A stretch of 64,000 nt of DNA, taken from Paenibacillus borealis (GTDB taxonomy: Bacteria > Bacillota > Bacilli > Paenibacillales > Paenibacillaceae). The first letter of the stretch is position 1, and each line of letters starts with the position of its first letter. The notes under the pieces are model-generated. The model saw only the letters and a program-made list of their open reading frames with translations, did no database searches and was not told where the DNA came from. The stretch spans positions 2,356,001 to 2,420,000 of the forward strand of contig NZ_CP009285.1 of assembly GCF_000758665.1 (NCBI RefSeq). Direction: 5' to 3'. This document shows, piece by piece, positions 1 through 64,000 of the stretch. Both the position numbers and the translations under genes were made by a program.

Positions 1-1015
1 TCGGAGCCTGGCCACCCGCCGCGTCACCGCTCGGAGCTTGCCCGCCTGCCGCACCGATATCAGTTGCCGCAGATTCCCCGCCTTCGGTCACAGGCACATT
101 CACGTAATATTTGCCGTTCACTTCGGATACCGCCTCGATCGGCACGGTCAGAATATCATTTTTCTCTTCAATGGTAATCGCCACTTCTGCGGACATGCCG
201 ACCAGCACCCCCTCAGAGTCATTTAAGCCTACAGTAACATTGAACAGGGAGACGCCGTTAGAAGAGGTTCCTTCCTTGGCGATATCTATAACCTTACCGG
301 CGAACTCTTTATCCTCAAGCGCATCAAGAGTAATGGTTGATGCCTGATCGAGCTTAATCTGGGGAATATCAAGTTCATCCACCTGTACCGTTACGCTCAG
401 GTTGACGTAGTCAGTCATGGTAAACAGCTCTGTACCATTCTGAGCCTGTTCGCCGTCTGTAATATTTACAGCTGTAATCGTTCCGTCTATAGGAGCGGTT
501 AACGGATCTGGGGGAACCATATCCTCATGGATGGCAGCAATGGAATCCTGTTGATCGGCAATATCGCTTTTGGCTTTATCAATGGCTGTTTTTGCCGACT
601 CCAGCTCTTCATCTGTAGCATTATTCATCGCGATCGTTTTGTAGTTTTCCTGCTTGTTTGTAAGCTCGGTTTTGAGGTTCTCCAGCGATTTGTTGGCTTC
701 TTTCAGCTTGTCATCGAAATCGCCCGCCACAAAGGTGATCAGCACATCGCCTTTTTTGACGACATCACCTTTTTTAACCATGACTGTATCCACTTCGCCG
801 GCTTCTTTAGTGCGGATGCTCTCACTGTTGATTGCCGAAACTGAACCGGAGCCTGAGACACCAACGAGGATATTTCCCTTGGTCACAACAGACGTGTTCA
901 TTGGAGCGGCATTAATCTGCCGGTTCTGCTCCGGCCACAATACATAGCTCAAAATACCTGCAATAGCAACGACAACAACCGCTGAGGCGATAATAATTTT
1001 CTTCTTCTTTTTCAT
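1..1015 (-). CDS. HlyD/MFP-type efflux periplasmic adaptor subunit (partial, C-terminus off the left edge)
   Basis: The reading frame starts at an ATG at 1015 behind a good GGAGG site and stays open to the window edge. It begins with five lysines and one hydrophobic segment (about residues 7-25), a membrane anchor facing outward. Then come a biotinyl-lipoyl-like half motif (VKKGDVVKKGDVLITF), a coiled-coil hairpin rich in Lys/Glu/Asp (about 80-140), the second lipoyl half (APIDGTITAVNITDGEQ), and a beta-barrel region (about 190-300). The visible C-terminal end is a Gly/Ala/Gln-rich repeat (AGGQAP, SGDAAGGQAP). This is the layout of adaptors that work with MacB-type ABC or RND exporters. It lies 62 bp downstream of the secreted protein gene, so the two probably form one operon. 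The transporter itself would lie beyond the left edge; that is inference. Confidence 0.85.
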   Translation of the reverse strand, partial: MKKKKKIIIASAVVVVAIAGILSYVLWPEQNRQINAAPMNTSVVTKGNILVGVSGSGSVSAINSESIRTKEAGEVDTVMVKKGDVVKKGDVLITFVAGDFDDKLKEANKSLENLKTELTNKQENYKTIAMNNATDEELESAKTAIDKAKSDIADQQDSIAAIHEDMVPPDPLTAPIDGTITAVNITDGEQAQNGTELFTMTDYVNLSVTVQVDELDIPQIKLDQASTITLDALEDKEFAGKVIDIAKEGTSSNGVSLFNVTVGLNDSEGVLVGMSAEVAITIEEKNDILTVPIEAVSEVNGKYYVNVPVTEGGESAATDIGAAGGQAPSGDAAGGQAP

Positions 1016-1077
1016 TCCGATCCTCCATCTTACTCAAATGATATAAGGGGTTAAGTGTACCTAAGAATCTCAGGAGC

Positions 1078-3708
1078 TTAAGAACCGCTTTCTTCGGTGC
1101 TGCCCGTGGCTGCGGCCGCTGCAGTGCCGGTATCCGCAGTTGAAGCTGCTTTGGTCACAACATCGATGGAGTAGACTTGTCCGCCAAGCTCTGTCCGCTG
1201 GCCTTGGAATTCATCGTACAGGGTAAGCTTGTAAGTGCCTCCGCTTAAGTTCTTGAACAGTGTATTGGTAATGGTTGTGGTGTAGGAGCTATAATTCCCT
1301 ACCGCCAAATCAGTCCCGAGTGACAGGGTTTTCTCGAAATATTGTCCGTACGGGTCAGTGATGTGCAGAATCAGCTTATGGTCGAATGCCCCCATCTGGT
1401 AAGTCGTATCCCGTGTAAGATTATAATTAAACGCCAATACAAGACTGGTGGTGCCTGATGTAATTGTGCCTGTGGAATTTGAAATGGCCAGTGTGTAAGG
1501 ATACAGGGTCACAGAAGTCAGGTTAGCAGCAGGTGTAGGCACCGTAGGAGCCAGAGTCAATGCTGAGGTATTCACATAGGCTGTAGCCGCAGTTCCGGCT
1601 GAAGTCAGCTTGCCGCCGGCAATCTCTTGGCTGACATACAGCTGAAGGCCGCTTGTGTCCACGGCAGCCGGTGTATTAGCCCAGAAGGCGACCAGGGTCT
1701 TGCCTGCCGGACTGGTGGAACTCTCCGACTGGACTGCGGTTGCCTCGAAATACTGTCCGTCGGCGGTTTTGAATTGTCCATATAGACGGGCCAGGTCAGT
1801 CTGCCGGGTTTCTTCACTGTTCATTTCGACTTCACTATAGACGAGGTTATTGCTGGTTCCGCTATACACAAGGGTTGAGCGTTCCTTCACGCTGGCTTTT
1901 TTGCCGGTCGAGGTAATCTTGAACGATTCACCCACAGCCAGAGGCGTAATACCGCTGCTAAGCCCGTCCGTTGTGCCAAGGGAGAGGAATTGGGTAGTGC
2001 TGGTGCCGGATGTTTCTTGAAGAATGATCTGGGCTTGGCTGAAATCGAGCGTATAAGGCACACGGGCAAGAACCGAGACCTGTGTGCTGGCTCCAGGAGC
2101 AAGAACTGTGCTGGTACTCTCCGTGTACAGCTGTGAGGACGAGCTCAAATCCGTCTGGTCAACTTTCAGAACACCGGTAAGGGCAGGCAAAGTAATCGTT
2201 TTGGAGGAATGATTGCTGATGGTGACCTTAGCCTGTACGATATCTTCACTGCCCCATGGCAGACGCTGCAGGGAATTCAGTGTGACGCCGAAGGTGCCGT
2301 AGCTGTTGGTAATGCTGTTCTCTGTAGCGATGTGAGTATTGCCCGCCAGGGAATAAGGGATTTTGAAATAGGCTACAGGCAGTATTACTTTACTTGAACT
2401 GGTGCTGGTCTCACTGCTGCTATTGCTGTTACTGCTGTTACTGCTACTGCTTGCAGGGGCCACCATTTGCAGTTCGAGCTTATCCTGACCCAGTTCCAGC
2501 GGAACGCTGGCGGTCAGCTCAATCAGCTTCTCTTCCAGCGGCTTCAAGGTAAGGGAGCTGAACGCGGTAGTTGTAACCGGGAAGGTATAGCCTTCAGCGG
2601 ATTTGACAGCAAGCTCATACGCAGGCAAAGTAACTGCTTTGGTCCCTGCATTCTTTATTGTGAGCTGATAATTCCAGACGGCATTGCCATTGTCTGCATG
2701 GACACTTGCGTCCGCGAGCTTCATATCTACAATATTGCTGTCGATGGAGATCTTCTTGGTATAACCAGCCGCCACGGTGAAATCAGCTGTACCCGCAGCA
2801 GGCAGTGAATAGGAGGAGACCGGCAGATAGAGCTTTAGTCCTTCATCCAGCTTAGCGATCTGCAGCGTCATCTTGGTGACGTTCATGTAGGATGGAATCT
2901 CAGTCATATAGTAGAGCGTCTTCTTCTCCTGAGGCTGAATCCTGTATTCGGAGCTGCTGTCATCCAGCGTAAGTGTGAAGGTAGAGCCGCCCGAGGATTT
3001 CAGGTACAGGCTGTAGCCTGGGTCTGTGAGTACTTTGGTGCCCATATTCGTTATACTGAGTCCAACCTTGGCGTAGACCTTGCCGTTATATTTGTAGATT
3101 TGTGCAGACTCAGCTTTGGTGTTGACCGGAATGCTGCCGAGTTCAATTTTGCGGGTCTCACCGGTAAGGGAGGACAGCGAGTAATTAGATGGAATGGTGA
3201 AAGTACCGATGCGCTGTTCGTAATTGGCGGCACTGAAGTTCCAGCCGTACATGTTGATTTTGAGCCCTTTGGCCGAGGCGGCTGTTCCGATATTCGCATA
3301 ATATGTAATGCTGGTGCTCTGCTTAGCAGCGATCTTTTTAACAGCACTGTCTGCGCTGACCGGGATTCCCTTAATGATGCTTCCTCCGGCAGTCACGATT
3401 TTGGAGAAATAATTGACCATGTTGACGCTGCTGCTTGCATTGTTAGTATAGGTAAGTGTATAAGTAAGAATATTTCCGCCGGTTTGGCTCTGAATGCCTA
3501 CATTGCCCAGCTTCACACTAAGCGTAGTGCCGAGCTTGATTGCGCTGATGCCTGTGAGTGTGGAAATTTCCGTTACTGTGGCAGCTGATTTGGCAGTGGT
3601 TGTACTGGCTGTGGCAGCAAAAGCCGTGGTTCCCGCGATCCCCGCGATTTGACTTGCAGCAAATGTACTGAGTAACAGCAGAACAAATGCTTTTCTTCGT
3701 TTAAGCAT
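1078..3708 (-). CDS. Large secreted beta-rich protein of unknown function
   Basis: The protein has 876 residues and starts at an ATG behind GGAGGG. A clear Sec signal peptide (KRRK, then a hydrophobic core, cleavage near AFA-ATA at about residue 32) shows export. The mature part is a series of Ser/Thr-rich beta-sandwich-like modules of about 120-150 residues. Each has phrases such as 'TYTNNASSSVN', 'LTIKNAGTKAVTLP' and 'VTISNHSSKTITLP', which resemble CARDB/DUF11-type extracellular domains. A Ser/Asn linker sits near residue 420. There is no LPxTG, SLH or transmembrane segment at the C-terminus, which ends in an Ala/Thr/Gly tail, so it is probably released or held by partners. It is first in a likely operon with the HlyD-type adaptor, which suggests a link between the exporter and the cell surface. 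No enzymatic motif was recognised. Confidence 0.8.
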   Translation of the reverse strand: MLKRRKAFVLLLLSTFAASQIAGIAGTTAFAATASTTTAKSAATVTEISTLTGISAIKLGTTLSVKLGNVGIQSQTGGNILTYTLTYTNNASSSVNMVNYFSKIVTAGGSIIKGIPVSADSAVKKIAAKQSTSITYYANIGTAASAKGLKINMYGWNFSAANYEQRIGTFTIPSNYSLSSLTGETRKIELGSIPVNTKAESAQIYKYNGKVYAKVGLSITNMGTKVLTDPGYSLYLKSSGGSTFTLTLDDSSSEYRIQPQEKKTLYYMTEIPSYMNVTKMTLQIAKLDEGLKLYLPVSSYSLPAAGTADFTVAAGYTKKISIDSNIVDMKLADASVHADNGNAVWNYQLTIKNAGTKAVTLPAYELAVKSAEGYTFPVTTTAFSSLTLKPLEEKLIELTASVPLELGQDKLELQMVAPASSSSNSSNSNSSSETSTSSSKVILPVAYFKIPYSLAGNTHIATENSITNSYGTFGVTLNSLQRLPWGSEDIVQAKVTISNHSSKTITLPALTGVLKVDQTDLSSSSQLYTESTSTVLAPGASTQVSVLARVPYTLDFSQAQIILQETSGTSTTQFLSLGTTDGLSSGITPLAVGESFKITSTGKKASVKERSTLVYSGTSNNLVYSEVEMNSEETRQTDLARLYGQFKTADGQYFEATAVQSESSTSPAGKTLVAFWANTPAAVDTSGLQLYVSQEIAGGKLTSAGTAATAYVNTSALTLAPTVPTPAANLTSVTLYPYTLAISNSTGTITSGTTSLVLAFNYNLTRDTTYQMGAFDHKLILHITDPYGQYFEKTLSLGTDLAVGNYSSYTTTITNTLFKNLSGGTYKLTLYDEFQGQRTELGGQVYSIDVVTKAASTADTGTAAAAATGSTEESGS

Positions 3709-3845
3709 GAATTTCCCTCCCTGTATAAAAGCCGATACTATCCTAAAGCCGCCCTGTTCTAATGAGGACAGCCAGGCTTATCTCAAAAGGGAAAATATCA
3801 AAATTGGCTGAACGTTCGCTGAAAAAAGACCCCTTAAACCGCGCT

Positions 3846-3878
3846 GAAGCTTAAAGGAAGCTTAAAAGAAGATAAAAA
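3846..3878. repeat. Three tandem 11-bp direct repeats between divergent genes
   Basis: GAAGCTTAAAG (3846-3856), GAAGCTTAAAA (3857-3867) and GAAGATAAAAA (3868-3878) follow each other without a gap. An 11-bp step is one helical turn, as in binding sites of OmpR/PhoP-type response regulators. The repeats lie 138 bp upstream of the start of the secreted protein gene (minus strand) and 21 bp upstream of the -35 box of pheS (plus strand). Regulator and target are unknown. Confidence 0.5.
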
Positions 3879-3898
3879 TTAACCTAAAATTATGCAAC

Positions 3899-3927
3899 TT
3901 GTCAAAATCGCTGTTTTTGCATATAAT
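3899..3927 (+). promoter_or_regulatory. Probable sigma-A promoter of the pheST leader
   Basis: TTGTCA (3899-3904), a 17-bp spacer and TATAAT (3922-3927) match the housekeeping consensus closely. The predicted start near 3934 would give a leader of about 390 nt that contains the whole T-box. Confidence 0.75.
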
Positions 3928-3933
3928 AAATAG

Positions 3934-4325
3934 ACATATCTTCTGAACTGGAAGATCGAGTATATTTGACACAATCCGCATAAATGCATTGAAGGAGAAA
4001 AGTACGCAGTGCCTGGCTTACAGGGAGGAAGCGCCGCAGATTGAGAGCGTTTCTAAGAGAGCAGAGCTGCCGAAGTTCACTCCGGAGCAGTTCCCTGAAT
4101 TCCATTCAAGGCTTCCTTGAGGGACACAGTAGGGGATACCGGCCGCAGACCGTTATTTCTGTTAAAGTGAGACAGGTCTCCGCCGGTCCGAAAGAGGGAA
4201 TATTGCTCTTAAGGGAAGCGTCGCAGCCGTCTAACAAGGGTGGTACCACGGTCTTTTCGTCCCTTTACCGGGAGGAAAGGCCTTTTTTTGTTGACAATAC
4301 GAGATTTAAGGGGGCAGTACAAGGC
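3934..4325 (+). promoter_or_regulatory. T-box leader for phenylalanyl-tRNA synthetase
   Basis: The conserved T-box AAGGGTGGTACCACGG lies at 4236-4251. Its TGGT would pair with the free ACCA end of tRNA-Phe. Upstream is a typical stem I, with GAGAGCG near 4032 and the pattern GGAGCAG-TTC-CCTGAA. The TTC at 4091-4093 is the likely Phe specifier codon. The T-box is followed by a terminator hairpin (about 4250-4282) and a run of T (4283-4289). Uncharged tRNA-Phe would stabilise the antiterminator and allow pheS transcription. The T-box family is established; the exact specifier position is my reading of the pattern and was not folded. Confidence 0.88.
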
Positions 4326-5360
4326 ATGAAAGAGAAATTGGAAGCATTGAAGGCCGAGGCATTGGCTAAGCTGCAGGAGGTCACCGATCCGCAGATTCTG
4401 AATGATTTGCGCGTCAAATACCTTGGCAAAAAAGGTGAGCTTACAGAGGTTCTGCGCGGTATGGGCGGACTCAGCGCGGAAGAACGTCCGGTGATCGGCC
4501 AAGTGGCCAATCTGGTTCGCAGTGCCATTGAAGAGGTAATCGGCACAAAGCAGGAGATCTTCCAGCAGCAGGAGACACAGAACCGACTGAATGCGGAGAA
4601 GGTCGATGTGTCGCTGCCGGGCCGCGGCCTGCCGCAAGGCGGAATTCATCCGCTGAACCGCGTAATTCAGGAGATTGAGGATATTTTCATCGGCATGGGC
4701 TACCAGATTGCAGAAGGTCCGGAGGTGGAGACAGACTACTATAACTTCGAGGCTCTGAATCTGCCGAAGAACCATCCGGCCCGCGATATGCAGGATTCCT
4801 TCTATTTAACGGAGGATCTTCTGATGCGCACACAGACTTCTCCGGTGCAGATCCGTACCATGCAGGCCATGAAGGGCGAAACTCCGGTCAAAATCATCTG
4901 TCCGGGCAAAGTATTCCGCCGCGATGACGACGATGCGACCCACTCTTTCCAGTTCCATCAGATTGAAGGTCTGGTTATCGGCCGCAATATCCGCATGAGC
5001 GACCTGAAGGGCACCCTGCAGCAGTTCATGAAGGAGATGTTCGGTCCTACGGCAGGCATCCGCCTGCGTCCAAGCTTCTTCCCGTTCACCGAGCCGAGTG
5101 TTGAGGTAGATGTAAGCTGCTTCAAATGCGGCGGCGAAGGCTGCCGTCTCTGCAAGCAGAGCGGCTGGCTGGAAATTCTCGGCGCCGGTATGGTTCACCC
5201 GAATGTGCTGCGGATGGGCGGATACGACCCTGAGATCTACAGCGGCTTCGCTTTCGGCGTAGGCGCCGAGCGGATCGCAATGCTGAAGTACGGCATCGAC
5301 GACATCCGCTACTTCTACACCAATGATATGGGTTTTGTGAAGCAGTTCAAGGGAATTTAG
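4326..5360 (+). CDS. pheS: Phenylalanine--tRNA ligase alpha subunit
   Basis: The protein has 344 residues, the normal bacterial length, when started at the ATG at 4326, 36 bp after the T-box terminator. The frame is open further upstream through the leader, but that part is RNA, not protein. The N-terminal coiled coil (about 1-90) binds tRNA. The class II catalytic core follows, with motif 2 around [19 protein letters not shown] (about 200-220) and motif 3 in [17 protein letters not shown] (about 308-325). It charges tRNA-Phe as an alpha2-beta2 complex with PheT in the cytoplasm. The [17 protein letters not shown] stretch near 265 is usual for Gram-positive PheS. Confidence 0.97.
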
Positions 5361-5479
5361 AGATTTGGCGGGTGTGCGGGGTGAGCGGGGCAGAAATGGC
5401 TGCTGTGGATTTTGATTTACTGTTTCAATTAACTGTTAACAATGAACCGGAGAGGAATTTTGGAACTGTAGGAGCGTCA

Positions 5480-5550
5480 GCGTCCGCCTTTGTATTTGGA
5501 TTTCTACCGCGAAGAGCGGTTTGAATCAGGAAATCCAAATACAACAGCGG
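5480..5550. repeat. Inverted repeat in the 338-bp pheS-pheT gap
   Basis: The perfect 15-bp arms TTGTATTTGGATTTC (5490-5504) and GAAATCCAAATACAA (5530-5544) enclose a smaller hairpin (ACCGC, GAAGA loop, GCGGT; 5506-5520). A related sequence AGTCCAAATATTCC follows near 5555. The gap from 5361 to 5698 holds no gene that I can support. The element would fold in the pheST transcript and could affect the ratio or stability of its two halves. It may be one copy of a dispersed intergenic repeat; only one full copy is in the window. Confidence 0.7.
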
Positions 5551-5698
5551 CCGGAAGTCCAAATATTCCTTGCAGGGGCACTAATAACAGAGAGTTTTGA
5601 AGCGGGAAGGAAAGATCGCACAACGGCTTACTGGCAAGCGCGTCAAGCACAGACGGCATGGAGATAAATACATCTGAAACAAAAGGAAGTGTGCCATA

Positions 5699-8143
5699 AT
5701 GAAAGTATCAACCGCCTGGCTCTCTGATTATATATCGCTGGACGGAGTGACCGCTGATGAGCTCGCGGACAAAATCACTACCGCCGGCATTGAGATTGAC
5801 GGAGTCGAACGCCGAAACAAAGGAATTTCCGGGATTGTAACCGGCTATGTGAAATCCAAAGAAAAACATCCGGATGCAGATAAGCTGAATATTTGTATCG
5901 TAGATGCGGGACAGGGAGAGGATCTGCAGATCGTCTGCGGAGCCAAGAATGTCGCTGCCGGCCAAAAGGTTCCGGTCGCACTGGTAGGCGCTAAGCTGCC
6001 TGGACTGGAAATCAAGAAAGCCAAGCTGCGCGGCGTATTGTCGCAGGGAATGATCTGCTCGGCCAAAGAGCTGGGGCTGAACGACAAGCTGCTGCCCAAA
6101 GAGCTGCAGGAAGGCATTCTCGTATTGCCTGGGAATACAGAAGTCGGCCAGGATATCCTCAAGGTGCTTGGCCTGAACGATGAGATCCTGGATTTCGACC
6201 TGACCCCTAACCGCTCCGACTGTCTGAGCATGATCGGTGCTGCTTATGAAGTGAGTGCAATTCTGGGACGTGAACTGCAGCTGGCTGATCCGGCAGCTGA
6301 GCTTGTGGAAGCAGGCGGACGGGCATCGGATTCCATCACTGTTAATATTGAGAATGAAGAATACTGCAGTCATTATGCAGTGCGTTATATTGCCGGAGTG
6401 AAGACTGCTCCATCCCCGCTGTGGATTCAGAACCGCCTGATGGCGGCCGGGGTACGACCGATCAACAACATCGTTGACATTACCAACTACGTGATGCTGG
6501 AATACGGACAGCCGCTGCATGCGTTTGACGGCGGACAGCTGGAAGGCGGTACTATTGGCGTGCGCTTCGCCCGTGAAGGCGAGCTGCTGACTACACTTGA
6601 CGGCCAGGAGCGCAAGCTGGAGCCGCAGATGCTGGTCATTGCTGACGGGTCAGGGGCTATCGGCCTGGCTGGGGTAATGGGCGGGTTGTCAACAGAGGTT
6701 ACAGCAAATACTGTCAATATCGTACTGGAATCCGCCAAATTCGACGGCGGAACCGTACGCAAGACCTCGCGTCAGCTGGGTCTGCGTTCTGAAGCTTCCC
6801 AGCGTTTCGAGAAGGAAGTAGATCCGAGTGCCGTGATTCCTGCACTTAACCGTGCAGCTGCACTGATCGCCCGCTATGCCGGTGGCTCCGTGCATGAAGG
6901 CATTGTGCAGGCAGGCAGTGCCTCTGTCGGGGAGAAAGTGCTGACCCTGTCACTGGAGAAGCTGAATCAATTCCTGGGTACCGAGCTGTCTTTGCTGGAA
7001 GTGAAGACCTTGTTCGGCCGTCTGCACTTCAAGTGCGGTGATGCTGCCCAGGGAATCGTCGAAGTTCAGGTTCCCACGCGGCGCGGCGACATCAGCTATG
7101 ATGTGGATCTCATTGAAGAGATTGCCCGCCTGTACGGGTATGACAACATCCCAACAACCCTGATTGAAGGGATTACTACTCCGGGTGCACTCACCAGACA
7201 GCAGTTCCTGCGCCGTGAGCTCCGCAGCCTGCTGTCCCTTGGCGGATATCAGGAGGTTATGGGGTATTCCTTCATCCAGCCGGAACAGAGCAAGCTCTTC
7301 CCGGCGCTGTCGGAAGGCAAGCTCTCCGTGAAGCTGGCTATGCCGATGAGCGAGGAACGCAGCGTGCTGCGTACCAGCCTGCTGCCGCAGCTGCTGGACA
7401 TTGCCCTCTATAACACCAACCGCCGTCAAGGCGATCTGGCGCTGTTCGAAATCGGCAATGTCTTCTTCACCGATGAAGAAGTGCTTACCCGCCAGCCGAA
7501 CGAGCTGCCGGTACTTGGGTTGCTGCTGAGCGGCACGCGTGCTGCCAAGCAGTGGAATGTAGCTGCGGAGCCGGTGGATTTCTTCGATCTCAAGGGGGCG
7601 CTTGAAACTGTAATTGCCCATCTTGGCCTTACGGACCGCATAATCTATGAAGGGGATGCCCCTGAAGGTTACCATCCGGGACGCTCCGCTTCCGTCTACC
7701 TGCTGCAGGCTGAAGGCCGCGATAAGATCGGTACCATCGGACAGCTGCATCCGGAGCTTCAGCGCCAGATGGATCTGGAGGATACTTATGTATCTGAAGT
7801 CTTGCTGCAGCCGCTCTATGATGCGGCGCGCGCCCAATTACAGTACAGTGAGCTGCACCGCTTCCCGGGCATGGAACGGGATATTGCGGTAGTGGTAGAT
7901 GCTGAAGTTCCTGCAGGCCATCTGATGGCTTCCATCCGTGAACATGGCGGAACGCTGCTGCAGAATGTGCAAGTGTTCGATGTCTATACCGGCGGCAAAA
8001 TGGAAGCTGGGAAGAAGAGCGTTGCCCTCTCGCTTCTGTACCGTCATACCGAACGTACGCTTACTGATGAAGAGGTTGTTGAAGTACATGACAGAGTCGT
8101 TTCTGCCCTGGAGCAAACTTTTGGCGCAGAATTAAGAAAATAG
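5699..8143 (+). CDS. pheT: Phenylalanine--tRNA ligase beta subunit
   Basis: The protein has 814 residues, full length for a bacterial PheT. In order: an EMAP/tRNA-binding OB domain (about 40-150, with HPDADKLNICIVDAG), the B3/B4 editing domain (about 210-400, with VDITNYVMLEYGQPLHAFD), the B5 domain (about 410-480), the catalytic-like core (about 490-690), and a C-terminal FDX-ACB anticodon-binding domain (about 720-814, with RFPGMERDIAVVVD). It forms the tetrameric synthetase with PheS and removes mischarged tyrosine. The ATG at 5699 follows AAAAGGAAG. It is presumably co-transcribed with pheS under T-box control, although the 338-bp gap is unusually long for this pair. Confidence 0.97.
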   Translation: MKVSTAWLSDYISLDGVTADELADKITTAGIEIDGVERRNKGISGIVTGYVKSKEKHPDADKLNICIVDAGQGEDLQIVCGAKNVAAGQKVPVALVGAKLPGLEIKKAKLRGVLSQGMICSAKELGLNDKLLPKELQEGILVLPGNTEVGQDILKVLGLNDEILDFDLTPNRSDCLSMIGAAYEVSAILGRELQLADPAAELVEAGGRASDSITVNIENEEYCSHYAVRYIAGVKTAPSPLWIQNRLMAAGVRPINNIVDITNYVMLEYGQPLHAFDGGQLEGGTIGVRFAREGELLTTLDGQERKLEPQMLVIADGSGAIGLAGVMGGLSTEVTANTVNIVLESAKFDGGTVRKTSRQLGLRSEASQRFEKEVDPSAVIPALNRAAALIARYAGGSVHEGIVQAGSASVGEKVLTLSLEKLNQFLGTELSLLEVKTLFGRLHFKCGDAAQGIVEVQVPTRRGDISYDVDLIEEIARLYGYDNIPTTLIEGITTPGALTRQQFLRRELRSLLSLGGYQEVMGYSFIQPEQSKLFPALSEGKLSVKLAMPMSEERSVLRTSLLPQLLDIALYNTNRRQGDLALFEIGNVFFTDEEVLTRQPNELPVLGLLLSGTRAAKQWNVAAEPVDFFDLKGALETVIAHLGLTDRIIYEGDAPEGYHPGRSASVYLLQAEGRDKIGTIGQLHPELQRQMDLEDTYVSEVLLQPLYDAARAQLQYSELHRFPGMERDIAVVVDAEVPAGHLMASIREHGGTLLQNVQVFDVYTGGKMEAGKKSVALSLLYRHTERTLTDEEVVEVHDRVVSALEQTFGAELRK

Positions 8144-8153
8144 CAGGAATTGT

Positions 8154-8201
8154 GCAAAGCCGCAGCGAATCCATTTAGAAACCGATTCGCTGCGGCTTTG
8201 C
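8154..8201 (+). terminator. Strong hairpin after pheT
   Basis: Perfect 18-bp arms, GCAAAGCCGCAGCGAATC (8154-8171) and its complement (8184-8201), enclose a 12-nt loop. No T-run follows, so it may act as a transcript-end stabiliser or an atypical terminator for pheST. Confidence 0.65.
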
Positions 8202-8257
8202 TGTACCCTTGTGAAGTACGGAGGCCGGTTTAATTCTATGAAATGAACACGTTTTTT

Positions 8258-8287
8258 TTGCCAAAGGTTAAGGAATAACGCTACAAT
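8258..8287 (+). promoter_or_regulatory. Probable sigma-A promoter of the zapA-like gene
   Basis: TTGCCA (8258-8263), an 18-bp spacer and TACAAT (8282-8287) lie 55 bp upstream of the GTG start, within the 198-bp gap after pheT. Confidence 0.5.
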
Positions 8288-8341
8288 AAGAAGTAAGGAA
8301 ATCAGCTTAGAATCCGCACACATACAAAGGAGGGCACAACT

Positions 8342-10513
8342 GTGGCTATGGACCGGACCCGTGTCGCCGTGGAGATATACGGAACTTCCTATAAACTTGT
8401 CGGAAGCAGCACTGAATATATGAAGCAGGTTGCCCGTTATGTCGACGAGCATATGCGTGCAATATCCAAATCACATTCCAGACTGGATACCCCGCGGATC
8501 GCGGTGCTTACAGCTGTACATATGGCAGAGCAGGCTATCCAGGTTCAGGATTTCAAGAATGAACTGAATATGCTGACCGGTGAACGAACCGAGCTGCGCG
8601 TGGAGGTGTCACGCCTTCAGGAGGTGCAGCGCGAACGGCAGGAAGAATACGAGAAGCTTGAAGCGGCTGCCAAGGAAGAAGCGGCACGTCTTATTGCCGC
8701 CGTGGAAGAAGAACGCGCAAGACATCTGGAGCTGCAGGAGCAGGAGCGCCAGACGCACGCACAACTGCTGGAGGAAGAGAAGCAGTCTGCTGCTTCCAGC
8801 CGCGGGCAGCTGACGGAGGAGCTGCAGGCCCGCGAAGCGGAGCTGAAAGCGCTGCGGGAGACTTACGAAGCAGAACAGGCGGCAAGCCGGGAAGCTGCAA
8901 GACAGGAGATGGAAGCCGCTGAAGCGTTACGGCTGCAGCAGCTTGAAGAGCTGAAGGCTGCCCACCTGCAGGAGCTGGAGCAGCTCCGCGAGACGCTGAC
9001 CCGGGAGAAAGCAGAGACGTTGTCGGGGCTGGAGCAGGAACTGATCCAGACCCGTGAATCTATGGGCAATGAGATTGTTGAGATCCGTTCAACCTTGAGC
9101 AAGGAGCTCGCCGATACCAAGGCAGCACTCACCAGTGAGCTCAGCGGAGAGCGCGAAGCGCTTGAGAAGGAGCTGGCCAAGAACAAGGAGCTGCGGCAGT
9201 CCCAAGGGACGCAGGAGCACAGACACAAGCAGCAGCTTCAGGAGCTGGAGAAGCAGCTTGGTGAGCTGCGCGGCGGAACCGGGCAGCTGCAGTCCCGGCT
9301 GCGCGCGGCGGAAGCAGGGCTCAAGGGCGAGCGCGATGCGCGGCTGACGCTGCTTGCGCAGTACGAAGCTGTGCTGAAGCGGGAAGAGCAGCTGGGCGAA
9401 GAGCTGCGCCTGGCGGCAGAGCAAAGGCAGCTGCATAGCGCAGAGCTTGAAGAAGTGCGCCAGCGTTACGTGCAGGCGCAGGAAGAAGCGGCGGGACTTA
9501 ACCGTGCGCTGCAGGAAACAGCGGACAAGCTTAGCGCGGCGCTGGAAGAACTGCAGACTGCCAATGAGCTCAGCGGTCTGCTGAATGATGAGCTGGAAGG
9601 GTTGCGCCAGCGTTATGAGCTGACGCAGGAAGAAGCGGCGGCTCTCCGCAAATCTCTGCGGGAGACGACGGACAATCTGAGCCGGACACAGGCGGAATTT
9701 GACCGGACCGCGCTCGAAGCCAGCTCCTGGCAGGAGCTGGCGAACAAGCACATGGAGGATATCGGCGAGCTGGAGATGAATCTTCTGGAAGCCGGGGAGA
9801 AGTCTGCGGCGCTGCAGCGTGAAGTCGAGACCCTCCGCGGACAGGCGGATGGAATGGTACAGCAGCTGGACCTGGAGGCTCAGCTTCGTGCCGAAGCAGA
9901 GCGGGAAGGCAAGCTTCACCAGGAAGAGGCAGAGACAGCCCGCAAGGAACTGGCGGCGCTGCGCGGCCGTTATGAAGAGCTGATCGCCCAGTATGATGAG
10001 ATTCTGCAGGATGGCGAACAGCTGAAGGAACGTTATGAACTGCTGGAAGCCGAGGGCGAGGAATCCGCGCGCCGTCTGGAAGAGCTGTACGAAGCGGGCC
10101 GAGAAGCTGCCGCAGCGGCGGTGGAGCAGCAGGAAGCGCTCCGCGAGACCCGAGAGTACGAAGCTTCATGGAAGCAGAAGTACGAAGAGCTGCAGCAGCG
10201 TGAGCAGCAGTGGATCGAGCAGGAAGCGAAGCTGCGAGAGGAGATTGAGATCTGGCAGCAGGAAGCCGGGGAAGCTGAAGCTCAGGCGGAATCCGTGAGC
10301 CGCTCGCGCAGTGAGACCGCGCAGCAGCTTGGGGAGATCGGCGAGAGCTACGAGCTCGTCCAGGGCCAGCTGCGTCTGGTTCAGGCGCAGTTCGAGCTGC
10401 AGCAGAGTGAGCTGGATAAGCTCTCCCAGGAGCACCGCAGCCTGCAGGCGGAATATGCCAAGCTGCAGAGTGAATATAATGAATGGATTCAACTGATCGA
10501 ACAGGACAGTTGA
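8342..10513 (+). CDS. zapA: ZapA-domain protein with a giant C-terminal coiled coil
   Basis: The protein has 723 residues. Residues 1 to about 85 (VAVEIYGTSYKLVGSS, YVDEHM, RIAVLTAVHMAEQ) are a ZapA domain, the FtsZ-ring-associated protein that bundles FtsZ filaments at midcell. ZapA is normally about 85-140 residues. Here the rest, about 90-720, is almost wholly Glu/Gln/Leu/Ala/Arg with heptad-like spacing, few prolines and several internal near-repeats (e.g. LRQRYELTQEEAAALRKSLRE near 420). It looks like one very long alpha-helical rod. The GTG at 8342 has AAGGAGGG at a good distance; an ATG two codons later is possible. In Bacilli zapA often sits near pheT, so position supports the call. 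What the rod binds or spans is unknown. Confidence 0.85.
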   Translation: MAMDRTRVAVEIYGTSYKLVGSSTEYMKQVARYVDEHMRAISKSHSRLDTPRIAVLTAVHMAEQAIQVQDFKNELNMLTGERTELRVEVSRLQEVQRERQEEYEKLEAAAKEEAARLIAAVEEERARHLELQEQERQTHAQLLEEEKQSAASSRGQLTEELQAREAELKALRETYEAEQAASREAARQEMEAAEALRLQQLEELKAAHLQELEQLRETLTREKAETLSGLEQELIQTRESMGNEIVEIRSTLSKELADTKAALTSELSGEREALEKELAKNKELRQSQGTQEHRHKQQLQELEKQLGELRGGTGQLQSRLRAAEAGLKGERDARLTLLAQYEAVLKREEQLGEELRLAAEQRQLHSAELEEVRQRYVQAQEEAAGLNRALQETADKLSAALEELQTANELSGLLNDELEGLRQRYELTQEEAAALRKSLRETTDNLSRTQAEFDRTALEASSWQELANKHMEDIGELEMNLLEAGEKSAALQREVETLRGQADGMVQQLDLEAQLRAEAEREGKLHQEEAETARKELAALRGRYEELIAQYDEILQDGEQLKERYELLEAEGEESARRLEELYEAGREAAAAAVEQQEALRETREYEASWKQKYEELQQREQQWIEQEAKLREEIEIWQQEAGEAEAQAESVSRSRSETAQQLGEIGESYELVQGQLRLVQAQFELQQSELDKLSQEHRSLQAEYAKLQSEYNEWIQLIEQDS

Positions 10514-10531
10514 ATGGCGGATGCATTAACG

Positions 10532-10574
10532 AAAGAGCTGTTGTAAGCAGGATGCTGCTTGGAACAGCTCTTTT
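10532..10574 (+). terminator. Rho-independent terminator after the zapA-like gene
   Basis: A long stem has outer arms AAAGAGCTGTT and AACAGCTCTTT and an inner stem AAGCAG-GATG-CTGCTT. It ends in TTTT. Confidence 0.85.
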
Positions 10575-10605
10575 GCTGTTTAGGGGGATGTGAGCGGCAG
10601 GCAGA

Positions 10606-10864
10606 GTAGATGAGCCGAATGTATGCGAAAACCGAATACAATGCGCCTCCGATAGCGTAGATGAGCCGAATGTATGCGAAAAACCGAGTACAATGTGCCT
10701 CCGAGAGGGTAGACGAGCCGAATGTATGCGAAAAACCGAATACAATGTGCCTCCGAGAGAGTAGATGGGCCTAATGTATGCGAAAAACCGAATACAATGT
10801 GCCTCCGAGAGGGTAGATGAGCCGAATGTATGCGAAAAACTGAGTACAATGTGCCTTCGAGAGA
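10606..10864. repeat. Five tandem 52-bp repeats
   Basis: Units start at 10606 (51 bp), 10657, 10709, 10761 and 10813 (52 bp each). Each begins GTAGATGAGCCGAATGTATG and includes GCGAAAAACCGA and ATACAATGTGCCTCCGAGAG. They differ by a few substitutions. TGTAT and ATACA within each unit can pair. No gene is supported from 10514 to 11285: an open frame on the minus strand here only reflects the periodicity. Confidence 0.85.
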
Positions 10865-11090
10865 GTAGAAGTACCCCTGAATCCGCCAAAAACGGGCGAT
10901 AGGAGGAAAAGAGGAGCAGAAGTGCCCCTGAATCCGCCGAAGCAGGCAGAATGAGGAAATCAAAGGGATAAATCCCTTTGAAACGGCCAGAAGCAGGCGG
11001 AACGAGAAAATCAAAAGGATAAATCCCTTTGAAACGGCCAGAAGCAGGCAGAACGAGAAAATCAAAAGGATAAATCCCTTTGGATTTTCG
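10865..11090. repeat. 51-bp repeats, diverged, continuing the array
   Basis: From 10865 the sequence changes to units of about 51 bp with CCCCTGAATCCGCC (10874, 10925). These pass into units with AAAGGGA-TAAA-TCCCTTT hairpins (10962-10979, and again at 51-bp steps near 11013 and 11064). The same unit, in both sequence forms, makes up the larger array at 36.4-37.2 kb. The remaining stretch to 11285 is AT-rich and shows no gene. Confidence 0.8.
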
Positions 11091-11285
11091 TAATAGGCAA
11101 GTAGAGACAATTCAAACACTGGTGTGCCGCTTAATTCGCCATCGGGTGGTTTTGGCTGCGATTACGTAATTCTTGCAACAATTAAGGATTTATAGGTTTC
11201 ATAGTTTTCATATGATAACTTATTCATAAATTAAGTATTGCAACCGTTTACAGCCCGGGTTAGGATGTGGATTGAGGTGAACGTG

Positions 11286-12275
11286 ATGGATAAAAAATGG
11301 GTCAGCGGCGCGGGAGTCATTGTGCTTTTTCTGCTGCTGGCATATCTGTTTATAGACTTTGCCAATCATTCGGCACGAATGGGCAGTATCGTCAAGGAAT
11401 TGAGCGGCCATCCCGGCGGGGATAACCCCGGCTATCATATTGTACTGATCGAGCAGGAGCGGTACCATCCGTACTGGGAAATGGTCGAGAAGGGGGCCAA
11501 GGAGGCCGCAGAGAAATACGGGATTGATATCGAGTTCACCGGGCCGGTGCGCAATAACATGGAGGAGCAGATCAGCCTGCTGGAAAAAGCGATTGCCGCA
11601 CAGGCGGATGCGATCATCGTGCAGGGGCTGAACGACGAGAAGTTTACCCCCGTGATCGATAAGGCCGTGAACCGGGGGATTCCGGTCATCACCATAGATA
11701 CCGATGCTCCGGCGAGCAGGCGGCTGGCCTATGTAGGCACCGACAATGTCGCAGCTGGTGAGGCACTGGGCCGCATGGTGGTGCAGACAACCGGCGGTAA
11801 AGGGAAGATAGGTGTGATCATCGGCAGCGACCAGGCCAAGAATCAGGTTCAGCGTCTCAACGGCCTCAGCAATATTGTGAAGAACTACAGCGGCCTCGCA
11901 ATCGTGGATGTCCGCAGCTCCAACATCTCGCATATGGAGGCGATCCAGCAGGCCGCCGACATGCTGCGGCTGCATCCGGAGATTGATGTGATGGTCGGCA
12001 CCAGCTCAACGGATGCGCTGGGTGTGCTGCAGGCCTCGAAGAGCCTGAAGCGTCTTCCGATGACGATTATCGGCTTCGATAACCAGGCAGAGACCCTGGC
12101 TGCCATCAGCCGCGGGGATATCACGGCCACAGTGGCGCAGCAGCCTTATCTTATGGGGGCTACGTCCGTACGGCTGCTCCATGAGCATTTTCAGGGAATG
12201 CAGCTGGAGACGAAGTATTTCACCAGCGTGAAGGTGCTGGACAAGTCTAATGTGCAGGAGGGAGAGAGCCTATGA
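11286..12275 (+). CDS. Membrane-anchored sugar-binding sensor protein (periplasmic-binding-protein type)
   Basis: The protein has 329 residues from the ATG at 11286, 5 nt after GAGGTGA. One N-terminal transmembrane segment (about 7-25, VIVLFLLLAYLFIDFA) has no lipobox cysteine and should hold it on the outer face. The rest is a type I periplasmic-binding fold like RbsB/ChvE. Examples are 'YWEMVEKGAKEAAEKYGIDIEF', 'ADAIIVQGLNDEKF' and 'IPVITIDTDAP' in the first lobe, and 'VMVGTSSTDALGVLQA' with 'IIGFDNQAE' in the second. Its stop overlaps the start of the histidine kinase gene by 4 bp (ATGA). It is probably an accessory sugar sensor that signals to that kinase, and not the transport receptor, which is ChvE downstream. 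The ligand is not known. Confidence 0.85.
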   Translation: MDKKWVSGAGVIVLFLLLAYLFIDFANHSARMGSIVKELSGHPGGDNPGYHIVLIEQERYHPYWEMVEKGAKEAAEKYGIDIEFTGPVRNNMEEQISLLEKAIAAQADAIIVQGLNDEKFTPVIDKAVNRGIPVITIDTDAPASRRLAYVGTDNVAAGEALGRMVVQTTGGKGKIGVIIGSDQAKNQVQRLNGLSNIVKNYSGLAIVDVRSSNISHMEAIQQAADMLRLHPEIDVMVGTSSTDALGVLQASKSLKRLPMTIIGFDNQAETLAAISRGDITATVAQQPYLMGATSVRLLHEHFQGMQLETKYFTSVKVLDKSNVQEGESL

Positions 12276-13705
12276 GTATCCGCCATAAGCTGCTCATCTG
12301 CATTCCGCTGCTTGTGCTGCTGATGAGTTCGGTTTCTTTTGTGCTGTTTGAGAGCGGAAAGAATGTGCAGGAGAGCTACCACCTGATGATGAACCGGATC
12401 ATGCTGTACAAGGAAGTATCCTATGAGGTAGGGGAGAATATGCGCTCCCTGAACCGATTCATTATGCAGGTGGATGCGGGCAGCTTCCCGGAGGTGGAGA
12501 AGCATCTGAATGCTGTGCAGGAGCTGCGGGGCAAGCTGGACGGGATGGCAACAATCGGGGGAAACAACCTCCCGCTGATGAACTACAGCCATATCATTGA
12601 TACGTTTCTGGAGCAGGCCGGGCAGATGATTACTGAGATAGACGGCCAGGACTCCAACACACTGGCCGGTGCCTATATCGAGGCGGAGCAGACGCAGCGC
12701 TTCATCCGCGAGGAAGCACAGGAGCTGGTTGACCTTGAACTTGACCAGTATAAGCCGATATATGCGGAGATTATGTCTACAACGGACAAGTTGAACCGGC
12801 TGGGGGGTCTGCTGGTAATTACAGCTGCGCTGCTTAGTATCTGTATGGCGGTCTGGCTGTCCGGGAGCATTACAGGACCTATCCGCCGGCTTGTGGCAAC
12901 CGCTAAGCAAATCTCCAAGGGGCGGATGGATACGAAAGCGCCGGAGAGTGTTAACAACGATGAGATCAGCATTCTGTGCCGGGCTTTCAACGGGATGATT
13001 GACAATATCCAGGAATTGATGAAGGAGAATATCAAGAGCGTAGAGAAGGACCGGCTGGTTAAAGAGCTGGAGCTGAAAATGCTGCAGAGCCAGATCAATC
13101 CGCATTTTCTGTTCAACACGCTGAATTCCATCGCCAAGCTGGCTTATCTGGAAGGGGCGGCGAGGACCAGCGATCTGACCGTATCGGTATCCCGCCTGCT
13201 CCGGTATAACCTCCAGAAGCTCGACCAGGCTGTACCGCTGCGTGAGGAAGTAGAGCATGTGAACGAGTATATTAACATTCAGCGGGCCCGCTTTCGTGAC
13301 CGGATCGCCTTCGTGATGGATATTGATGAGCAGGCGCTCGGCGGAATGATTCCCTGTCTGACCCTCCAGCCGATCTTCGAGAATGCTTTTGTCCACGGGC
13401 TGGAGCAAATGGAGGAAGGAGCAGTGCTCTCACTGGCGATCCGCTACCGCAACGGACTTGTAGAGATAGAGATCAGCGATAATGGTGTGGGCATGAACCG
13501 GGAGACCGTAGCGAGGCTGATGGGATCTATTCAGGAGGAAGCTCCGCATTTCAGCGGCAAAGGCCAATCCACCGGACTGGGTACACATAATGTATTCAAA
13601 CGGCTGCATCTGTTCTTTGACGGGCAGCAGCTGATCGAGATCGACAGCAGTGAGGGGCAGGGGACGGCGGTGCTGTTCAAAGTACCATTCCGCCCGTCCG
13701 CCTGA
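12272..13705 (+). CDS. Sensor histidine kinase, YesM/LytS-like (HAMP, His_kinase)
   Basis: The protein has 477 residues. TM1 is at about 7-26 and TM2 at about 177-198, with an extracellular helical domain of about 150 residues between them. A HAMP linker (GSITGPIRRLVATAKQIS) follows. The phosphoacceptor is His278 in SQINPHFLFNTLNSI. The ATPase domain has the N-box PIFENAFVHG, the G-box DNGVGM and GLGTHNV. This is the typical sugar-responsive kinase family paired with AraC-type regulators. It overlaps the sensor gene by 4 bp and is followed after 38 bp by its regulator. The external sugar-binding protein probably modulates it. Confidence 0.93.
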   Translation: MSIRHKLLICIPLLVLLMSSVSFVLFESGKNVQESYHLMMNRIMLYKEVSYEVGENMRSLNRFIMQVDAGSFPEVEKHLNAVQELRGKLDGMATIGGNNLPLMNYSHIIDTFLEQAGQMITEIDGQDSNTLAGAYIEAEQTQRFIREEAQELVDLELDQYKPIYAEIMSTTDKLNRLGGLLVITAALLSICMAVWLSGSITGPIRRLVATAKQISKGRMDTKAPESVNNDEISILCRAFNGMIDNIQELMKENIKSVEKDRLVKELELKMLQSQINPHFLFNTLNSIAKLAYLEGAARTSDLTVSVSRLLRYNLQKLDQAVPLREEVEHVNEYINIQRARFRDRIAFVMDIDEQALGGMIPCLTLQPIFENAFVHGLEQMEEGAVLSLAIRYRNGLVEIEISDNGVGMNRETVARLMGSIQEEAPHFSGKGQSTGLGTHNVFKRLHLFFDGQQLIEIDSSEGQGTAVLFKVPFRPSA

Positions 13706-13743
13706 TCCGCCTGATCCACAGATAAAGAAAGGAGATAGATAAC

Positions 13744-15324
13744 ATGTACAGACTGCTTATCGCCGATGATGAGGCGCTGGAACGGGAAGGGCTGGAGCTG
13801 ATGATCCGGCATATTTTCCCGGATGAATTTGAATTTCTGCATGCCGAGAACGGGCGGAAAGCCATTCAGCTGGCGGAGGAGCACCGGCCTGATATTATAT
13901 TCATGGACATTAAGATGCCGGGCATCCAGGGACTGGAGGCCGTGCGGCAGATTCTCTCCAAGCTTCCGTCCGCGCAGATTGTGATGATTACCGCTCATGA
14001 TTACTTCTCCTACGCCAAGGAAGGGCTGCTGCTGGGGGTGCGTGATTATCTGCTAAAGCCGGCCAGGCGGGAGGAAGTGGCAGATGTACTGAAACAGGCG
14101 ATTGCTGTGATTCAGGAGGAGAAGCGCCGCCGGAATGAGCAGCTGGAGCTGCAGGAGAAGCTGGCGCATCTGCTGCCGCTGGCCGAGAACGAGCTGACGT
14201 TGATGCTCATGCTGGAGCATGTGCAGGGTCTGGAGCTGGAACAGCTGGCCGGCCTGCTGGAGCTGCAGTGGAGCAAAGGCTACGCGATGGTGCTGTCGTT
14301 CCCCCGGCATTCGGGTGCAGCCTGGGAGGAATTCCAGCAGGCCAAGCGCGAAATTTATGAGACGGTCAAGCAGTTTGCCAAAGCGGGTCTCGGCTGTCTG
14401 GCAGGGCCGCTGATCGGCCATCAGCTGGCGCTGTTCATCCCCTTGCCGCCCGGGCGGACGGGTTACTCCCAGCGTGTCAGCTCCATGGATTGGGGGGAGC
14501 GGCTCCGTACACTGATGGAGCAGCGGTTCGGGCTGCCGGTCAGCATCGGCATCGGCTCGATCCGTGAGGGCTGGGACGGGCTCAGCCGTTCCTACCGGGA
14601 AGCGGTCCGGGTCTGTGCGGATCACCATGATTCCTTCAGCGTGCACCACTATGATGATATCATCCATAGCTCCGGGCAGACGGCCGTATCCCTGGATGAG
14701 GAGAAGCGGCTGCTGGATGCCCTGCTGCAGCGGAGCAAGCAGGAAGCGTTAGAGCGTTTCAGTATGTTGTATGCCTATTTCGAGCAAGACGGCGAGCGGC
14801 CGTTGCCCGTGGTACGGGGAGAGGTGACCGGGCTGCTGCTGTTCCTCGCCAGAGGGGTTCATTCTGCAGCAGGAGCGGAGATCCTCGCTTCCTTAAGTGC
14901 GGCGGAAGACCCGGCCTCCCTCAGGCTGAGCGCAGAATCCTGGCTGGAGCGGCTGCTCCACAGTCTGGAGCAAGAACAGGAGCATAACCGTTCCCATGTC
15001 CATCAGCGGGCGCTGCTCTACATCAGCCAGAAGTATAAAGAGGATATCTCCATGGAGCAGACGGCTGAGTATGTGAATTTAAGCCCGCATTATTTCAGCA
15101 AATTGTTCCGGCAGCATGCGGGCGAAACCTTCATTGATTACATCACACGGCTAAGAATTAACGAAGCGAAGCGCCTGATCGCCGGAGATCAGCTGAACCT
15201 TAAGGAGATTTGTTATGAGGTAGGCTACAAGGACCCGAATTACTTCAGCAGGGTCTTCAAAAAAGCAGCAGGCATGACGCCAAGCGAATTCCGGCAGCAG
15301 CATGAGAAGCAGGGTCCTTGCTGA
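13744..15324 (+). CDS. Response regulator, YesN-type, with AraC DNA-binding domain
   Basis: The protein has 526 residues and starts at an ATG behind AAAGGAGA. The receiver domain (1 to about 120) has Asp55 in DIIFMDIKMPG and the conserved Lys in LLKPARR. A long middle region (about 130-410) is of the kind found in YesN proteins. Two helix-turn-helix units of the AraC family lie at about 425-520 (MEQTAEYVNLSPHYFSKLFRQ, then LKEICYEVGYKDPNYFSRVF). It is probably phosphorylated by the kinase upstream and activates the ABC transporter operon that starts 205 bp downstream. Confidence 0.94.
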   Translation: MYRLLIADDEALEREGLELMIRHIFPDEFEFLHAENGRKAIQLAEEHRPDIIFMDIKMPGIQGLEAVRQILSKLPSAQIVMITAHDYFSYAKEGLLLGVRDYLLKPARREEVADVLKQAIAVIQEEKRRRNEQLELQEKLAHLLPLAENELTLMLMLEHVQGLELEQLAGLLELQWSKGYAMVLSFPRHSGAAWEEFQQAKREIYETVKQFAKAGLGCLAGPLIGHQLALFIPLPPGRTGYSQRVSSMDWGERLRTLMEQRFGLPVSIGIGSIREGWDGLSRSYREAVRVCADHHDSFSVHHYDDIIHSSGQTAVSLDEEKRLLDALLQRSKQEALERFSMLYAYFEQDGERPLPVVRGEVTGLLLFLARGVHSAAGAEILASLSAAEDPASLRLSAESWLERLLHSLEQEQEHNRSHVHQRALLYISQKYKEDISMEQTAEYVNLSPHYFSKLFRQHAGETFIDYITRLRINEAKRLIAGDQLNLKEICYEVGYKDPNYFSRVFKKAAGMTPSEFRQQHEKQGPC

Positions 15325-15342
15325 TAGAGCAAGGACTTTTTT
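15314..15342 (+). terminator. Terminator overlapping the stop of the response-regulator gene
   Basis: GTCCTTGC (15314-15321) and GCAAGGAC (15329-15336) are followed by six T. The hairpin includes the last codons of the regulator. It separates the regulatory genes from the transporter genes. Confidence 0.85.
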
Positions 15343-15481
15343 GTGCTTCATCCCCGGATTATCCTATGAAAGCGGCCGGGAAGAATTACATTACAGCAGA
15401 GGATAACGGAATGCAGGCGGAAGGCAAGAAAGTGCTGGGAATAGCGGCTCCTGGGGCGGATGATCCGTGCTACACTTTTTT

Positions 15482-15495
15482 TGTAAGCGCAATCA
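15482..15495 (+). promoter_or_regulatory. Candidate cre (CcpA) site before chvE
   Basis: TGTAAGCGCAATCA matches 13 of 14 positions of the consensus TGWAARCGYTWNCW. It lies 35 bp upstream of the chvE start codon, just after a possible -10 (TACACT, 15471-15476). That position would fit catabolite repression by roadblock or promoter occlusion. No clear -35 is present, as expected if the AraC-type regulator activates. Confidence 0.5.
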
Positions 15496-15529
15496 AATAT
15501 ATGGCTAATGAAAAGGGGCGTAGGGCAGA

Positions 15530-16618
15530 GTGAGAAAATACGGAAGAGCAATTTCACTGGGGATGGCAGCATTAGTACTGGCAGCGTCAATGGCGGGCTG
15601 CGGAGTGGTCTCAAACGGTGACAATCAGAAGCAGGAGACATCCGGCGCTGCGAAGGACGGGGACAAAATTGTCATCGGCATGTCGATGGATACCTTGAAG
15701 GAAGAACGCTGGCAGAAGGACCGGGATATCTTCACGGCAAAAGTGGAGGAGCTTGGCGGTGAAGTGAAGGTGCTGGCTGCAAACGGCGATGACGCTACCC
15801 AGCTAAGCCAGGCGGAACAGCTGATCTCTCAAGGCGTGGATGTGCTTGTGGTTATTGCCCATAACGCGGAAGCAACGGCTCCGATCGTTGAGAAGGCTCA
15901 CAAGGAAGGCATCAAGGTCATCGCCTATGACCGTCTGATCAATAATGCCGAGGTAGACTATTATATCTCGTTTGATAACGTGCGTGTCGGAGAATTCCAG
16001 GCTCAGGCGGTCATTGATAAGGCTCCTAAAGGCAATATCGTCTATATCGGCGGTGCAGATACGGATAACAATGCCCATATGTTCAAAGAAGGGGCCATGA
16101 ATATCCTGAAGCCGCTTGAAGAGAAAGGCGACATCAAAATTGTCTACGACCAGTTCTCCAAGGACTGGAAGCCGGAAGAAGCGCTCAAGAATATGGAGAA
16201 TGCGCTGACCGCGAACAATAATGATGTTCAAGGAGTGGTAGCTGCCAACGACGGGACTGCCGGCGGTTCTATCCAGGCACTCACAGCACAGGGCATGGCC
16301 GGCAAAATACCGGTATCCGGCCAGGATGCTGACCTTGCGGCTGTGCAGCGCATCGCCGAAGGCACGCAGCTGATGACGGTCTACAAGCCGATCAACGCGA
16401 TTGCAACGAAAGCTGCGGAAATGGCAATAGCAGCGGCTAAAGGCGAAAGTATTTCGACTGAAAAGTCAGTTAACAACGGTAAAATTGATGTTCCTTCAGT
16501 GCTGCTCGATCCGCTGGCGGTCAATAAGGATAACCTGGATGTACTGATCAAGGACGGCTTCCACAAGCTTGAGGATGTCTACAAGAATGTTCCGAAGGAC
16601 CAGTGGCCGAAACAATAA
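15530..16618 (+). CDS. chvE: Sugar ABC transporter substrate-binding lipoprotein, ChvE type
   Basis: The protein has 362 residues with a GTG start. A lipoprotein signal peptide ends in the lipobox MAGC (about residue 23). The mature protein is a D-xylose/multiple-monosaccharide receptor: 'GMSMDTLKEERWQKDRDIF', 'DVLVVIAHNAEA', 'VIAYDRLINNAEVDYYISFDN', 'VVAANDGTAGGSIQAL' and 'VSGQDADLAAVQRI' are family hallmarks. It delivers pentoses or hexoses to MmsA/MmsB. It shares the ligand class with the sensor at 11.3 kb, which suggests that sensing and uptake use similar sugars. The nearby arabinofuranosidase (47.8 kb) makes arabinose plausible, but this is inference. Confidence 0.93.
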   Translation: MRKYGRAISLGMAALVLAASMAGCGVVSNGDNQKQETSGAAKDGDKIVIGMSMDTLKEERWQKDRDIFTAKVEELGGEVKVLAANGDDATQLSQAEQLISQGVDVLVVIAHNAEATAPIVEKAHKEGIKVIAYDRLINNAEVDYYISFDNVRVGEFQAQAVIDKAPKGNIVYIGGADTDNNAHMFKEGAMNILKPLEEKGDIKIVYDQFSKDWKPEEALKNMENALTANNNDVQGVVAANDGTAGGSIQALTAQGMAGKIPVSGQDADLAAVQRIAEGTQLMTVYKPINAIATKAAEMAIAAAKGESISTEKSVNNGKIDVPSVLLDPLAVNKDNLDVLIKDGFHKLEDVYKNVPKDQWPKQ

Positions 16619-16629
16619 GGGCGGCCTGT

Positions 16630-16677
16630 CCTGCAAGCAGATGCGGCGCCTGTGGCGCTACCGCATCTGCTTGCAGG
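16630..16677 (+). promoter_or_regulatory. Large intergenic hairpin between chvE and mmsA
   Basis: The perfect 17-bp arms CCTGCAAGCAGATGCGG (16630-16646) and its complement (16661-16677) have a loop that contains a second stem (GCGCC/GGCGC). There is no T-run. Hairpins here commonly protect the binding-protein message and lower expression of the downstream ATPase and permease genes. Confidence 0.75.
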
Positions 16678-16706
16678 TTTAAGGGCCGGAAGGAGGAACG
16701 GCAGGC

Positions 16707-18218
16707 ATGAATGTACTTGAAATGGTGGAGATCAGCAAGACCTTCCCCGGTGTTAAGGCGCTGGACCATGTGAACTTCAAGGTCAAGCAAGGGGAGATTC
16801 ACGCATTATGCGGTGAGAACGGCGCCGGTAAATCCACACTGATGAAGGTGCTGAGCGGGCTGTACCCTGCGGGGACGTATGGCGGGGAAATACTGATCAA
16901 TGGGGAGAAGAAGTCTTTTCATAGAATAACGGATGCGGAGCAGGCCGGCATTGCGATCATTCACCAGGAGCTGGCGCTCGTGAAGGAAATGACGGTCGGC
17001 GAGAACATCTTTCTGGGGGCAGAGCCGGTGAAGCGGGGGGCGATCCAGTGGAATGAGCTGTACCATCAGGCTTCACTGTGGCTCAAGAAGGTCGGGTTGA
17101 ATCTGCCGCCGGACACGAAGATCGGCAATCTCGGGATCGGCCAGCAGCAGCTGGTGGAGATCGCCAAGGCACTCTCCAAGCATACCAAGATCCTTATTCT
17201 GGATGAACCGACGGCAGCCCTGACCGAGAGTGAGGTGTCCATCCTGATGGGCATTCTGAACCAGCTGCGGCGGGAGGGGGTTACCTGTGTCTATATCTCC
17301 CACAAAATGCCGGAAGTATTCGCGCTGGCTGACTCCATCACAGTGCTGCGCGACGGGCGGACGGTAGCTACACTTGACCGCAAGGAGACAAATGACGACC
17401 AGATTGTTTCCCTAATGGTTGGACGTGAGCTTACGGAGAGATATCCGCGGGTGGAGCATTCGCCCGGGGAGAAGGTGCTTGAGGTCAGGGATTATAATGT
17501 GTGGCACCCGGAGAAGCGCCAGCAGAAGGTGCTCCGTGATATTGACTTTACACTCCGTGAGGGTGAGATTCTGGGGATTGCCGGATTGATGGGGGCAGGA
17601 CGCACGGAGCTTGTCAGCAGCCTGTTCGGTGCCTATGGAGGCCGGGCCGAAGGGACTGTACTGATCGAAGGGCAACCCATTAAGATCCGTTCCATAGCCG
17701 ATGCGATCAAGGCGGGCATTGCCCTGGTGACGGAAGACCGTAAACGCCAGGGACTGGTCATGGGGATGGATGTCAAAAGAAACACCACGTTAGCCACACT
17801 GGGCAAAGTCGCAAAGCTGGGAGTCATCAATGAGAATGAGGAAATCAAGTGGGCAGAACGGTATGTGCAGGATCTGAAGACCAAAACAGCTTCGCTGGAG
17901 ACGCAGGTAGGCACACTGTCCGGGGGGAACCAGCAGAAGGTGGTCATCGGCAAATGGCTGATGAGTGGCCCCAAAATTCTGATTATGGACGAACCCACCC
18001 GGGGAATCGATGTCGGGGCGAAGTACGAAATATATAATCTGATGAACCAACTGGTGGAGCAGGGAGTGGCCATTATTATGATCTCCTCGGAGCTTCCGGA
18101 GGTGCTCGGCATGAGCGACCGGATTCTGGTGATGTGTGAAGGGCAGTTTGTGCGGGAATATGATTGGCGGGAAGCAACGCAGGAGAATATTATGCTGGCC
18201 GCTACGGGAGGTAGATAG
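16707..18218 (+). CDS. mmsA: Multiple-monosaccharide ABC transporter ATP-binding protein
   Basis: The protein has 503 residues and two fused ATPase domains (about 1-240 and 250-500), the RbsA/XylG/GguA design. Domain 1 has a full Walker A (GENGAGKSTLMKVL), signature LGIGQQQLVEIAKAL and Walker B ILILDEPTAAL. Domain 2 has the usual degenerate Walker A (GLMGAGRTELVSSLFG) with signature LSGGNQQKVVIGKWL and Walker B ILIMDEPTRGID. An AAGGAGG site lies 11 nt upstream. Its stop and the mmsB start are 2 bp apart. Confidence 0.95.
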   Translation: MNVLEMVEISKTFPGVKALDHVNFKVKQGEIHALCGENGAGKSTLMKVLSGLYPAGTYGGEILINGEKKSFHRITDAEQAGIAIIHQELALVKEMTVGENIFLGAEPVKRGAIQWNELYHQASLWLKKVGLNLPPDTKIGNLGIGQQQLVEIAKALSKHTKILILDEPTAALTESEVSILMGILNQLRREGVTCVYISHKMPEVFALADSITVLRDGRTVATLDRKETNDDQIVSLMVGRELTERYPRVEHSPGEKVLEVRDYNVWHPEKRQQKVLRDIDFTLREGEILGIAGLMGAGRTELVSSLFGAYGGRAEGTVLIEGQPIKIRSIADAIKAGIALVTEDRKRQGLVMGMDVKRNTTLATLGKVAKLGVINENEEIKWAERYVQDLKTKTASLETQVGTLSGGNQQKVVIGKWLMSGPKILIMDEPTRGIDVGAKYEIYNLMNQLVEQGVAIIMISSELPEVLGMSDRILVMCEGQFVREYDWREATQENIMLAATGGR

Positions 18219-18220
18219 AG

Positions 18221-19414
18221 ATGCAGCTGCAAAAAGAGCTTAAGGAACCTGAAGCGGTTCCGTCTGCCGGAGGATCGCGCTTAAGCGGCTTGTTCGGCAA
18301 AATGGATATGCGTGCGTACACGATGATTGGCGCATTGATTCTGATCTGGGTCTTGTTCGGAGTGCTGAGTCCGACCTTCCTGACCTCACGGAATCTGTCT
18401 AATCTGTTCACACAGATGTCGGTGACCTCTATTCTGGCCATCGGCATGGTGCTGGTCATCGTGGCAGGGCATATCGATCTGTCGGTCGGCTCCATTGTCG
18501 GATTGACCGGCGGGATGGCGGCTATACTCAGCAATTGGCTGGAGCTGCCGGCTATCGTAGTCATTCTTGGCACACTGGCTGCTGGTGCGGTGCTGGGCCT
18601 GATTCAGGGCTGGCTGGTGGCATATAAAATGATTCCCGCCTTCATCGTCACCCTCGGGGGGATGATGGTGTTCCGTGGCGTGCTGATGGGCGTGACCGAG
18701 TCGATGACCATTCCGGTGTCCGATCCGGTGCTGGCCCTGCTCGGCAATGCTTATTTTGCCCCGGGCTTCGGAATCATTCTGGGTGTAATCGCGGTGGCTC
18801 TGCTGCTCTTGAGCGCATTCAATAAACGCCGCTCCCGCAAGAAATACGGCTTCGCCATCGCCCCGCTAGGCCTCGACATCGCCAAGATAACAGGACTCGC
18901 TCTGCTGGTAGTGGTTTTTGTAGCCGTAATGAACAACTATAAGGGCATTCCGTTCCCGATTATATTCGTAATTGTCCTGGCGGCCATCTTCTATTTCCTC
19001 TCGACCAAGACCACCTTCGGCCGTCATATCTATGCGATAGGCGGCAATATTGAGGCTGCGCGCCTCTCCGGCATTAACATCAAGCGCAAATCGATGCTGA
19101 TCTTCGTGCTGAGCGGACTGCTCGGTTCGATCGCCGCCATCGTGCTGACTTCCCGCCTGGCTTCGGCTACCATCACTGCCGGTAATATGGCGGAGATGGA
19201 CGCTATCGCCGCCTGTGTCATCGGGGGCACCTCACTGATGGGCGGAGCCGGCACAGTCATCGGCGCCATTATCGGGGCGCTGGTGATGACCTCGCTTGAT
19301 AACGGGATGTCGCTGATGGGACTGGAATCCTTCTGGCAATATGTCGTCAAAGGCTCGATTCTGGTCATTGCCGTCTGGCTGGATATTTCCGGCCGCAGCA
19401 AGGGTGTGAAGTAG
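18221..19414 (+). CDS. mmsB: Multiple-monosaccharide ABC transporter permease
   Basis: The protein has 397 residues and about 10-11 transmembrane segments, of the RbsC/XylH/GguB family. Family motifs are 'ILAIGMVLVIVAGHIDLSVGSIVG', 'PAFIVTLGGMMVFRGVLMG', and 'ACVIGGTSLMGGAGTVIGAIIGALVM' near the C-terminus. The loop at about 205 (NKRRSRKKYG) is cytoplasmic. It is the last gene of the chvE-mmsA-mmsB operon and is followed by a strong terminator. Confidence 0.95.
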   Translation: MQLQKELKEPEAVPSAGGSRLSGLFGKMDMRAYTMIGALILIWVLFGVLSPTFLTSRNLSNLFTQMSVTSILAIGMVLVIVAGHIDLSVGSIVGLTGGMAAILSNWLELPAIVVILGTLAAGAVLGLIQGWLVAYKMIPAFIVTLGGMMVFRGVLMGVTESMTIPVSDPVLALLGNAYFAPGFGIILGVIAVALLLLSAFNKRRSRKKYGFAIAPLGLDIAKITGLALLVVVFVAVMNNYKGIPFPIIFVIVLAAIFYFLSTKTTFGRHIYAIGGNIEAARLSGINIKRKSMLIFVLSGLLGSIAAIVLTSRLASATITAGNMAEMDAIAACVIGGTSLMGGAGTVIGAIIGALVMTSLDNGMSLMGLESFWQYVVKGSILVIAVWLDISGRSKGVK

Positions 19415-19458
19415 CAGCAGCTTTAGCCGGGCAACAAGTTTCAGCAGAACAACCAATA

Positions 19459-19511
19459 AGCCGGTCAAGGACAATGGGATCAGTCCCATGGTTGTCCCTG
19501 GCCGGCTTTTT
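19459..19511 (+). terminator. Terminator of the chvE-mmsAB operon
   Basis: An AGCCGG..CCGGCT outer stem with an inner AATGGGA-TCAG-TCCCAT stem is followed by TTTTT (19507-19511). It lies between convergent genes. Confidence 0.85.
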
Positions 19512-19530
19512 GCTGTACATATAGAGCTGC

Positions 19531-19920
19531 TTATTCGACAATAATCTTGGCGCTCATCTCACTGTGGCCGGAGCCGCACATGATCGCGCAGGTCACCTCG
19601 AAGGTTCCGGCCTCCTCGGGGAGAATGACCCGGGAGGAATCCTTGGCGTCCAGCCGCAGCTTCATCTCAGGCACAAGAATGCCGTGGTTGCCGCTCTCAT
19701 TTTTGAAGGTGATTTTGACAGGTACGCCCTTCTTCAGGTGGTATTCTTTCTGGTCAAAGCTGTAGTTAGTTGCTGTAATAACGAGTTCTTCTTCCGCCGT
19801 AAGATTGGTCCCGGCCGCTGCGTTGTCAACGCTGTCAGAATTGCTGCTGCTGTTAGATCCGCAAGCCGTAAGTATAAGTGCAAACACAATAGAACAAAGA
19901 ATAGCCGTCTTCCTGATCAT
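19531..19920 (-). CDS. Cupredoxin lipoprotein with a CuA-like copper site
   Basis: The protein has 129 residues. The ATG at 19920 is chosen because AGGAGG (19927-19932) sits 6 nt before it; the ATG two codons earlier touches that site. The signal peptide ends in the lipobox LTAC (about residue 20), so it is a membrane-anchored extracellular lipoprotein. A Ser/Asn linker leads to a cupredoxin fold (about 45-129). The C-terminal motif CAIMCGSGHSEM has the spacing C-x3-C-x3-H-x2-M of the CuA centre of cytochrome oxidase subunit II, with an upstream His in ESGNHGILVP. Unlike oxidase subunit II it has no transmembrane hairpin. No oxidase gene is nearby. Copper delivery or electron transfer is likely; the partner is unknown. 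Confidence 0.8.
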   Translation of the reverse strand: MIRKTAILCSIVFALILTACGSNSSSNSDSVDNAAAGTNLTAEEELVITATNYSFDQKEYHLKKGVPVKITFKNESGNHGILVPEMKLRLDAKDSSRVILPEEAGTFEVTCAIMCGSGHSEMSAKIIVE

Positions 19921-20220
19921 ATGCATCCTCCTAAAAGTTGTGTAATGAGTTTGGATAACAGGTGACCATAGCATAGCTCAAATCCGGATGGTTGTCTTGG
20001 ATAATCTGTGAGAATTTGTTTGACCCGAAGCTCACTCCAAAGTTTGTCGAAAATTGCAAAAATATGATGCAAAAACAATTAAAATTTATTATAATTAAAG
20101 CTAGTATAATGAAAGCTCATATTATTTGGTTAGAAGTAGGGGATCCACATTATTATAGCCCATGAATCGATAAGTTCGGAGAAATGGCACCGCAGAATAT
20201 TAAACGGGTACTGGATTATT

Positions 20221-21285
20221 GTGCTCTGTATGCTGGCTGCCCAATTTATTTTTATGCTGTCCTCCCACTCCGCTGAGACTAAGACCATCCTCATCCCCAG
20301 TAAGGGCCACTTATTCATTGCTTGCAATCTGATGATCATTACAGCTATGGCTGCTGCCGAGATTTGGCTGCGTATGGCCCTTCATTATCATAAGCAGGCC
20401 GTCGTGATCTGCGGATTCATTGTTTCTTATCTGATGTATTTTGTGCTGGAGCCTTTTGTAGACGGTGCCCAGATGACCCTTATGATGCCGATTATGATTG
20501 CCCTGATCTATTTCGACCAGCGGTTGCTGTACTATCTGGGGGTATTCAGCACAATATTCTATAGCGGGATTTATTTCGGGCTTGAGCGGCCGCTGCTGGA
20601 CAAGCCGCTGCTGGAGTTTCTGATGGTGGAATGTGTGTTTATTGTGTTCGCCGTGATGGCGCAGGCGGTCATTATCCGGGCCCGTGAGACCCGCGAGTAT
20701 CTAGAGCAATTGACGAAGTCGGAGCAGGGGCTGATGGTGGAACGGGCGATTTCTGACAAGCTGCTGAAGATCGATGCGCTTACCGGCCTGTACAATCACA
20801 AAACCTTTCATGAATATCTCGACTCCCTGCTGGAGCAATGCGAGAGCAACGGGCTCAGGCTGCAGCTGGCGCTGTTTGATATCGACAACTTCAAGCGTGT
20901 GAATGATACGTACGGACACTGGGTCGGCGATCTCGTGCTCAAGGAGGTGGCTGCGAAGGTGAACGGTCTGATCGGGCTGAATGATTTCGCGGCAAGATAC
21001 GGCGGTGAAGAGTTTGCGGTGATTTTTACGGAAAAAAGCCTTCAGGAAGCCTACGCTTCCGTCGAGGAGATGCGGGTGAACATTGCCGCAATGGAGCATC
21101 CCTATGCCGGAGGTAAGCCGATAACGGTCAGTATCGGATTCTGCAATTATCAGCTTGGGGACGGCAAGGAGATGCTGTTCCGCAAGACCGACGATGCGCT
21201 GTATACGGCCAAACGGGGCGGTAAAAATGCTGTCGTCACTGCTGCTGTCACCCATGACGGCGGTCCGATTGTGTCCTATGCGTAA
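20221..21285 (+). CDS. Membrane diguanylate cyclase (GGDEF domain)
   Basis: The protein has 354 residues from the GTG at 20221. About five or six transmembrane segments fill residues 1-150. They are followed by a coiled linker (RARETREYLEQLTKSEQ) and a GGDEF domain (about 185-345). The active site is GGEEF (261-265) in ARYGGEEFAVIF, with the substrate residues DIDNFKRVNDTYGH. It should make cyclic di-GMP. The inhibitory RxxD motif before the active site is absent (GLND), so product inhibition at that site is unlikely. The start is uncertain. The same frame stays open upstream to 20140 and encodes a plausible N-terminus (EKWHRRILNGYWIIV) with AGGGG before ATT codons at 20149/20152, but no standard start codon. 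Confidence 0.85.
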   Translation: MLCMLAAQFIFMLSSHSAETKTILIPSKGHLFIACNLMIITAMAAAEIWLRMALHYHKQAVVICGFIVSYLMYFVLEPFVDGAQMTLMMPIMIALIYFDQRLLYYLGVFSTIFYSGIYFGLERPLLDKPLLEFLMVECVFIVFAVMAQAVIIRARETREYLEQLTKSEQGLMVERAISDKLLKIDALTGLYNHKTFHEYLDSLLEQCESNGLRLQLALFDIDNFKRVNDTYGHWVGDLVLKEVAAKVNGLIGLNDFAARYGGEEFAVIFTEKSLQEAYASVEEMRVNIAAMEHPYAGGKPITVSIGFCNYQLGDGKEMLFRKTDDALYTAKRGGKNAVVTAAVTHDGGPIVSYA

Positions 21286-21310
21286 ATATTATTTTTAAAA
21301 ATTTTTTATT

Positions 21311-21355
21311 TACAAAAAACCCCCAGCGTCCGGTATAATCCGGGATTGGGGGTTT
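21311..21355 (-). terminator. Hairpin between convergent cyclase and holin-like genes
   Basis: AAACCCCCA (21317-21325) pairs with TGGGGGTTT (21347-21355) around an inner CCGG stem. Read on the minus strand it ends in GTTTTTTG, a good terminator for the holin-like gene. On the plus strand its tail is weak. Confidence 0.75.
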
Positions 21356-21381
21356 CGTTGTCTGCGCGCGGCAGAGGAGCG

Positions 21382-21729
21382 TTATTTACCCGCTTCAAAT
21401 GGAGTGGATACCGGCAGGAAGAGGTCGATAATACCAATGACCAGGGCTGCGAGCAGCGCTCCGAGAATGGTGACACTGACCCCGCTCACAATGAACTGGG
21501 CAATCCAGATGACCAGGGCGCTGACCAGGAAGCCGACGATACCGCGGCCGAAGGGCGTTGTTTTTTTGCCGAAGATGCCCTCAACAACCCAGCCGAGCAG
21601 AGCGATAACCAGCGCAAGCATGAGTGCGCTCCAGAACCCTCCAACCGTGAATTGCGGGACAATCCAGCCGACCACCATCAGAACGATTGCCGCGACCACG
21701 AAACGTACCACATGACCTAAGAATCTCAC
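21382..21729 (-). CDS. Phage holin family / YvlD-like membrane protein
   Basis: The protein has 115 residues with a GTG start at 21729, 8 nt after AGGAGG. Four transmembrane segments alternate with short loops (LMVVGWIVPQFTVGGF, ALMLALVIALLGWVVEGIFG, GIVGFLVSALVIWIAQFIV, ILGALLAALVIGIIDLFLP). This is the 4-TMS holin superfamily IV pattern, common as a chromosomal housekeeping gene in Bacilli. No phage genes are around it, so a lytic role is unlikely. The function is unknown. Confidence 0.8.
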   Translation of the reverse strand: MRFLGHVVRFVVAAIVLMVVGWIVPQFTVGGFWSALMLALVIALLGWVVEGIFGKKTTPFGRGIVGFLVSALVIWIAQFIVSGVSVTILGALLAALVIGIIDLFLPVSTPFEAGK

Positions 21730-21881
21730 CTAACTAACCTCCTTTGGCGTTCGCGTAAGGATATGTGCGTTGTTATTGTGGCCCTCAGCCGCTTTTCTAT
21801 GCCCAGAAATCATACCCAAATAGCGAAACCGGGATAAATTAGGTATAATGTAACCATCTATGAAGGGAGCTGTGACGGTAA

Positions 21882-24248
21882 TTGGACGACAAAATTTTGC
21901 ATACGCTTGAATATCGCAAGATTTTAAATAAATTGATGCAGTATACACAGACGCCGATGGGCCGGCTCACCGCTGAGCTGCTGAAGCCTTCCGGGGATTT
22001 CGAAGGGGTGAAGCTGCTCCTGCAGGCTACGGATGAAGCTGCTAATGTCGACCGGCTGAAGGGCATTCCTTCCTTCCGCGGTGTGACTGACATCAAGCCC
22101 GCGCTGAAACGCGCTTCGATCGGCGGGATGCTGGGTACCACTGAACTGCTCTCTGTCGGCAATACGATTGGCGGAGCACGCAGAGTGAAACGGTTCCTCG
22201 GGGCGATGCATGAGGATGAGAAGATTCCTATGCTGTTCGCACAGAGCGATCTGCTGTCTGAGCAGAAGCATGTGGAGGATGCCATCCGCCAGTGTATTGA
22301 CGAGAATGCGGACGTCATGGATTCGGCCAGTACGGAACTGGCCTCTATCCGCCGTGAGCTTCGCGGCGGTGAGACCCGGATCCGCGAGAAGCTGGATTCC
22401 ATGATCCGCTCTTCTTCGGTATCGAAGATGCTGCAGGATCAGCTTGTGACGATCCGTGGTGACCGTTTTGTCATTCCGGTCAAAGCAGAGTACCGTGCCC
22501 ATTTCGGCGGCATTGTGCATGATCAGTCCGGCTCCGGGGCGACGCTGTTCATTGAGCCGGAATCGATTGTGGCGATGAATAACAAGCTGCGCGAGACACG
22601 GCTGCGGGAGGAGCGGGAGATCGAGATCATCCTGCACCGCCTGACCGCACTCGTGGGCGATATTGCGGAAGAGATGGCTTATGATATCGATATTCTCGGC
22701 GAACTGGATTTCATCTTCGCCAAAGCGCGTCTGGCACGCGATATGAAGGCTACCCAGCCGCGTATGAATGACCGCGGATATCTGCGCCTGCGCAAAGGGC
22801 GCCATCCGCTTATCCCTGCAGAGCAGGTCGTGCCGCTAGATGTGGAGCTGGGGAACCACTACAGCTCAATCATTGTGACCGGTCCGAACACAGGCGGTAA
22901 GACGGTTACGCTGAAGACGATTGGCCTGCTCAGCCTGATGGTGATGTCGGGGTTGTTCATTCCGGCAGAGGAAGGCAGCCAGATGTGTGTCTTCGATGCG
23001 ATCTATGCCGACATTGGCGATGAGCAGAGCATTGAGCAGAGTCTGAGTACCTTCTCCAGCCATATGACCAATATTATCTCCATTCTGAAGCGGATGACTC
23101 CGAAGAGTCTGATCCTGCTCGATGAAGTTGGAGCAGGTACAGATCCGGCGGAAGGTTCAGCTCTGGCAATTGCCATTCTGGAGAATATCCACCGTACCGA
23201 ATGCCGGATGGTGGCAACTACGCATTACAGTGAACTGAAGGCTTATGCTTATGAACGTGCAGGTGTCATCAATGCCAGTATGGAATTTGATGTGCAGAGT
23301 CTGAGTCCTACTTACCGGCTGTTAGTCGGCGTGCCGGGACGAAGCAATGCGTTCGCCATTGCCGAGCGTCTGGGGATGCCGAATGCTATTCTTGAGCATG
23401 CGCGCGGCGAAGTCAAGGAAGAAGACATGCGCGTGGAGCACATGATTGCGTCACTCGAAGAGAACCGTCTCACTGCCGAGAATGAGCGTATACGGGCCGA
23501 GGGCCTGCGCCGTGAAGCGGAAGAATTCCGCAAGCGGCAGCAGCTGGAGCTGGAGAAGCTGGAAGGCCAGCGCGACAAACGCCTGGAGAAGGCGGAGAAG
23601 GATGCCGGCGATATCCTCGCCAAGGCGCGTAAGGAGGCCGAGGAGATCATCAGCGACCTCCGCCGCCTGGCGATGGAGGAAGGGGCGTCCGTCAAGGAGC
23701 ACAAGCTGATCGAAGCGCGCCGGAGACTGGATGAAGCGGAGCCTGCACCGCGTAAGAAGGTTGTCACCCGCACTGCCACTAAGGCGCCGCGGAAGATTCA
23801 GCCCGGGGATGAAGTCAAGGTGGCGAATGTGAACCAGAAGGGCCTAGTTGTAGAGCTGAGCGGTGCCAAGGAAGCCGTTGTGCAGTTCGGCATCATGAAG
23901 ATGAAGGTCAACCTTAGTGATCTGGAGTTCCTGGCCTCCGCACCGGATGCACCTCCGCCGGCACTGCGCCGGGCCACGACAGTCAAACGCACGCGCGATG
24001 AGAATGTCCGCACCGAGCTCGATCTGCGCGGGGCCAATCTGGAAGAAGCCATCATGGAGACCGACCGCTTCATCGACGAAGCGTTCCTCGGTAATCTTGG
24101 GCAGATCTCGATCATTCACGGTAAAGGTACGGGAGTCCTGCGGACAGGGATACAGGAGTATCTGCGCAAGCATAAGCATGTCAAAAGCTACCGGCTTGGG
24201 AATTACAACGAAGGCGGCGCAGGCGTGACGGTAGCTGAACTGCAGTAG
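21882..24248 (+). CDS. mutS2: Endonuclease MutS2 (ribosome-collision / anti-recombination ATPase)
   Basis: The protein has 788 residues, the usual length, with a TTG start at 21882. In-frame ATG or GTG codons are not available near the GGGAGC site. MutS core and clamp regions fill 1-310. The ATPase has Walker A GPNTGGKTVTLKT (about 333) and Walker B LDEVGAGTDPAEG (about 410). A long charged coiled coil (about 510-620) is followed by a KOW-like segment (GDEVKVANVNQKGLVVEL). The C-terminal Smr nuclease domain (about 710-788) has LDLRG and HGKGTGVLR. MutS2 limits recombination and, in B. subtilis, splits collided ribosomes. A TATAAT at 21844-21849 may be its -10. Confidence 0.96.
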   Translation: MDDKILHTLEYRKILNKLMQYTQTPMGRLTAELLKPSGDFEGVKLLLQATDEAANVDRLKGIPSFRGVTDIKPALKRASIGGMLGTTELLSVGNTIGGARRVKRFLGAMHEDEKIPMLFAQSDLLSEQKHVEDAIRQCIDENADVMDSASTELASIRRELRGGETRIREKLDSMIRSSSVSKMLQDQLVTIRGDRFVIPVKAEYRAHFGGIVHDQSGSGATLFIEPESIVAMNNKLRETRLREEREIEIILHRLTALVGDIAEEMAYDIDILGELDFIFAKARLARDMKATQPRMNDRGYLRLRKGRHPLIPAEQVVPLDVELGNHYSSIIVTGPNTGGKTVTLKTIGLLSLMVMSGLFIPAEEGSQMCVFDAIYADIGDEQSIEQSLSTFSSHMTNIISILKRMTPKSLILLDEVGAGTDPAEGSALAIAILENIHRTECRMVATTHYSELKAYAYERAGVINASMEFDVQSLSPTYRLLVGVPGRSNAFAIAERLGMPNAILEHARGEVKEEDMRVEHMIASLEENRLTAENERIRAEGLRREAEEFRKRQQLELEKLEGQRDKRLEKAEKDAGDILAKARKEAEEIISDLRRLAMEEGASVKEHKLIEARRRLDEAEPAPRKKVVTRTATKAPRKIQPGDEVKVANVNQKGLVVELSGAKEAVVQFGIMKMKVNLSDLEFLASAPDAPPPALRRATTVKRTRDENVRTELDLRGANLEEAIMETDRFIDEAFLGNLGQISIIHGKGTGVLRTGIQEYLRKHKHVKSYRLGNYNEGGAGVTVAELQ

Positions 24249-24271
24249 ATCCGGCAGAAAGAGGGAGAGTT

Positions 24272-24691
24272 ATGCAAGAAAATATTGATCTTTTGCTGGA
24301 TCACCCGCTGGGAGCGCTGCTCGGCTACTTCACTGTGGCCATATTGGGCCTGGTGGTATTCCTGTCCTTCTTTGAAATGGTGACTAAATATAACTGCTGG
24401 GAAGAAATCCGCAAGGGGAATGTGGCCGTAGCCATGGCAACCGGAGGCAAAATCTTCGGAATCTGCAATATTCTGCGCTTCAGCATTGAAGCGGGAGCAT
24501 CGATCTATGAGACCATGAAATGGTCGGTTGTAGGTTTCCTGCTGCTGCTGCTGGCTTACTTTCTGTTTGAATTTCTCACCCCCGTATTTTCGATTGATGA
24601 CGAGATTGCCGCGGATAACCGGGCCGTGGGACTGACAGCGCTGCTGATCTCCGTTTCATTGTCCTATGTCATCGGCGCCGCTATATTTTGA
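24272..24691 (+). CDS. DUF350-type integral membrane protein
   Basis: The protein has 139 residues and four transmembrane segments (about 13-33, 55-72, 80-100, 115-137). The phrases 'YNCWEEIRKGNVAVAMATGGKIFGICNILRFS' and 'DDEIAADNRAVGLTALLISVSLS' fit the DUF350 family. The start is 23 bp after mutS2, behind AGAGGGAG, so it is probably in the same transcript. The family has no settled function; in many Bacilli it travels with mutS2 or with envelope genes. Confidence 0.75.
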   Translation: MQENIDLLLDHPLGALLGYFTVAILGLVVFLSFFEMVTKYNCWEEIRKGNVAVAMATGGKIFGICNILRFSIEAGASIYETMKWSVVGFLLLLLAYFLFEFLTPVFSIDDEIAADNRAVGLTALLISVSLSYVIGAAIF

Positions 24692-24709
24692 AATAGGGAG
24701 CAGGAAATT

Positions 24710-24790
24710 ATGAAGATTCTCGTTCGGGTTCTGTTCTTTTCCGCTCTGGCGTTTATAGCGGCCGGCATCATTTATTTAACAATTAACTGA
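24710..24790 (+). CDS. 26-residue single-pass membrane peptide
   Basis: The reading frame ATG (24710) to TGA (24788-24790) follows GGGAGCAGG. It encodes a basic start (MKILVR), one hydrophobic helix and the end YLTIN. It sits 18 bp after the DUF350 gene and 32 bp before the zinc-ribbon gene, all in one direction, so it is probably translated from the same message. It is too short for family assignment. Confidence 0.5.
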   Translation: MKILVRVLFFSALAFIAAGIIYLTIN

Positions 24791-24822
24791 ACCTTATGTG
24801 AGGAACGAAGGAGATTATACAG

Positions 24823-25368
24823 ATGGAAACGACAGTATGTCCTTGGTGCCATACCGAGATTGTATGGGATGAGGAATTTGGTCCGGAGGATACCTGTCCT
24901 CATTGCAATAATGAGCTTAGCGGTTACCGCACGGTTACTATCGGGGCGGATGATCTGGAAGATGAAGAGCTGGTGGCTGAGGATGCTTCCGGCGAGGAAG
25001 AGGCCGGTGACGAGAATTTATGGGATGACGACGATAAGGATAGTGTCGTACCTATTTTCAACACCCTGGTCCAGTTCGGCGACGATTATGATCTGACGCG
25101 TTATGAGCAGAGTGTCTCGTCCATTCTGGCTGCACAGCTGGAAGCGCCGGAATGTCCGCAATGCCATGAGCTGATGATCCACTCCGGCACGCAGCAGGTA
25201 AGCGGATTTACCCCGGCAACGCCGGAAGCGCTGGGCGGCGGAGCCGTACTGAAACCGCCCTTCTCGCTGAATCTGTTCGTGTGTCCTTCCTGCTTCCATG
25301 TGCAGCACAGTCTGGCGCAGGAAGACCGTATCCAGCTTGTGCGCAATCTTAGCACTGCACCTCAGTAA
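24823..25368 (+). CDS. Zinc-ribbon protein of unknown function
   Basis: The protein has 181 residues. The N-terminal ribbon CPWCHTEIVWDEEFGPEDTCPHC (CxxC-x17-CxxC) is followed by an acidic stretch (about 45-75, many Asp/Glu). A second pair of CxxC knuckles is CPQCHELM (about 110) and CPSCFHVQ (about 160). It has no signal peptide, so it is cytoplasmic. It has the ribosome site AAGGAG and closes the mutS2-DUF350-peptide run. Such proteins may bind nucleic acid or act as metal-dependent adaptors. No function is assigned. Confidence 0.7.
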   Translation: METTVCPWCHTEIVWDEEFGPEDTCPHCNNELSGYRTVTIGADDLEDEELVAEDASGEEEAGDENLWDDDDKDSVVPIFNTLVQFGDDYDLTRYEQSVSSILAAQLEAPECPQCHELMIHSGTQQVSGFTPATPEALGGGAVLKPPFSLNLFVCPSCFHVQHSLAQEDRIQLVRNLSTAPQ

Positions 25369-25446
25369 GCTTCGGATTCATGCTTTCCCTGCGATTTGGA
25401 CATGTTAGTTATACATGAGGTGTCCAGAATAGCAGGGAGGTATAGC

Positions 25447-26649
25447 ATGAGAGGTTTATTACGGAACCAGGCAGCGCTGCTGCTTGCCGTGGGCGGGCTC
25501 TACCTGCTGGCTACAGTGCTGGCAGGTACTTTTTTGAATGTGTATTTGTGGAAAAGCCGTCAGAACTTCACGATGATCGGCTGGTTTACGGTTGCCCAGC
25601 AAATCGCAGTCGGCTTAAGCTTCTGGCTGGGCGGCAAATGGGTGAAGGAGCATAACAAAATGAATGCCCTGCGGCTGGGAATTGCCGTTTCGGGCTTTTT
25701 TTATTTGCTGGTGCTCTGGCTGCGCGGAGACGCTGTACATTATATTTGGCCGCTGGGACTCATTCTCGGACTCTCGATCGGGTTCTACTGGCTGGCCTTT
25801 AATATTGTTTTCTTTGAGATTACCGAGGCGGGCAACCGTGATTTCTTCAACGGCTGGATGGGGCTGCTGGGTTCGCTGACGGGCATTGTGGGTCCGTGGG
25901 TGTCCGGGGTGCTGATCTCCCACTGGCAGGGAGAGCGCGGATATCGTATCGTATTTATTCTATCGCTCTGCATCTATGGAGTGGCTGCTGTACTCAGCTT
26001 CGGGCTGGAGAAGCGGCCGCGCGGCGGAACCTACCTGTGGCTGGAGCCATGGCGCGAGCTTAGCCGCAAGGAGAGCCCATGGCGGCCGGCTGCGGCTGCG
26101 CTAATGTTCCAGGGAGTACGGGAGGGCGTATTTTCGTTCCTGATCGGATTGCTGGTCTACATTGCGGCCCGGGAGGAGAGTAAGCTTGGGCAGTTCGCGC
26201 TGATAACCTCGGCAGTTTCGTTGATCAGCTACTATGCGGCGGGTAAATGGTTCAAGCCCGGTACCCGTTTCAAGGGGATGCTGGCCGGAAGTCTGCTGCT
26301 GGTCGCTTTCATTCTGCCGCTTCTGTGGAAGGTGAATTACACCACTCTGCTTATTATGGGTATTGGAACCTCGCTGTGCATCCCGCTCTACATGCTGCCG
26401 ATGACTTCTACGAGTTTCGACCTGATGGGTGTATCCGAAGAAAGTGCCGCCAAACGGGTGGAACTGGTTGTGCTTAGAGAGCTGAGCCTGATGACCGGGC
26501 GGCTGATAGGCCTGTTTATGTTCATCGCAGTGCTCTCGGTCAATCAGTCCCCGCAGGCTGTCACTCTGCTTATGCTGCTGCTGGGTACGGCACCGCTGGG
26601 CGGCTGGCTGGTGCTGCGGCGGTTGCTGAAGCAGGGGGGCGGGGCTTGA
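25447..26649 (+). CDS. MFS transporter
   Basis: The protein has 400 residues from the ATG at 25447, which has AGGGAGG 6 nt upstream; an in-frame ATG at 25396 has no such site. It has about twelve transmembrane segments. Sections such as 'VAQQIAVGLSFWLGGKWVKEHNKM' and 'MGLLGSLTGIVGPWVSGVLIS' fit the major facilitator fold. The central loop (KRPRGGTYLWLEPWRELSRKE, about 195-220) is the usual cytoplasmic link between halves. The substrate cannot be told. The next gene starts 39 bp later. Confidence 0.85.
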   Translation: MRGLLRNQAALLLAVGGLYLLATVLAGTFLNVYLWKSRQNFTMIGWFTVAQQIAVGLSFWLGGKWVKEHNKMNALRLGIAVSGFFYLLVLWLRGDAVHYIWPLGLILGLSIGFYWLAFNIVFFEITEAGNRDFFNGWMGLLGSLTGIVGPWVSGVLISHWQGERGYRIVFILSLCIYGVAAVLSFGLEKRPRGGTYLWLEPWRELSRKESPWRPAAAALMFQGVREGVFSFLIGLLVYIAAREESKLGQFALITSAVSLISYYAAGKWFKPGTRFKGMLAGSLLLVAFILPLLWKVNYTTLLIMGIGTSLCIPLYMLPMTSTSFDLMGVSEESAAKRVELVVLRELSLMTGRLIGLFMFIAVLSVNQSPQAVTLLMLLLGTAPLGGWLVLRRLLKQGGGA

Positions 26650-26688
26650 GCATTCTTAAGGTTCATGGAAGAGGAGGGAGCTATACCC

Positions 26689-28338
26689 TTGGCCAAGAAA
26701 AAAAACTACAGCCTAAGGACAACGGTAGCGGTGATGGTATCTGCTGTAGTATTTCTGGTTCTACTGGTCTTATATATTATATTCAGTAATCTGATTATTC
26801 CGCAGACCCGGCATGCACTGGAGGATAAAGCAGTTACGATTGCCCGCACGATTGCATTAATGCCGCTGCTGTCAGAAGGCTTAAGCGAAGGGGACAGCAA
26901 GGGGATTCAAGCCTATACCTCCAAGATTACACGCCGCAATGATATTTTGTTTGTCGTGGTGATGGATATGAACAGCATCCGCTATTCGCATCCGGATGCC
27001 TCCAAGGTCGGGCTGCCTTTTGTAGGAGGCGGGCAGGAGGCTGCGCTTCGCGGACAAGAGAGTATCTCTGAAGGAACGGGGACGCTCGGAAACTCGTTGC
27101 GGGCATTTGTGCCGGTCTATGACGGAAGAGGACATCAGCTCGGTGTCGTGGTAGCTGGATTGTCTATGGACCGGGTCGAGCGTCTGGTCCGGCAGAACGA
27201 ATGGACGATTATTGCCATTCTGGTCTCAGGGGCTCTGCTTGGAGCCGGTGGGGCGTTTGTTCTGGCCAGGAGAATCAAGCAGATGATGTTCGGCATGGAA
27301 CCGGCGGATATTTCTAAGCTCCTGCAGGAACGCAGCGCCATGCTGGAATCGATCCGCGAGGGGATTATTGCAATTGACCAGGAAGGGCGCATCACACTTA
27401 TCAATATGGAGGCGCACCGGCTCCTCAAGGCGGCAGGGATTACCGGAGCTGTCGTAAACCGTCAGATCGCCGATTACTGGCCGGAGCTGCGTCTGGAGCA
27501 TGTGCTGGCCAGCGGGGAAGGCAGGCAGGACCAGGAACTGGAGCTGGGCGGCATCTCACTGCTCGTAAGCAGCCTGCCGGTCCGCGTGGACGGTGAGATT
27601 GCCGGAGCCATAGCGACGTTTCGCGACAAGACTGAACTGGAAGTGCTGGCGGAACGGCTGTCGGGTATTTCTGTCTATGCAGATGCTCTGCGGGCGGGTG
27701 CCCACGAGTTCATGAACAAGCTCCATGTCATTATGGGCATGACGCATATGGGCCTGTATGATGAACTGCAGCAGTATATTCTGGGAACAGCAAGTAACTA
27801 CCAGAAGGAGATCGGGGCCATCACGAGACAGATTAAGGACCCGGTTATGGCGGGTTTTCTGCTGGGGAAGCTGAGCCGGGCGCGCGAATCGGGAATTGAA
27901 CTGCTGCTGGCGGAAGAATGTTATCTGCCGGAGCCTGAAGATCCTCAGGTGATTCATGAGCTGATAACCATTGCCGGTAATTTACTGGATAATGCGATGG
28001 AAGCGCTGGGAGGGTCCGGGCCGGGTGAACATGGCAGAGGCGAACATAACAGAGGTGAACACAACAGCAAGCAGATTGAACTTGCTTTTCACTATGAAAA
28101 GGGGCGGCTGCTGTGTGAGGTTAGCGACAACGGCCCGGGGATTCCGGAAGCGCTCCGGGAACAGATTTTTGCCCAGGGCTTCTCCTCCAAGGGGGAACAC
28201 CGGGGAATCGGGCTGTATTTGGTCAGGAAGAGCGTGGACAAACTGCAGGGACATCTGCACATTGCCGCCAATGACGGACCGGGAACCACATTTATCGTTG
28301 ATGTGCCATACGCTGCAAAGGGTGAGGAGAATCTATGA
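26689..28338 (+). CDS. CitA/DcuS-family sensor histidine kinase
   Basis: The TTG at 26689 is taken as start because AGGAGGGAG (26672-26680) lies 8 nt before it. The ATG at 26665 precedes that site and would translate through it. This gives 549 residues. TM1 (about 8-35) and TM2 (about 165-188) flank an extracellular single-Cache/PAS sensor domain of about 130 residues. A cytoplasmic PAS domain follows (about 210-320). The SpoB-like dimerisation helix has His339 in GAHEFMNKLHVIMGMTHMG. The ATPase has NLLDNAMEAL, DNGPGIPEALREQIF and GIGLYLVRKS. A Gly/Glu/His/Arg insertion lies near 445. Family members sense citrate, fumarate, malate or similar acids. Confidence 0.9.
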   Translation: MAKKKNYSLRTTVAVMVSAVVFLVLLVLYIIFSNLIIPQTRHALEDKAVTIARTIALMPLLSEGLSEGDSKGIQAYTSKITRRNDILFVVVMDMNSIRYSHPDASKVGLPFVGGGQEAALRGQESISEGTGTLGNSLRAFVPVYDGRGHQLGVVVAGLSMDRVERLVRQNEWTIIAILVSGALLGAGGAFVLARRIKQMMFGMEPADISKLLQERSAMLESIREGIIAIDQEGRITLINMEAHRLLKAAGITGAVVNRQIADYWPELRLEHVLASGEGRQDQELELGGISLLVSSLPVRVDGEIAGAIATFRDKTELEVLAERLSGISVYADALRAGAHEFMNKLHVIMGMTHMGLYDELQQYILGTASNYQKEIGAITRQIKDPVMAGFLLGKLSRARESGIELLLAEECYLPEPEDPQVIHELITIAGNLLDNAMEALGGSGPGEHGRGEHNRGEHNSKQIELAFHYEKGRLLCEVSDNGPGIPEALREQIFAQGFSSKGEHRGIGLYLVRKSVDKLQGHLHIAANDGPGTTFIVDVPYAAKGEENL

Positions 28339-29057
28339 ACATTAAAGTGCTGATTGTAGAAGATGACCCAATGGTTGCGAAATTTAACCGCCATTATCTC
28401 GAACAGATTCAGGGCTTCGAGTTCGCGGGCTGGGCCGCTTCAGGAGATGAGGCTTTGAAGATGCTGGCCGGCCAGGACATCGATCTCATGCTGCTGGATA
28501 TCTATATGCCCCATACAAGCGGTCTGCAGCTGCTGTCCTCTCTAAGGGAGCAGGGGAGCAAGGTGGATATTATTGTGATTTCCGCGGCCAGTGATAATGC
28601 CAGTATCCGTAAAGCGCTGCAGAACGGGGCGGTGGATTACCTGATCAAGCCATTTGAGTTTGCCCGTTTTCAAGCGGCTTTGTCGGCATACCGTGAGAAC
28701 TTTCAGCTAATGCATAAGGAGCATCTGAGCCAGGAACAGCTGGATAAGCTGCTGCGCCATTCCGTTCACGAGGCAGAAGAAGACAAAGTTTCGGTGCTAA
28801 CTTTACCGAAAGGTCTTACAGAAGGCACGCTAGAGAGTATCTGGAGTACGATCAACCGGCTGCAGAGCCCGGTATTCTCCACTGAAGATATCAGCAGCCA
28901 CGCACCGATCTCGCGGATATCCGTCCGCAAATATCTGGCTTTTCTGACTGAGGCAGGCATTCTGGAGATGGAGCTCAGCTACGGTGCGGTAGGCAGACCG
29001 GTGTATATGTACAAGGTGAAGCCGGAGGGACATGAACTTATAAGTAGATATTTATAA
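28335..29057 (+). CDS. CitB/DcuR-family response regulator
   Basis: The protein has 240 residues and overlaps the kinase gene by 4 bp (ATGA). The receiver domain (1 to about 120) has Asp55 in LMLLDIYMP, the conserved Thr/Ser switch in VISAASD and Lys in YLIKPFEF. The C-terminal winged helix (about 160-240, VFSTEDISSHAPISRISVRKYLAFL) is the CitB/DcuR type. With the kinase it forms a dicarboxylate- or citrate-responsive pair. No carboxylate carrier is next to it. The flavoprotein at 30.1 kb, about 1 kb downstream on the same strand, is a possible target (inference). Confidence 0.92.
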   Translation: MNIKVLIVEDDPMVAKFNRHYLEQIQGFEFAGWAASGDEALKMLAGQDIDLMLLDIYMPHTSGLQLLSSLREQGSKVDIIVISAASDNASIRKALQNGAVDYLIKPFEFARFQAALSAYRENFQLMHKEHLSQEQLDKLLRHSVHEAEEDKVSVLTLPKGLTEGTLESIWSTINRLQSPVFSTEDISSHAPISRISVRKYLAFLTEAGILEMELSYGAVGRPVYMYKVKPEGHELISRYL

Positions 29058-29074
29058 GCGGACAGAGCGTTAGG

Positions 29075-29096
29075 GGGACCTTCGGGTCCTTTTTTT
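29075..29096 (+). terminator. Terminator after the CitB-like regulator
   Basis: GGACC-TTCG-GGTCC is followed by seven T. It is a compact, convincing intrinsic terminator. Confidence 0.88.
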
Positions 29097-29184
29097 GACC
29101 ACACTTTACTCCCCACTAACCAATCAGTTGCTTGGCGGGAGAATAGAATTCACTTCATTCATCATTAGTGAAGCGATGTATCCG

Positions 29185-29365
29185 ATATGTTGTACGAATT
29201 ACAACTTGGGTTTATGTATACCAGGGTGTTAGGGAGGAATGTTGTACAAAATACAAGAATTGACCTGCTAGAACACTTAAAAGAGGAGAATTGCTGCCTT
29301 TTATACAACATTTTTCGATTATGGAAGATAATATAAATGAAATGTTGTATTTTGAGCAGGATTTT
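29185..29365. repeat. Four-hairpin intergenic element A
   Basis: The gap from 29097 to 29465 contains four copies of a GTTGTA..TACAAC motif at steps of 52, 52 and 51 bp. They are GTTGTACGAATTACAAC at 29189, GTTGTACAAAATACAAG at 29241, a right arm ATACAAC at 29303, and a left arm GTTGTATTTTGAGC at 29344. The first two can form short stems with 5-nt loops. No reading frame here is convincing. Confidence 0.7.
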
Positions 29366-29465
29366 AAGGATAAGAACTGCTGGAGCGATAGCGTACGCCT
29401 GATAGTTTGACCAGGGCACGCTATCTACAGCATCAGTTATACCGTTTCGCATGCAGCTGCACTAA

Positions 29466-29924
29466 TTAGGCAAAAGCCAGTTTCAACGCCTGCGGCTGGA
29501 ATGAACCCATAATCTTATAAGCCTTTAAATGCGGGTTGTTCATATCGTTATCGTAAATAATCATATGCTGCTTGCCCTTCAGAATGATATCAAACCGCTG
29601 CTTCCGGTCAGCCTGTACGATGGTAATATAATAGCTGTATTTGTTGTCGGTGCTTACATTCCGTGCTGATTTCATTAATTTGACGTCAGCGAAATCCTCA
29701 CATATTTGTTTGATAGCCTCAGGTTCAGTAACCACAATATCCTTCTGTTCGCCGGGAACAGAGGACAGACGGGTAATTTCAAGTGAGGCGATGTCTTCCA
29801 GCCGGATGGTTCTGGCCACCACTTTTTTGAATGAAGTGTAGCGGTTGGCTGTATAGGTCATTAGAGAAACACCTGCTGCTGTCAGGATTGCGCCGGCAAG
29901 CATATATTTTTTGCTTTTTTCCAT
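29466..29924 (-). CDS. Small membrane-anchored protein of unknown function
   Basis: The protein has 152 residues from the ATG at 29924, placed 9 nt after AGGAGG (29934-29939). One N-terminal transmembrane segment (about 7-25, YMLAGAILTAAGVSLMTY) follows KSKK. It leaves a mixed alpha/beta domain outside or, less likely, inside the cell. Phrases include 'IASLEITRLSSVPGEQKDIVV', 'EDFADVKLMKSARN' and 'YYITIVQADRKQRFDIIL'. I recognise no family. It lies opposite to both neighbours. Confidence 0.65.
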   Translation of the reverse strand: MEKSKKYMLAGAILTAAGVSLMTYTANRYTSFKKVVARTIRLEDIASLEITRLSSVPGEQKDIVVTEPEAIKQICEDFADVKLMKSARNVSTDNKYSYYITIVQADRKQRFDIILKGKQHMIIYDNDMNNPHLKAYKIMGSFQPQALKLAFA

Positions 29925-30103
29925 GGTTCTGTTCCTCCTAGTCATACGATTGTGTAAGTCCCAATTATAAATCTATAGACTCGTCCACGCAAATTCAGTT
30001 ACTTTAATTACTAAACGGTTTCTTTAATTACGTAAGCTTCCAAGTACGGCCTGTTTGCCGCTATGATTATTGTGAAAATATGCACAAGGGGGCAAGCGTT
30101 ACT

Positions 30104-31663
30104 ATGAAAAAGAGATTAGCAGCGACTCTTATACTCGTTTTTTCCGTCATGCTGGTTATCGCAGGCTGCGGTAACAGCAATGCTAACGGAAGTGTCAATG
30201 AGAGCCAGGGCAAGAACAGCGCAACCACAGAACCTGCAGCAACCACTGCACCTAAAGAGACAGCTGAAGCCGTATCGGGAGCGTCCGAAGCGAGCTATAC
30301 ACCGTACGATCAGTTAAAAGATAAATATGACATCATCATTGTCGGTGCGGGCGGGGCAGGAATGTCTGCGGCGCTGGAAGCCAAAGCAAACGGCATGAAC
30401 CCGGTCGTTCTGGAGAAAATGCCGGTTGCCGGCGGTAACACCACCAAATCCTCCTCGGGTATGAACGCTTCGCAGACGAAGTTCCAGAAGGAGCAGGGCA
30501 TCGAGGACACCAATGATCTGTTCTATGAAGAGACTATGGCAGGCGGCCATGATACGAACAACAAGGAGCTGCTCCGCTTTTTCGTGGACAATTCCGCAAG
30601 TGCCATTGACTGGCTGGATTCAATCGGAATCCGTTTGAATAATATTACGATCACCGGCGGAATGAAAGAGAAGCGTACCCACCGTCCGGAAGACGGCTCT
30701 GCAGTCGGACAATACCTGGTTGCAGGACTCGTGAGAAACGTTCAGGAGCAAGGGATTCCCCTCTTCGTAAATGCGGATGTGAAGGAACTTACCGTACAGG
30801 ATGGTAAGGTCAACGGCGTTAAGGTACTGTTCAACCAGGCCGATGAGAAAACAATCACCGGATCAGCAGTAATCGTAACAACCGGCGGCTTCGGGGCTAA
30901 TATGGAGATGATTACCGAAGTCAGACCTGATCTCGAAGGTTATGTGACCACGAACCAGATCGGCAGCACCGGCGACGGCATCCGGATGATTGAACAGGTT
31001 GGCGGCACAACGGTAGATCTGGATCAGATTCAGGTGCACCCGACAGTACAGCAGGAGAAATCCTACCTGATCGGTGAAGCAGTCCGGGGCGAAGGGGCTA
31101 TCCTCGTATCCAGCGAGGGCAAACGTTTCGGCAACGAAATGGATACCCGTGATAAAGTTACAGCTTCCATCAATACCCTTCCGGAGAAATCAGCGTATCT
31201 GGTGTTTGATTCCGGCGTGAAATCCCGCGTCAAAGCGGTGGACCAGTACATCAAGATGGGTGTGGTCTTAACAGCAGATACCACCCGGGCACTGGCTGAA
31301 CAAATGAACGTTCCGGCGGATCAGCTGAAGACGACAGTGGATACCTGGAACAGCGCAGTGAAGAATAAGTCGGATGCGGAATTCGGCAGAACTACAGGCA
31401 TGGACAATGATCTGTCCGGCGCTCCGTATTATGCCATTCAAATCGGCCCGGGAATTCACTACACCATGGGCGGTGTGGTTATTAACACCAATACAGAAGT
31501 CTTGAATAAAGACGGCAACGCGATTACAGGACTTTTTGCAGCAGGTGAAGTAGTCGGCGGATTACATGGCCAGAACCGTATCGGCGGTAACTCTGTAGCT
31601 GAGATTATTATCTTTGGACGCCAGGCAGGGATCAAATCTGCAGAATTTGTAAAAGCACAATAA
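30104..31663 (+). CDS. Lipoprotein FAD-dependent fumarate-reductase-like flavoprotein
   Basis: The protein has 519 residues from the ATG at 30104, after AAGGGGG. The lipobox VIAGC (about residue 23) and a Ser/Asn/Thr/Ala linker (about 25-70) place it outside the membrane. The FAD site is DIIIVGAGGAGMSAALEA, with GGNTTKSSSGMNAS after it. Residues of the flavocytochrome-c/urocanate-reductase active site are visible in EAVRGEGAILV, in GIHYTMGG and in NRIGGNSVAE. It lacks both a haem domain and an FMN-binding domain on the same chain, so an external donor is needed. Fumarate, urocanate or another enoate could be the acceptor. The CitA/DcuS-like pair upstream fits fumarate; this is inference. Confidence 0.85.
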   Translation: MKKRLAATLILVFSVMLVIAGCGNSNANGSVNESQGKNSATTEPAATTAPKETAEAVSGASEASYTPYDQLKDKYDIIIVGAGGAGMSAALEAKANGMNPVVLEKMPVAGGNTTKSSSGMNASQTKFQKEQGIEDTNDLFYEETMAGGHDTNNKELLRFFVDNSASAIDWLDSIGIRLNNITITGGMKEKRTHRPEDGSAVGQYLVAGLVRNVQEQGIPLFVNADVKELTVQDGKVNGVKVLFNQADEKTITGSAVIVTTGGFGANMEMITEVRPDLEGYVTTNQIGSTGDGIRMIEQVGGTTVDLDQIQVHPTVQQEKSYLIGEAVRGEGAILVSSEGKRFGNEMDTRDKVTASINTLPEKSAYLVFDSGVKSRVKAVDQYIKMGVVLTADTTRALAEQMNVPADQLKTTVDTWNSAVKNKSDAEFGRTTGMDNDLSGAPYYAIQIGPGIHYTMGGVVINTNTEVLNKDGNAITGLFAAGEVVGGLHGQNRIGGNSVAEIIIFGRQAGIKSAEFVKAQ

Positions 31664-31698
31664 GCCATTATTCCATAACTCATTGTTATCTTGATAAA

Positions 31699-31739
31699 GG
31701 GATGCCCCGAAGCTGCTGGCTTTGGCGGCATCCCTCTTT
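31699..31739 (+). terminator. Hairpin after the flavoprotein gene
   Basis: GGGATGCC (31699-31706) pairs with GGCATCCC (31727-31734), followed by TCTTT. It lies between convergent genes and may serve both. Confidence 0.7.
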
Positions 31740-31775
31740 GCATATAATCTCTGCTTCTCCGGTATCCTCTGCCGC

Positions 31776-33014
31776 TTACGCCTGAATTGCCGGAGACGGT
31801 GCAGGCTTGGCCGTCCGGGTCAGTGAGAACAGCTCCAGCTCCGGGCGCTGTTTGCCGGCAAGAGTATCTGCCAGCAGCTCGGCGGCGATCATGCTGTAGA
31901 CGGTTCCGTTGCCCCCATAGCCTTCAATGAAGTAGCAGTGCGGGTACTCCGGATGCGGCCCCATATAAGGCAAGCCGTCACGGGTAGAGCCGAAGACTGC
32001 TCCCCAAGAGTATTCAGCCTCTATTCCCTGAAGTTCCGGGAACAGGGCCACAAGCTCCTCCAGCAGCCGCTGGCACTGCGAGAGCACACGGATATCGCGC
32101 CGCTCGGGACTGGTAAGCTGCTCGTCCTTGCCGCCGGCAATAATCCGTCCGTCCGGCGTGGTGCGGAAATACAGATAAGGCCGCGCGGTTTCCCAGAGCA
32201 GACTTTGTTCATGCCATTTGGGAAAGCTCGTCAGGGGCTTGGTCATAATGGCATATGTATTGATCAGCTCCGCCCCCCGGTCCTTCTTCATCTCCTGGGT
32301 TTCATACCCCATAGCAAACACAACATTCTTCGCATAGATCCGCCCGTTCGCCGTATGGCAGACCACGCCGTCAGCACTATATTCGTAATTAAGGGCTTCA
32401 GTATGCTCATAGACCCGGACTCCGCCGGAGTAGGCTTTATCAATCAGGCTGTGCACGGTCCGGAACGGATTGGTCTCTGCATCTCCCCGGGAGAAGAGTG
32501 CGGCTGGTTTGGAGAAGGAATAATGCGAACGTACTTTATCCTCTTCCCAGAACTCGGAATCAAACCCGTGCCGGATCAGGTTCTCATGCTCCTGCTTAAG
32601 CGCGGGCACATCCTCAGGTACGCTGGCATACAGCAGACTGCTGCGTTCTATAATCTGCGGATCAATCTCCAGTTTGGCCGGCAGGTCGAGAATCGCGCGG
32701 ACGCCCTGCTGGCACAGCTTATAGAACAGCACGCCGTTCTCTTCCCCGAAGGTATTTATGCAGGCGGTCAGCGACTTGTCATTTGCAATTTGCAGCAGTC
32801 CCGTATTGGCGTGGGAGCTTCCGCTGCCTACCGCCCTTTTGTCGATGAGTACGGTATCGGCTCCGCTGAGGGACATGCGGTAGGACATCATCGCCCCGCC
32901 CATACCGCCGCCTACAATCAGACAGTCGCAGGTGATATCCCCATCCAGCACCGGATAAACCGGCGGATGAAGCAGTGTATTTTCCCAGGGCAGCTGCCCG
33001 CTGATGAGTTTCAT
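31776..33014 (-). CDS. FAD-dependent amine/amino-acid oxidoreductase (DAO family)
   Basis: The protein has 412 residues from the ATG at 33014, 10 nt after AAGGAG. The N-terminal FAD site is DCLIVGGGMGGAMMSYRMSLSGADTVLID. The HANTGLLQ stretch and the C-terminal 'WGAVFGSTRDGLPYMGPHPEYPHCYFIEGYGGNGTVYSMIAAELLAD' are typical of the D-amino-acid oxidase/PuuB group. It probably oxidises a secondary amine or an amino acid to an imine. There is no signal peptide, so it is cytoplasmic. It is not in an operon. Substrate unknown. Confidence 0.85.
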   Translation of the reverse strand: MKLISGQLPWENTLLHPPVYPVLDGDITCDCLIVGGGMGGAMMSYRMSLSGADTVLIDKRAVGSGSSHANTGLLQIANDKSLTACINTFGEENGVLFYKLCQQGVRAILDLPAKLEIDPQIIERSSLLYASVPEDVPALKQEHENLIRHGFDSEFWEEDKVRSHYSFSKPAALFSRGDAETNPFRTVHSLIDKAYSGGVRVYEHTEALNYEYSADGVVCHTANGRIYAKNVVFAMGYETQEMKKDRGAELINTYAIMTKPLTSFPKWHEQSLLWETARPYLYFRTTPDGRIIAGGKDEQLTSPERRDIRVLSQCQRLLEELVALFPELQGIEAEYSWGAVFGSTRDGLPYMGPHPEYPHCYFIEGYGGNGTVYSMIAAELLADTLAGKQRPELELFSLTRTAKPAPSPAIQA

Positions 33015-33201
33015 GGTTTGGTCGCTCCTTTTTATAATCAAGGTAAGGTATTGTTTGCAATTTTACGGCCGCTCATGCGCTGATTTTATGGTTTGAATCC
33101 CAATGTTGCAGAAGCGTCTTTGCGCTTTTTGGCACATAAAGAACTTCACTCTGCGGCATACTAAGGAACGCTTGAACATCCAGAAGGAGGGAATACCGAA
33201 C

Positions 33202-33438
33202 ATGCAATCCAACCAAATGCAGGCACTTAGCGGAAAAGAACTGGAATACATCGCTGATTCCATTTCCAACGAAGATTTGCTGATTAAGCAGCTGGCTGCT
33301 ACAGCCGGGAACACCCAGAACTCCACAGTGCACGGAATCTGTGTACAGCAAATTCAAAGTCATACCCACCATATGGATATGCTTGTACAGCTGCTGCATC
33401 AGCACCAGCAATATGCACCAACTCAGCCGCAGCAATAG
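33202..33438 (+). CDS. Small coat-associated protein (probable)
   Basis: The protein has 78 residues; the ATG at 33202 follows GAAGGAGGG. The N-terminal part (KELEYIADSISNEDLLIKQLAATA) resembles the helical region of CotF/YhcQ-type coat proteins. The C-terminal third is rich in His and Gln (HTHHMDM, LLHQHQQ). It lies 63 bp before a CotF-like gene, in the same direction. The coat assignment rests mainly on this neighbour. Confidence 0.65.
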   Translation: MQSNQMQALSGKELEYIADSISNEDLLIKQLAATAGNTQNSTVHGICVQQIQSHTHHMDMLVQLLHQHQQYAPTQPQQ

Positions 33439-33501
33439 TTGATGAGCGCAGGAGGCAGAAGCTCACGAATTTGTTTCCACAAACTTTAAGGAGGTTTTAT
33501 T

Positions 33502-33897
33502 GTGTACGCACAAAATGGAACGCCATTCATGGCGGATGAGGATTTATTAAACACTGTGCTGGCCGATTTGAAGCGGACGGTACGGGAATATACAACAGCA
33601 GCCACAGAGTCGAATTGTCCGGCGGTACGCCGTGTGTTCAACGATTTGACGATGGACACGCTTAGAATTCAGGGTGAGCTGTATACCCAAATGTCGCAGC
33701 TTAACATGTACACGCCTCCGGGCAAAGCCCTGCGCCAGGATATCGACAAGCAGATTCAGACTGCCCAGCAGACCCAGCAGAAATGCCAGCAGTTCGTGCG
33801 TGAGAAAACTGGCGGAGCCGGTGCTTATAATCAGGCTTCCAATGTTCCGCTGCATCAGCCCAATGTGCAGCATAATAACGGTTCCTACTATATGTAA
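33502..33897 (+). CDS. CotF-family spore coat protein
   Basis: The protein has 131 residues with a GTG start behind TTAAGGAGG. Sections 'FMADEDLLNTVLADLKRTVREYTTAATES' and 'ALRQDIDKQIQTAQQTQQKCQQF' form the helical core of the CotF family, followed by a Gln/Asn-rich tail ending in YYM. Such proteins are laid down in the spore coat by the mother cell. Expression by a sporulation sigma factor is expected, but I did not find a clear sigma-E or sigma-K promoter. Confidence 0.85.
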   Translation: MYAQNGTPFMADEDLLNTVLADLKRTVREYTTAATESNCPAVRRVFNDLTMDTLRIQGELYTQMSQLNMYTPPGKALRQDIDKQIQTAQQTQQKCQQFVREKTGGAGAYNQASNVPLHQPNVQHNNGSYYM

Positions 33898-33972
33898 CCC
33901 TCACCCGGGGCGGATGAAGCATAGGACTGCCCGTCCGCTGGTGTGGAGAAACACAAATAAAAAGATCCATTT

Positions 33973-33998
33973 AACCCCGCCCCGGCGGGGTTATTTTG
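33973..33998 (+). terminator. Terminator after the coat genes
   Basis: AACCCCGCC and GGCGGGGTT are nearly adjacent (33973-33992), followed by ATTTTG. Confidence 0.8.
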
Positions 33999-34102
33999 TT
34001 TGCAGAACTGTCATTTTCGTGTCATATTAATACTAAACTCTTTTCGCAGGCGCTTTGCCCTGAAGCAGGGTACCGGTCTGGCGAACTATCCGGAGGGAAG
34101 GC

Positions 34103-34603
34103 ATGAAGGAAATGAATGAATTAAAGAGGAAAGTGCTGGAACTGCTTAAGGAGGACGCGCGAAGCTCGACAGCGCTTATGGCGACCCTGCTTGGTGCGGA
34201 AGAAGAAAATGTCAAAACTGTGATTGCACAAATGGAACAGGACCATGTCATCGTTAAATATGCGACTGTGGTCAATTGGGATAAGGTGGACGACGAACGG
34301 GTGACGGCGCTGATCGAGGTTCAGATTACACCGGAACGCGGCCGGGGCTTCGAAGGCATTGCGGAGCGGATCTATCTGTATCCGCAAGTCAAATCCGTCT
34401 ATCTGATGTCCGGTGCCTACGATTTACTGGTCGAAGTGGAAGGCCGCAATCTGCGGGAAGTTGCTAATTTCGTCTCCGAGAAGCTGTCGCCGATTGATGC
34501 GGTGCTCTCTACCAAAACTAACTTTACGCTCAAAAAATACAAACAGGACGGTATCATCTTTGAAGAGCATGAAGAAGACAACCGTCTGATGATATCTCCG
34601 TGA
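34103..34603 (+). CDS. alaR: Lrp/AsnC-family regulator, AlaR-like
   Basis: The protein has 166 residues with ribosome site GGAGGGAAGG. The N-terminal helix-turn-helix (about 5-60, RSSTALMATLLGAEEENVKTVIAQMEQD) is followed by a RAM ligand-binding domain (about 70-150, VTALIEVQITPERGRGF, SVYLMSGAYDLLVEVEG). It is followed after 13 bp by an aminotransferase gene. The pair matches AlaR-AlaT of B. subtilis in size and order, in which the regulator controls alanine synthesis. The symbol is given on that basis. Confidence 0.8.
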   Translation: MKEMNELKRKVLELLKEDARSSTALMATLLGAEEENVKTVIAQMEQDHVIVKYATVVNWDKVDDERVTALIEVQITPERGRGFEGIAERIYLYPQVKSVYLMSGAYDLLVEVEGRNLREVANFVSEKLSPIDAVLSTKTNFTLKKYKQDGIIFEEHEEDNRLMISP

Positions 34604-34616
34604 AGGATGTAATGTC

Positions 34617-35807
34617 ATGATTACGAAGTCGATGAATTCCTATTTGGCCCCGCTGGTCCAGCAGATTCAGCCATCGGGCATCCGTAAGTTTTTTGATCTG
34701 GCTGCTGGCAGCAAGGATATTATTTCACTCGGTGTCGGCGAACCGGATTTCAAGACTCCCTGGCATGTCAGGGAAGCCTGCGTCTACTCGCTGGAACGCG
34801 GTTTCACCGGCTATACCTCAAATGCCGGCATGCCGGAGCTTCGTGAGGGCATTGCCGAATATCTGCAGACCCGCTTCGCGGTGGAATACAATCCGGCGAA
34901 TCAGATTATCGCCACCGTCGGCGGCAGTGAGGCGATTGATCTGGCGCTTCGCGCCTTGATCTCGCCGGGAGACGAGATTCTGATTCCTGAGCCTTGTTAT
35001 ATTTCGTATTCACCAATAACAGCAATTGGCGGCGGGATTCCGGTCGGCATTGAGACCTTCGGAGAGAATAACTTCAAGCTTACCGCGTCTGATCTGGAAG
35101 CCAAGATTACTCCGCGCTCCAAAATTCTCATTCTCTGTTATCCGAGCAATCCGACTGGCGCAATTATGAGCCGCGAGGATTGGGAGCCCATTGCCAAAGT
35201 GGTAGAGAAACATGATCTTATTGTAATTTCGGATGAGATCTATGCTGAACTGACGTATGGAAGCAATCATGTAAGCTTTGCCTCCCTTCCGGGTATGCTC
35301 GACCGGACCATTCTGGTCAGCGGATTCTCCAAGGCCTTCGCCATGACCGGCTGGCGCATGGGCTACGCCTGCGGCCATCCCGATCTGATCTCCGCGATGC
35401 TGAAGATTCACCAGTATACGGTGATGTGTGCACCTTCGATGGGGCAGGTGGCTGCACTTGAAGCGTTGACGAATGGAATGGAAGAGAAGGACCGGATGGC
35501 GGATTCCTATAATCAGCGGCGCCGGCTGATCGTCAAAGGGCTGCGCGATGCCGGGCTGGACTGCCATGAGCCGCAAGGTGCGTTCTATGCATTCCCGAGT
35601 ATTCAGCGCACCGGACTTACCTCAGATCAATTTGCCCAGCGTCTGCTTCTGGAATATAAGGTTGCCGCAGTTCCGGGTAGTGTCTTCGGTCTGGGCGGAG
35701 AAGGATACCTGCGCTGCTCCTATGCAACCTCGGTGTCCCAATTGAACGAAGCCGTAGAACGGATTGGGGCATTTGTCTCACAACTGGCCCGCGAGCGGAC
35801 GGAGTAA
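34617..35807 (+). CDS. alaT: PLP-dependent aminotransferase, AlaT-like
   Basis: The protein has 396 residues, class I/II fold. The PLP-binding lysine is Lys239 in SGFSKAFAMTGWRMGY. Other family marks are YTSNAGMPELREGIAEYL near the N-terminus, 'TVGGSEAIDLALRALI', 'LCYPSNPTGAIM' and the C-terminal Arg in 'YLRCSYATS'. It likely transfers amino groups between alanine or aromatic amino acids and 2-oxoglutarate. It is probably co-transcribed with the Lrp-type regulator. Aspartate or aromatic substrates cannot be excluded. Confidence 0.85.
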   Translation: MITKSMNSYLAPLVQQIQPSGIRKFFDLAAGSKDIISLGVGEPDFKTPWHVREACVYSLERGFTGYTSNAGMPELREGIAEYLQTRFAVEYNPANQIIATVGGSEAIDLALRALISPGDEILIPEPCYISYSPITAIGGGIPVGIETFGENNFKLTASDLEAKITPRSKILILCYPSNPTGAIMSREDWEPIAKVVEKHDLIVISDEIYAELTYGSNHVSFASLPGMLDRTILVSGFSKAFAMTGWRMGYACGHPDLISAMLKIHQYTVMCAPSMGQVAALEALTNGMEEKDRMADSYNQRRRLIVKGLRDAGLDCHEPQGAFYAFPSIQRTGLTSDQFAQRLLLEYKVAAVPGSVFGLGGEGYLRCSYATSVSQLNEAVERIGAFVSQLARERTE

Positions 35808-36000
35808 TGCACACAGAATGAAGTAAATTGAACTATAGCCTATCACCTTTCTATATGGTATTATTTTACTCTAAGGACAAGAAACACCTGTAATACACTT
35901 ACATGGAACTCTTATTCTGGAATAGGGCGCAGGGTCCGGGCAGGAAGAATTCAGTCTCAATATCCGGGGATCACGCAATAATACATTAGGAGGGATGATT

Positions 36001-36255
36001 GTGCTAAGCGCAGATTATTACTTACCTTCCTATGGCGGGGAATGTAGTTCCGGAAGCGGGAAACATCCTCCCAGGGGTGATGCAAATGCACACAGGCTCT
36101 CGCTGGAGAATGAAATTCAGGTGCTCCGCAGCAGAATGGAACAGCTTTTTTTGCAGGAGAACTCCTTTACCTCAGATAATGTGATTGCCATCAGCAGCTT
36201 GCTGGATCTGAAGATTAATGAGTACATGAAAGGCCGCCGCCGCAAGAGCGAGTAA
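36001..36255 (+). CDS. Spo0E-family aspartyl-phosphate phosphatase
   Basis: The GTG at 36001 is preferred because AGGAGGG (35988-35994) directly touches the ATG at 35995, which is too close for initiation. This gives 84 residues. After a short Ser/Gly-rich start, the core (about 37-78) is two helices with the family signature SSLLDLKINEY (S-x2-L-D-x3-I). Family members remove phosphate from Spo0A and delay sporulation. The tail KGRRRKSE is basic. Confidence 0.85.
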   Translation: MLSADYYLPSYGGECSSGSGKHPPRGDANAHRLSLENEIQVLRSRMEQLFLQENSFTSDNVIAISSLLDLKINEYMKGRRRKSE

Positions 36256-36274
36256 TACGGCTAATTCATATTGA

Positions 36275-36311
36275 AACGGATATCTTCCATTGCGGGGGAT
36301 ATCCGTTTTTT
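36275..36311 (+). terminator. Terminator after the Spo0E-like gene
   Basis: AACGGATATC pairs with GATATCCGTT, followed by TTTTTT. Confidence 0.85.
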
Positions 36312-36431
36312 ATTGCGCCACACAGTTGCACAATCTAGGTGATTATGATTTTCGTCTGTTGTGGATGAGTCGCTTTGTACTTGGAACTGATCCGCCCGAA
36401 AGGCGGAATTATTCTTGTATCAGGAATCCCG

Positions 36432-37200
36432 CTGAATCCGCCGAAAGTGGGCGGGATGCGTGAATGAGGGGCAAAAGTGCCCCTGAATCCGCCGAAAATG
36501 ACCGGCAGGCGTGAATGAGGGGCAAAAGTGCCCCTGAATCCGCCGAAAGTGGGCGGGATGCGTGAATGAGGGGCAAAAGTGCCCCTGAATCCACCGAAAA
36601 TGGACGGGATGCGTGTATGAGGAGCAAAAGTGCCCCTGAATCCACCGAAAATGGACGGGATGCGTGAATGAGGGGCAAAAGTGCCCCTGAATCCACCGAA
36701 AATGGACGGGATACGTGAATGAGGAGCAAAAGTGCCCCTGAATCCGCCGAAAATGACCGGCAGGCGTGTATGAGGAGCAAAAGTGCCCCTGAATCCACTG
36801 AAAATGGACGGGATGCGTGAATGAGGGGCAAAAGTGCCCCTGAATCCACCGAAAATGGACGGCAGGCGTGAATGAGGAGCAAAAGTGCCCCTGAATCCGC
36901 CAAAAGTGGGCGGCAGGCGTGAATGAGGGGCAGAAGTGCCCCTGAATCCGCCGAAAGTGGGCGGGATGCGTGAATGAGGGGCAAAAGTGCCCCTGAATCC
37001 GCCGAAAATGACCGGCAGGCGTGAATGAGGAGCAAAAGTGCCCCTGAATCCACCGAAAATGGACGGGATATGTGAATGAGGAGCAAAAGTGCCCCTGAAT
37101 CCGCCGAAAGTGGGCGGCAGGAGGAAAATTAAAGGGATAAATCCCTCTGAATCCGCCGAAAGTGGGCGGCAGGAGGAAAATTAAAAGGATAAATCCCTCT
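36432..37200. repeat. Array of about 15 tandem 51-bp repeats
   Basis: The phrase CTGAATCC recurs at 36432, 36483, 36534 and onward every 51 bp to 37095. Two altered units of 52 bp follow. Each unit holds CCGCCGAAAGTGGGCGG or a variant, then GCGTGAATGAG, then a hairpin AGGGGCA-AAAG-TGCCCCT. In the last two units the hairpin becomes GGGATAAATCCC at the same place. Units adjoin without spacers. The minus-strand frame is open through the array only because 51 is a multiple of 3. The repeat is shared with 10.9-11.1 kb. From 37201 to 37444 I see no gene, only a small hairpin TCACCC-GTGA-GGGTGA with TTTT at 37357-37376. Confidence 0.9.
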
Positions 37201-37444
37201 GATTACGCCAAAAGTGTGCGGGAAGCGGGAAAGAGGAGCTCTGGCATGTGATTTCGCCGGGGACTGGCCCGGAAGTAGTCTGAGGGAAGCATTGAGATGA
37301 GAGGTAACCTTAATACTACCAAAGCTGCACAGACCGCATAAGAGCTCCAGCTTGATTCACCCGTGAGGGTGATTTTATGCTGAATGAATGAAATGATAGG
37401 CTGCATGCTATAACTTGCCGGCGGCAAAGTAGTCAACCTTTTAA

Positions 37445-37473
37445 TTTACATAAATATCCTTTCACAGTATAAT
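37445..37473 (+). promoter_or_regulatory. Promoter of the TetR gene
   Basis: TTTACA (37445-37450), a 17-bp spacer and TATAAT (37468-37473). Confidence 0.75.
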
Positions 37474-37492
37474 GAATGAACAGTCATTCATT
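37471..37492. promoter_or_regulatory. Palindromic TetR operator overlapping the -10 box
   Basis: The perfect arms AATGAATGA (37471-37479) and TCATTCATT (37484-37492) are 4 bp apart. They start in the -10 box and cover the transcription start. The TGAATGA-N4-TCATTCA core is the form bound by FadR/YsiA-type TetR proteins, so autorepression by the adjacent regulator is likely. Confidence 0.75.
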
Positions 37493-37510
37493 TTGAGGGA
37501 GATGGGAATC

Positions 37511-38245
37511 ATGGGTGATAACAGCAAGAGTGATAACAGCAAGAATGATAACAGCAAGAATGATAACAGCAAGAGTGATAATAGCAAGAGTGATAACAGC
37601 AAGAATGATAACAGCAAGAGTGATAATAGCAAGCTGCTGGAACGTAAATTCATTGAGGGCTTTGAGCAATTAGCTCCGGACAAAGCGATCCGGCAGATTA
37701 TCTATCATGCTGTAGAGGTATTCTCCAAGAAAGGCTATGCGGGAACCAAAATCAAGGATATCGCCGCCAGTGCAGGCTTCAGCCAGGGGTATGTCTATAT
37801 GTATTTCAAATCCAAAGACGATATCTTCACCAGGATCGTTGAGCTGGCTTCAGACGGAGCCGGAATGTCGGTGCAATATGCAGCAGAATTAGAGGGGAGC
37901 CCGATGGAGCGGATCACCTGGCTGACGGAGGCCTTCCTCTCACCGGACAGTATTGCCCTGCAGCACTTCCGGCTCATTCTGCTGCAGACGGCCACTTCGG
38001 AAGCCATTCCGGAGGAAGCCAAGCGTGTAGCGAAGGAGAAGATTATGAAGCCGTTCGAGCATCTCGTTCCCCTGATTATTGCCGGGCAGCAGGCGGGAGA
38101 GATTGTTCCGGGAGATCCCGTGGAAATCGCCATCGCGTATTTTTCATTCATACAAGGGCTTGGTATTGCGAGATTGCAGACCACGTCCGCTGCTCCTTTT
38201 CCATCTACAGAACTGGTTCTGCGCTTCATGAAGAGGGAGCGTTAG
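37511..38245 (+). CDS. TetR/AcrR-family regulator with a repeated N-terminal tail
   Basis: The start is taken at the ATG at 37511, 10 nt after GAGGGAG; earlier in-frame ATGs (37472, 37502) lie before or against that site and the first is inside the operator. This gives 244 residues. Residues 2-41 are eight repeats of five residues of the type (S/N)DNSK. The helix-turn-helix follows (about 58-105: AVEVFSKKGYAGTKIKDIAASAGFSQGYVYMYFKSKDDIF), then a ligand domain. It probably represses itself and the hydrolase gene 32 bp downstream. The repeated tail is not part of the TetR fold. Confidence 0.88.
   Translation: MGDNSKSDNSKNDNSKNDNSKSDNSKSDNSKNDNSKSDNSKLLERKFIEGFEQLAPDKAIRQIIYHAVEVFSKKGYAGTKIKDIAASAGFSQGYVYMYFKSKDDIFTRIVELASDGAGMSVQYAAELEGSPMERITWLTEAFLSPDSIALQHFRLILLQTATSEAIPEEAKRVAKEKIMKPFEHLVPLIIAGQQAGEIVPGDPVEIAIAYFSFIQGLGIARLQTTSAAPFPSTELVLRFMKRER
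37514..37633 (+). repeat. Eight in-frame 15-bp repeats in the TetR gene
   Basis: Eight contiguous copies of RRTGATAACAGCAAG or close variants encode the (S/N)DNSK tail. The unit is a multiple of three, so slippage would change tail length without a frameshift. Confidence 0.9.
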
Positions 38246-38277
38246 CCCATTCTATATCCGAAAAGGTGGAGTCAGCC

Positions 38278-39174
38278 ATGGTCAAGGTATTTAAAAGCGA
38301 TGCCGGCAAAGAACAGGTTCTCCGTTCCTATAATGAACTGCTCGGGGGCTGGGGGACAGAGGTTCAGGAGCTGGATATTGAGACTCCTTACGGGACAACA
38401 CATTGTATAACAGCGGGAGAGGCCGGCTTACCGCCCTTGCTGCTGTTCCATGGGGTTGGCGATAATTCGGCGGTGATGTGGCTGCTGAACATGAAGGAGT
38501 TGTCACGGCATTTCTTCTGCATTGCAGTGGATACGCTGGGAGGGCCGGGAAAGAGTATTCCGGGTGCCAGGTTCAATAAGCAGAATTTCAATCAGGTGGA
38601 TTGGATTAACAGCGTCGCTGACGGTTTGAAACGGGAACAATTCTATGTGGCAGGTGTATCGAACGGAGCGTACATGGCCTTCAATTATGCGGTTAACGAG
38701 CCAGGAAGGGTGCTGAAGGCGGTCTGTATGGAAGGAGGAATGGTCACTGCCCCGTTAAAAAGCATGATCCAGACGCTGCTGATGATGTTCCCGGAAATCA
38801 TGGTACCCACCCGCAAAAATCTGCTTAAGGTATTTAATAAGCTCAGTTCGCCGGAATCACGGCTTGCGGAAAAACATCCTAATTTGGCCGAGCATGTCGT
38901 GCTGCTCATGAAGAATCATAACCAGCAGGCGATGTTTGTCCAGAGGATTGAGCTCTATGACAAGGCCCGCGCGGCTATAGTCAGGGATAAGCTGTATTTC
39001 CTGATCGGTGATTACAGGCTGCAGCATAAGAAGGATTTTATAGGCATACTTCAGGACGGGGAATTCCGCTATAGGGTGATCGGGGGGGCAGGCCATGGCA
39101 TCAATATGGAACAGCCGGAGCGGGTCAACCGGGAGCTGATAGAATTTTTGCAGATACAGGGGGGAGTGCAATGA
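38278..39174 (+). CDS. Alpha/beta hydrolase
   Basis: The protein has 298 residues from the ATG at 38278, after AAAGGTGGAG. The fold is shown by LLLFHGVGDNSAVMW (oxyanion loop), the nucleophile elbow VAGVSNGAY with Ser128, and the C-terminal His in GGAGHGINMEQPERV. It has no signal peptide. The substrate is unknown; the neighbouring TetR of FadR-like operator type would allow a lipid or acyl ester, but this is inference. Its stop overlaps the start of the phosphotransferase gene by 4 bp, so these genes form an operon. Confidence 0.85.
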   Translation: MVKVFKSDAGKEQVLRSYNELLGGWGTEVQELDIETPYGTTHCITAGEAGLPPLLLFHGVGDNSAVMWLLNMKELSRHFFCIAVDTLGGPGKSIPGARFNKQNFNQVDWINSVADGLKREQFYVAGVSNGAYMAFNYAVNEPGRVLKAVCMEGGMVTAPLKSMIQTLLMMFPEIMVPTRKNLLKVFNKLSSPESRLAEKHPNLAEHVVLLMKNHNQQAMFVQRIELYDKARAAIVRDKLYFLIGDYRLQHKKDFIGILQDGEFRYRVIGGAGHGINMEQPERVNRELIEFLQIQGGVQ

Positions 39175-40118
39175 TTCCAGAGAGTATCCGGCAGCAGGTG
39201 TTCACAGAGCTTTGCTGTCCTCCTGAAGCGGTCAAGCCGCTTGGAGGGTATAACGACAATGTATTTGAGCTTGAGCGGGCAGGAGCGGAGAATATAGTCG
39301 TCAAAATACTGGATCACACCGTGGTCCCCAAGGAACACACTTTGCCGGAGCTGGAATGGCTGAACTAGCTGCAGGAGAATGAAGTGAATGCGATCCGCCC
39401 GCTGTGCCTGGAGCCCGGGAAGTATATTTACCCGGTGTCAGAGTCTTTTTATTATATTCTGTTCCATAAGGTTAAAGGTACACATGTGAACCGGGAAGAC
39501 AAGACGGTCTGGAATCCGCTGTTATTCGAGCACTGGGGAGAGGCGATGGGAAGGCTGCATTCCTGTGCCCGGAGCTACCAGGCAGTCCATCCGCATCCGC
39601 ATTGGCAGGAGAATATACTTCTGCTGGCAGAGAGGATAGAAACAGCCCCTCTTTTGTCGCAAAAGTGGAAGGTATACCAGGAAGAATTCAGCCGCCTTGG
39701 CACCTCCGGGAATGAATTCGGCCTGATTCATGGCGACCTTCACCCGCATAACTTCCTGCTGCATGGCGGCACGCTGACAGTGATAGATTTCGGGGATGCG
39801 GAATACCACTGGTTTGCGTATGATATTGCCATTGCCGTCTATCATATGGCCCAGACTGTGCCGGAAGGTGCCGGCAAGAAGGATGCTGTGCTGGCATTTT
39901 ATCACGCTTTTATGAAAGGCTACCGCAGGGGGAACCCCGATACCGGATTCATGGCTCAGATCGGCTACTTTATAGATTACAGGCATCTTTATTCTTATAC
40001 CTATCATATGGTGCACACAGACCCGGGCGCGCTTACGGAAGGCCAGAAGACATATCTTGCCCGAATGAGGCGGACGATCGAAGCCGGGGAACCTTGCCTG
40101 GGATTCAGACTGCTGTAA
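39171..40118 (+). pseudogene. APH-type phosphotransferase interrupted by one amber codon
   Basis: The same frame runs from the ATG at 39171 to 40118 with a single in-frame TAG at 39366-39368 (WLN-stop-LQENEV). Without it, the product would have 315 residues. The kinase core is complete: GGYNDNVFEL near the glycine-rich loop, VVKIL with the ATP-binding lysine, LIHGDLHPHNF as catalytic loop and VIDFGDAEYHW as the metal-binding motif. It resembles aminoglycoside/choline/homoserine kinase-like enzymes. Both halves look well conserved, so the stop is recent, is a sequencing error, or is read through. The downstream half has a possible ATG at 39384 but lacks the nucleotide-binding lysine. Confidence 0.85.
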
Positions 40119-40231
40119 TGCTTGTACGTCCCGGGGCGGAGGAAGTGGTGGACCCGGGGCCCGATGGCGGACTCCTGCCGCAGGCATATAATGAATATTC
40201 ACGAATCTGAAGCAGAAAGAGGATGATATTC

Positions 40232-40996
40232 ATGTTACAGGCACAAATGCTGCAGGACCCTTACACCCATGGTGAACTGAAGCTGCAAGGAAACGGAGCT
40301 GTTAATCTGGAGAGCGGGCGGGAATATCCGTTGAAGCACGGATTTCTGGCTTTTTTGGGAGAAGCGGATGCCGAAGGCAGCAACAAAAAATACCTGGAGC
40401 TATATAACAGAATCGCCCGTTTCTACCGGCTGTCCAACAAAGCTTATTTCGCCCTGAAATTCGGCGGGGAACGCAGCTACAGAGAGCAGTTCCTGTCTTC
40501 CCTTGAGCTGCATGGCGGTGACCGGCTACTGGAAACCTCGGTGGGCAGCGGCGATAATTTCCCCTATCTGGGTGTACAGGCAGAGCTGTACGGGCTGGAT
40601 ATCTCCAGCGGAATGCTGAAGCAGGCGGTGCGCAATCTGCGGCGCTGGAAGCTTAAGGGACATCTGTTCCAGGGACAGGCGGAGAAGCTGCCTTTTCGGG
40701 ATAACGTCTTTGATTGTGTCTACCATGTCGGCGGCATCAATTATTTCAGTGATCCGGGAGCTGCGGTACTGGAGATGATCCGGGTGGCGAAGCCGGGCAC
40801 CAGACTGATGATTGCCGATGAGACGGAGAAGCTGGTTAAGGGAACGTACGGGAAGGTGCCGGTGGTTAAGGGGTATTTTCAGCAGGGGGAGGAATTGCCG
40901 GGGGTTCTTGGACTCATCCCGCACAATATGCTGGAGATAGGGTATAAGGAAGTGTGCAAAGGCCTGATGTACTGCATCACCTTCCGCAAGCCTTAA
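40232..40996 (+). CDS. SAM-dependent class I methyltransferase
   Basis: The protein has 254 residues from the ATG at 40232, 9 nt after AAAGAGG; an ATG at 40223 adjoins that site. The N-terminal 45 residues (DPYTHGELKLQGNGAVNLESG, YPLKHGFLAFL) resemble a Trm112-like small domain but lack its cysteines. Motif I is LLETSVGSGDNFPYL (about 96), with GLDISSGMLKQAVRNL and FDCVYHVGGINYFSD after it, as in UbiE/MenG-like enzymes. Substrate unknown. Confidence 0.8.
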   Translation: MLQAQMLQDPYTHGELKLQGNGAVNLESGREYPLKHGFLAFLGEADAEGSNKKYLELYNRIARFYRLSNKAYFALKFGGERSYREQFLSSLELHGGDRLLETSVGSGDNFPYLGVQAELYGLDISSGMLKQAVRNLRRWKLKGHLFQGQAEKLPFRDNVFDCVYHVGGINYFSDPGAAVLEMIRVAKPGTRLMIADETEKLVKGTYGKVPVVKGYFQQGEELPGVLGLIPHNMLEIGYKEVCKGLMYCITFRKP

Positions 40997-41097
40997 GGGA
41001 GTTATTTACATGTCAGAAATGATGATCTTTGTTTGCCTACATACATAAGAACGATTACACTATTACTATGTGATTTGCAACTTAGGAGGGAAATACT

Positions 41098-41664
41098 ATG
41101 GCGATCTATACGCGTACGGGGGATAAAGGGGAAACCTCAGTCATCGGCGGCCGTGTGGGCAAGGACGATGTCCGCGTCGAGGCTTATGGCACCATAGACG
41201 AGCTGAACTGTTTCGTCGGCCAGGCACGGAGCCTGATGGAAGACGAGCGGTTCGCGGATGTCCGGGAGCAGCTGCTGGAGATTCAGCATGAGCTGTTTGA
41301 CTGCGGCTCAGACCTGGCGTTCGTGAAGTTGAGCGAGAACAAATATAAGGTGAAAAGCGAAATGGCCGTACGTCTGGAAGGCTGGATCGACGTGCTGCAG
41401 GCGGAGAATCCGGTGCTGGAGCGTTTCATTCTGCCCGGCGGAAGCCAGCTGTCTTCGGTGCTGCATGTCTGCCGGACCGTCTGCCGCCGCGCGGAGCGCC
41501 GGGCTGTGACCCTGGGACGGAGTGCGGACATCAACCCGGAGGCGGTCATCTATCTGAACAGACTGTCTGATTATTTCTTCGCACTGGCCCGTGTTGCCAA
41601 TACACGGCTGGAAGTTGCTGACGTTGAGTATGTGCGCAGTAAAAAGGTGTTCCGGAACAAATGA
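41098..41664 (+). CDS. pduO: Cob(I)yrinic acid a,c-diamide adenosyltransferase, PduO type
   Basis: The protein has 188 residues with ribosome site TTAGGAGGG. The ATP-binding N-terminus YTRTGDKGETSVIGG and the signature VEAYGTIDELNCFVGQAR, with the C-terminal RRAERRAV and YLNRLSDYFFALAR, define the PduO/MMAB family. It moves the adenosyl group of ATP to cob(I)alamin. This is the last step to coenzyme B12 and complements the biosynthesis operon at 51-64 kb. It overlaps the pseudouridine synthase gene by 4 bp. Confidence 0.93.
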   Translation: MAIYTRTGDKGETSVIGGRVGKDDVRVEAYGTIDELNCFVGQARSLMEDERFADVREQLLEIQHELFDCGSDLAFVKLSENKYKVKSEMAVRLEGWIDVLQAENPVLERFILPGGSQLSSVLHVCRTVCRRAERRAVTLGRSADINPEAVIYLNRLSDYFFALARVANTRLEVADVEYVRSKKVFRNK

Positions 41665-42767
41665 CCAGCTATTATCCGCCGATTACCTATATTGTGCCGC
41701 CGGATGAAGACGGCTGGCTGCTCAAAACCATTCTGCAGAAGCGGATGGATGTCTCCCGCAAGCTGCTGTCCCGTCTGAAGATGACAGACCTCGGAATTAC
41801 GCTGAACGGAGAGCGTGTGTATATTAGTGTTAAGGTAAGCAGCGGAGACCGGGTAGAGATCCGGATGGAGGAAGAAACGTCAGAGGATATCCTGCCGCAG
41901 CCGATTCCTTTTGAGATTCTATATGAAGACGGGCATCTGCTCGTCGTGAACAAAGCCGCGGGGATCATTGTCCATCCGACCCACGGTCATTATACAGAGA
42001 CACTCGCCAACGGAGTGGTTCATTACTGGGCGGAGAAGGGGGAGCGGGTCCGCTTCCGCCCGGTCCACCGGCTGGACCAGGAGACCTCCGGTGTGCTGGT
42101 CATTGCCAAGAACCCGTACAGCCACCAGCATATCTCCGAGCAGATGATCGCCGGAACGGTGGACAAGCGGTATGCTGCTTTTGTGCACGGCGTTCCGGCT
42201 GTGCAGAGCGGCGACATCGACGGTCCGATCGACCGCGACCCGCTGGAGCCGCACCGGCGGATCGTGACGCCGGATGGTTATCCTTCCTTGACCCGGTACG
42301 AGGTCAAGGAGGTCTATCCGCGCGCGGCTTCGCGCGTGGAGCTGAAGCTGGAGAGCGGGCGCACCCATCAGATCCGGGTGCATATGAGCTCGATCGGCTG
42401 TCCGCTGATCGGTGACGGCATGTACCGTCACCCGTTGTACGCCCGCGTGCAGGCGTTAGGCGGGCTGGCTCCGCCGGTCAGCGGAGAGCGGGAGGCTGGG
42501 CTGGTGCTGCCGGGCGGTGAGGCGCAAGAAGCCGGGCTGACGCTGCTGGGCGGAGAGAGGCAAGAGGCAGAGCTGTCGCCGGAGGAAGCGGCGCAGCTGG
42601 CGGAGATCGCGGAGCTGGACGCGTCCATTCCGCGCCAGGCGCTGCATGCGGTGCGGCTGTCCTTCCGGCATCCGGTCACGCATGCCGAACTGGTCTTCGA
42701 AGCTCCGCTGCCGCCGGATATGGCGCTGCTGCAGGCGAAGCTGCGTGAGACTGGGGCCTTGGAATAA
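41661..42767 (+). CDS. RluA/RluD-family pseudouridine synthase with an inserted repeat
   Basis: The protein has 368 residues; the family is usually about 300. An S4-like N-terminus (about 15-85) leads to the catalytic domain, with the active Asp in VHRLDQETSGVLVIAKN, and SGRTHQIRVHMSSIGCPLIGD. Between YRHPLYARVQALGG and PRQALHAVRLSF is an extra segment of about 55 residues with near-repeats EAGLVLPGGEAQ, EAGLTLLGGERQ. It would sit at a surface loop. The enzyme makes pseudouridine in rRNA or tRNA; which site is not known. Confidence 0.9.
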   Translation: MTSYYPPITYIVPPDEDGWLLKTILQKRMDVSRKLLSRLKMTDLGITLNGERVYISVKVSSGDRVEIRMEEETSEDILPQPIPFEILYEDGHLLVVNKAAGIIVHPTHGHYTETLANGVVHYWAEKGERVRFRPVHRLDQETSGVLVIAKNPYSHQHISEQMIAGTVDKRYAAFVHGVPAVQSGDIDGPIDRDPLEPHRRIVTPDGYPSLTRYEVKEVYPRAASRVELKLESGRTHQIRVHMSSIGCPLIGDGMYRHPLYARVQALGGLAPPVSGEREAGLVLPGGEAQEAGLTLLGGERQEAELSPEEAAQLAEIAELDASIPRQALHAVRLSFRHPVTHAELVFEAPLPPDMALLQAKLRETGALE

Positions 42768-42845
42768 CCGTCTCAGCTGCCAGCCGTTATATGAAGGCCG
42801 CTTAGGATTCCGCAGGCCGGTACAGCCAGGCGCCAGCGTGAGATT

Positions 42846-43045
42846 GTGAAATAAGTGCGAGACTGCACTTATTCTCAGCTCTTTAGTCACTCTAAGGCCA
42901 ACAAGTGGATTAAGTACAACTAATTTCAGAGGTTTGGCTGAAAAGTATCGAACGCGCTCAAATTAAGTGTTGAAAATCCAACTAATTCCTGTTAACCTGC
43001 GAATTCACGCTGAATAAATGAACAATTTCCACTTATTATAATTTT
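42846..43045. repeat. Four-hairpin intergenic element B
   Basis: The gap from 42768 to 43242 holds four related inverted motifs. Their right arms are GCACTTATT (42865), CAACTAATT (42917), CAACTAATT (42979) and CCACTTATT (43029), giving steps of 52, 62 and 50 bp. The first is a perfect 9-bp hairpin (AATAAGTGC, 6-nt loop, GCACTTATT). The third pairs AATTA-GTTG with CAAC-TAATT. The rest of the gap (43046-43242) shows no gene or terminator that I can support. Confidence 0.7.
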
Positions 43046-43242
43046 ACTGAATCACTCCGCACATAGCCCGGACGCCTTTACCGGAATAGGCGGCTAGAGG
43101 AGTGGTTAAACGTAGGAACGCAGGTGCGCAGGAGCGCCAATATTCCGGCCCATCCGGCCCACGAATATGGCTGCGCGCCGACAGCCCTAATAATCAGCGC
43201 ACTGCAACACTGCCGCTGCGCATATAATAGAAGGAGAACCCG

Positions 43243-43608
43243 ATGAGTGACTTGAAAGTGTATCAATACCCGAAATGCAGCACCTGCCGCAGCGCGGTGA
43301 AATGGCTGAAGGAGCAGGGGCATGAGCTGGAGCTGCAGCATATTGCCGAGCAGCCGCCCACAGTGGAGGAGCTGCGCGTCCTGCTGAAGAACAGCGGACT
43401 GCCGCTGAAGAAGTTTTTTAATACGAGCGGTGAGGTGTACAAGGAACTTAATCTTAAGGACAAGCTGACCGGTCTTAGCGAAGACGAGCAGCTTGAGCTG
43501 CTCTCCAGCCACGGAATGCTGATCAAGCGTCCGGTTGTCACTGACGGCAAGAAGGTTACAGTCGGCTACAAAGAAGAGCAGTACGCTGAAGCCTGGAGTA
43601 ATACCTAA
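43243..43608 (+). CDS. ArsC/Spx-family thioredoxin-fold protein
   Basis: The protein has 121 residues. The N-terminal active-site-like motif is YPKCSTCRSAVKWL (CxxC), and the C-terminal half has IKRPVVTDGKKVTVGY, the family's conserved Arg-Pro. It matches YffB/Spx-like proteins with arsenate-reductase fold. The Spx Arg and helical RNA-polymerase contacts cannot be judged. There are no arsenic genes nearby, so a redox or regulatory role is more likely. Confidence 0.85.
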   Translation: MSDLKVYQYPKCSTCRSAVKWLKEQGHELELQHIAEQPPTVEELRVLLKNSGLPLKKFFNTSGEVYKELNLKDKLTGLSEDEQLELLSSHGMLIKRPVVTDGKKVTVGYKEEQYAEAWSNT

Positions 43609-43635
43609 ATTACGGAACACAAGGAGAGGTTACAC

Positions 43636-44577
43636 ATGAGCACAGTAACAGAAACTAAGGGCCGGGTAATGATCGTTGATGGAATGGCTCTGCTGTTCCG
43701 GGCTTTTTATGCTACCTCTTATGGAGGATATATCCGCAAGACCAGCGCCGGGCTTCCGACGAATGCGGTGTATGGATTTTTGCAGTATTTTTTCGACGCG
43801 GTGAGTACGTTTGAGCCTTCACACGTGGTCTGCTGCTGGGATATGGGCAAGGGTACGTTCCGTACGGAGAAGTATGACGGTTACAAATCGAACCGCATTG
43901 ACGCGCCGCTGGAGCTGATCCCGCAGTTTGATCTCGTGAAAGAGGTAGTGGCCGAGCTGGGCGTGCCGAATATCGGTCTGGTGGGTTATGAGGCAGATGA
44001 CTGCATCGGTACACTGGCTTCGTGCTACAGCGGGGAGTCGGAGGTCTATATTCTAACAGGTGACCACGATATGCTGCAGCTGGTGAATGACAGCGTCAAG
44101 GTCGTGATTATGAAAAAAGGCCGCTCCAACTATAAAGTGTATGATCCTGCGGAGCTCCTGGCTGAACGTGGCCTCACCCCTGCACAGGTGATTGACCTGA
44201 AGGGCTTCATGGGCGACACCAGCGACAATTATCCCGGTGTGAAGGGCATAGGCGAGAAGACAGCAACCAAGCTGCTGACCGAATATGGCACTGTAGAAGG
44301 CGTGATCGAGAATCTGCATCTGCTGCCCAAAGGCGTGCGGGCCAAAATCGAGGCTGACCTCGATATGCTGCATCTCTCGCGGGAGCTGGCGGAAATCCGC
44401 TGCGATGTGCCGGTAGTCTGTGAACTGGCGGACTGCCTGTGGGCGCTGCAGCGGGATACTGCGGCACGTAAGTTCAACGAGCTGGAGTTCGGCAGCCTGA
44501 TGCACCTGATCGGCGGAATCGCCGAGGTGCGGGATGACCGGGGAATCGTACAGATTGAACTCGGAGATTTGGGCTGA
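43636..44577 (+). CDS. ypcP: 5'-3' exonuclease (flap-endonuclease-like)
   Basis: The protein has 313 residues with ribosome site AAGGAGAGG. It has the PIN-like nuclease core (MIVDGMALLFRAFYA; GYEADDCIGTLA; YILTGDHDMLQLV) with conserved acidic metal ligands. The helix-hairpin-helix part is FMGDTSDNYPGVKGIGEKTATKLL. It resembles the N-terminal domain of DNA polymerase I as a separate protein, as in YpcP, which processes RNA primers and Okazaki flaps. It ends with a strong terminator. Confidence 0.92.
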   Translation: MSTVTETKGRVMIVDGMALLFRAFYATSYGGYIRKTSAGLPTNAVYGFLQYFFDAVSTFEPSHVVCCWDMGKGTFRTEKYDGYKSNRIDAPLELIPQFDLVKEVVAELGVPNIGLVGYEADDCIGTLASCYSGESEVYILTGDHDMLQLVNDSVKVVIMKKGRSNYKVYDPAELLAERGLTPAQVIDLKGFMGDTSDNYPGVKGIGEKTATKLLTEYGTVEGVIENLHLLPKGVRAKIEADLDMLHLSRELAEIRCDVPVVCELADCLWALQRDTAARKFNELEFGSLMHLIGGIAEVRDDRGIVQIELGDLG

Positions 44578-44621
44578 CAAGAGCTTAGGCTTAGGCAGGC
44601 CTGAGACTCCTTATATAGCAG

Positions 44622-44659
44622 AAGACCCCTCGCGAAAGTCTCGCGTAAGGGGTCTTTTT
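44622..44659 (+). terminator. Terminator after the exonuclease gene
   Basis: AAGACCCCT pairs with AGGGGTCTT around an inner CGCGA/TCGCG stem, followed by TTTTT. Confidence 0.88.
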
Positions 44660-44698
44660 GTATTTTCCCAACTAATTTGAAATACGATCATGCCGGGC

Positions 44699-45109
44699 TC
44701 AGATGATAATTCCGTCGCAATGGTCAATCTCATGCTGAATGATCTGCGCAGTAAAGCCGGTGAAGGTCTGCTTCTGCGGCTTGAAATTACGGTCGAGGAA
44801 CTCTACCTCAATGGAATCATAACGCACAGTTCTGCGTACGCCATCATGTGACAGACAACTCTCCTCGGTTTCATAGGGATTATTACGCTTGCTGATGACC
44901 GGATTGATCATAGGGACATTTACCGGTCCGATACTGAACGCTATGATGCGCTTGTTGACACCGATCATGTCAGCTGCCATGCCGACACAGCGGTCTGCGT
45001 TCGCCCGCAAGGTATCCAGAAGATCCTCCAACACCGGCAGATCCTCTTTAGTAGCCGGAGTGGACTTCTGGCCTAAAATCGTCATATCTTTGCAAATAGG
45101 TCTGATCAT
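44699..45109 (-). CDS. Peptide deformylase-like protein
   Basis: The protein has 136 residues from the ATG at 45109, with GGAGAG just upstream. Motif 2 is EESCLS and motif 3 is QHEIDHCDG, so the three metal ligands (Cys and two His) and the catalytic Glu are present. Motif 1 reads GMAADMIG in place of GxGxAAxQ, so the usual glutamine is missing. It is shorter than standard deformylases (about 150-185). It might act on formyl-Met peptides with altered rate, or on another substrate. It is not adjacent to fmt, the usual partner. Confidence 0.8.
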   Translation of the reverse strand: MIRPICKDMTILGQKSTPATKEDLPVLEDLLDTLRANADRCVGMAADMIGVNKRIIAFSIGPVNVPMINPVISKRNNPYETEESCLSHDGVRRTVRYDSIEVEFLDRNFKPQKQTFTGFTAQIIQHEIDHCDGIII

Positions 45110-45300
45110 AGTACTCTCCATGTGTTTTATTTGGATGCCACTGCCATAATATCATCTTTTGCATCGACAATGAAATGAATCATGCCGAACAAACATGTAA
45201 AGCCGTCAGACACTTTCGGGGATATGATGGTTTTTTGCGGTGTATTGTGGGGTACGGGAGGGGCCGTATACCGTGTGTGGAGCGGAATTACAGATTAACT

Positions 45301-45329
45301 TTGCTTATTCGACAAAACTACTGTAGAAT
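45301..45329 (+). promoter_or_regulatory. Possible promoter of the surface protein-sortase pair
   Basis: TTGCTT (45301-45306), 17 bp, TAGAAT (45324-45329). Confidence 0.45.
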
Positions 45330-45378
45330 TAATGAGTATATAATGGTAAAAATTGGCAACAAAAAAGGGAGCATGCGT

Positions 45379-46863
45379 ATGAAACTGAAATATCTAAGAA
45401 TCACCGTAATTGTGCTGGTTTTCACGCTGTCGTTTTCAAGGATTTTGCTGCCCGCTTCAGCTGCGGTAATAGACATGAATTTGGGTTCAGCGGCCACTTT
45501 CGGGCTACTCGCCAAGACGATGACAACGGTTGAGACTTCCGTTTCCGGAGATACGGGAGCTATTACCCAGACCGTAATTCCACATATAACGAACGGGAAT
45601 AATTATTTAGATGATAGTATTTATCATGCTGCTGATATTGATTTGGGAAATGCCATTGGGTATGCAAATTCACAGGTGCCTACTGTTAATGGAACGGCTG
45701 GAGCGGATCTGGGAGGCGAAATCCTGCTGCCCGGTATATATAATTATCCAGGTGCAGTTAATATCAGTGCAGATGTAACTCTTAGCGGTGATGATATTTT
45801 TATCTTCCAAATTGCAGGGACATTGGATACAGCAGCCGGTACGAAAATTCTATTAACAGACGGGGCACAAGCCTGTAATATCTATTGGGTGGTAAACGGG
45901 GCCACGACACTCGCGGCCAATACGGAGTTCAAAGGCAGTTTATTGAGTCAATCTTCAGCAACCACGGTTGGTATTAATACTATTATAAATGGCAGAATTC
46001 TGTCACAAAATGCAGTTACATTCACTGGCCCGGGCCCGTCTAACATTACTGTTCCGGTTTGTGTACAGGAGCCGCCTGTGGAACCACCGGTACAACCGCC
46101 TGTAGTAACAGATGCACCAACGCCAATACCGGCCACAGCAACGCCAGTACCAGCCACAGCAACGCCAGTACCGGCTACAGTAACGCCAGTACCAGCCACG
46201 GCCACGCCAGCACCGGCCACAGCAACGCCAGTACCAGCCACGGCAACACCAGTACCAGCCACAGCAACACCAGTACCGGCCACAGCAACGCCAGTACCGG
46301 CCACAGCAACGCCAGTACCGGCCACGGCCACGCCAATATCAGCATCAGTAACACCAATGCCGGCCACGCCAACGCCAGCAACAGTAACGCTAATGCCGGC
46401 TACAGCAACGCCTGGCCCCGCTGCTTCATCTGCCAATACTCCTGCCGCTTCATCTCCTGCGGAGCTGCCTGCAGTGCCTGATTGGATTGTTGCAACGGAA
46501 TGGCTTAAAGTAGGCTTACTTCCAGACGGGGATATAGTTATTGATGCAAAGCTTCCTGATCATCAAGAAGAAACTGGTGTGTGGAATTTCGATCTGGGGG
46601 GAAAGGTATACAATATAGAAGGAACTGAAAGTGTCAAGTATAGGATCGCTAAAGCACCGGTAGGGACTTATAATATTCTGGTGACATTCACCTCCCATAA
46701 CGGAACAGTGTTTAAGTTTGAGGCGGTTCCCGTATCTGTACCTACAGTCAACGGAGGCCAGCTTCCGGCTACCGCGACGCCGTGGTACAACTTGCTTCTC
46801 TCCGGATCTCTATTAACCATAATGGGAGGAGTAATCTTATGGAGGAGAAAGCTTCGTGAATAA
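45379..46863 (+). CDS. Cell-wall-anchored ice-binding-like (DUF3494) protein
   Basis: The ATG at 45379 is 7 nt after AAGGGAG; the ATG at 45373 is too close. This gives 494 residues. After a signal peptide (cleavage near ASA-AVI, residue 30), residues 32-220 are a DUF3494 beta-helix: LGSAATFGLLAKT, GEILLPGIYNYPGAVNISADVTLSGDDIFIFQIAGTL and GRILSQNAVTF are family phrases. A Pro/Thr/Ala stalk of about a dozen 7-residue repeats (ATPVPAT) follows, then a short globular domain (about 370-450). The C-terminus is a sorting signal: LPATA, a hydrophobic helix and RRKLRE. Ice binding is known for some members; others are adhesins. The next gene is its likely sortase. Confidence 0.85.
   Translation: MKLKYLRITVIVLVFTLSFSRILLPASAAVIDMNLGSAATFGLLAKTMTTVETSVSGDTGAITQTVIPHITNGNNYLDDSIYHAADIDLGNAIGYANSQVPTVNGTAGADLGGEILLPGIYNYPGAVNISADVTLSGDDIFIFQIAGTLDTAAGTKILLTDGAQACNIYWVVNGATTLAANTEFKGSLLSQSSATTVGINTIINGRILSQNAVTFTGPGPSNITVPVCVQEPPVEPPVQPPVVTDAPTPIPATATPVPATATPVPATVTPVPATATPAPATATPVPATATPVPATATPVPATATPVPATATPVPATATPISASVTPMPATPTPATVTLMPATATPGPAASSANTPAASSPAELPAVPDWIVATEWLKVGLLPDGDIVIDAKLPDHQEETGVWNFDLGGKVYNIEGTESVKYRIAKAPVGTYNILVTFTSHNGTVFKFEAVPVSVPTVNGGQLPATATPWYNLLLSGSLLTIMGGVILWRRKLRE
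46120..46412 (+). repeat. 21-bp coding repeats for the Pro/Thr stalk
   Basis: About a dozen near-identical 21-bp units (GCCACAGCAACGCCAGTACCG type) encode the ATPVPAT stalk. Such a tract can expand or shrink in frame. Confidence 0.85.
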
Positions 46864-47548
46864 ACGGCACACTGGGCATAAAGTAAAAGCCGGAAAACTA
46901 ATATACATGATCTCCCTGGGATCAATGCTTCTGGGGATCCTGTCTATCTCTTGGGCCCTGATTCATATTCAGGCGCAAGCCGTTCCCGTTGCTTATAATG
47001 AGAATACTGATCTTATCCCAATTCAGGCTGATCTGCGTAATAGTGCAAGGAGCAGCATCGCCGTTCCGGCAGAAGCAGGCGATTCCGGCAGCCTGCCGCC
47101 GCAGGATGATATCCTTTATCCTATTAGGCCGCTTGAAGGCGATGTTATCGGACAGCTGATAATTCCGGCATTACAGCAAATTCTTCCGATTATTCACGGG
47201 ACGAACGAGGATGAGCTGGAGAAAGGAATTGGACATTTCCCGGAAAGCGTCCTGCCGGGTGAGAATAACAATTCGGTTCTCTCCGGACACCGGGATACAG
47301 TCTTTGCCAAATTAGGCGAGCTGGAAATAGGAAACGAGCTTGTCGTTGATACATCAGCCGGTTCTTTCACCTATAAGATAAGTGCTATACGGATTGTTCA
47401 TAAAGACGATAAAACGATTATTGTACCTACAGACCACGCTGTCCTAACCGTAAGCACCTGCTATCCCTTTCACTTTATCGGCGCAGCTCCCGACCGTTAT
47501 ATTCTCATCGCAGACCTGATCGATGAAGTCCGTTCCCCCCAAACATGA
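46856..47548 (+). CDS. Class D-like sortase
   Basis: The protein has 230 residues with a GTG start overlapping the substrate gene by 8 bp; GGAGGAG is upstream. One transmembrane segment (about 14-38) anchors it. The sortase domain (about 95-225) has the catalytic His145 in SGHRDT, Cys202 in TVSTCYPF and the Arg in APDRYILIA. The substrate directly upstream carries LPATA, close to the LPxTA motif used by class D enzymes. This is a dedicated anchor pair for one surface protein. Confidence 0.9.
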   Translation: MNKRHTGHKVKAGKLIYMISLGSMLLGILSISWALIHIQAQAVPVAYNENTDLIPIQADLRNSARSSIAVPAEAGDSGSLPPQDDILYPIRPLEGDVIGQLIIPALQQILPIIHGTNEDELEKGIGHFPESVLPGENNNSVLSGHRDTVFAKLGELEIGNELVVDTSAGSFTYKISAIRIVHKDDKTIIVPTDHAVLTVSTCYPFHFIGAAPDRYILIADLIDEVRSPQT

Positions 47549-47568
47549 AGACCTTTCGGCTTTCCTTT

Positions 47569-47603
47569 ATCCTTTGACATCTTGGTGTCAAAGGATTTTT
47601 TTT
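47569..47603 (+). terminator. Terminator after the sortase gene
   Basis: CCTTTGACA and TGTCAAAGG around TCTTGG are followed by A and eight T. Confidence 0.9.
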
Positions 47604-47714
47604 GGAGGGAAAACGGGCCTGACAACCCAAAGCGGTACTTTATCCTATGTGCCACCTCAGCGAAGGATGGAAAGATTCTTAAGAAACGGTAGCACGAGCC
47701 ACATAATTTAAAGA

Positions 47715-47744
47715 TTGACGAACCGGCGGAAGCCTGACTATAAT
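47715..47744 (+). promoter_or_regulatory. Promoter of the arabinofuranosidase gene
   Basis: TTGACG (47715-47720), an 18-bp spacer and TATAAT (47739-47744), 60 bp upstream of the start codon. Confidence 0.7.
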
Positions 47745-47804
47745 ATTAATATAAGTGTTAAATGATTAACAAATATATTAACTTAAAGAGGAGCGTTAAC
47801 TGAA

Positions 47805-49301
47805 ATGGCAGAACGCATCGTACTGAACACTGACATCCGCAAAGGCACAATTAACCGCAACATCTATGGACATTTCGCTGAGCATCTGGGACGCTGTATC
47901 TATGAAGGCATCTGGGTAGGGGAAGATTCGGCGATTCCGAACACGAAGGGGATCCGCAACGATGTAGTGGAAGCGCTTAAGGAAATGAAGATTCCCGTAT
48001 TGCGCTGGCCGGGCGGCTGCTTCGCCGATGAATACCACTGGAAGGACGGCATTGGACCGAGTGAAGAACGCAAGCGGATGATCAATACCCATTGGGGCGG
48101 TGCGGTTGAGAACAATCATTTTGGTACACATGAATTCATGCGGCTCTGCGCCATGCTGGAATGTGAGCCGTACATCAACGGCAATGTAGGGAGCGGAACG
48201 GTACAGGAGATGTCCGAGTGGGTTGAGTATTTGACCTTTAACGGTGTATCGCCAATGGCTGAGCTGCGCCAGAAGAACGGCCAGGAAGAGGCCTGGAGTG
48301 TAGCTTACTTCGGCGTGGGCAATGAGAACTGGGGCTGCGGCGGCAATATGCGTCCTGAATATTATGCTGACCTGTACCGCCGTTACCAGACTTATGTGCG
48401 CAATTATGGGGATAACAAAATTCACCGGATCGCCTGCGGCGCCAATTCGGATGATTATAACTGGACCGAAGTGCTGATGCGTGAAGCGACCCGGTTCATG
48501 GATTCGCTTACCCTGCACTACTACACCCTGCCGACTTCGGATTGGGCGAATAAAGGTGCAGCTACCGGCTATGGAACGGATGAATATTTCAACACATTGA
48601 AGAAGGCGCTGTTCATGGATGAGCTGGTTACCCGCCACAGTGTCATTATGGACAAATACGATCCGGACAAAAGAGTGGGCCTGATCGTTGATGAATGGGG
48701 CACCTGGTATGATGTGGAACCCGGTACGAACCCTGGATTCCTCTACCAGCAGAATACGATCCGCGATGCGCTGGTTGCCGGTCTGACCCTGAATATCTTC
48801 CACAAGCACAGCGACCGTGTGCGGATGGCGAACATTGCCCAGACCGTTAACGTGCTGCAGGCGGTCATTCTGACCGAAGGCGAGAAAATGCTGCTGACTC
48901 CAACCTATCATGTATTCAACATGTACAAGGTCCACCAGGATGCGCAGCTGCTGGATCTGACAGTGGATAGCCCGTTATACAGCTATGAGGGTGCGGAGAT
49001 TCCTGAAGTATCTGCTTCGGCTTCTGTAACAGCAGAGGGCGTGATTCATGTCAGCCTGTGCAACCTGAATCATGAAGCATCGGCTGCATTACCGCTGGAG
49101 CTGCGGGGCCTTGCCGGACAACCTGCAACCGTAAGCGGTACTACACTTGCCGGGTCTTCCATCGATGCCCACAATACCTTCGAGCAGCCGGAAGCGGTAG
49201 TGCCGCAGCCGTTCACCGCCTTCAAGCTTGAAGGAAATAAGCTTACAGTTGAACTGCCGCCAATGTCGGTGACAGTACTGGCAATTACTCCGGGAGCTTA
49301 A
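47805..49301 (+). CDS. abfA: Alpha-L-arabinofuranosidase, GH51
   Basis: The protein has 498 residues, the normal length, with no signal peptide, so it acts in the cytoplasm. The catalytic acid/base is Glu174 in GNENWGCGG and the nucleophile is Glu297 in [11 protein letters not shown]. The N-terminal '[18 protein letters not shown]' and '[20 protein letters not shown]' are GH51 marks. A C-terminal beta domain (about 390-498) completes it. It releases L-arabinose from imported arabino-oligosaccharides. The sugar ABC system at 15.5-19.4 kb could take up the monosaccharide; an oligosaccharide importer is not in the window. Confidence 0.96.
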
Positions 49302-49317
49302 AGAGAAGGGAAGCAGC

Positions 49318-49593
49318 ATGACTACAACTTCAGCGTGTAAAGGATGCCGGGAGGATTACAAAGTGACGGAAGCGCAGATTGCCCGGATTCTCGCCTCCTC
49401 CATGTTCAATCCGGAGAATACAGCCCCGGACGAAGTCTATGCCAAGCGGGTTGCGCTATGCGAAGCTTGTCCCAAGCTGCAGGATGGTGTAACCTGCATT
49501 GCCTGCGGCTGTATTATACCGGTTGTGGCCCGGCTGAAGGCGCGCGGCTGTCCGCTGCCGGGCGGCGGCCTGTGGCAGCCGTTGACGGATTAA
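49318..49593 (+). CDS. Small Cys-rich protein (DUF6171-like)
   Basis: The protein has 91 residues and starts 16 bp after abfA. Cysteines are arranged as CKGC near residue 7 and CEACPKLQDGVTCIACGCIIPVVARLKARGCPLP (about 50-83), a likely zinc or Fe-S knuckle. This resembles the DUF6171 group of small Bacilli proteins. There is no signal peptide. Its link to arabinose use is only positional. Confidence 0.65.
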   Translation: MTTTSACKGCREDYKVTEAQIARILASSMFNPENTAPDEVYAKRVALCEACPKLQDGVTCIACGCIIPVVARLKARGCPLPGGGLWQPLTD

Positions 49594-49628
49594 ACTGCAA
49601 AGCTGGCCTGTAATATACCCGTAATCAA

Positions 49629-49677
49629 AACAGCGGCAGCGGGGGACCTGAGCCTAAGGTCTCCCGCTGCCGCTGTT
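49629..49677. terminator. Bidirectional terminator between convergent genes
   Basis: The 15-bp arms AACAGCGGCAGCGGG (49629-49643) and its complement (49663-49677) enclose an inner GACCT/AGGTC stem. Both ends are flanked by short A or T runs. Confidence 0.8.
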
Positions 49678-49698
49678 TGCTGCCCCATCCTGTCCGGG

Positions 49699-50640
49699 TC
49701 ATTCCGTCCGGCTGGGACTTGCCGAAGCTTCAACTGCATCTGTATAGAATAGTTCAAACACAAGATCCTCGTTATAGTTGCCGAACCCCTTGCCGAACAA
49801 GGTAAGGCCGCCGATATGCTCCGCATCCTCTTCCACAGAGACCTTGAACGTCCATTGCTTATCACGGATGCCGACCTGCTCCAGCGTAACCTCTGACAGC
49901 TTCTGCCCGTCCATGAATGTGCCTGCGGGTGTAATCCGCAGCTGCTTAAGCAGTCCATATTGATTGGTGAGCGCAGGCCACCAGGCTGGAGTGTATTTGC
50001 CCGGACTGTCCCCGTAGTCTCCGGGGCTGGTCCAGAAGCCGAGCCGCTGACCGTTCAATGTGAAGGTGATGTCAGAAGGCCAGTTATTATTGATGGACGG
50101 GGCTTCGGAGGCAATTTCCATCGTGATGACCAGTTCCTCAGGCTTCTGGCTGGACAGCAGGAAGTTCGGGATTTTGTATTCCACGAATCCTTTGCCGAAC
50201 CACAGAATACCCGCATTCACCCGCTCCTGATCCCAGAAATACCGCGGATCGTCAAAGTTGCCGATTACCCGCTCGGTCGTAGATAAGCCGCAGGTCGGTT
50301 CAATCTGGAAATCGGAGTAGTGGCCGACCGGTATCTCCTTGCGGTAGCCCCGGCGCTGTGTTCTGGCTTGTCCGGGAAAAATAATCTCTGCCCCCTCGGT
50401 GGCCAGTGTACAAATCTTCTGCAGTCCGCTCCGTCCGGGAGCCATGTGGCTGCGGATCAGCCCGGCTGCTTCCAGCTTGCGCACATGCATCGTCATAATG
50501 GCACTGCTGAGCTTCAGCGCGCCGGCCAGTTCCTTGACGTTCATGGGCTGTTCAGACAGCAGCCGCAGCATCTGCAGGCGCACAGTACTGGATAACGCTT
50601 CGTACACGGGTAAGGAATGTTCGGTTAGATCAAGTTTCAT
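49699..50640 (-). CDS. ArsR-type regulator with a large C-terminal domain
   Basis: The protein has 313 residues with ribosome site GTGGAGG. The N-terminal winged helix (about 10-85, ALSSTVRLQMLRLLSEQPMNVKELAGALKLSSAIMTMHVRKLEAAG) is ArsR-like. It lacks the usual metal-binding Cys box. The remaining 220 residues form a beta-rich domain (WFGKGFVEYKIPNF, NGQRLGFWTSPGDYGDSPGKYTP) that occurs in similar regulators in Paenibacillus-like genomes. It may bind a sugar. It faces abfA across a shared terminator and could regulate it; no operator was identified. Confidence 0.75.
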   Translation of the reverse strand: MKLDLTEHSLPVYEALSSTVRLQMLRLLSEQPMNVKELAGALKLSSAIMTMHVRKLEAAGLIRSHMAPGRSGLQKICTLATEGAEIIFPGQARTQRRGYRKEIPVGHYSDFQIEPTCGLSTTERVIGNFDDPRYFWDQERVNAGILWFGKGFVEYKIPNFLLSSQKPEELVITMEIASEAPSINNNWPSDITFTLNGQRLGFWTSPGDYGDSPGKYTPAWWPALTNQYGLLKQLRITPAGTFMDGQKLSEVTLEQVGIRDKQWTFKVSVEEDAEHIGGLTLFGKGFGNYNEDLVFELFYTDAVEASASPSRTE

Positions 50641-50837
50641 GCGATGCCTCCACGTTCAGGTTATATAGTTAATAATTATATTACTCAAATGACATTCTTA
50701 CAAGCATATGAACATTGCCTCACAAATAAATGAAGCTGCCTTACAAGCAAATGAACACTGCGCATCGCAGCCGCTCCAATTTTATCACAGACATGCAGAG
50801 CCTGTTCCGCTATGATGTAGGATGGATTAGCGATGTA

Positions 50838-51222
50838 ACAAGGTGCTCTTGCCGGATCAGGCAAGGGATAACAGGGAATCGGGTGCAAGTCCCGAGCGGT
50901 CCCGCCACTGTAAGGAAGAGCTGAACTTCAAGAAGTCACTTGGGGAAATCCCCGGGGAAGACGAAGGATGTAGCGCCCGTATTCCAAGCCAGGAGACCTA
51001 CCTTGATTACGCACACCACGACTCTACGCGGATAGGAGCGGTGTACGGATAGGTTAATGAGATGAGGCGATGTGCCTGCAGGACCGGAGGGAATCTTGAA
51101 GATCAGAGCCGGTTCAATGTTATGCAGACACAGCGTTGAGCGGCCATGCGGAGCAGACCGGGTGCAGAACCCCTTGTTGGCGCACGGCAGTGCTCTCTAT
51201 CGAATCATACCTGCGTACATAC
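50838..51222 (+). promoter_or_regulatory. Cobalamin (B12) riboswitch and expression platform
   Basis: Core segments of the class are present in order: GGGTGCAAGTCCC (50881-50893), CCGCCACTGTAA (50902-50913), and the B12 box AGCCAGGAGACCTACC (50987-51002). The aptamer covers about 50838-51010. A linker leads to a terminator hairpin at 51223-51251, 36 bp before cbiM. Bound adenosylcobalamin should favour termination and so shut the cobalamin operon. The gap 50641-50837 shows no gene. Confidence 0.93.
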
Positions 51223-51251
51223 ACTCCCACCCTGAAGGGCGGGAGTTTTTT
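51223..51251 (+). terminator. Riboswitch-controlled terminator before cbiM
   Basis: ACTCCC..GGGAGT with an inner CCCTGAAGGG is followed by six T (51246-51251). Confidence 0.85.
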
Positions 51252-51286
51252 GGTTTGCTAAATTTAAGAAACTTGGAGGCTGACGA

Positions 51287-52051
51287 ATGAAGAAACGCGG
51301 ATTTTGGAGTTTTGCGGCGCTGATTGCCGGATTTACAGTGTACTTTATGCTGAATGAACCGGGAACGGCCCAGGCTATGCACATTATGGAAGGTTTTCTG
51401 CCGGTAGGCTGGGCTGTGTTCTGGTGGGTGGCGTTCTTACCGTTCTTTGTGCTCGGTATTATCAGGCTTAGATCGATGACCAAGGAGAATCCGGAGCTGA
51501 AGCTGCTGCTGGGTCTGGCAGGGGCGTTCACCTTCGTTCTATCGGCGCTCAAAATGCCTTCCGTTACAGGAAGCAGCTCGCATCCAACAGGTACCGGACT
51601 TGGCGCAGTTATGCTGGGGCCGCTCCCGATGGGCGTAATCGGCTCAGTCGTCCTGTTGTTTCAGGCGCTGCTTCTGGCGCACGGGGGAATCACTACGCTT
51701 GGGGCGAATGCGTTCTCGATGGCGGTCGCGGGGCCTTTTGCCGGATATGCAGTGTATAAGCTGATGATGAAGCTGCCTGACCGCGAGAAGCTGGCCTTGT
51801 TCTGTGCGGCAGCGGTTGCCGATCTGATGACCTATGTAGTGACTTCCTTTCAGCTTGCGGTGGCTTTTCCGGCTGCGGATGGCGGGGTCCTGGCGTCTTT
51901 TCTCAAATTCGGGGGGATCTTTGCCGTGACGCAGATTCCGCTGGCTATCAGCGAAGGGCTGCTGACCGTATTATTGTGGAACTGGCTGAAATCGTATAGT
52001 CCGAATGAAATGTCGCTCCTGAAACGCAAGGTCAAAGGGGGAAATGCATAA
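51287..52051 (+). CDS. cbiM: Cobalt ECF transporter S component CbiM
   Basis: The protein has 254 residues. The first segment is a cleavable leader that ends before MHIMEGFLP; the new N-terminal Met-His pair is the cobalt-binding site of the family. His in SSSHPTGTG is a further ligand. About seven transmembrane segments follow, with PLPMGVIG and [19 protein letters not shown] as family marks. It selects Co2+ for import to feed the operon's ring synthesis. First gene after the riboswitch; overlaps cbiN by one base. Confidence 0.95.
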
Positions 52052-52347
52052 TGAGCAATAAATGGAAAAATGGATTAATGCTGCTGGCCGTAGTATTGCT
52101 GTGTGTCTTGCCGCTGCTGTTCGTTAATGGTGAATTCGGCGGGGCCGATGATGCGGCCGAAGGGGTAATCACAGAGATTAACCCGGAATATGAACCTTGG
52201 TTCAAGCCGCTGACCGAACTCCCGGGTGAGACGGAGAGTATGCTGTTCGCACTTCAGGCGGCGATTGGCGCCGGCGTGATCGGATATTCACTGGGGCTGC
52301 TGAAAGGGAAGCAAGGCCAGCCGAAGCAGAACAGCATCAGCAAGTGA
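52051..52347 (+). CDS. cbiN: Cobalt transporter accessory subunit CbiN
   Basis: The protein has 98 residues and two transmembrane segments (about 7-25 and 70-88), with the outside loop FGGADDAAEGVITEINPEYEPWF typical of CbiN. It assists metal loading of CbiM. It overlaps cbiQ by 4 bp. Confidence 0.93.
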   Translation: MSNKWKNGLMLLAVVLLCVLPLLFVNGEFGGADDAAEGVITEINPEYEPWFKPLTELPGETESMLFALQAAIGAGVIGYSLGLLKGKQGQPKQNSISK

Positions 52348-53132
52348 TAAGACGTATTGATGTGCTTTCTTATAATAATGCCTTGCGGCAGCTGTCCCCT
52401 ATGTGGAAAAGCTCGTTCGCGGCACTGATGTTCCTGCTCTCCTATACAGTGCATCCGGTGCTGCAGATTGGGATTACGGTGTGGATGATGCTCTGGTGCA
52501 CCCTGCATGCCAAAATTCCCTGTCGCGCCTACGGGCTGCTGTTTGGCACGGCGCTGCTGTTCTATTGCCTGAGTGTACCGGCACTGCTCGTGGAATTCGG
52601 CCGTCCGGCTGCCGGGGAAGCTGGCGTATTCCGGATTTCGGGGCCGCCGCTCCCGATGTATATCACAGCAGCAGGACTGGAGCGGGCCGGTGAACTGCTG
52701 GCCAGAGTCTCGGCCTGCATGAGCTGCTTCTTCTTCCTGATGTTCACCACCCCGTTCAGCGAGCTTCTGCAGGTGCTGCGCAAGCTGCGTATGCCGCAGA
52801 TTGTGCTGGAGCTGATGCTGATCATGTACCGCTTCCTGTTCCTGTTGACAGATGCAGCCCATGGGCTGATGCTGGCCCGGAAGCTGCGTGGAGGCCGCAG
52901 AGGGTATAAGGCGAGGCTGCGCGAGACCGCAGCTATGGCCGGGGCGCTCTTCGGCAATACGATGCACCGTTATTACGGATTGTCGCAGGGGCTGCTGACG
53001 CGCGGGTTCACGGGTGAGATTATTCTGCCGCCGTATACTGCGCGCCCTGTGCCGCGGCGTTACACTGTCCGGGCGTATGCCGGGATCGCTGTGCTGGTGC
53101 TGGCGCAGCTTTGGCTGTGGCTGCGGGGGTGA
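52344..53132 (+). CDS. cbiQ: Cobalt ECF transporter T component CbiQ
   Basis: The protein has 262 residues with a GTG start. About five transmembrane segments are present. The cytoplasmic coupling helices that grip the ATPase are seen in the Ala-Arg-Gly region (LARKLRGGRRGYKARLRETAAMAG) and YYGLSQGLLTRGFTGE. It links CbiM to CbiO. A weak hairpin with T6 (53148-53170) follows in the gap before cbiO and could lower cbiO expression. Confidence 0.92.
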   Translation: MIRRIDVLSYNNALRQLSPMWKSSFAALMFLLSYTVHPVLQIGITVWMMLWCTLHAKIPCRAYGLLFGTALLFYCLSVPALLVEFGRPAAGEAGVFRISGPPLPMYITAAGLERAGELLARVSACMSCFFFLMFTTPFSELLQVLRKLRMPQIVLELMLIMYRFLFLLTDAAHGLMLARKLRGGRRGYKARLRETAAMAGALFGNTMHRYYGLSQGLLTRGFTGEIILPPYTARPVPRRYTVRAYAGIAVLVLAQLWLWLRG

Positions 53133-53174
53133 ATTTAAGATTTTAGTGCAGGAAATCTGCTGGCTTTTTTGAAA

Positions 53175-53360
53175 TCATGCCCAAAATACAACAATTTCCC
53201 CGAGATATCGGACGCAGGCCAATATTGTTGTACAAAAGGCAGCATTTCGCCTTCTCCAGGCGGCTTCGCGGGACAATTCTTGTATTTCATACAACAATCA
53301 TCCCGAAGACCGGATTATCCAGGAATCAAAGCTGCAAAATGTACAACATTTATCCGATTT
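53175..53360. repeat. Four-hairpin intergenic element C, between cbiQ and cbiO
   Basis: TACAAC or its equivalent recurs at 53187, 53238, 53290 and 53342 (steps of 51, 52 and 52 bp). The second copy is GTTGTACAAAAGG and the third is the hairpin TTGTATTTCATACAA. The element fills most of the 254-bp gap inside the operon. Both flanking genes are on the same transcript. Confidence 0.75.
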
Positions 53361-53386
53361 GCTAAATCACATTAGAGGAGTACGCC

Positions 53387-54232
53387 ATGGACATGGAATA
53401 TAGTCTGGCTTTTGACGGGGTGGTGTTTCATTACCCGGATACGAAGGAAGCCGCGCTGCGTGAACTAACCGTCTCCATTCCCAAAGGCCGCAAAACGGCG
53501 GTGCTTGGCCACAATGGTTCGGGCAAATCCACCCTGTTCCTGCATGCTGTCGGCATTCTGCGCCCGCAGAAGGGTACGGTTCAGCAAGGAGGCAAGACAT
53601 TGTCCTATGCCAAAAAAGAGCTGGCCGCGCTGCGGCGCAGTATCGGCCTTGTATTTCAGGACCCTGAGCAGCAGCTCATATTGAGCACACCTCTGGAGGA
53701 TGTGTCCTTCGGGCTGCGGGGAACGGGGATGGACGAAGCCGCAATCGCTGAGCGCTGCCGCAGCGTCATGGAACTGCTGAACCTGACGGAGCTGAGTGAC
53801 AAACCGGTTCATCAGCTCAGCCTGGGGCAGAAAAAACGCACCGCATTCGCCGGAGTAATGGCGATGGAGCCGGAGCTGATCCTGCTGGATGAGCCGACCT
53901 CGTATCTGGATCCGTTATCCGAGCTCCAGATGCTGCAGGGTCTTGATGTTATACATGAGAAGGGCACAACCGTAGTTATGGCTACGCATGATATGAATTT
54001 GGCGTACCGCTGGGCGGACTGGATCATTGTACTGGATCAGGGCAGGTGCCGGGCTGAGGGGACGCCGGAGGAGATTTTTGCCGGGGCGGAAGAATTGCAG
54101 GCCATTGGCCTCGATCTGCCGCTGCTGGCTGACTTATGGCACAGCCTGCCTGCACGGCTCACCGCCGGCCAGCCGGCCCCCCGCACGGCGGGAGATTTCA
54201 AAGCCGCACTAAACAGGCTGCTGAACAGTTAA
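53387..54232 (+). CDS. cbiO: Cobalt ECF transporter ATPase CbiO
   Basis: The protein has 281 residues with ribosome site AGAGGAG. Walker A is GHNGSGKSTLFLHAVG, the signature is LSLGQKKRTAFAGVMA, Walker B is LILLDEPTSYLD and the switch His is in ATHDMNLAYRWAD. It powers CbiMNQ. The stop at 54230-54232 is 29 bp before the next gene; a longer frame overlapping its end is not used. Confidence 0.95.
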   Translation: MDMEYSLAFDGVVFHYPDTKEAALRELTVSIPKGRKTAVLGHNGSGKSTLFLHAVGILRPQKGTVQQGGKTLSYAKKELAALRRSIGLVFQDPEQQLILSTPLEDVSFGLRGTGMDEAAIAERCRSVMELLNLTELSDKPVHQLSLGQKKRTAFAGVMAMEPELILLDEPTSYLDPLSELQMLQGLDVIHEKGTTVVMATHDMNLAYRWADWIIVLDQGRCRAEGTPEEIFAGAEELQAIGLDLPLLADLWHSLPARLTAGQPAPRTAGDFKAALNRLLNS

Positions 54233-54261
54233 TACAGGCATTCACGAACGGGGGAAGAAGG

Positions 54262-56961
54262 ATGAAGAAACAAGGAAAGCTGCTGATTATCGGCTTCGGT
54301 CCCGGAGCGCTGGAGCATATTACCGGCCGGGCGCTGGCTGCTCTCGAAGAGAGTGAGGCTGTAATCGGCTATAACACTTATGTCGACCTGATCAGACCGC
54401 TGCTGCGGCATCAGGAGATTGTCGGCACCGGTATGACTGAAGAGGTCAGCCGGGCGCAGGAGGCCGTCCGCAGAGCAGAGGAAGGACAGACGATTGCCGT
54501 AATATCCAGCGGCGATGCCGGTGTATACGGAATGGCTGGTCTCGTCTACGAGGTGCTGATTGAACGGGGCTGGAACCGGGCTGACGGTGTCGAGGTCGAG
54601 GTGATCCCCGGAATATCGGCGATTCAATCCTGTTCTTCCCTGCTGGGAGCGCCGATTATGCATGATTCCTGCACAATCAGCCTCAGCGATCATCTTACTC
54701 CATGGGAGAGCATTGCCGCACGTGTGGAAGCGGCGGGTGCTGCGGATTTCGTGATCGCCTTTTATAACCCGCGCAGCGGCAAGCGTACGCGTCAGATTGA
54801 AGAAGCGCGCAATATTCTGCTGCGTTACCGCGATCCTTCCACGCCGGTCGGCATTGTCAAAAGCGCCTACCGTGACCGTCAGCAGACGATCGTAACTACG
54901 CTGCAGGAGATGCTGGAGCATGAGATCGGCATGCTCTCTACGGTTGTCGTCGGCAATTCGGCGACAGTTGTATATGAGGGGCTTATGGTTACGCCGCGCG
55001 GATATGAGCGTAAGTACAACCTCACCGCACAGACGCAGGCGCTGAAGCCGCATGAGCGGCTGCGCACCGCGGCCGAGCCCTGGTCGCTGGCTGCGGCTGA
55101 GGCGGGACAGGTAGAAGGTGCTGCGGCGGAGAGTGTGACAGCGGCTGAGCCAGGGCGGGCAGATGGACCAGTGACACCGAGTGCAGCTGCGGGTGAAACC
55201 GGACGGGGAGAGCGATTGGCGGCGGAGAGTGAGGCTGCTGAGGCGGGACGGACGGAAGGCGCAGCAGCACTGAGCCTGGCCGCGTCTGCTCGCGTGGAGC
55301 GGCCGCGTATTCCTGCCGTCCAGCTGGCGGAACACGCTGATGATACCTTCGAGCTTGAGGTTTCTCCTGTCATCGGCAGCCGCAGATTCAGCGGTACCCA
55401 GATGAAGCTGCTGGCGGAGCTGGCAGGCGATGATGGGCAGCTGATCTATACGAAGGATGGACATTTTCTGCTGCGCAGCCATCCGGGAGACCGGGCTGAG
55501 CTGGCGGCGAGACTGACTGAGGCAGAACTGAACGTGAGCATCCCAGGAGATTATGTGAAAGTGAAAACCTGCGGGTTCTGTGAATTGCGGAGGAGCAGCG
55601 CATTAAACGCGGCGGTCCGCCTGCATACCCTGCTGCACGGGCTCGCTGTACCCAAAGAGCTGCATATCAGCGTGGCGGGGTGCGGCATGGCCTGCAGCTC
55701 GGCCGTTCTGGAAGACATCGGACTGGTCTGCTCGAAGGGAAGCTTCGAGCTATATCTGGGCGGCAAGAAGTCGGGCCGGGGAGCGCATGCCGGCACTCTG
55801 GTCCGGGAAGGTATGGACGAAGATGAGGCAGTGGCAGCTGTAGCTGCAGCAGTGGAGCATTATACTGCGCAAGGCCGGGAGAAGGAGCGGTTTCATGCTT
55901 TTTTTGAACGGATGGGCAGTATTGAAGAACAGGTGAACAGCACTGCAGGAAGTATAGATAATAATGACAGCATAGAGGGAGCACGCATGATGAGAACCGT
56001 ATTACTGGTTGGACACGGAAGCCGGATTCAAGCGGGAAATGATGAGCTGCTGCAGTTCACCAGCCAGCTTGCCGCCCGCAAGCCGGAGCTTAAGTTTGAG
56101 ACCTGCTTCATAGAGCTAGCCTCACCTTCAATCGCGGGCGGAATTGCCAAATGCGTGGAGGAAGGCGCAACGCAAATTTATATTGTGCCGATTATATTGT
56201 TCGCGGCGGGCCATTCCAAGCTGGATATTCCGATGGCAATTGATGAAGCCAAGCTGAAATATCCGGGGGTAGAGTTTGTATACGGGCGTCCGCTGGGTGT
56301 TCAGGAGCGGGCTGTTGATATTGTGCTGGACCGGATCCGTGAAGCTGAATTGCTCTCCGGTTCAGTGGGACACAGCGGTAATGAAGACAGAGCTGCGGCC
56401 TTAAGTTTACAGGAAGCCCGCACATCCGAAGTAGAGGATAAGGATACTATCGTGCTGCTTATGGGGCGCGGGGGCAGTGATCCGGATGCCAATAGTGATT
56501 TCTATAAGCTGGGCCGGCTGCTATGGGAAAGAACGCCTTACCTGAGCGTTGAGAGCTGCTTCATCGCCATCACGAAGCCGTCGCTTCCGGAAGGACTTGA
56601 ACGCTGCCTGGCACTGGGTGCGCGTAAGATTATAGTTGTGCCGTACCTGCTGTTCACCGGCGTGCTGATGAAGCAGTTTGCCGAAATGGTCTCGCGCTTC
56701 GCCGCGGAGCATCCTGAGATTGAGGTGGAAATCGGCCGCCAGCTCGGCACACATCCGCTGCTTGTAGATATGCTGACAGAGCGCATCGAGGAGACAATGG
56801 AGGGCCAGTCTTTCAGTAATTGCGATAACTGCAAGTACCGCGATGAAGCGGCATTGCACCACCATCATCACCATCACCATGGTGAGGGAGGGCATGGGCA
56901 TCACGAACATGGGCATCACGGTCGTGTGCATCACAGGCATGGGCATCATGGGCGGCAGTAA
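54262..56961 (+). CDS. cbiH60-cbiX: Fusion: cobalt-precorrin-3 C17-methyltransferase (CbiH60-like) - Fe-S domain - sirohydrochlorin cobaltochelatase CbiX
   Basis: The protein has 899 residues; the ATG at 54262 follows GGGGGAAGAAGG. Residues 1-255 are a CobJ/CbiH methyltransferase (GFGPGALEHITGRA, SSGDAGVYGMAG, VIPGISAIQSCSSLLGAP). After an Ala/Glu/Gly-rich linker (about 260-355) comes a sulfite-reductase-like domain (about 360-555) with cysteines in KTCGFCELRR and VAGCGMACSS, as in B. megaterium CbiH60. Residues from about 576 are a long-form CbiX (TVLLVGHGSRIQAGNDEL, ILFAAGHSKLDIP) with CDNCK and a His-rich tail (eight His in a row near 866). An ATG at 55987 begins the CbiX part and has its own AGGGAG. 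CbiX inserts cobalt into sirohydrochlorin; CbiH contracts the ring. Confidence 0.92.
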   Translation: MKKQGKLLIIGFGPGALEHITGRALAALEESEAVIGYNTYVDLIRPLLRHQEIVGTGMTEEVSRAQEAVRRAEEGQTIAVISSGDAGVYGMAGLVYEVLIERGWNRADGVEVEVIPGISAIQSCSSLLGAPIMHDSCTISLSDHLTPWESIAARVEAAGAADFVIAFYNPRSGKRTRQIEEARNILLRYRDPSTPVGIVKSAYRDRQQTIVTTLQEMLEHEIGMLSTVVVGNSATVVYEGLMVTPRGYERKYNLTAQTQALKPHERLRTAAEPWSLAAAEAGQVEGAAAESVTAAEPGRADGPVTPSAAAGETGRGERLAAESEAAEAGRTEGAAALSLAASARVERPRIPAVQLAEHADDTFELEVSPVIGSRRFSGTQMKLLAELAGDDGQLIYTKDGHFLLRSHPGDRAELAARLTEAELNVSIPGDYVKVKTCGFCELRRSSALNAAVRLHTLLHGLAVPKELHISVAGCGMACSSAVLEDIGLVCSKGSFELYLGGKKSGRGAHAGTLVREGMDEDEAVAAVAAAVEHYTAQGREKERFHAFFERMGSIEEQVNSTAGSIDNNDSIEGARMMRTVLLVGHGSRIQAGNDELLQFTSQLAARKPELKFETCFIELASPSIAGGIAKCVEEGATQIYIVPIILFAAGHSKLDIPMAIDEAKLKYPGVEFVYGRPLGVQERAVDIVLDRIREAELLSGSVGHSGNEDRAAALSLQEARTSEVEDKDTIVLLMGRGGSDPDANSDFYKLGRLLWERTPYLSVESCFIAITKPSLPEGLERCLALGARKIIVVPYLLFTGVLMKQFAEMVSRFAAEHPEIEVEIGRQLGTHPLLVDMLTERIEETMEGQSFSNCDNCKYRDEAALHHHHHHHHGEGGHGHHEHGHHGRVHHRHGHHGRQ

Positions 56962-57778
56962 CCGGGACAGCAGACAGCCGGGAGCCGCATCAGCCGCGAA
57001 GATCTTCATGCTGTGCGGCACTAGCGATGCCCGGGAGCTGGCACTGAACCTGTCACGTCAAGGCCTGCCGGTGCAGGCTTCTGTCGTGACGCCCAGTGCT
57101 GCGGAACGTCTAGAAGCCGCAGCTATCCGCACCCGTGTCGGCAGGCTGGACAGGACGGCCATGATCTCTCTGCTGCAGGATGGCGGCTATCGTGCCGTGG
57201 TGGACGGCAGCCATCCTTTTGCGCTGGAGGCACATGCCAATGCTATGGGAGCAGCTGCAGCGCTGGGCCTGCCCTATTTTCGCTACGAACGGCAAAGTCT
57301 TATCTATGACAGCCACCCCCGGCTGATCGTAGTGCATTCCTATGAAGAGGCTGCGCGCAAGGCCAGGGAACTGAAGGGCTCCATTATGCTGACAACCGGC
57401 GGCAAGACGCTTGAGGTGTTTGCAGAGGAGCTGCTGGGAGATCCCGATATCCGGCTGACGGTCAGACTGCTGCCCTGCCTGGAAAATATGGAGAAATGTC
57501 TAGCCCTTGGTATTGAGCAGCGGAATATTATCGCGCTTCAGGGCCCTTTTAGCAGAGAAATGAACGAGGCACTCTACCGGCAATATGGGACACAGGTGAT
57601 GATTACCAAGGAGAGCGGGGCGGAAGGCTCGGTGGATGAGAAGCTGCACGCCGCGCTGGATATGGGGCTTTACGTCATTTTGATTATGCGGCCTAGAGAT
57701 AGCGGGATGGTGTTTGACTCATTTGACGAGATTACGGAGGCCGTGAGAACTGCGCTGCAAATGAACAAGGAGGGATAA
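56948..57778 (+). CDS. cbiJ: Cobalt-precorrin-6A reductase
   Basis: The protein has about 276 residues. Core phrases KIFMLCGTSDARELALNLSRQGLPVQASVVT, AVVDGSHPFALEAHANAMGAA and ITKESGAEGSVDEKLHAA are those of the CobK/CbiJ NAD(P)H-dependent reductase. The start is uncertain. In-frame ATGs at 56894, 56909, 56939 and 56948 all lie inside the His-tail coding region of CbiX in another frame. AGGGAGGG at 56885-56892 is the only good ribosome site but is too near 56894 and too far from the rest. I chose the ATG nearest to the domain. Confidence 0.9.
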   Translation: MGGSNRDSRQPGAASAAKIFMLCGTSDARELALNLSRQGLPVQASVVTPSAAERLEAAAIRTRVGRLDRTAMISLLQDGGYRAVVDGSHPFALEAHANAMGAAAALGLPYFRYERQSLIYDSHPRLIVVHSYEEAARKARELKGSIMLTTGGKTLEVFAEELLGDPDIRLTVRLLPCLENMEKCLALGIEQRNIIALQGPFSREMNEALYRQYGTQVMITKESGAEGSVDEKLHAALDMGLYVILIMRPRDSGMVFDSFDEITEAVRTALQMNKEG

Positions 57779-57780
57779 CT

Positions 57781-58446
57781 GTGGATTTTGGTACGGATTT
57801 CAAGCCGGTGACGGTACAGCCGCAGGAAATAGAGGGTCTGAGTTTTCAGATGATTACAGAAGAGATGGGTGAACATTCCTTTAGCGAGCTGGAGTACAAA
57901 ATAGTGCAGCGGATCATTCATGCTTCTGCCGATTTTGAGCTGGGGCGCAGTCTTGTTTTTCACCCGCGGGCGATTGAGGCCGGGATCAGCGCCATTCTGC
58001 AGGGCAAGCCGATTATTGCCGATGTGCGGATGGTGGAGGCGGGCATTGCCAAGGAGCGGATTGAGCGGTACGGCGGGGAAGTCAGAGTCCATATTTCCGA
58101 TCCGGATGTGATGGAAGAAGCGAAGGCGCTGGGGACTACCCGGGCCATCATAGCTACGCGCAAAGCATGTGCACAGGCTCCGGGAGGAATCTATGTGATC
58201 GGCAACGCACCGACCGCACTGCTGGAACTGATACGTCTGGTAAAAGAAGGCGCAGCCCAGCCGGGTCTTGTCATCGGTATGCCGGTCGGTTTCGTCTCGG
58301 CAGCGGAATCCAAGGACGAGCTGTGCAAGCTCGACATTCCTTACATCACGAATGTCGGCCGCAAGGGCGGAAGCACGATCGTCGTTGCGGCCGTCAACGC
58401 ACTGAGTCTGCTGGCGGTCCGCCGGGCAGCGGGCGAATTGAAATAG
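57781..58446 (+). CDS. cbiC: Cobalt-precorrin-8 methylmutase
   Basis: The protein has 221 residues; the GTG at 57781 follows AAGGAGGGA. The catalytic His47 is in IIHASADFELG. HPRAIEAGISAILQGKPIIADVRMVEAGI and IGMPVGFVSAAESKDEL are family signatures. It moves the C11 methyl group to C12 to give cobyrinic acid. It is followed by a 459-bp gap before cbiD. Confidence 0.95.
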   Translation: MDFGTDFKPVTVQPQEIEGLSFQMITEEMGEHSFSELEYKIVQRIIHASADFELGRSLVFHPRAIEAGISAILQGKPIIADVRMVEAGIAKERIERYGGEVRVHISDPDVMEEAKALGTTRAIIATRKACAQAPGGIYVIGNAPTALLELIRLVKEGAAQPGLVIGMPVGFVSAAESKDELCKLDIPYITNVGRKGGSTIVVAAVNALSLLAVRRAAGELK

Positions 58447-58569
58447 ATCTGCGCAAGGAAAAAACGGGAACTGTGTTAACGCCGGGAAAAAAACTCAAAA
58501 CTCTATAGGAGCGGGGTTTGAACAGGATATGAACAAGTTCTGATCCATATGCTTAGGCTTATAAGGTAT

Positions 58570-58765
58570 GCTTAACTGCATTTTGTACAACTAAAACGTC
58601 TGATTTAGAACCAATTATCCGTTTAGTTGTATTTCGTACAATTAAACTACCGTTTTTGGCTTGTTCTCACCCATTGGGGCAGATTTAGTTGTACAGACTA
58701 CAGTTATAAGATGCTAGCCTGCCTTTTGGCTGATTTTAATTGCACAGTATACAACTATCACAGAT
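58570..58765. repeat. Four-hairpin intergenic element D, between cbiC and cbiD
   Basis: Right arms TACAACTAAA (58586), TACAATTAAA (58637), TACAGTTATA (58699) and TACAACTATC (58750) give steps of 51, 62 and 51 bp. The second is a good hairpin (TTTAGTTGTA, TTTCG loop, TACAATTAAA). The spacing matches that of element B (52, 62, 50). The rest of the gap 58447-58905 holds no gene that I can support. Confidence 0.75.
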
Positions 58766-58905
58766 TTCACGGAATTTTCACTGGAAAACTGAGTGCATCA
58801 ATCGCTGCATTCTTGAATGAACTCACTTCTTTAGTTATTAGTGTGTCTAGTAATATCTACGATGCTCCAAATAGATAGCATATCTCATCACAAAGAGGGA
58901 TTACC

Positions 58906-60207
58906 ATGACCGAGGAAACAGCGGACAACCGGGCAGATCAGAATAGGAGGAAAACGGAGGTGAGGCATGATAATGAGTCCGCAGCAGAGTACACTGCAAA
59001 GCGGGAGTCTGAGAAGAATGCAGAGTATGCAGCAAAAAGAGAATCTGAGCATGTTGTTGAGTACGCTGCCAACCCAAGCGGAATATCATCGTCACATTGT
59101 GCTTCTCCTGCCTCCTCAACCCCTGCTGCCCCTCTGCGCAGGGGATACACGACAGGTGCTTGTGCCGCCGCCGCAGCCAAAGGTGCGGCACTGCTGTTGA
59201 TTACAGGTGACAGGCTTCCTGCTGTAGAGATAGATATTCCGGCTGGCTTCCGGCACTCCTTTGAACTTACGGGCTGGCAGCGCGAAGGGGCGGACTCTGC
59301 AGTCTGTGCCACGGTCAAAGATGCCGGAGATGATCCGGATGCCACGCATCAGGTCTGGATTGAAGCAACGGTGAGCTGGCTGGATCATCCCGGTGTGGAG
59401 ATCGACGGCGGCCGTGGGGTCGGCCGGGTGACGAAGCCGGGGCTGCCGGTGCCCGTCGGAGCAGCGGCGATCAACCCGGTGCCGCGGCGGATGATTCTGG
59501 AGGCAGTGTCCGGTGTGCTGGAGGAGCATGGCGCGGCGCGGGGGCTGCGGGTGGTCATCAGCGTGCCGGAAGGCGAAGCGATTGCCCTAAGAACGCTGAA
59601 TCCTCGGCTCGGCATCCTCGGCGGCATTTCCATCCTCGGCACGCGGGGCGTGGTTACGCCGTTCTCCACCGAGGCCTACAAGGCGAGTGTGGTCCAGGCG
59701 ATTTCGGTTGCGGCGGCGACGGGGAACGGGCAGATCATTCTGACTACCGGCGGCAGCAGTGAGAAATATGCGATGGTGATGTTCGCCGGGCTTCCGGAGG
59801 AAGCTTTTATCCAGATGGGGGAGTATGTAGGCTTCTCTCTGGAGCATGCCAAAGCTTATGGGATCAAGAAAGTTACCTTTGTGGGGATGGCCGGTAAATT
59901 CTCCAAAGTAGCACAGGGTGCCATGCTGATCCACTCGAAGAACGCACCTGTTGACTTCGGATTTCTGGCAGCCGTGGCGGCGGAGGCCGGGGCAGATCAT
60001 AAGCAGGTGAAGGAGATTGCTGCCGCCAATACCGCCTCGCAAGTGGTGGATATGATGACCGAGGCGGGGAATTCCGCTTTTTTTGAGAGCCTGTGCCGGC
60101 ATGCCTGTGAACAAAGTCTGAAGCATATGAACGGGGGCATGGTTGTGGAAATGGTATTGATGACAATGAAGGGCCGAGTGCTGGGAAGGGCGGAAATCCG
60201 TGGGTAA
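58906..60207 (+). CDS. cbiD: Cobalt-precorrin-5B C1-methyltransferase
   Basis: The protein has 433 residues; ribosome site AAAGAGGG. The CbiD core begins at RRGYTTGACAAAAAKGAALLL (about residue 80) and includes GRVTKPGLPVPVGAAAINPVP and TTGGSSEKYAMVMF. The first 78 residues are extra, highly polar and repeated (EYTAKRESE, EYAAKRESE, EYAANPSG), and most of them look unstructured. The GTG start of the next gene overlaps its end by 8 bp. Confidence 0.94.
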   Translation: MTEETADNRADQNRRKTEVRHDNESAAEYTAKRESEKNAEYAAKRESEHVVEYAANPSGISSSHCASPASSTPAAPLRRGYTTGACAAAAAKGAALLLITGDRLPAVEIDIPAGFRHSFELTGWQREGADSAVCATVKDAGDDPDATHQVWIEATVSWLDHPGVEIDGGRGVGRVTKPGLPVPVGAAAINPVPRRMILEAVSGVLEEHGAARGLRVVISVPEGEAIALRTLNPRLGILGGISILGTRGVVTPFSTEAYKASVVQAISVAAATGNGQIILTTGGSSEKYAMVMFAGLPEEAFIQMGEYVGFSLEHAKAYGIKKVTFVGMAGKFSKVAQGAMLIHSKNAPVDFGFLAAVAAEAGADHKQVKEIAAANTASQVVDMMTEAGNSAFFESLCRHACEQSLKHMNGGMVVEMVLMTMKGRVLGRAEIRG

Positions 60208-61423
60208 TTTGATCTATGTTATCGGTATCGGTGAGGATGGCGCCGGCGGCCTGACACCGGATAGCTTAAGCAAAGTGAATAACAGTGAGGTGCTGCTCGG
60301 CGGAGAACGGCAACTGAATTTTTTTGGCGGATATACCGGTGAGAAAATCGTTCTGCAAGGCGGGCTGAAGCCTTTTACAGATAAGCTGGAGGGATTGTGG
60401 AGGGAGCGGCGGACCGTGGTTCTGGCCTCGGGGGACCCGCTCTTTTTTGGCATCGCCGGGTATCTTGTCCGCAAGTTCGGGCCGGAGCATGTTGAGGTTA
60501 TTCCGCACTACAGCAGTGTGCAGCTCGCATTTGCCCGGCTGGGGGACAGCTGGCAGGATGCTGAGCTGATCAGTCTGCACGGGCGTCCCATTCAGGGATT
60601 GGCCCAGCGCATAGACGGCAAGCACAAGGTGGCTCTGCTAACGGATGAGAGCAATACGCCTGCGGTGATTGCCGCTTATTTGCGTGAGTTCGGGATGACG
60701 GAATATGAAGCGTTTGTGTGCGAACGGCTGGGGGGAGCGGAGGAAGTCTGCCGCTTCTGGACGCTGGATGAGATGGAGGCCAGTGAATTTGCGGCGCTGA
60801 ATGTAGTTATCTTGCGCAGAAAGCAGGGAACCGGCTCAACTTTGCGGCGCGGCTTCGCTTATCCGGACGAGGAGTTCCAGCAGCGGAAGCCGGAGAAAGG
60901 CCTCATTACGAAACGTGAGGTCCGGGCTCTGGTCCTGTCGGAGCTGAATCTGTCCGAGGATGCAGTGGTCTGGGACATCGGCTCCGGCTCCGGAGCGGTT
61001 GCGGCGGAATGTGCGCGGATTGCCCGGCTCGGCAAGGTCTATGCTCTGGAAAAGGGAGCGGAGAATCTGCCGAACATGGAAGCAAACCGCCGGAGGTTCC
61101 GCGCCGATTTCCGGATCATACATCAAAAAGCGCCGCAGGGGCTGGAGAATCTGCCTGATCCGGATGGAGTGTTCATCGGCGGCAGCGGCGGGGAGCTGGC
61201 GGATATTATCGCGCTCTGCGCCGCGAGACTCCGGCCGGAAGGGCGGATTGTCGTGGGAGCGATCACCATTGAGACGCTATATGGAAGCATGGAAGCGTTG
61301 AAGCAGGCAGGCCTGGATTGCGCGGTAACGATGCTTCAGGCGTCACGCAGCAAGCCGATTCTCGGCATGACCCGGTTCGAGGGTATGAATCCCGTGTATG
61401 TGGTTAGTGGACGGAAGAGCTGA
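60200..61423 (+). CDS. cbiET: Fused cobalt-precorrin-7 C5-methyltransferase and precorrin-6Y C15-methyltransferase/decarboxylase (CbiE-CbiT)
   Basis: The protein has 407 residues with a GTG start. Residues 1-200 are CbiE (IYVIGIGEDGAGGLTPDSL, LASGDPLFFGIAGYLVRKFG, VIPHYSSVQLAFARLG). Residues about 215-407 are CbiT (GLITKREVRALVLSELNLSEDAVVWDIGSGSGAVAAE, the SAM site). The fusion corresponds to CobL. It methylates C5 and C15 and removes the C12 acetate carboxyl. Confidence 0.95.
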   Translation: MGNLIYVIGIGEDGAGGLTPDSLSKVNNSEVLLGGERQLNFFGGYTGEKIVLQGGLKPFTDKLEGLWRERRTVVLASGDPLFFGIAGYLVRKFGPEHVEVIPHYSSVQLAFARLGDSWQDAELISLHGRPIQGLAQRIDGKHKVALLTDESNTPAVIAAYLREFGMTEYEAFVCERLGGAEEVCRFWTLDEMEASEFAALNVVILRRKQGTGSTLRRGFAYPDEEFQQRKPEKGLITKREVRALVLSELNLSEDAVVWDIGSGSGAVAAECARIARLGKVYALEKGAENLPNMEANRRRFRADFRIIHQKAPQGLENLPDPDGVFIGGSGGELADIIALCAARLRPEGRIVVGAITIETLYGSMEALKQAGLDCAVTMLQASRSKPILGMTRFEGMNPVYVVSGRKS

Positions 61424-61491
61424 GGCAGACCAGATCAGATATTCAGATATAAGGAAACAAGAAGCGAGCAGAAACAAAGGAGGAATACGTG

Positions 61492-62382
61492 ATGAAGACC
61501 CATGTAACGGAGGCGGTTCAGCAGGCTGTGCAGGCTGTGGACGGGCAGGAAGCATGCGAAGGAGAAGGGATTGCCGCTGAAACGCAGCTGGCAGAAGCGG
61601 CGATGCAGGCCGCGAGTGCGCTCTATGATGCGATGGATGAGGAAGAGCTGAAGCTGGAGGAAAGACTGACTCCCCGGGCGGTCGGGACGTTGTACGGTGT
61701 CGGTGTCGGCCCCGGTGATCCGGAGCTGATTACGCTCAAGGCCTGCCGGCTGCTGCGGGAATGTCCGGTGATTGCCTACCCGGCAACCAAAAAAGGCGGC
61801 AAATCCTACGCCCACGAAATCATCGAGATGCATGTGAATCCGGATGAGAAAATCATGCTCGGACTGATCTTCCCGATGACGAAGGATCCGGTGCTGCTGG
61901 CCAGCGGCTGGAACCGCACCGTGGAGCTGTGCTGGGGTGAGCTGAAGCAGGGCCGGGATGTGGCTTTTGTAACGGAGGGGGACCCGAATCTCTTCAGTAC
62001 CTTCATTCACCTGGCACGGCTGATGCAGGAGCTGCATCCCGGTGTGCCAATCGTCTCCATTCCGGGGATTTCCTCGGTCCTTGGCGCGGCGGCTGCCCTG
62101 GAGCAGCCCTTGGCGGACGGAGATCAGCGGGTGGGAATTATTCCGGCGACTGATGACCGAGACGCACTGAAGGAAGCGCTGCTGCATCACGATACGGTGG
62201 TGTTCCTTAAGGTGGCCAAGGTGCTGGATCTGGTGCTGGATGTGCTGGATGAACTGGGGCTGTCCGGCAAAGCATCCGTCGTTACCAAGGTAACCTCTCC
62301 ATATGAAACCGTATGGCGCGATGCGCGGGATCTGCGGGGCAAGGAACTGGAGTACTTAAGTCTGATGGTGGTGAGCAAATGA
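61492..62382 (+). CDS. cbiL: Cobalt-precorrin-2 C20-methyltransferase
   Basis: The ATG at 61492 lies 8 nt after AAAGGAGG; a GTG one codon earlier is possible. The protein has 296 residues. The methyltransferase starts at TLYGVGVGPGDPELITLKACRLL (about 65) and includes GDPNLFSTFIHLARLM and IPGISSVLGAAAAL. The first 60 residues are an extra acidic, Ala/Glu-rich helix not usual for CbiL. It overlaps cbiF by 4 bp. Confidence 0.94.
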   Translation: MKTHVTEAVQQAVQAVDGQEACEGEGIAAETQLAEAAMQAASALYDAMDEEELKLEERLTPRAVGTLYGVGVGPGDPELITLKACRLLRECPVIAYPATKKGGKSYAHEIIEMHVNPDEKIMLGLIFPMTKDPVLLASGWNRTVELCWGELKQGRDVAFVTEGDPNLFSTFIHLARLMQELHPGVPIVSIPGISSVLGAAAALEQPLADGDQRVGIIPATDDRDALKEALLHHDTVVFLKVAKVLDLVLDVLDELGLSGKASVVTKVTSPYETVWRDARDLRGKELEYLSLMVVSK

Positions 62383-63182
62383 CAGATATCGTGCTTGAAC
62401 CTAAAGTATATATTGTGGGTGCCGGTCCCGGAGATCCGGAGCTGATTACAGTAAAAGGCAGCCGGATTCTGCGCTCGGCGGACGTGGTGCTCTATGCCGA
62501 TTCACTCGTCAGTGAGGAGCTGATCCACAGCGCGAAGCCCGGTGCAGAGATACTGCGAAGCTCAGGACTGGATCTGGAGCAGCAGGTGGAGCTAATGGCG
62601 GCAGCAGTCCAGTCCGGTAAAAGCGTAGCCCGCGTCCACACGGGCGACCCGTCCATGTACGGCGCGATTCTGGAGCAGATGTCGCTGCTGAAGCTGTGCG
62701 GCGTCCGCTATGAAATCGTGCCGGGTGTAAGCTCGGTCTTTGCATCCGCAGCGGCGCTTGGCGCAGAGCTGACCGTGCCGGAGCTGACGCAGACGGTGAT
62801 TCTGACCCGCGCGGAAGGACGCACACCGGTGCCGGAGCGTGAGCAGCTGCGCAAGCTGGCCGAGCATCACTGTACAGTAGCGCTCTTCCTGAGTGCTTCA
62901 CTGGCCGGGCATGCGGCCGGGGAATTCCTGGCTGCCGGCTGGAGTCCGGATACACCGGTTGCTGTAGTGAAGCGGGCTACCTGGCCGGATCAGCAGATTC
63001 TGCGGACAACGGTGCAGAATTTGGAGGCAGATCTGCGTGATGCGGGCATCACCATGCATGCCATGATCCTGGCCGGATGGGCGCTGGACCCCGGACTGAC
63101 GGACCGCGATCAGCACCGCTCCAAGCTCTATGATAAGGCGTTTACCCATGGCTGCCGGGAAGGAACAGGCTCTGGTGAGTAA
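62379..63182 (+). CDS. cbiF: Cobalt-precorrin-4 C11-methyltransferase
   Basis: The protein has 267 residues from the ATG at 62379, which overlaps the cbiL stop. Family marks are VYIVGAGPGDPELITVKGSRIL, LYADSLV, VHTGDPSMYGAILEQM and IVPGVSSVFASAAALG. The enzyme methylates C11 with SAM. The C-terminus is extended by a polar tail (DRDQHRSKLYDKAFTHGCRE). Confidence 0.95.
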   Translation: MTDIVLEPKVYIVGAGPGDPELITVKGSRILRSADVVLYADSLVSEELIHSAKPGAEILRSSGLDLEQQVELMAAAVQSGKSVARVHTGDPSMYGAILEQMSLLKLCGVRYEIVPGVSSVFASAAALGAELTVPELTQTVILTRAEGRTPVPEREQLRKLAEHHCTVALFLSASLAGHAAGEFLAAGWSPDTPVAVVKRATWPDQQILRTTVQNLEADLRDAGITMHAMILAGWALDPGLTDRDQHRSKLYDKAFTHGCREGTGSGE

Positions 63183-64000
63183 GCGGCGGTATGCAGCTGT
63201 AGCCATCACGCGAAATGGCATCGGGCTGGCGCTGAAGCTGGGGGCGGGGCTTGGGGAGACGGAGGTTTTTTGTTATGCCAAGTATAGCGGCGGGGTGGAG
63301 GCGCGGCCTGGGGAGATTACGATTTTTGACGGGCCGGTCAAAGAATTACTTCCGGAGCTCTTCCGTAACTATGAAGGGGTAATTCTATTCTTCTCGCTGG
63401 GCGCTGCGGTCCGGCTCATTGCTCCGCTGCTGCAGGATAAAAGAATTGATCCCGCCGTCATCGTCACCGATGAGCGCGGGGAGCATGTCATCAGCATGCT
63501 GTCCGGCCATCTTGGGGGGGCCAACAGGCTGACGCTGCAGATCGCTGGGCTGCTCGGCAGTCATCCGGTCATTACGACGGCTTCCGATGTGCAGGGCACC
63601 TTCGCTGTGGATCTGCTGGGCCGGGAATACGGCTGGCGCGCGGACAGCTTTACCCGTATGAAAAGTGTCAGTGCTGCGCTCGTTAACGGGGAACCGGTAG
63701 CTTTTGTCCAGGAGAGCGGAGAGCCGGGTTGGCTGCCGCCGGATGCAGTGCTGCCGGAGCATGTGCGGTTATTCGCCAGCAGGGATGAGCTGCGGAATAG
63801 CGGCTTCAGCTTCAGCGCAGCAATTGTGGTGAGTGACCGGCTGACGGATGGTGAGGAGCCGGAGGAAGCTGCACTAGCTGAATGCTCTGTAGTGTATCGT
63901 CCGCGCAGCCTGGTGCTTGGGCTGGGCTGTAACCGCGGAACCTCTGCGGAGGAGCTTGAAGCTGTAGTGCTGCATACGCTGGCAGAACTGAGGCTATCGC
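63175..64000 (+). CDS. cbiG: Cobalt-precorrin-5A hydrolase CbiG (partial, right edge)
   Basis: The frame is open to the end of the window; about 275 residues are visible. The GTG at 63175 overlaps the cbiF stop by 8 bp, like others in this operon, and has GGAAGGAA upstream; an in-frame ATG at 63148 is an alternative. Family marks are YAAVAITRNGIGLALKL, VILFFSLGAAVRLIAPLL, VTDERGEHVISMLSGHLGGANRLTLQIA and the C-terminal-domain start LVLGLGCNRGTSAEEL. It opens the delta-lactone and releases acetaldehyde. Its end lies beyond the window. Confidence 0.93.
   Translation, partial: MSKRRYAAVAITRNGIGLALKLGAGLGETEVFCYAKYSGGVEARPGEITIFDGPVKELLPELFRNYEGVILFFSLGAAVRLIAPLLQDKRIDPAVIVTDERGEHVISMLSGHLGGANRLTLQIAGLLGSHPVITTASDVQGTFAVDLLGREYGWRADSFTRMKSVSAALVNGEPVAFVQESGEPGWLPPDAVLPEHVRLFASRDELRNSGFSFSAAIVVSDRLTDGEEPEEAALAECSVVYRPRSLVLGLGCNRGTSAEELEAVVLHTLAELRLS

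What the first reader, a model, noticed from the sequence alone, without database searches (positions are those of the whole stretch)
29185..58765. A family of ~200-bp 'four-hairpin' intergenic elements with a fixed 51-52-bp step
Seen directly: four loci (29.2, 42.9, 53.2 and 58.6 kb) each carry four copies of a short inverted motif (GTTGTA-5 nt-TACAAC type or an AAGT/ACTTAATT variant). The steps are 52/52/51, 52/62/50, 51/52/52 and 51/62/51 bp. Two loci share the same odd 62-bp middle step although most sequence differs. Copy number is four in every case. Sequence between hairpins is little conserved while spacing is. This suggests a mobile or duplicating non-coding unit, or RNA structure under selection. 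I do not recognise a named family.
Basis: partly seen in the sequence, partly recalled or inferred. Interest (0 to 1): 0.72.

Follow-up and report, generated by a model that had tools for sequence, protein, structure and literature searches.

The report
Helically spaced palindrome arrays in Paenibacillus
Between genes of this soil bacterium lie many short DNA arrays whose mirror-symmetric motifs differ from family to family but keep a strict spacing of about five or six turns of the DNA helix, which suggests docking sites for an unknown DNA-binding protein.

Summary
The four window loci belong to three of at least four families (A-D) of four-dyad intergenic elements: A at 29.2 and 53.2 kb, D at 42.9 kb, B at 58.6 kb. 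The window also carries tandem 51-52-bp dyad arrays (E1, E2, F). With arm sequence left free, pair spacing peaks at 51-52 and 62 bp (strong in G000, weaker in two relatives). In a capped GTDB scan all 57 listed Paenibacillus-type pairs have steps 51, 52, 62 or 63; 31 pairs from other taxa scatter. Against a close species, arms change less than spacers, flanks or genes; five elements show one 1-bp indel against 45 indels in their flanks. At two more distant orthologues arms are 87% and spacers 56% identical. Covariation does not exceed shuffles, so RNA hairpins are not supported. A-D avoid divergent intergenic regions (2 of 56). All seven full copies of an IS3-family element sit in E-dyad loops. 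No RAYT-type transposase was found in this genome. Best reading: helically phased arrays of dimer-binding sites, BIME-like but not REP/RAYT members. Protein and function are unidentified.

The parts
29186..29366 (-). Type A element; four 23-bp dyads at 29186, 29238, 29290, 29341 (steps 52/52/51), between convergent genes
   Evidence: nhmmer 137 bits; array score 59/72
42850..43036 (.). Type D element; dyads at 42850, 42901, 42963, 43014 (steps 51/62/51); orthologous element in G065
   Evidence: array score 52/72; G065 orthologue
53168..53355 (+). Type A element; dyads at 53173, 53224, 53276, 53328 (steps 51/52/52); absent at the aligned site in G074, G061, G082, G065
   Evidence: nhmmer 155 bits; array score 57/72; empty sites
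58565..58766 (+). Type B element; dyads at 58572, 58623, 58685, 58736 (steps 51/62/51); matching 202-bp element at the same site in G082 and G065
   Evidence: nhmmer 201 bits (this copy was one of the three seeds); array score 62/72; orthologues
10603..10869 (+). Type F tandem array, 52 bp x 5.2 copies, one ATGTATGCG/CGAATACAAT dyad per unit
   Evidence: TRF; sequence
10911..10931 (+). E1 dyad (GAGGAGCAGAAGTGCCCCTGA) between the F and E2 arrays
   Evidence: genome position 2366911-2366931
10939..11082 (+). Type E2 tandem array, 51 bp x 2.8 copies, AAAGGGATAAATCCCTTT-type dyad
   Evidence: TRF; sequence
36432..37117 (+). Type E1 tandem array, 51 bp x 13.5 copies, GGGGCAAAAGTGCCCC and CCGCC..GGCGG dyads
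   Evidence: TRF; rows of 51
37095..37221 (+). Type E2 tandem array, 52 bp x 2.4 copies, adjoining the E1 array
   Evidence: TRF

Best explanation
The loci are arrays of dyad-symmetric DNA-binding sites. Each site is two inverted ~9-bp half-sites around a 5-bp centre, the usual geometry of a dimeric protein (inferred). Successive sites stand 51-52 bp apart (about 5 turns at 10.4 bp) or 62 bp apart (about 6 turns), so all face the same side of the helix and could be bound cooperatively as one ~200-bp nucleoprotein patch (inferred). They lie in intergenic DNA, mostly at the 3' sides of genes, which points to a role in chromosome architecture, supercoil handling or insulation rather than promoter control (inferred). 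Shown: the geometry, constraint on arms and spacing, the location, dispersal of type A, and IS targeting of E dyads. Not shown: the protein, binding, any effect on expression or topology, and how type A was copied.
For: Spacing: free-arm pair counts at 51/52/62/113 bp are 17/22/6/7 in G000 (1.264 Mb), 9/3/2/6 in G061 and 3/1/3/1 in G065 (0.4 Mb each), with a median of 0 over steps 25-130. In the search allowing steps 35-65, the 95 places I tallied in 16 genomes are all at 50 (4), 51 (23), 52 (59) or 62 (9). GTDB scan: 57 of 57 listed Paenibacillus-type pairs at 51/52/62/63, against 31 pairs from other taxa over 15 step sizes. Families with different arms share the geometry. Constraint, G000 v G115, 5 elements: arms 7/360 substitutions, spacers 47/439 (Fisher 3e-7), genes 122/2528, flanks 419/2867; indel events 1 in 899 bp inside against 45 in 2867 bp of flank (8e-5; some flank events may be counted twice) (a recount). 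G000 v G065, B and D orthologues: arms 125/144 identical, spacers 106/190 (6e-10). No covariation beyond shuffles. A-D: 56 of 56 intergenic, 2 of 56 in divergent regions v 108 of 446 background, 25 of 56 convergent v 79 of 446.
Against: No binding protein identified. Families A-C share a TTG[TC]A core, so only D, E and F differ clearly in sequence, and the wide searches saw A-C only. Pairs in related species are partly inherited, not independent. The 10-11-bp difference between steps could be one ancestral insertion rather than a physical rule. One G115 element has a 1-bp insertion in a spacer (step 52 to 53). Bias to convergent regions is also seen for parasitic repeats (pneumococcal RUP, SPRITE, IS: PMC3049150, passages). 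At 53.2 kb four relatives do without the element. Arms were chosen by their match to a consensus in G000, which slightly favours low divergence. Only five elements were compared with G115.
Confidence: 0.55

Rival explanations
1. Selfish interspersed repeats (MITE-like or BOX/RUP-like) that spread by an unknown transposase and persist where they do least harm; the dyads are the mobilising enzyme's recognition sites and have no host function.
For: Type A is a dispersed, sharply bounded repeat; the 53.2-kb copy is absent in four relatives; A and B copies lie close together in L010 and L016; convergent-region bias is typical of such repeats (PMC3049150).
Against: Arms and spacing are constrained after divergence at orthologous sites, which a dead insertion would not show. 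No clear excess of target-site duplication at 42 A copies (5.26 v 5.03, sd 0.14). Families with different arms share one geometry.
Confidence: 0.25
2. Multi-hairpin RNA elements selected as transcripts (3'-UTR structures, attenuators or sRNAs).
For: Inverted repeats; most lie at 3' sides of genes; E arrays with at least two motifs lie 3' of a same-strand gene in 34 of 35 cases.
Against: For type A, pairing and covariation are no better than shuffles for local and for long-range pairings. Unit 1 carries near-fixed A.C and unit 2 near-fixed G.T. No Rfam match over these loci. Helical steps have no obvious meaning for single-stranded RNA. B-F were not tested for covariation.
Confidence: 0.07
3. 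REP/BIME elements proper, made and moved by a REP-associated tyrosine transposase.
For: Extragenic palindromes, regular spacing, rare in divergent regions, and an IS3-family element that inserts into the palindromes, as IS1397 and ISKpn1 insert within REPs (PMC1525189). Y1_Tnp proteins do occur in 8 of the 12 array-carrying genomes tested.
Against: No Y1_Tnp (PF01797) match in G000, G074, G061 or G114, all with arrays; the other 8 genomes tested have it in 6 cases, so presence does not follow arrays. No GTAG-led palindrome in A-E.
Confidence: 0.05
4. Chance or composition artefact: AT-rich intergenic DNA yields inverted motifs and tandem duplication supplies the spacing.
For: E and F arrays are tandem repeats; unrelated taxa give scattered two-dyad matches.
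Against: Reversed and shifted-step controls are near zero; spacing holds in three species and in the listed Paenibacillus-type pairs.
Confidence: 0.01

Closest known systems
REP/BIME elements of enterobacteria and pseudomonads
   Same: Dispersed extragenic palindromes, regular arrays, an IS3-family element inserting in them; BIME-2 is reported to bind gyrase strongly (PMC2817692, passage)
   Different: No RAYT found in this genome; different palindromes; one 51/52/62-bp geometry shared by families with different arms; found here in Firmicutes
BOX, RUP and SPRITE repeats of Streptococcus pneumoniae
   Same: Short modular intergenic repeats in a Firmicute, enriched between convergent genes (PMC3049150, passages)
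   Different: BOX and RUP are reported to have TIR and TSD (same passages); here no clear TSD excess and no RNA covariation. BOX sequence models were not run here
Target palindromes of IS1397, ISKpn1 and IS621 (REP-targeting IS elements)
   Same: An IS3-family element with HTH_Tnp_1 OrfA inserted in palindrome loops in 7 of 7 full copies; IS1397 and ISKpn1 are IS3-family and insert within REPs (PMC1525189, passages; that they use the loop is recalled)
   Different: The host palindrome is the E1/E2 tandem array, not a REP
Multi-operator arrays of dimeric repressors spaced by whole helical turns (lac-type looping; recalled, plus the listing)
   Same: Inverted half-sites, integral-turn spacing
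   Different: Many copies per genome, away from promoters; no protein known

Membership tests
REP/BIME (RAYT-associated) | RAYT / Y1_Tnp transposase in the genome | tested here: not met
   0 matches to PF01797 in G000; 14 of 20 genomes tested have one, among them 8 of 12 that carry arrays
REP/BIME (RAYT-associated) | GTAG (or GTGG)-led imperfect palindrome as listed in PMC2817692 | tested here: not met
   By inspection of the A alignment, the B-D arm consensi and the E arrays. The F unit has a GTAG about 9 nt before its dyad, not examined further
REP/BIME (RAYT-associated) | Extragenic location | tested here: met
   56 of 56 A-D arrays with score >=53, by my own gene caller
REP/BIME (RAYT-associated) | Target of specific IS elements | tested here: met
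   7 of 7 full IS copies in E-dyad loops with 3-bp repeats; not looked for in A-D
REP/BIME (RAYT-associated) | Binding of gyrase, IHF or Pol I | not testable with these tools
   Needs biochemistry
MITE | Target-site duplication | tested here: inconclusive
   Mean longest shared flank word 5.26 v 5.03 (sd 0.14) for shuffled partners, 42 type A copies: +1.7 sd
MITE | Terminal inverted repeats | tested here: inconclusive
   Outer dyads face each other imperfectly in the A consensus; no separate TIR seen
Structured RNA family | Covarying base pairs | tested here: not met
   Type A only. Local hairpins: score 0.029 v 0.029 shuffled; long-range: 0.031 v 0.030
Structured RNA family | Match to an Rfam model at gathering score | tested here: not met
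   Only cobalamin riboswitch and T-box matched in the window
CRISPR array | Near-identical repeats with unique spacers | tested here: not met
   Spacers are homologous among type A copies and among E units
CRISPR array | Adjacent cas genes | not tested
   No cas search was run
BOX elements | boxA-boxB-boxC modules | not tested
   No BOX model was run

The most novel reading that the evidence does not exclude
Paenibacillaceae possess a chromosome-organising code: several dyad families with different arms and a common 5- or 6-turn geometry, each read by its own paralogue of one DNA-binding protein family, laid at gene 3' ends. The same intergenic region can hold a different family in different species (B, C or D at 58.6 kb; F+E, A-like or B at 10.6 kb), as if one functional slot were refilled by different codes.
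Probability: 0.2. Interest if true: 0.88.

Novelty: new variant of a known kind. Interest (0 to 1): 0.66.

Why it matters
Bacterial interspersed palindromes are usually defined by sequence. Here geometry is the shared feature: differing arms, same 51/52/62-bp steps, in many species of one family. That makes a clear prediction (one-faced cooperative binding at 3' sides of genes) that a pull-down and ChIP can test, and it bears on why bacterial genomes keep such repeats. The IS that targets the E dyads is a natural probe of the same sites; its five identical copies suggest recent activity (inference).

Tried and rejected
RNA hairpins in type A (local and long-range pairing): no covariation. RAYT/REP: no transposase in this genome. 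TSD at 42 A copies: +1.7 sd, inconclusive. Orientation of type A relative to replication: 13 with, 9 against, no clear bias. Terminators between gene end and array: 3 of 13 E arrays, 16 of 75 A-D gene ends, background 88 of 417; my detector is insensitive, inconclusive. Coding in 51-bp arrays (51 = 17 codons): ORFs overlap many arrays but on either strand and to varying extent; I judged them spurious without a formal test. E polarity: grouping the 69 E2 sites by hand gives 31 loci, 29 of them pointing with replication if the strand switch near 4.5-4.8 Mb is the terminus (assumed). Since about three quarters of genes do so too (binomial 0.012) and E arrays follow the upstream gene, I do not claim a replication role. 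Exceptions: L279, a single E2 site in a divergent region, was outside the count of arrays with at least two motifs; L278 holds E2 and E1 in opposite orientations; B2 275155 was the one opposite-strand case, its motif being orientation-ambiguous. The 42.9-kb array (score 52) fell below the cut-off of 53 used for the A-D location counts. Literature searches for a named Paenibacillus family or 51/52-bp repeats listed nothing relevant in this library; subscription papers are not covered. Two results of mine were mended on checking: the gap count had left out insertions (recounted), and the spacer identity of D had been taken without alignment (realigned, which raises spacer identity of B and D together from 51% to 56%). 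The comparison of the 58.6-kb element with G082 was mis-registered by my script and is not used; the BLAST identity is.
Full report
The four loci are real. Reading the sequence and scanning for GTTGTA-N5-TACAAC recovers the stated motifs and steps; only the 42.9-kb register needs a small change, to 51/62/51. The window is G000:C1:2356001-2420000 of one 8.16-Mb contig. Allowing one mismatch, the motif occurs 338 times in that genome against 25 for the reversed pattern.

They form families. From 27 non-redundant 3-kb loci plus three 400-kb blocks and the window, a profile search finds a ~186-bp family A with sharp ends; 42 long copies were aligned after dropping exact duplicates and short or weak matches. 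Family B (steps 51/62/51) is separate. A finder that leaves arm sequence free and asks only for four dyads with common arms at 50-53, then 50-53 or 61-63, then 50-53 bp also returns C (TCTATTGCA arms), D (TTAAGTGGA arms) and, unexpectedly, tandem arrays of 51-52-bp units, E1, E2 and F, two groups of which lie in this window. A, B and C share a TTG[TC]A core; D, E and F do not. In 1.264 Mb of G000 I count 37 A-D arrays at score 53 or more (24 A, 5 B, 2 C, 6 D), which would extrapolate to about 240 in the genome. Periods 51 or 52 make up 23 of the 82 tandem arrays with period 24 or more in 2.064 Mb of G000, G065 and G061.

Spacing is the shared trait. The free-arm pair spectrum has its maxima at 51-52, 62 and 113 in G000 and G061; G065 shows the same steps with small counts (51: 3, 62: 3, 52: 1, 113: 1). 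A two-dyad pattern with TTGTA/TTGYA half-sites allowing steps of 35-65 bp matched 39 of 100 genus genomes and none in the reversed control. The 95 places I tallied from that listing, which is not complete, lie at 50, 51, 52 or 62. The 57 listed pairs from Paenibacillus records and one unnamed Paenibacillaceae are at 51, 52, 62 or 63; several species contribute more than one pair. One Saccharibacillus pair is at 62. The 31 pairs from other taxa are scattered, 4 of them at 50, 51 or 62. The 10-11-bp difference between the steps is about one helical turn.

Comparison of species. In relatives whose matches run at about 77-85% identity, the A element at 53.2 kb is absent from the aligned site in all four genomes examined. 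The B element at 58.6 kb is present as a 202-bp match in G082 and G065 in otherwise unaligned intergenic DNA; in that same region, read by eye, G074 carries C-like and G061 D-like dyads. At 10.6 kb the three species carry F+E1+E2, A-like+E1, and B; at 36.3, 29.2, 19.4 and 49.6 kb arrays are present in one species and missing in another (read by eye). Against the closer G115 (P. phytohabitans, identified by the length of contig C4), five elements show 7/360 arm, 7/100 loop and 47/439 spacer substitutions; flanking intergenic DNA shows 419/2867 and genes 122/2528. One 1-bp insertion lies inside the elements, in a spacer, against 45 indel events in the flanks. Between G000 and G065 the B and D orthologues keep 125 of 144 arm letters and 106 of 190 spacer letters when aligned, with steps 51/62/51 in both (B) and 51/62/51 v 52/62/51 (D). 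Arms and spacing are therefore constrained; spacers much less.

What kind of constraint. RNA pairing does not explain it: for type A the covariation score equals shuffled values in both pairings tried, and units 1 and 2 carry near-fixed A.C and G.T positions. Two half-sites around a 5-bp centre, with centres at whole helical turns, is what cooperative dimers need; this is inference. Location: 56 of 56 A-D arrays are intergenic, 2 of 56 lie between divergent genes (background 108 of 446 intergenic regions of 200 bp or more) and 25 of 56 between convergent genes (79 of 446). E arrays with at least two motifs: 0 of 35 divergent, 34 of 35 with a same-strand gene upstream; a single-motif site, L279, does lie between divergent genes. 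Gene calls come from my own codon-usage caller. Such bias is also expected of parasites (PMC3049150 passages), so location alone does not decide.

An IS reads the same kind of site. An IS3-family element (1266 bp; OrfA with HTH_Tnp_1) has ten matches in G000: seven full-length, five of them identical, and three fragments. All seven full copies interrupt an E1 or E2 dyad in its loop with a 3-bp repeat (the 89%-identical seventh copy lies in a degenerate dyad and was read by eye). IS1397 and ISKpn1 insert within REPs (PMC1525189 passages). The RAYT transposases that define REP/BIME biology were sought as Y1_Tnp: none in G000, G074, G061 or G114, all with arrays, although 8 other array-carrying genomes do have such proteins (array counts).

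Conclusion. I read these as helically phased dyad arrays, most likely protein-docking patches at gene 3' sides, that were spread by an unknown copying process (type A) and by tandem duplication (E, F). They work like BIMEs in several respects but fail the membership tests for REP/RAYT. The protein is unknown and the function is inferred.

Noticed in passing
window 50824-51019: Cobalamin riboswitch, 114.7 bits.
   Followed up: no
window 3980-4267: T-box leader just above its gathering score, 95.7 v 93 bits.
   Followed up: no
window 37515-37633: 15-bp repeat x 7.9 (GTGATAACAGCAAGA) at the start of the ORF 37472-38245; by eye G065 lacks most of it.
   Followed up: no
L010, L016 and B3 (L102) near 44.4-44.9 kb of the block: A and B elements lie close together in one intergenic region, and five A copies share in-register similarity about 160-340 bp upstream.
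   Followed up: partly
L002, L005, L013, L020, L021: A subset of type A copies is longer, with shared sequence to about -80 and/or +330 of the core: possibly an older full-length form.
   Followed up: partly
G061 intergenic regions matching window 29.05 and 36.3 kb; L278, L279: A further repeat with GGACACCARCGCC-like words, and in G061 an IS3-like element beside it.
   Followed up: no
G074, G136, G115, G137, G135: More exact E2 cores than G000 (69): 158, 135, 100, 77 and 73.
   Followed up: no
L337 (Rossellomorea aquimaris) and L347 (Saccharibacillus kuerlensis): Two-dyad matches at steps 50 and 62 outside Paenibacillus; may mark a wider range or be chance.
   Followed up: no
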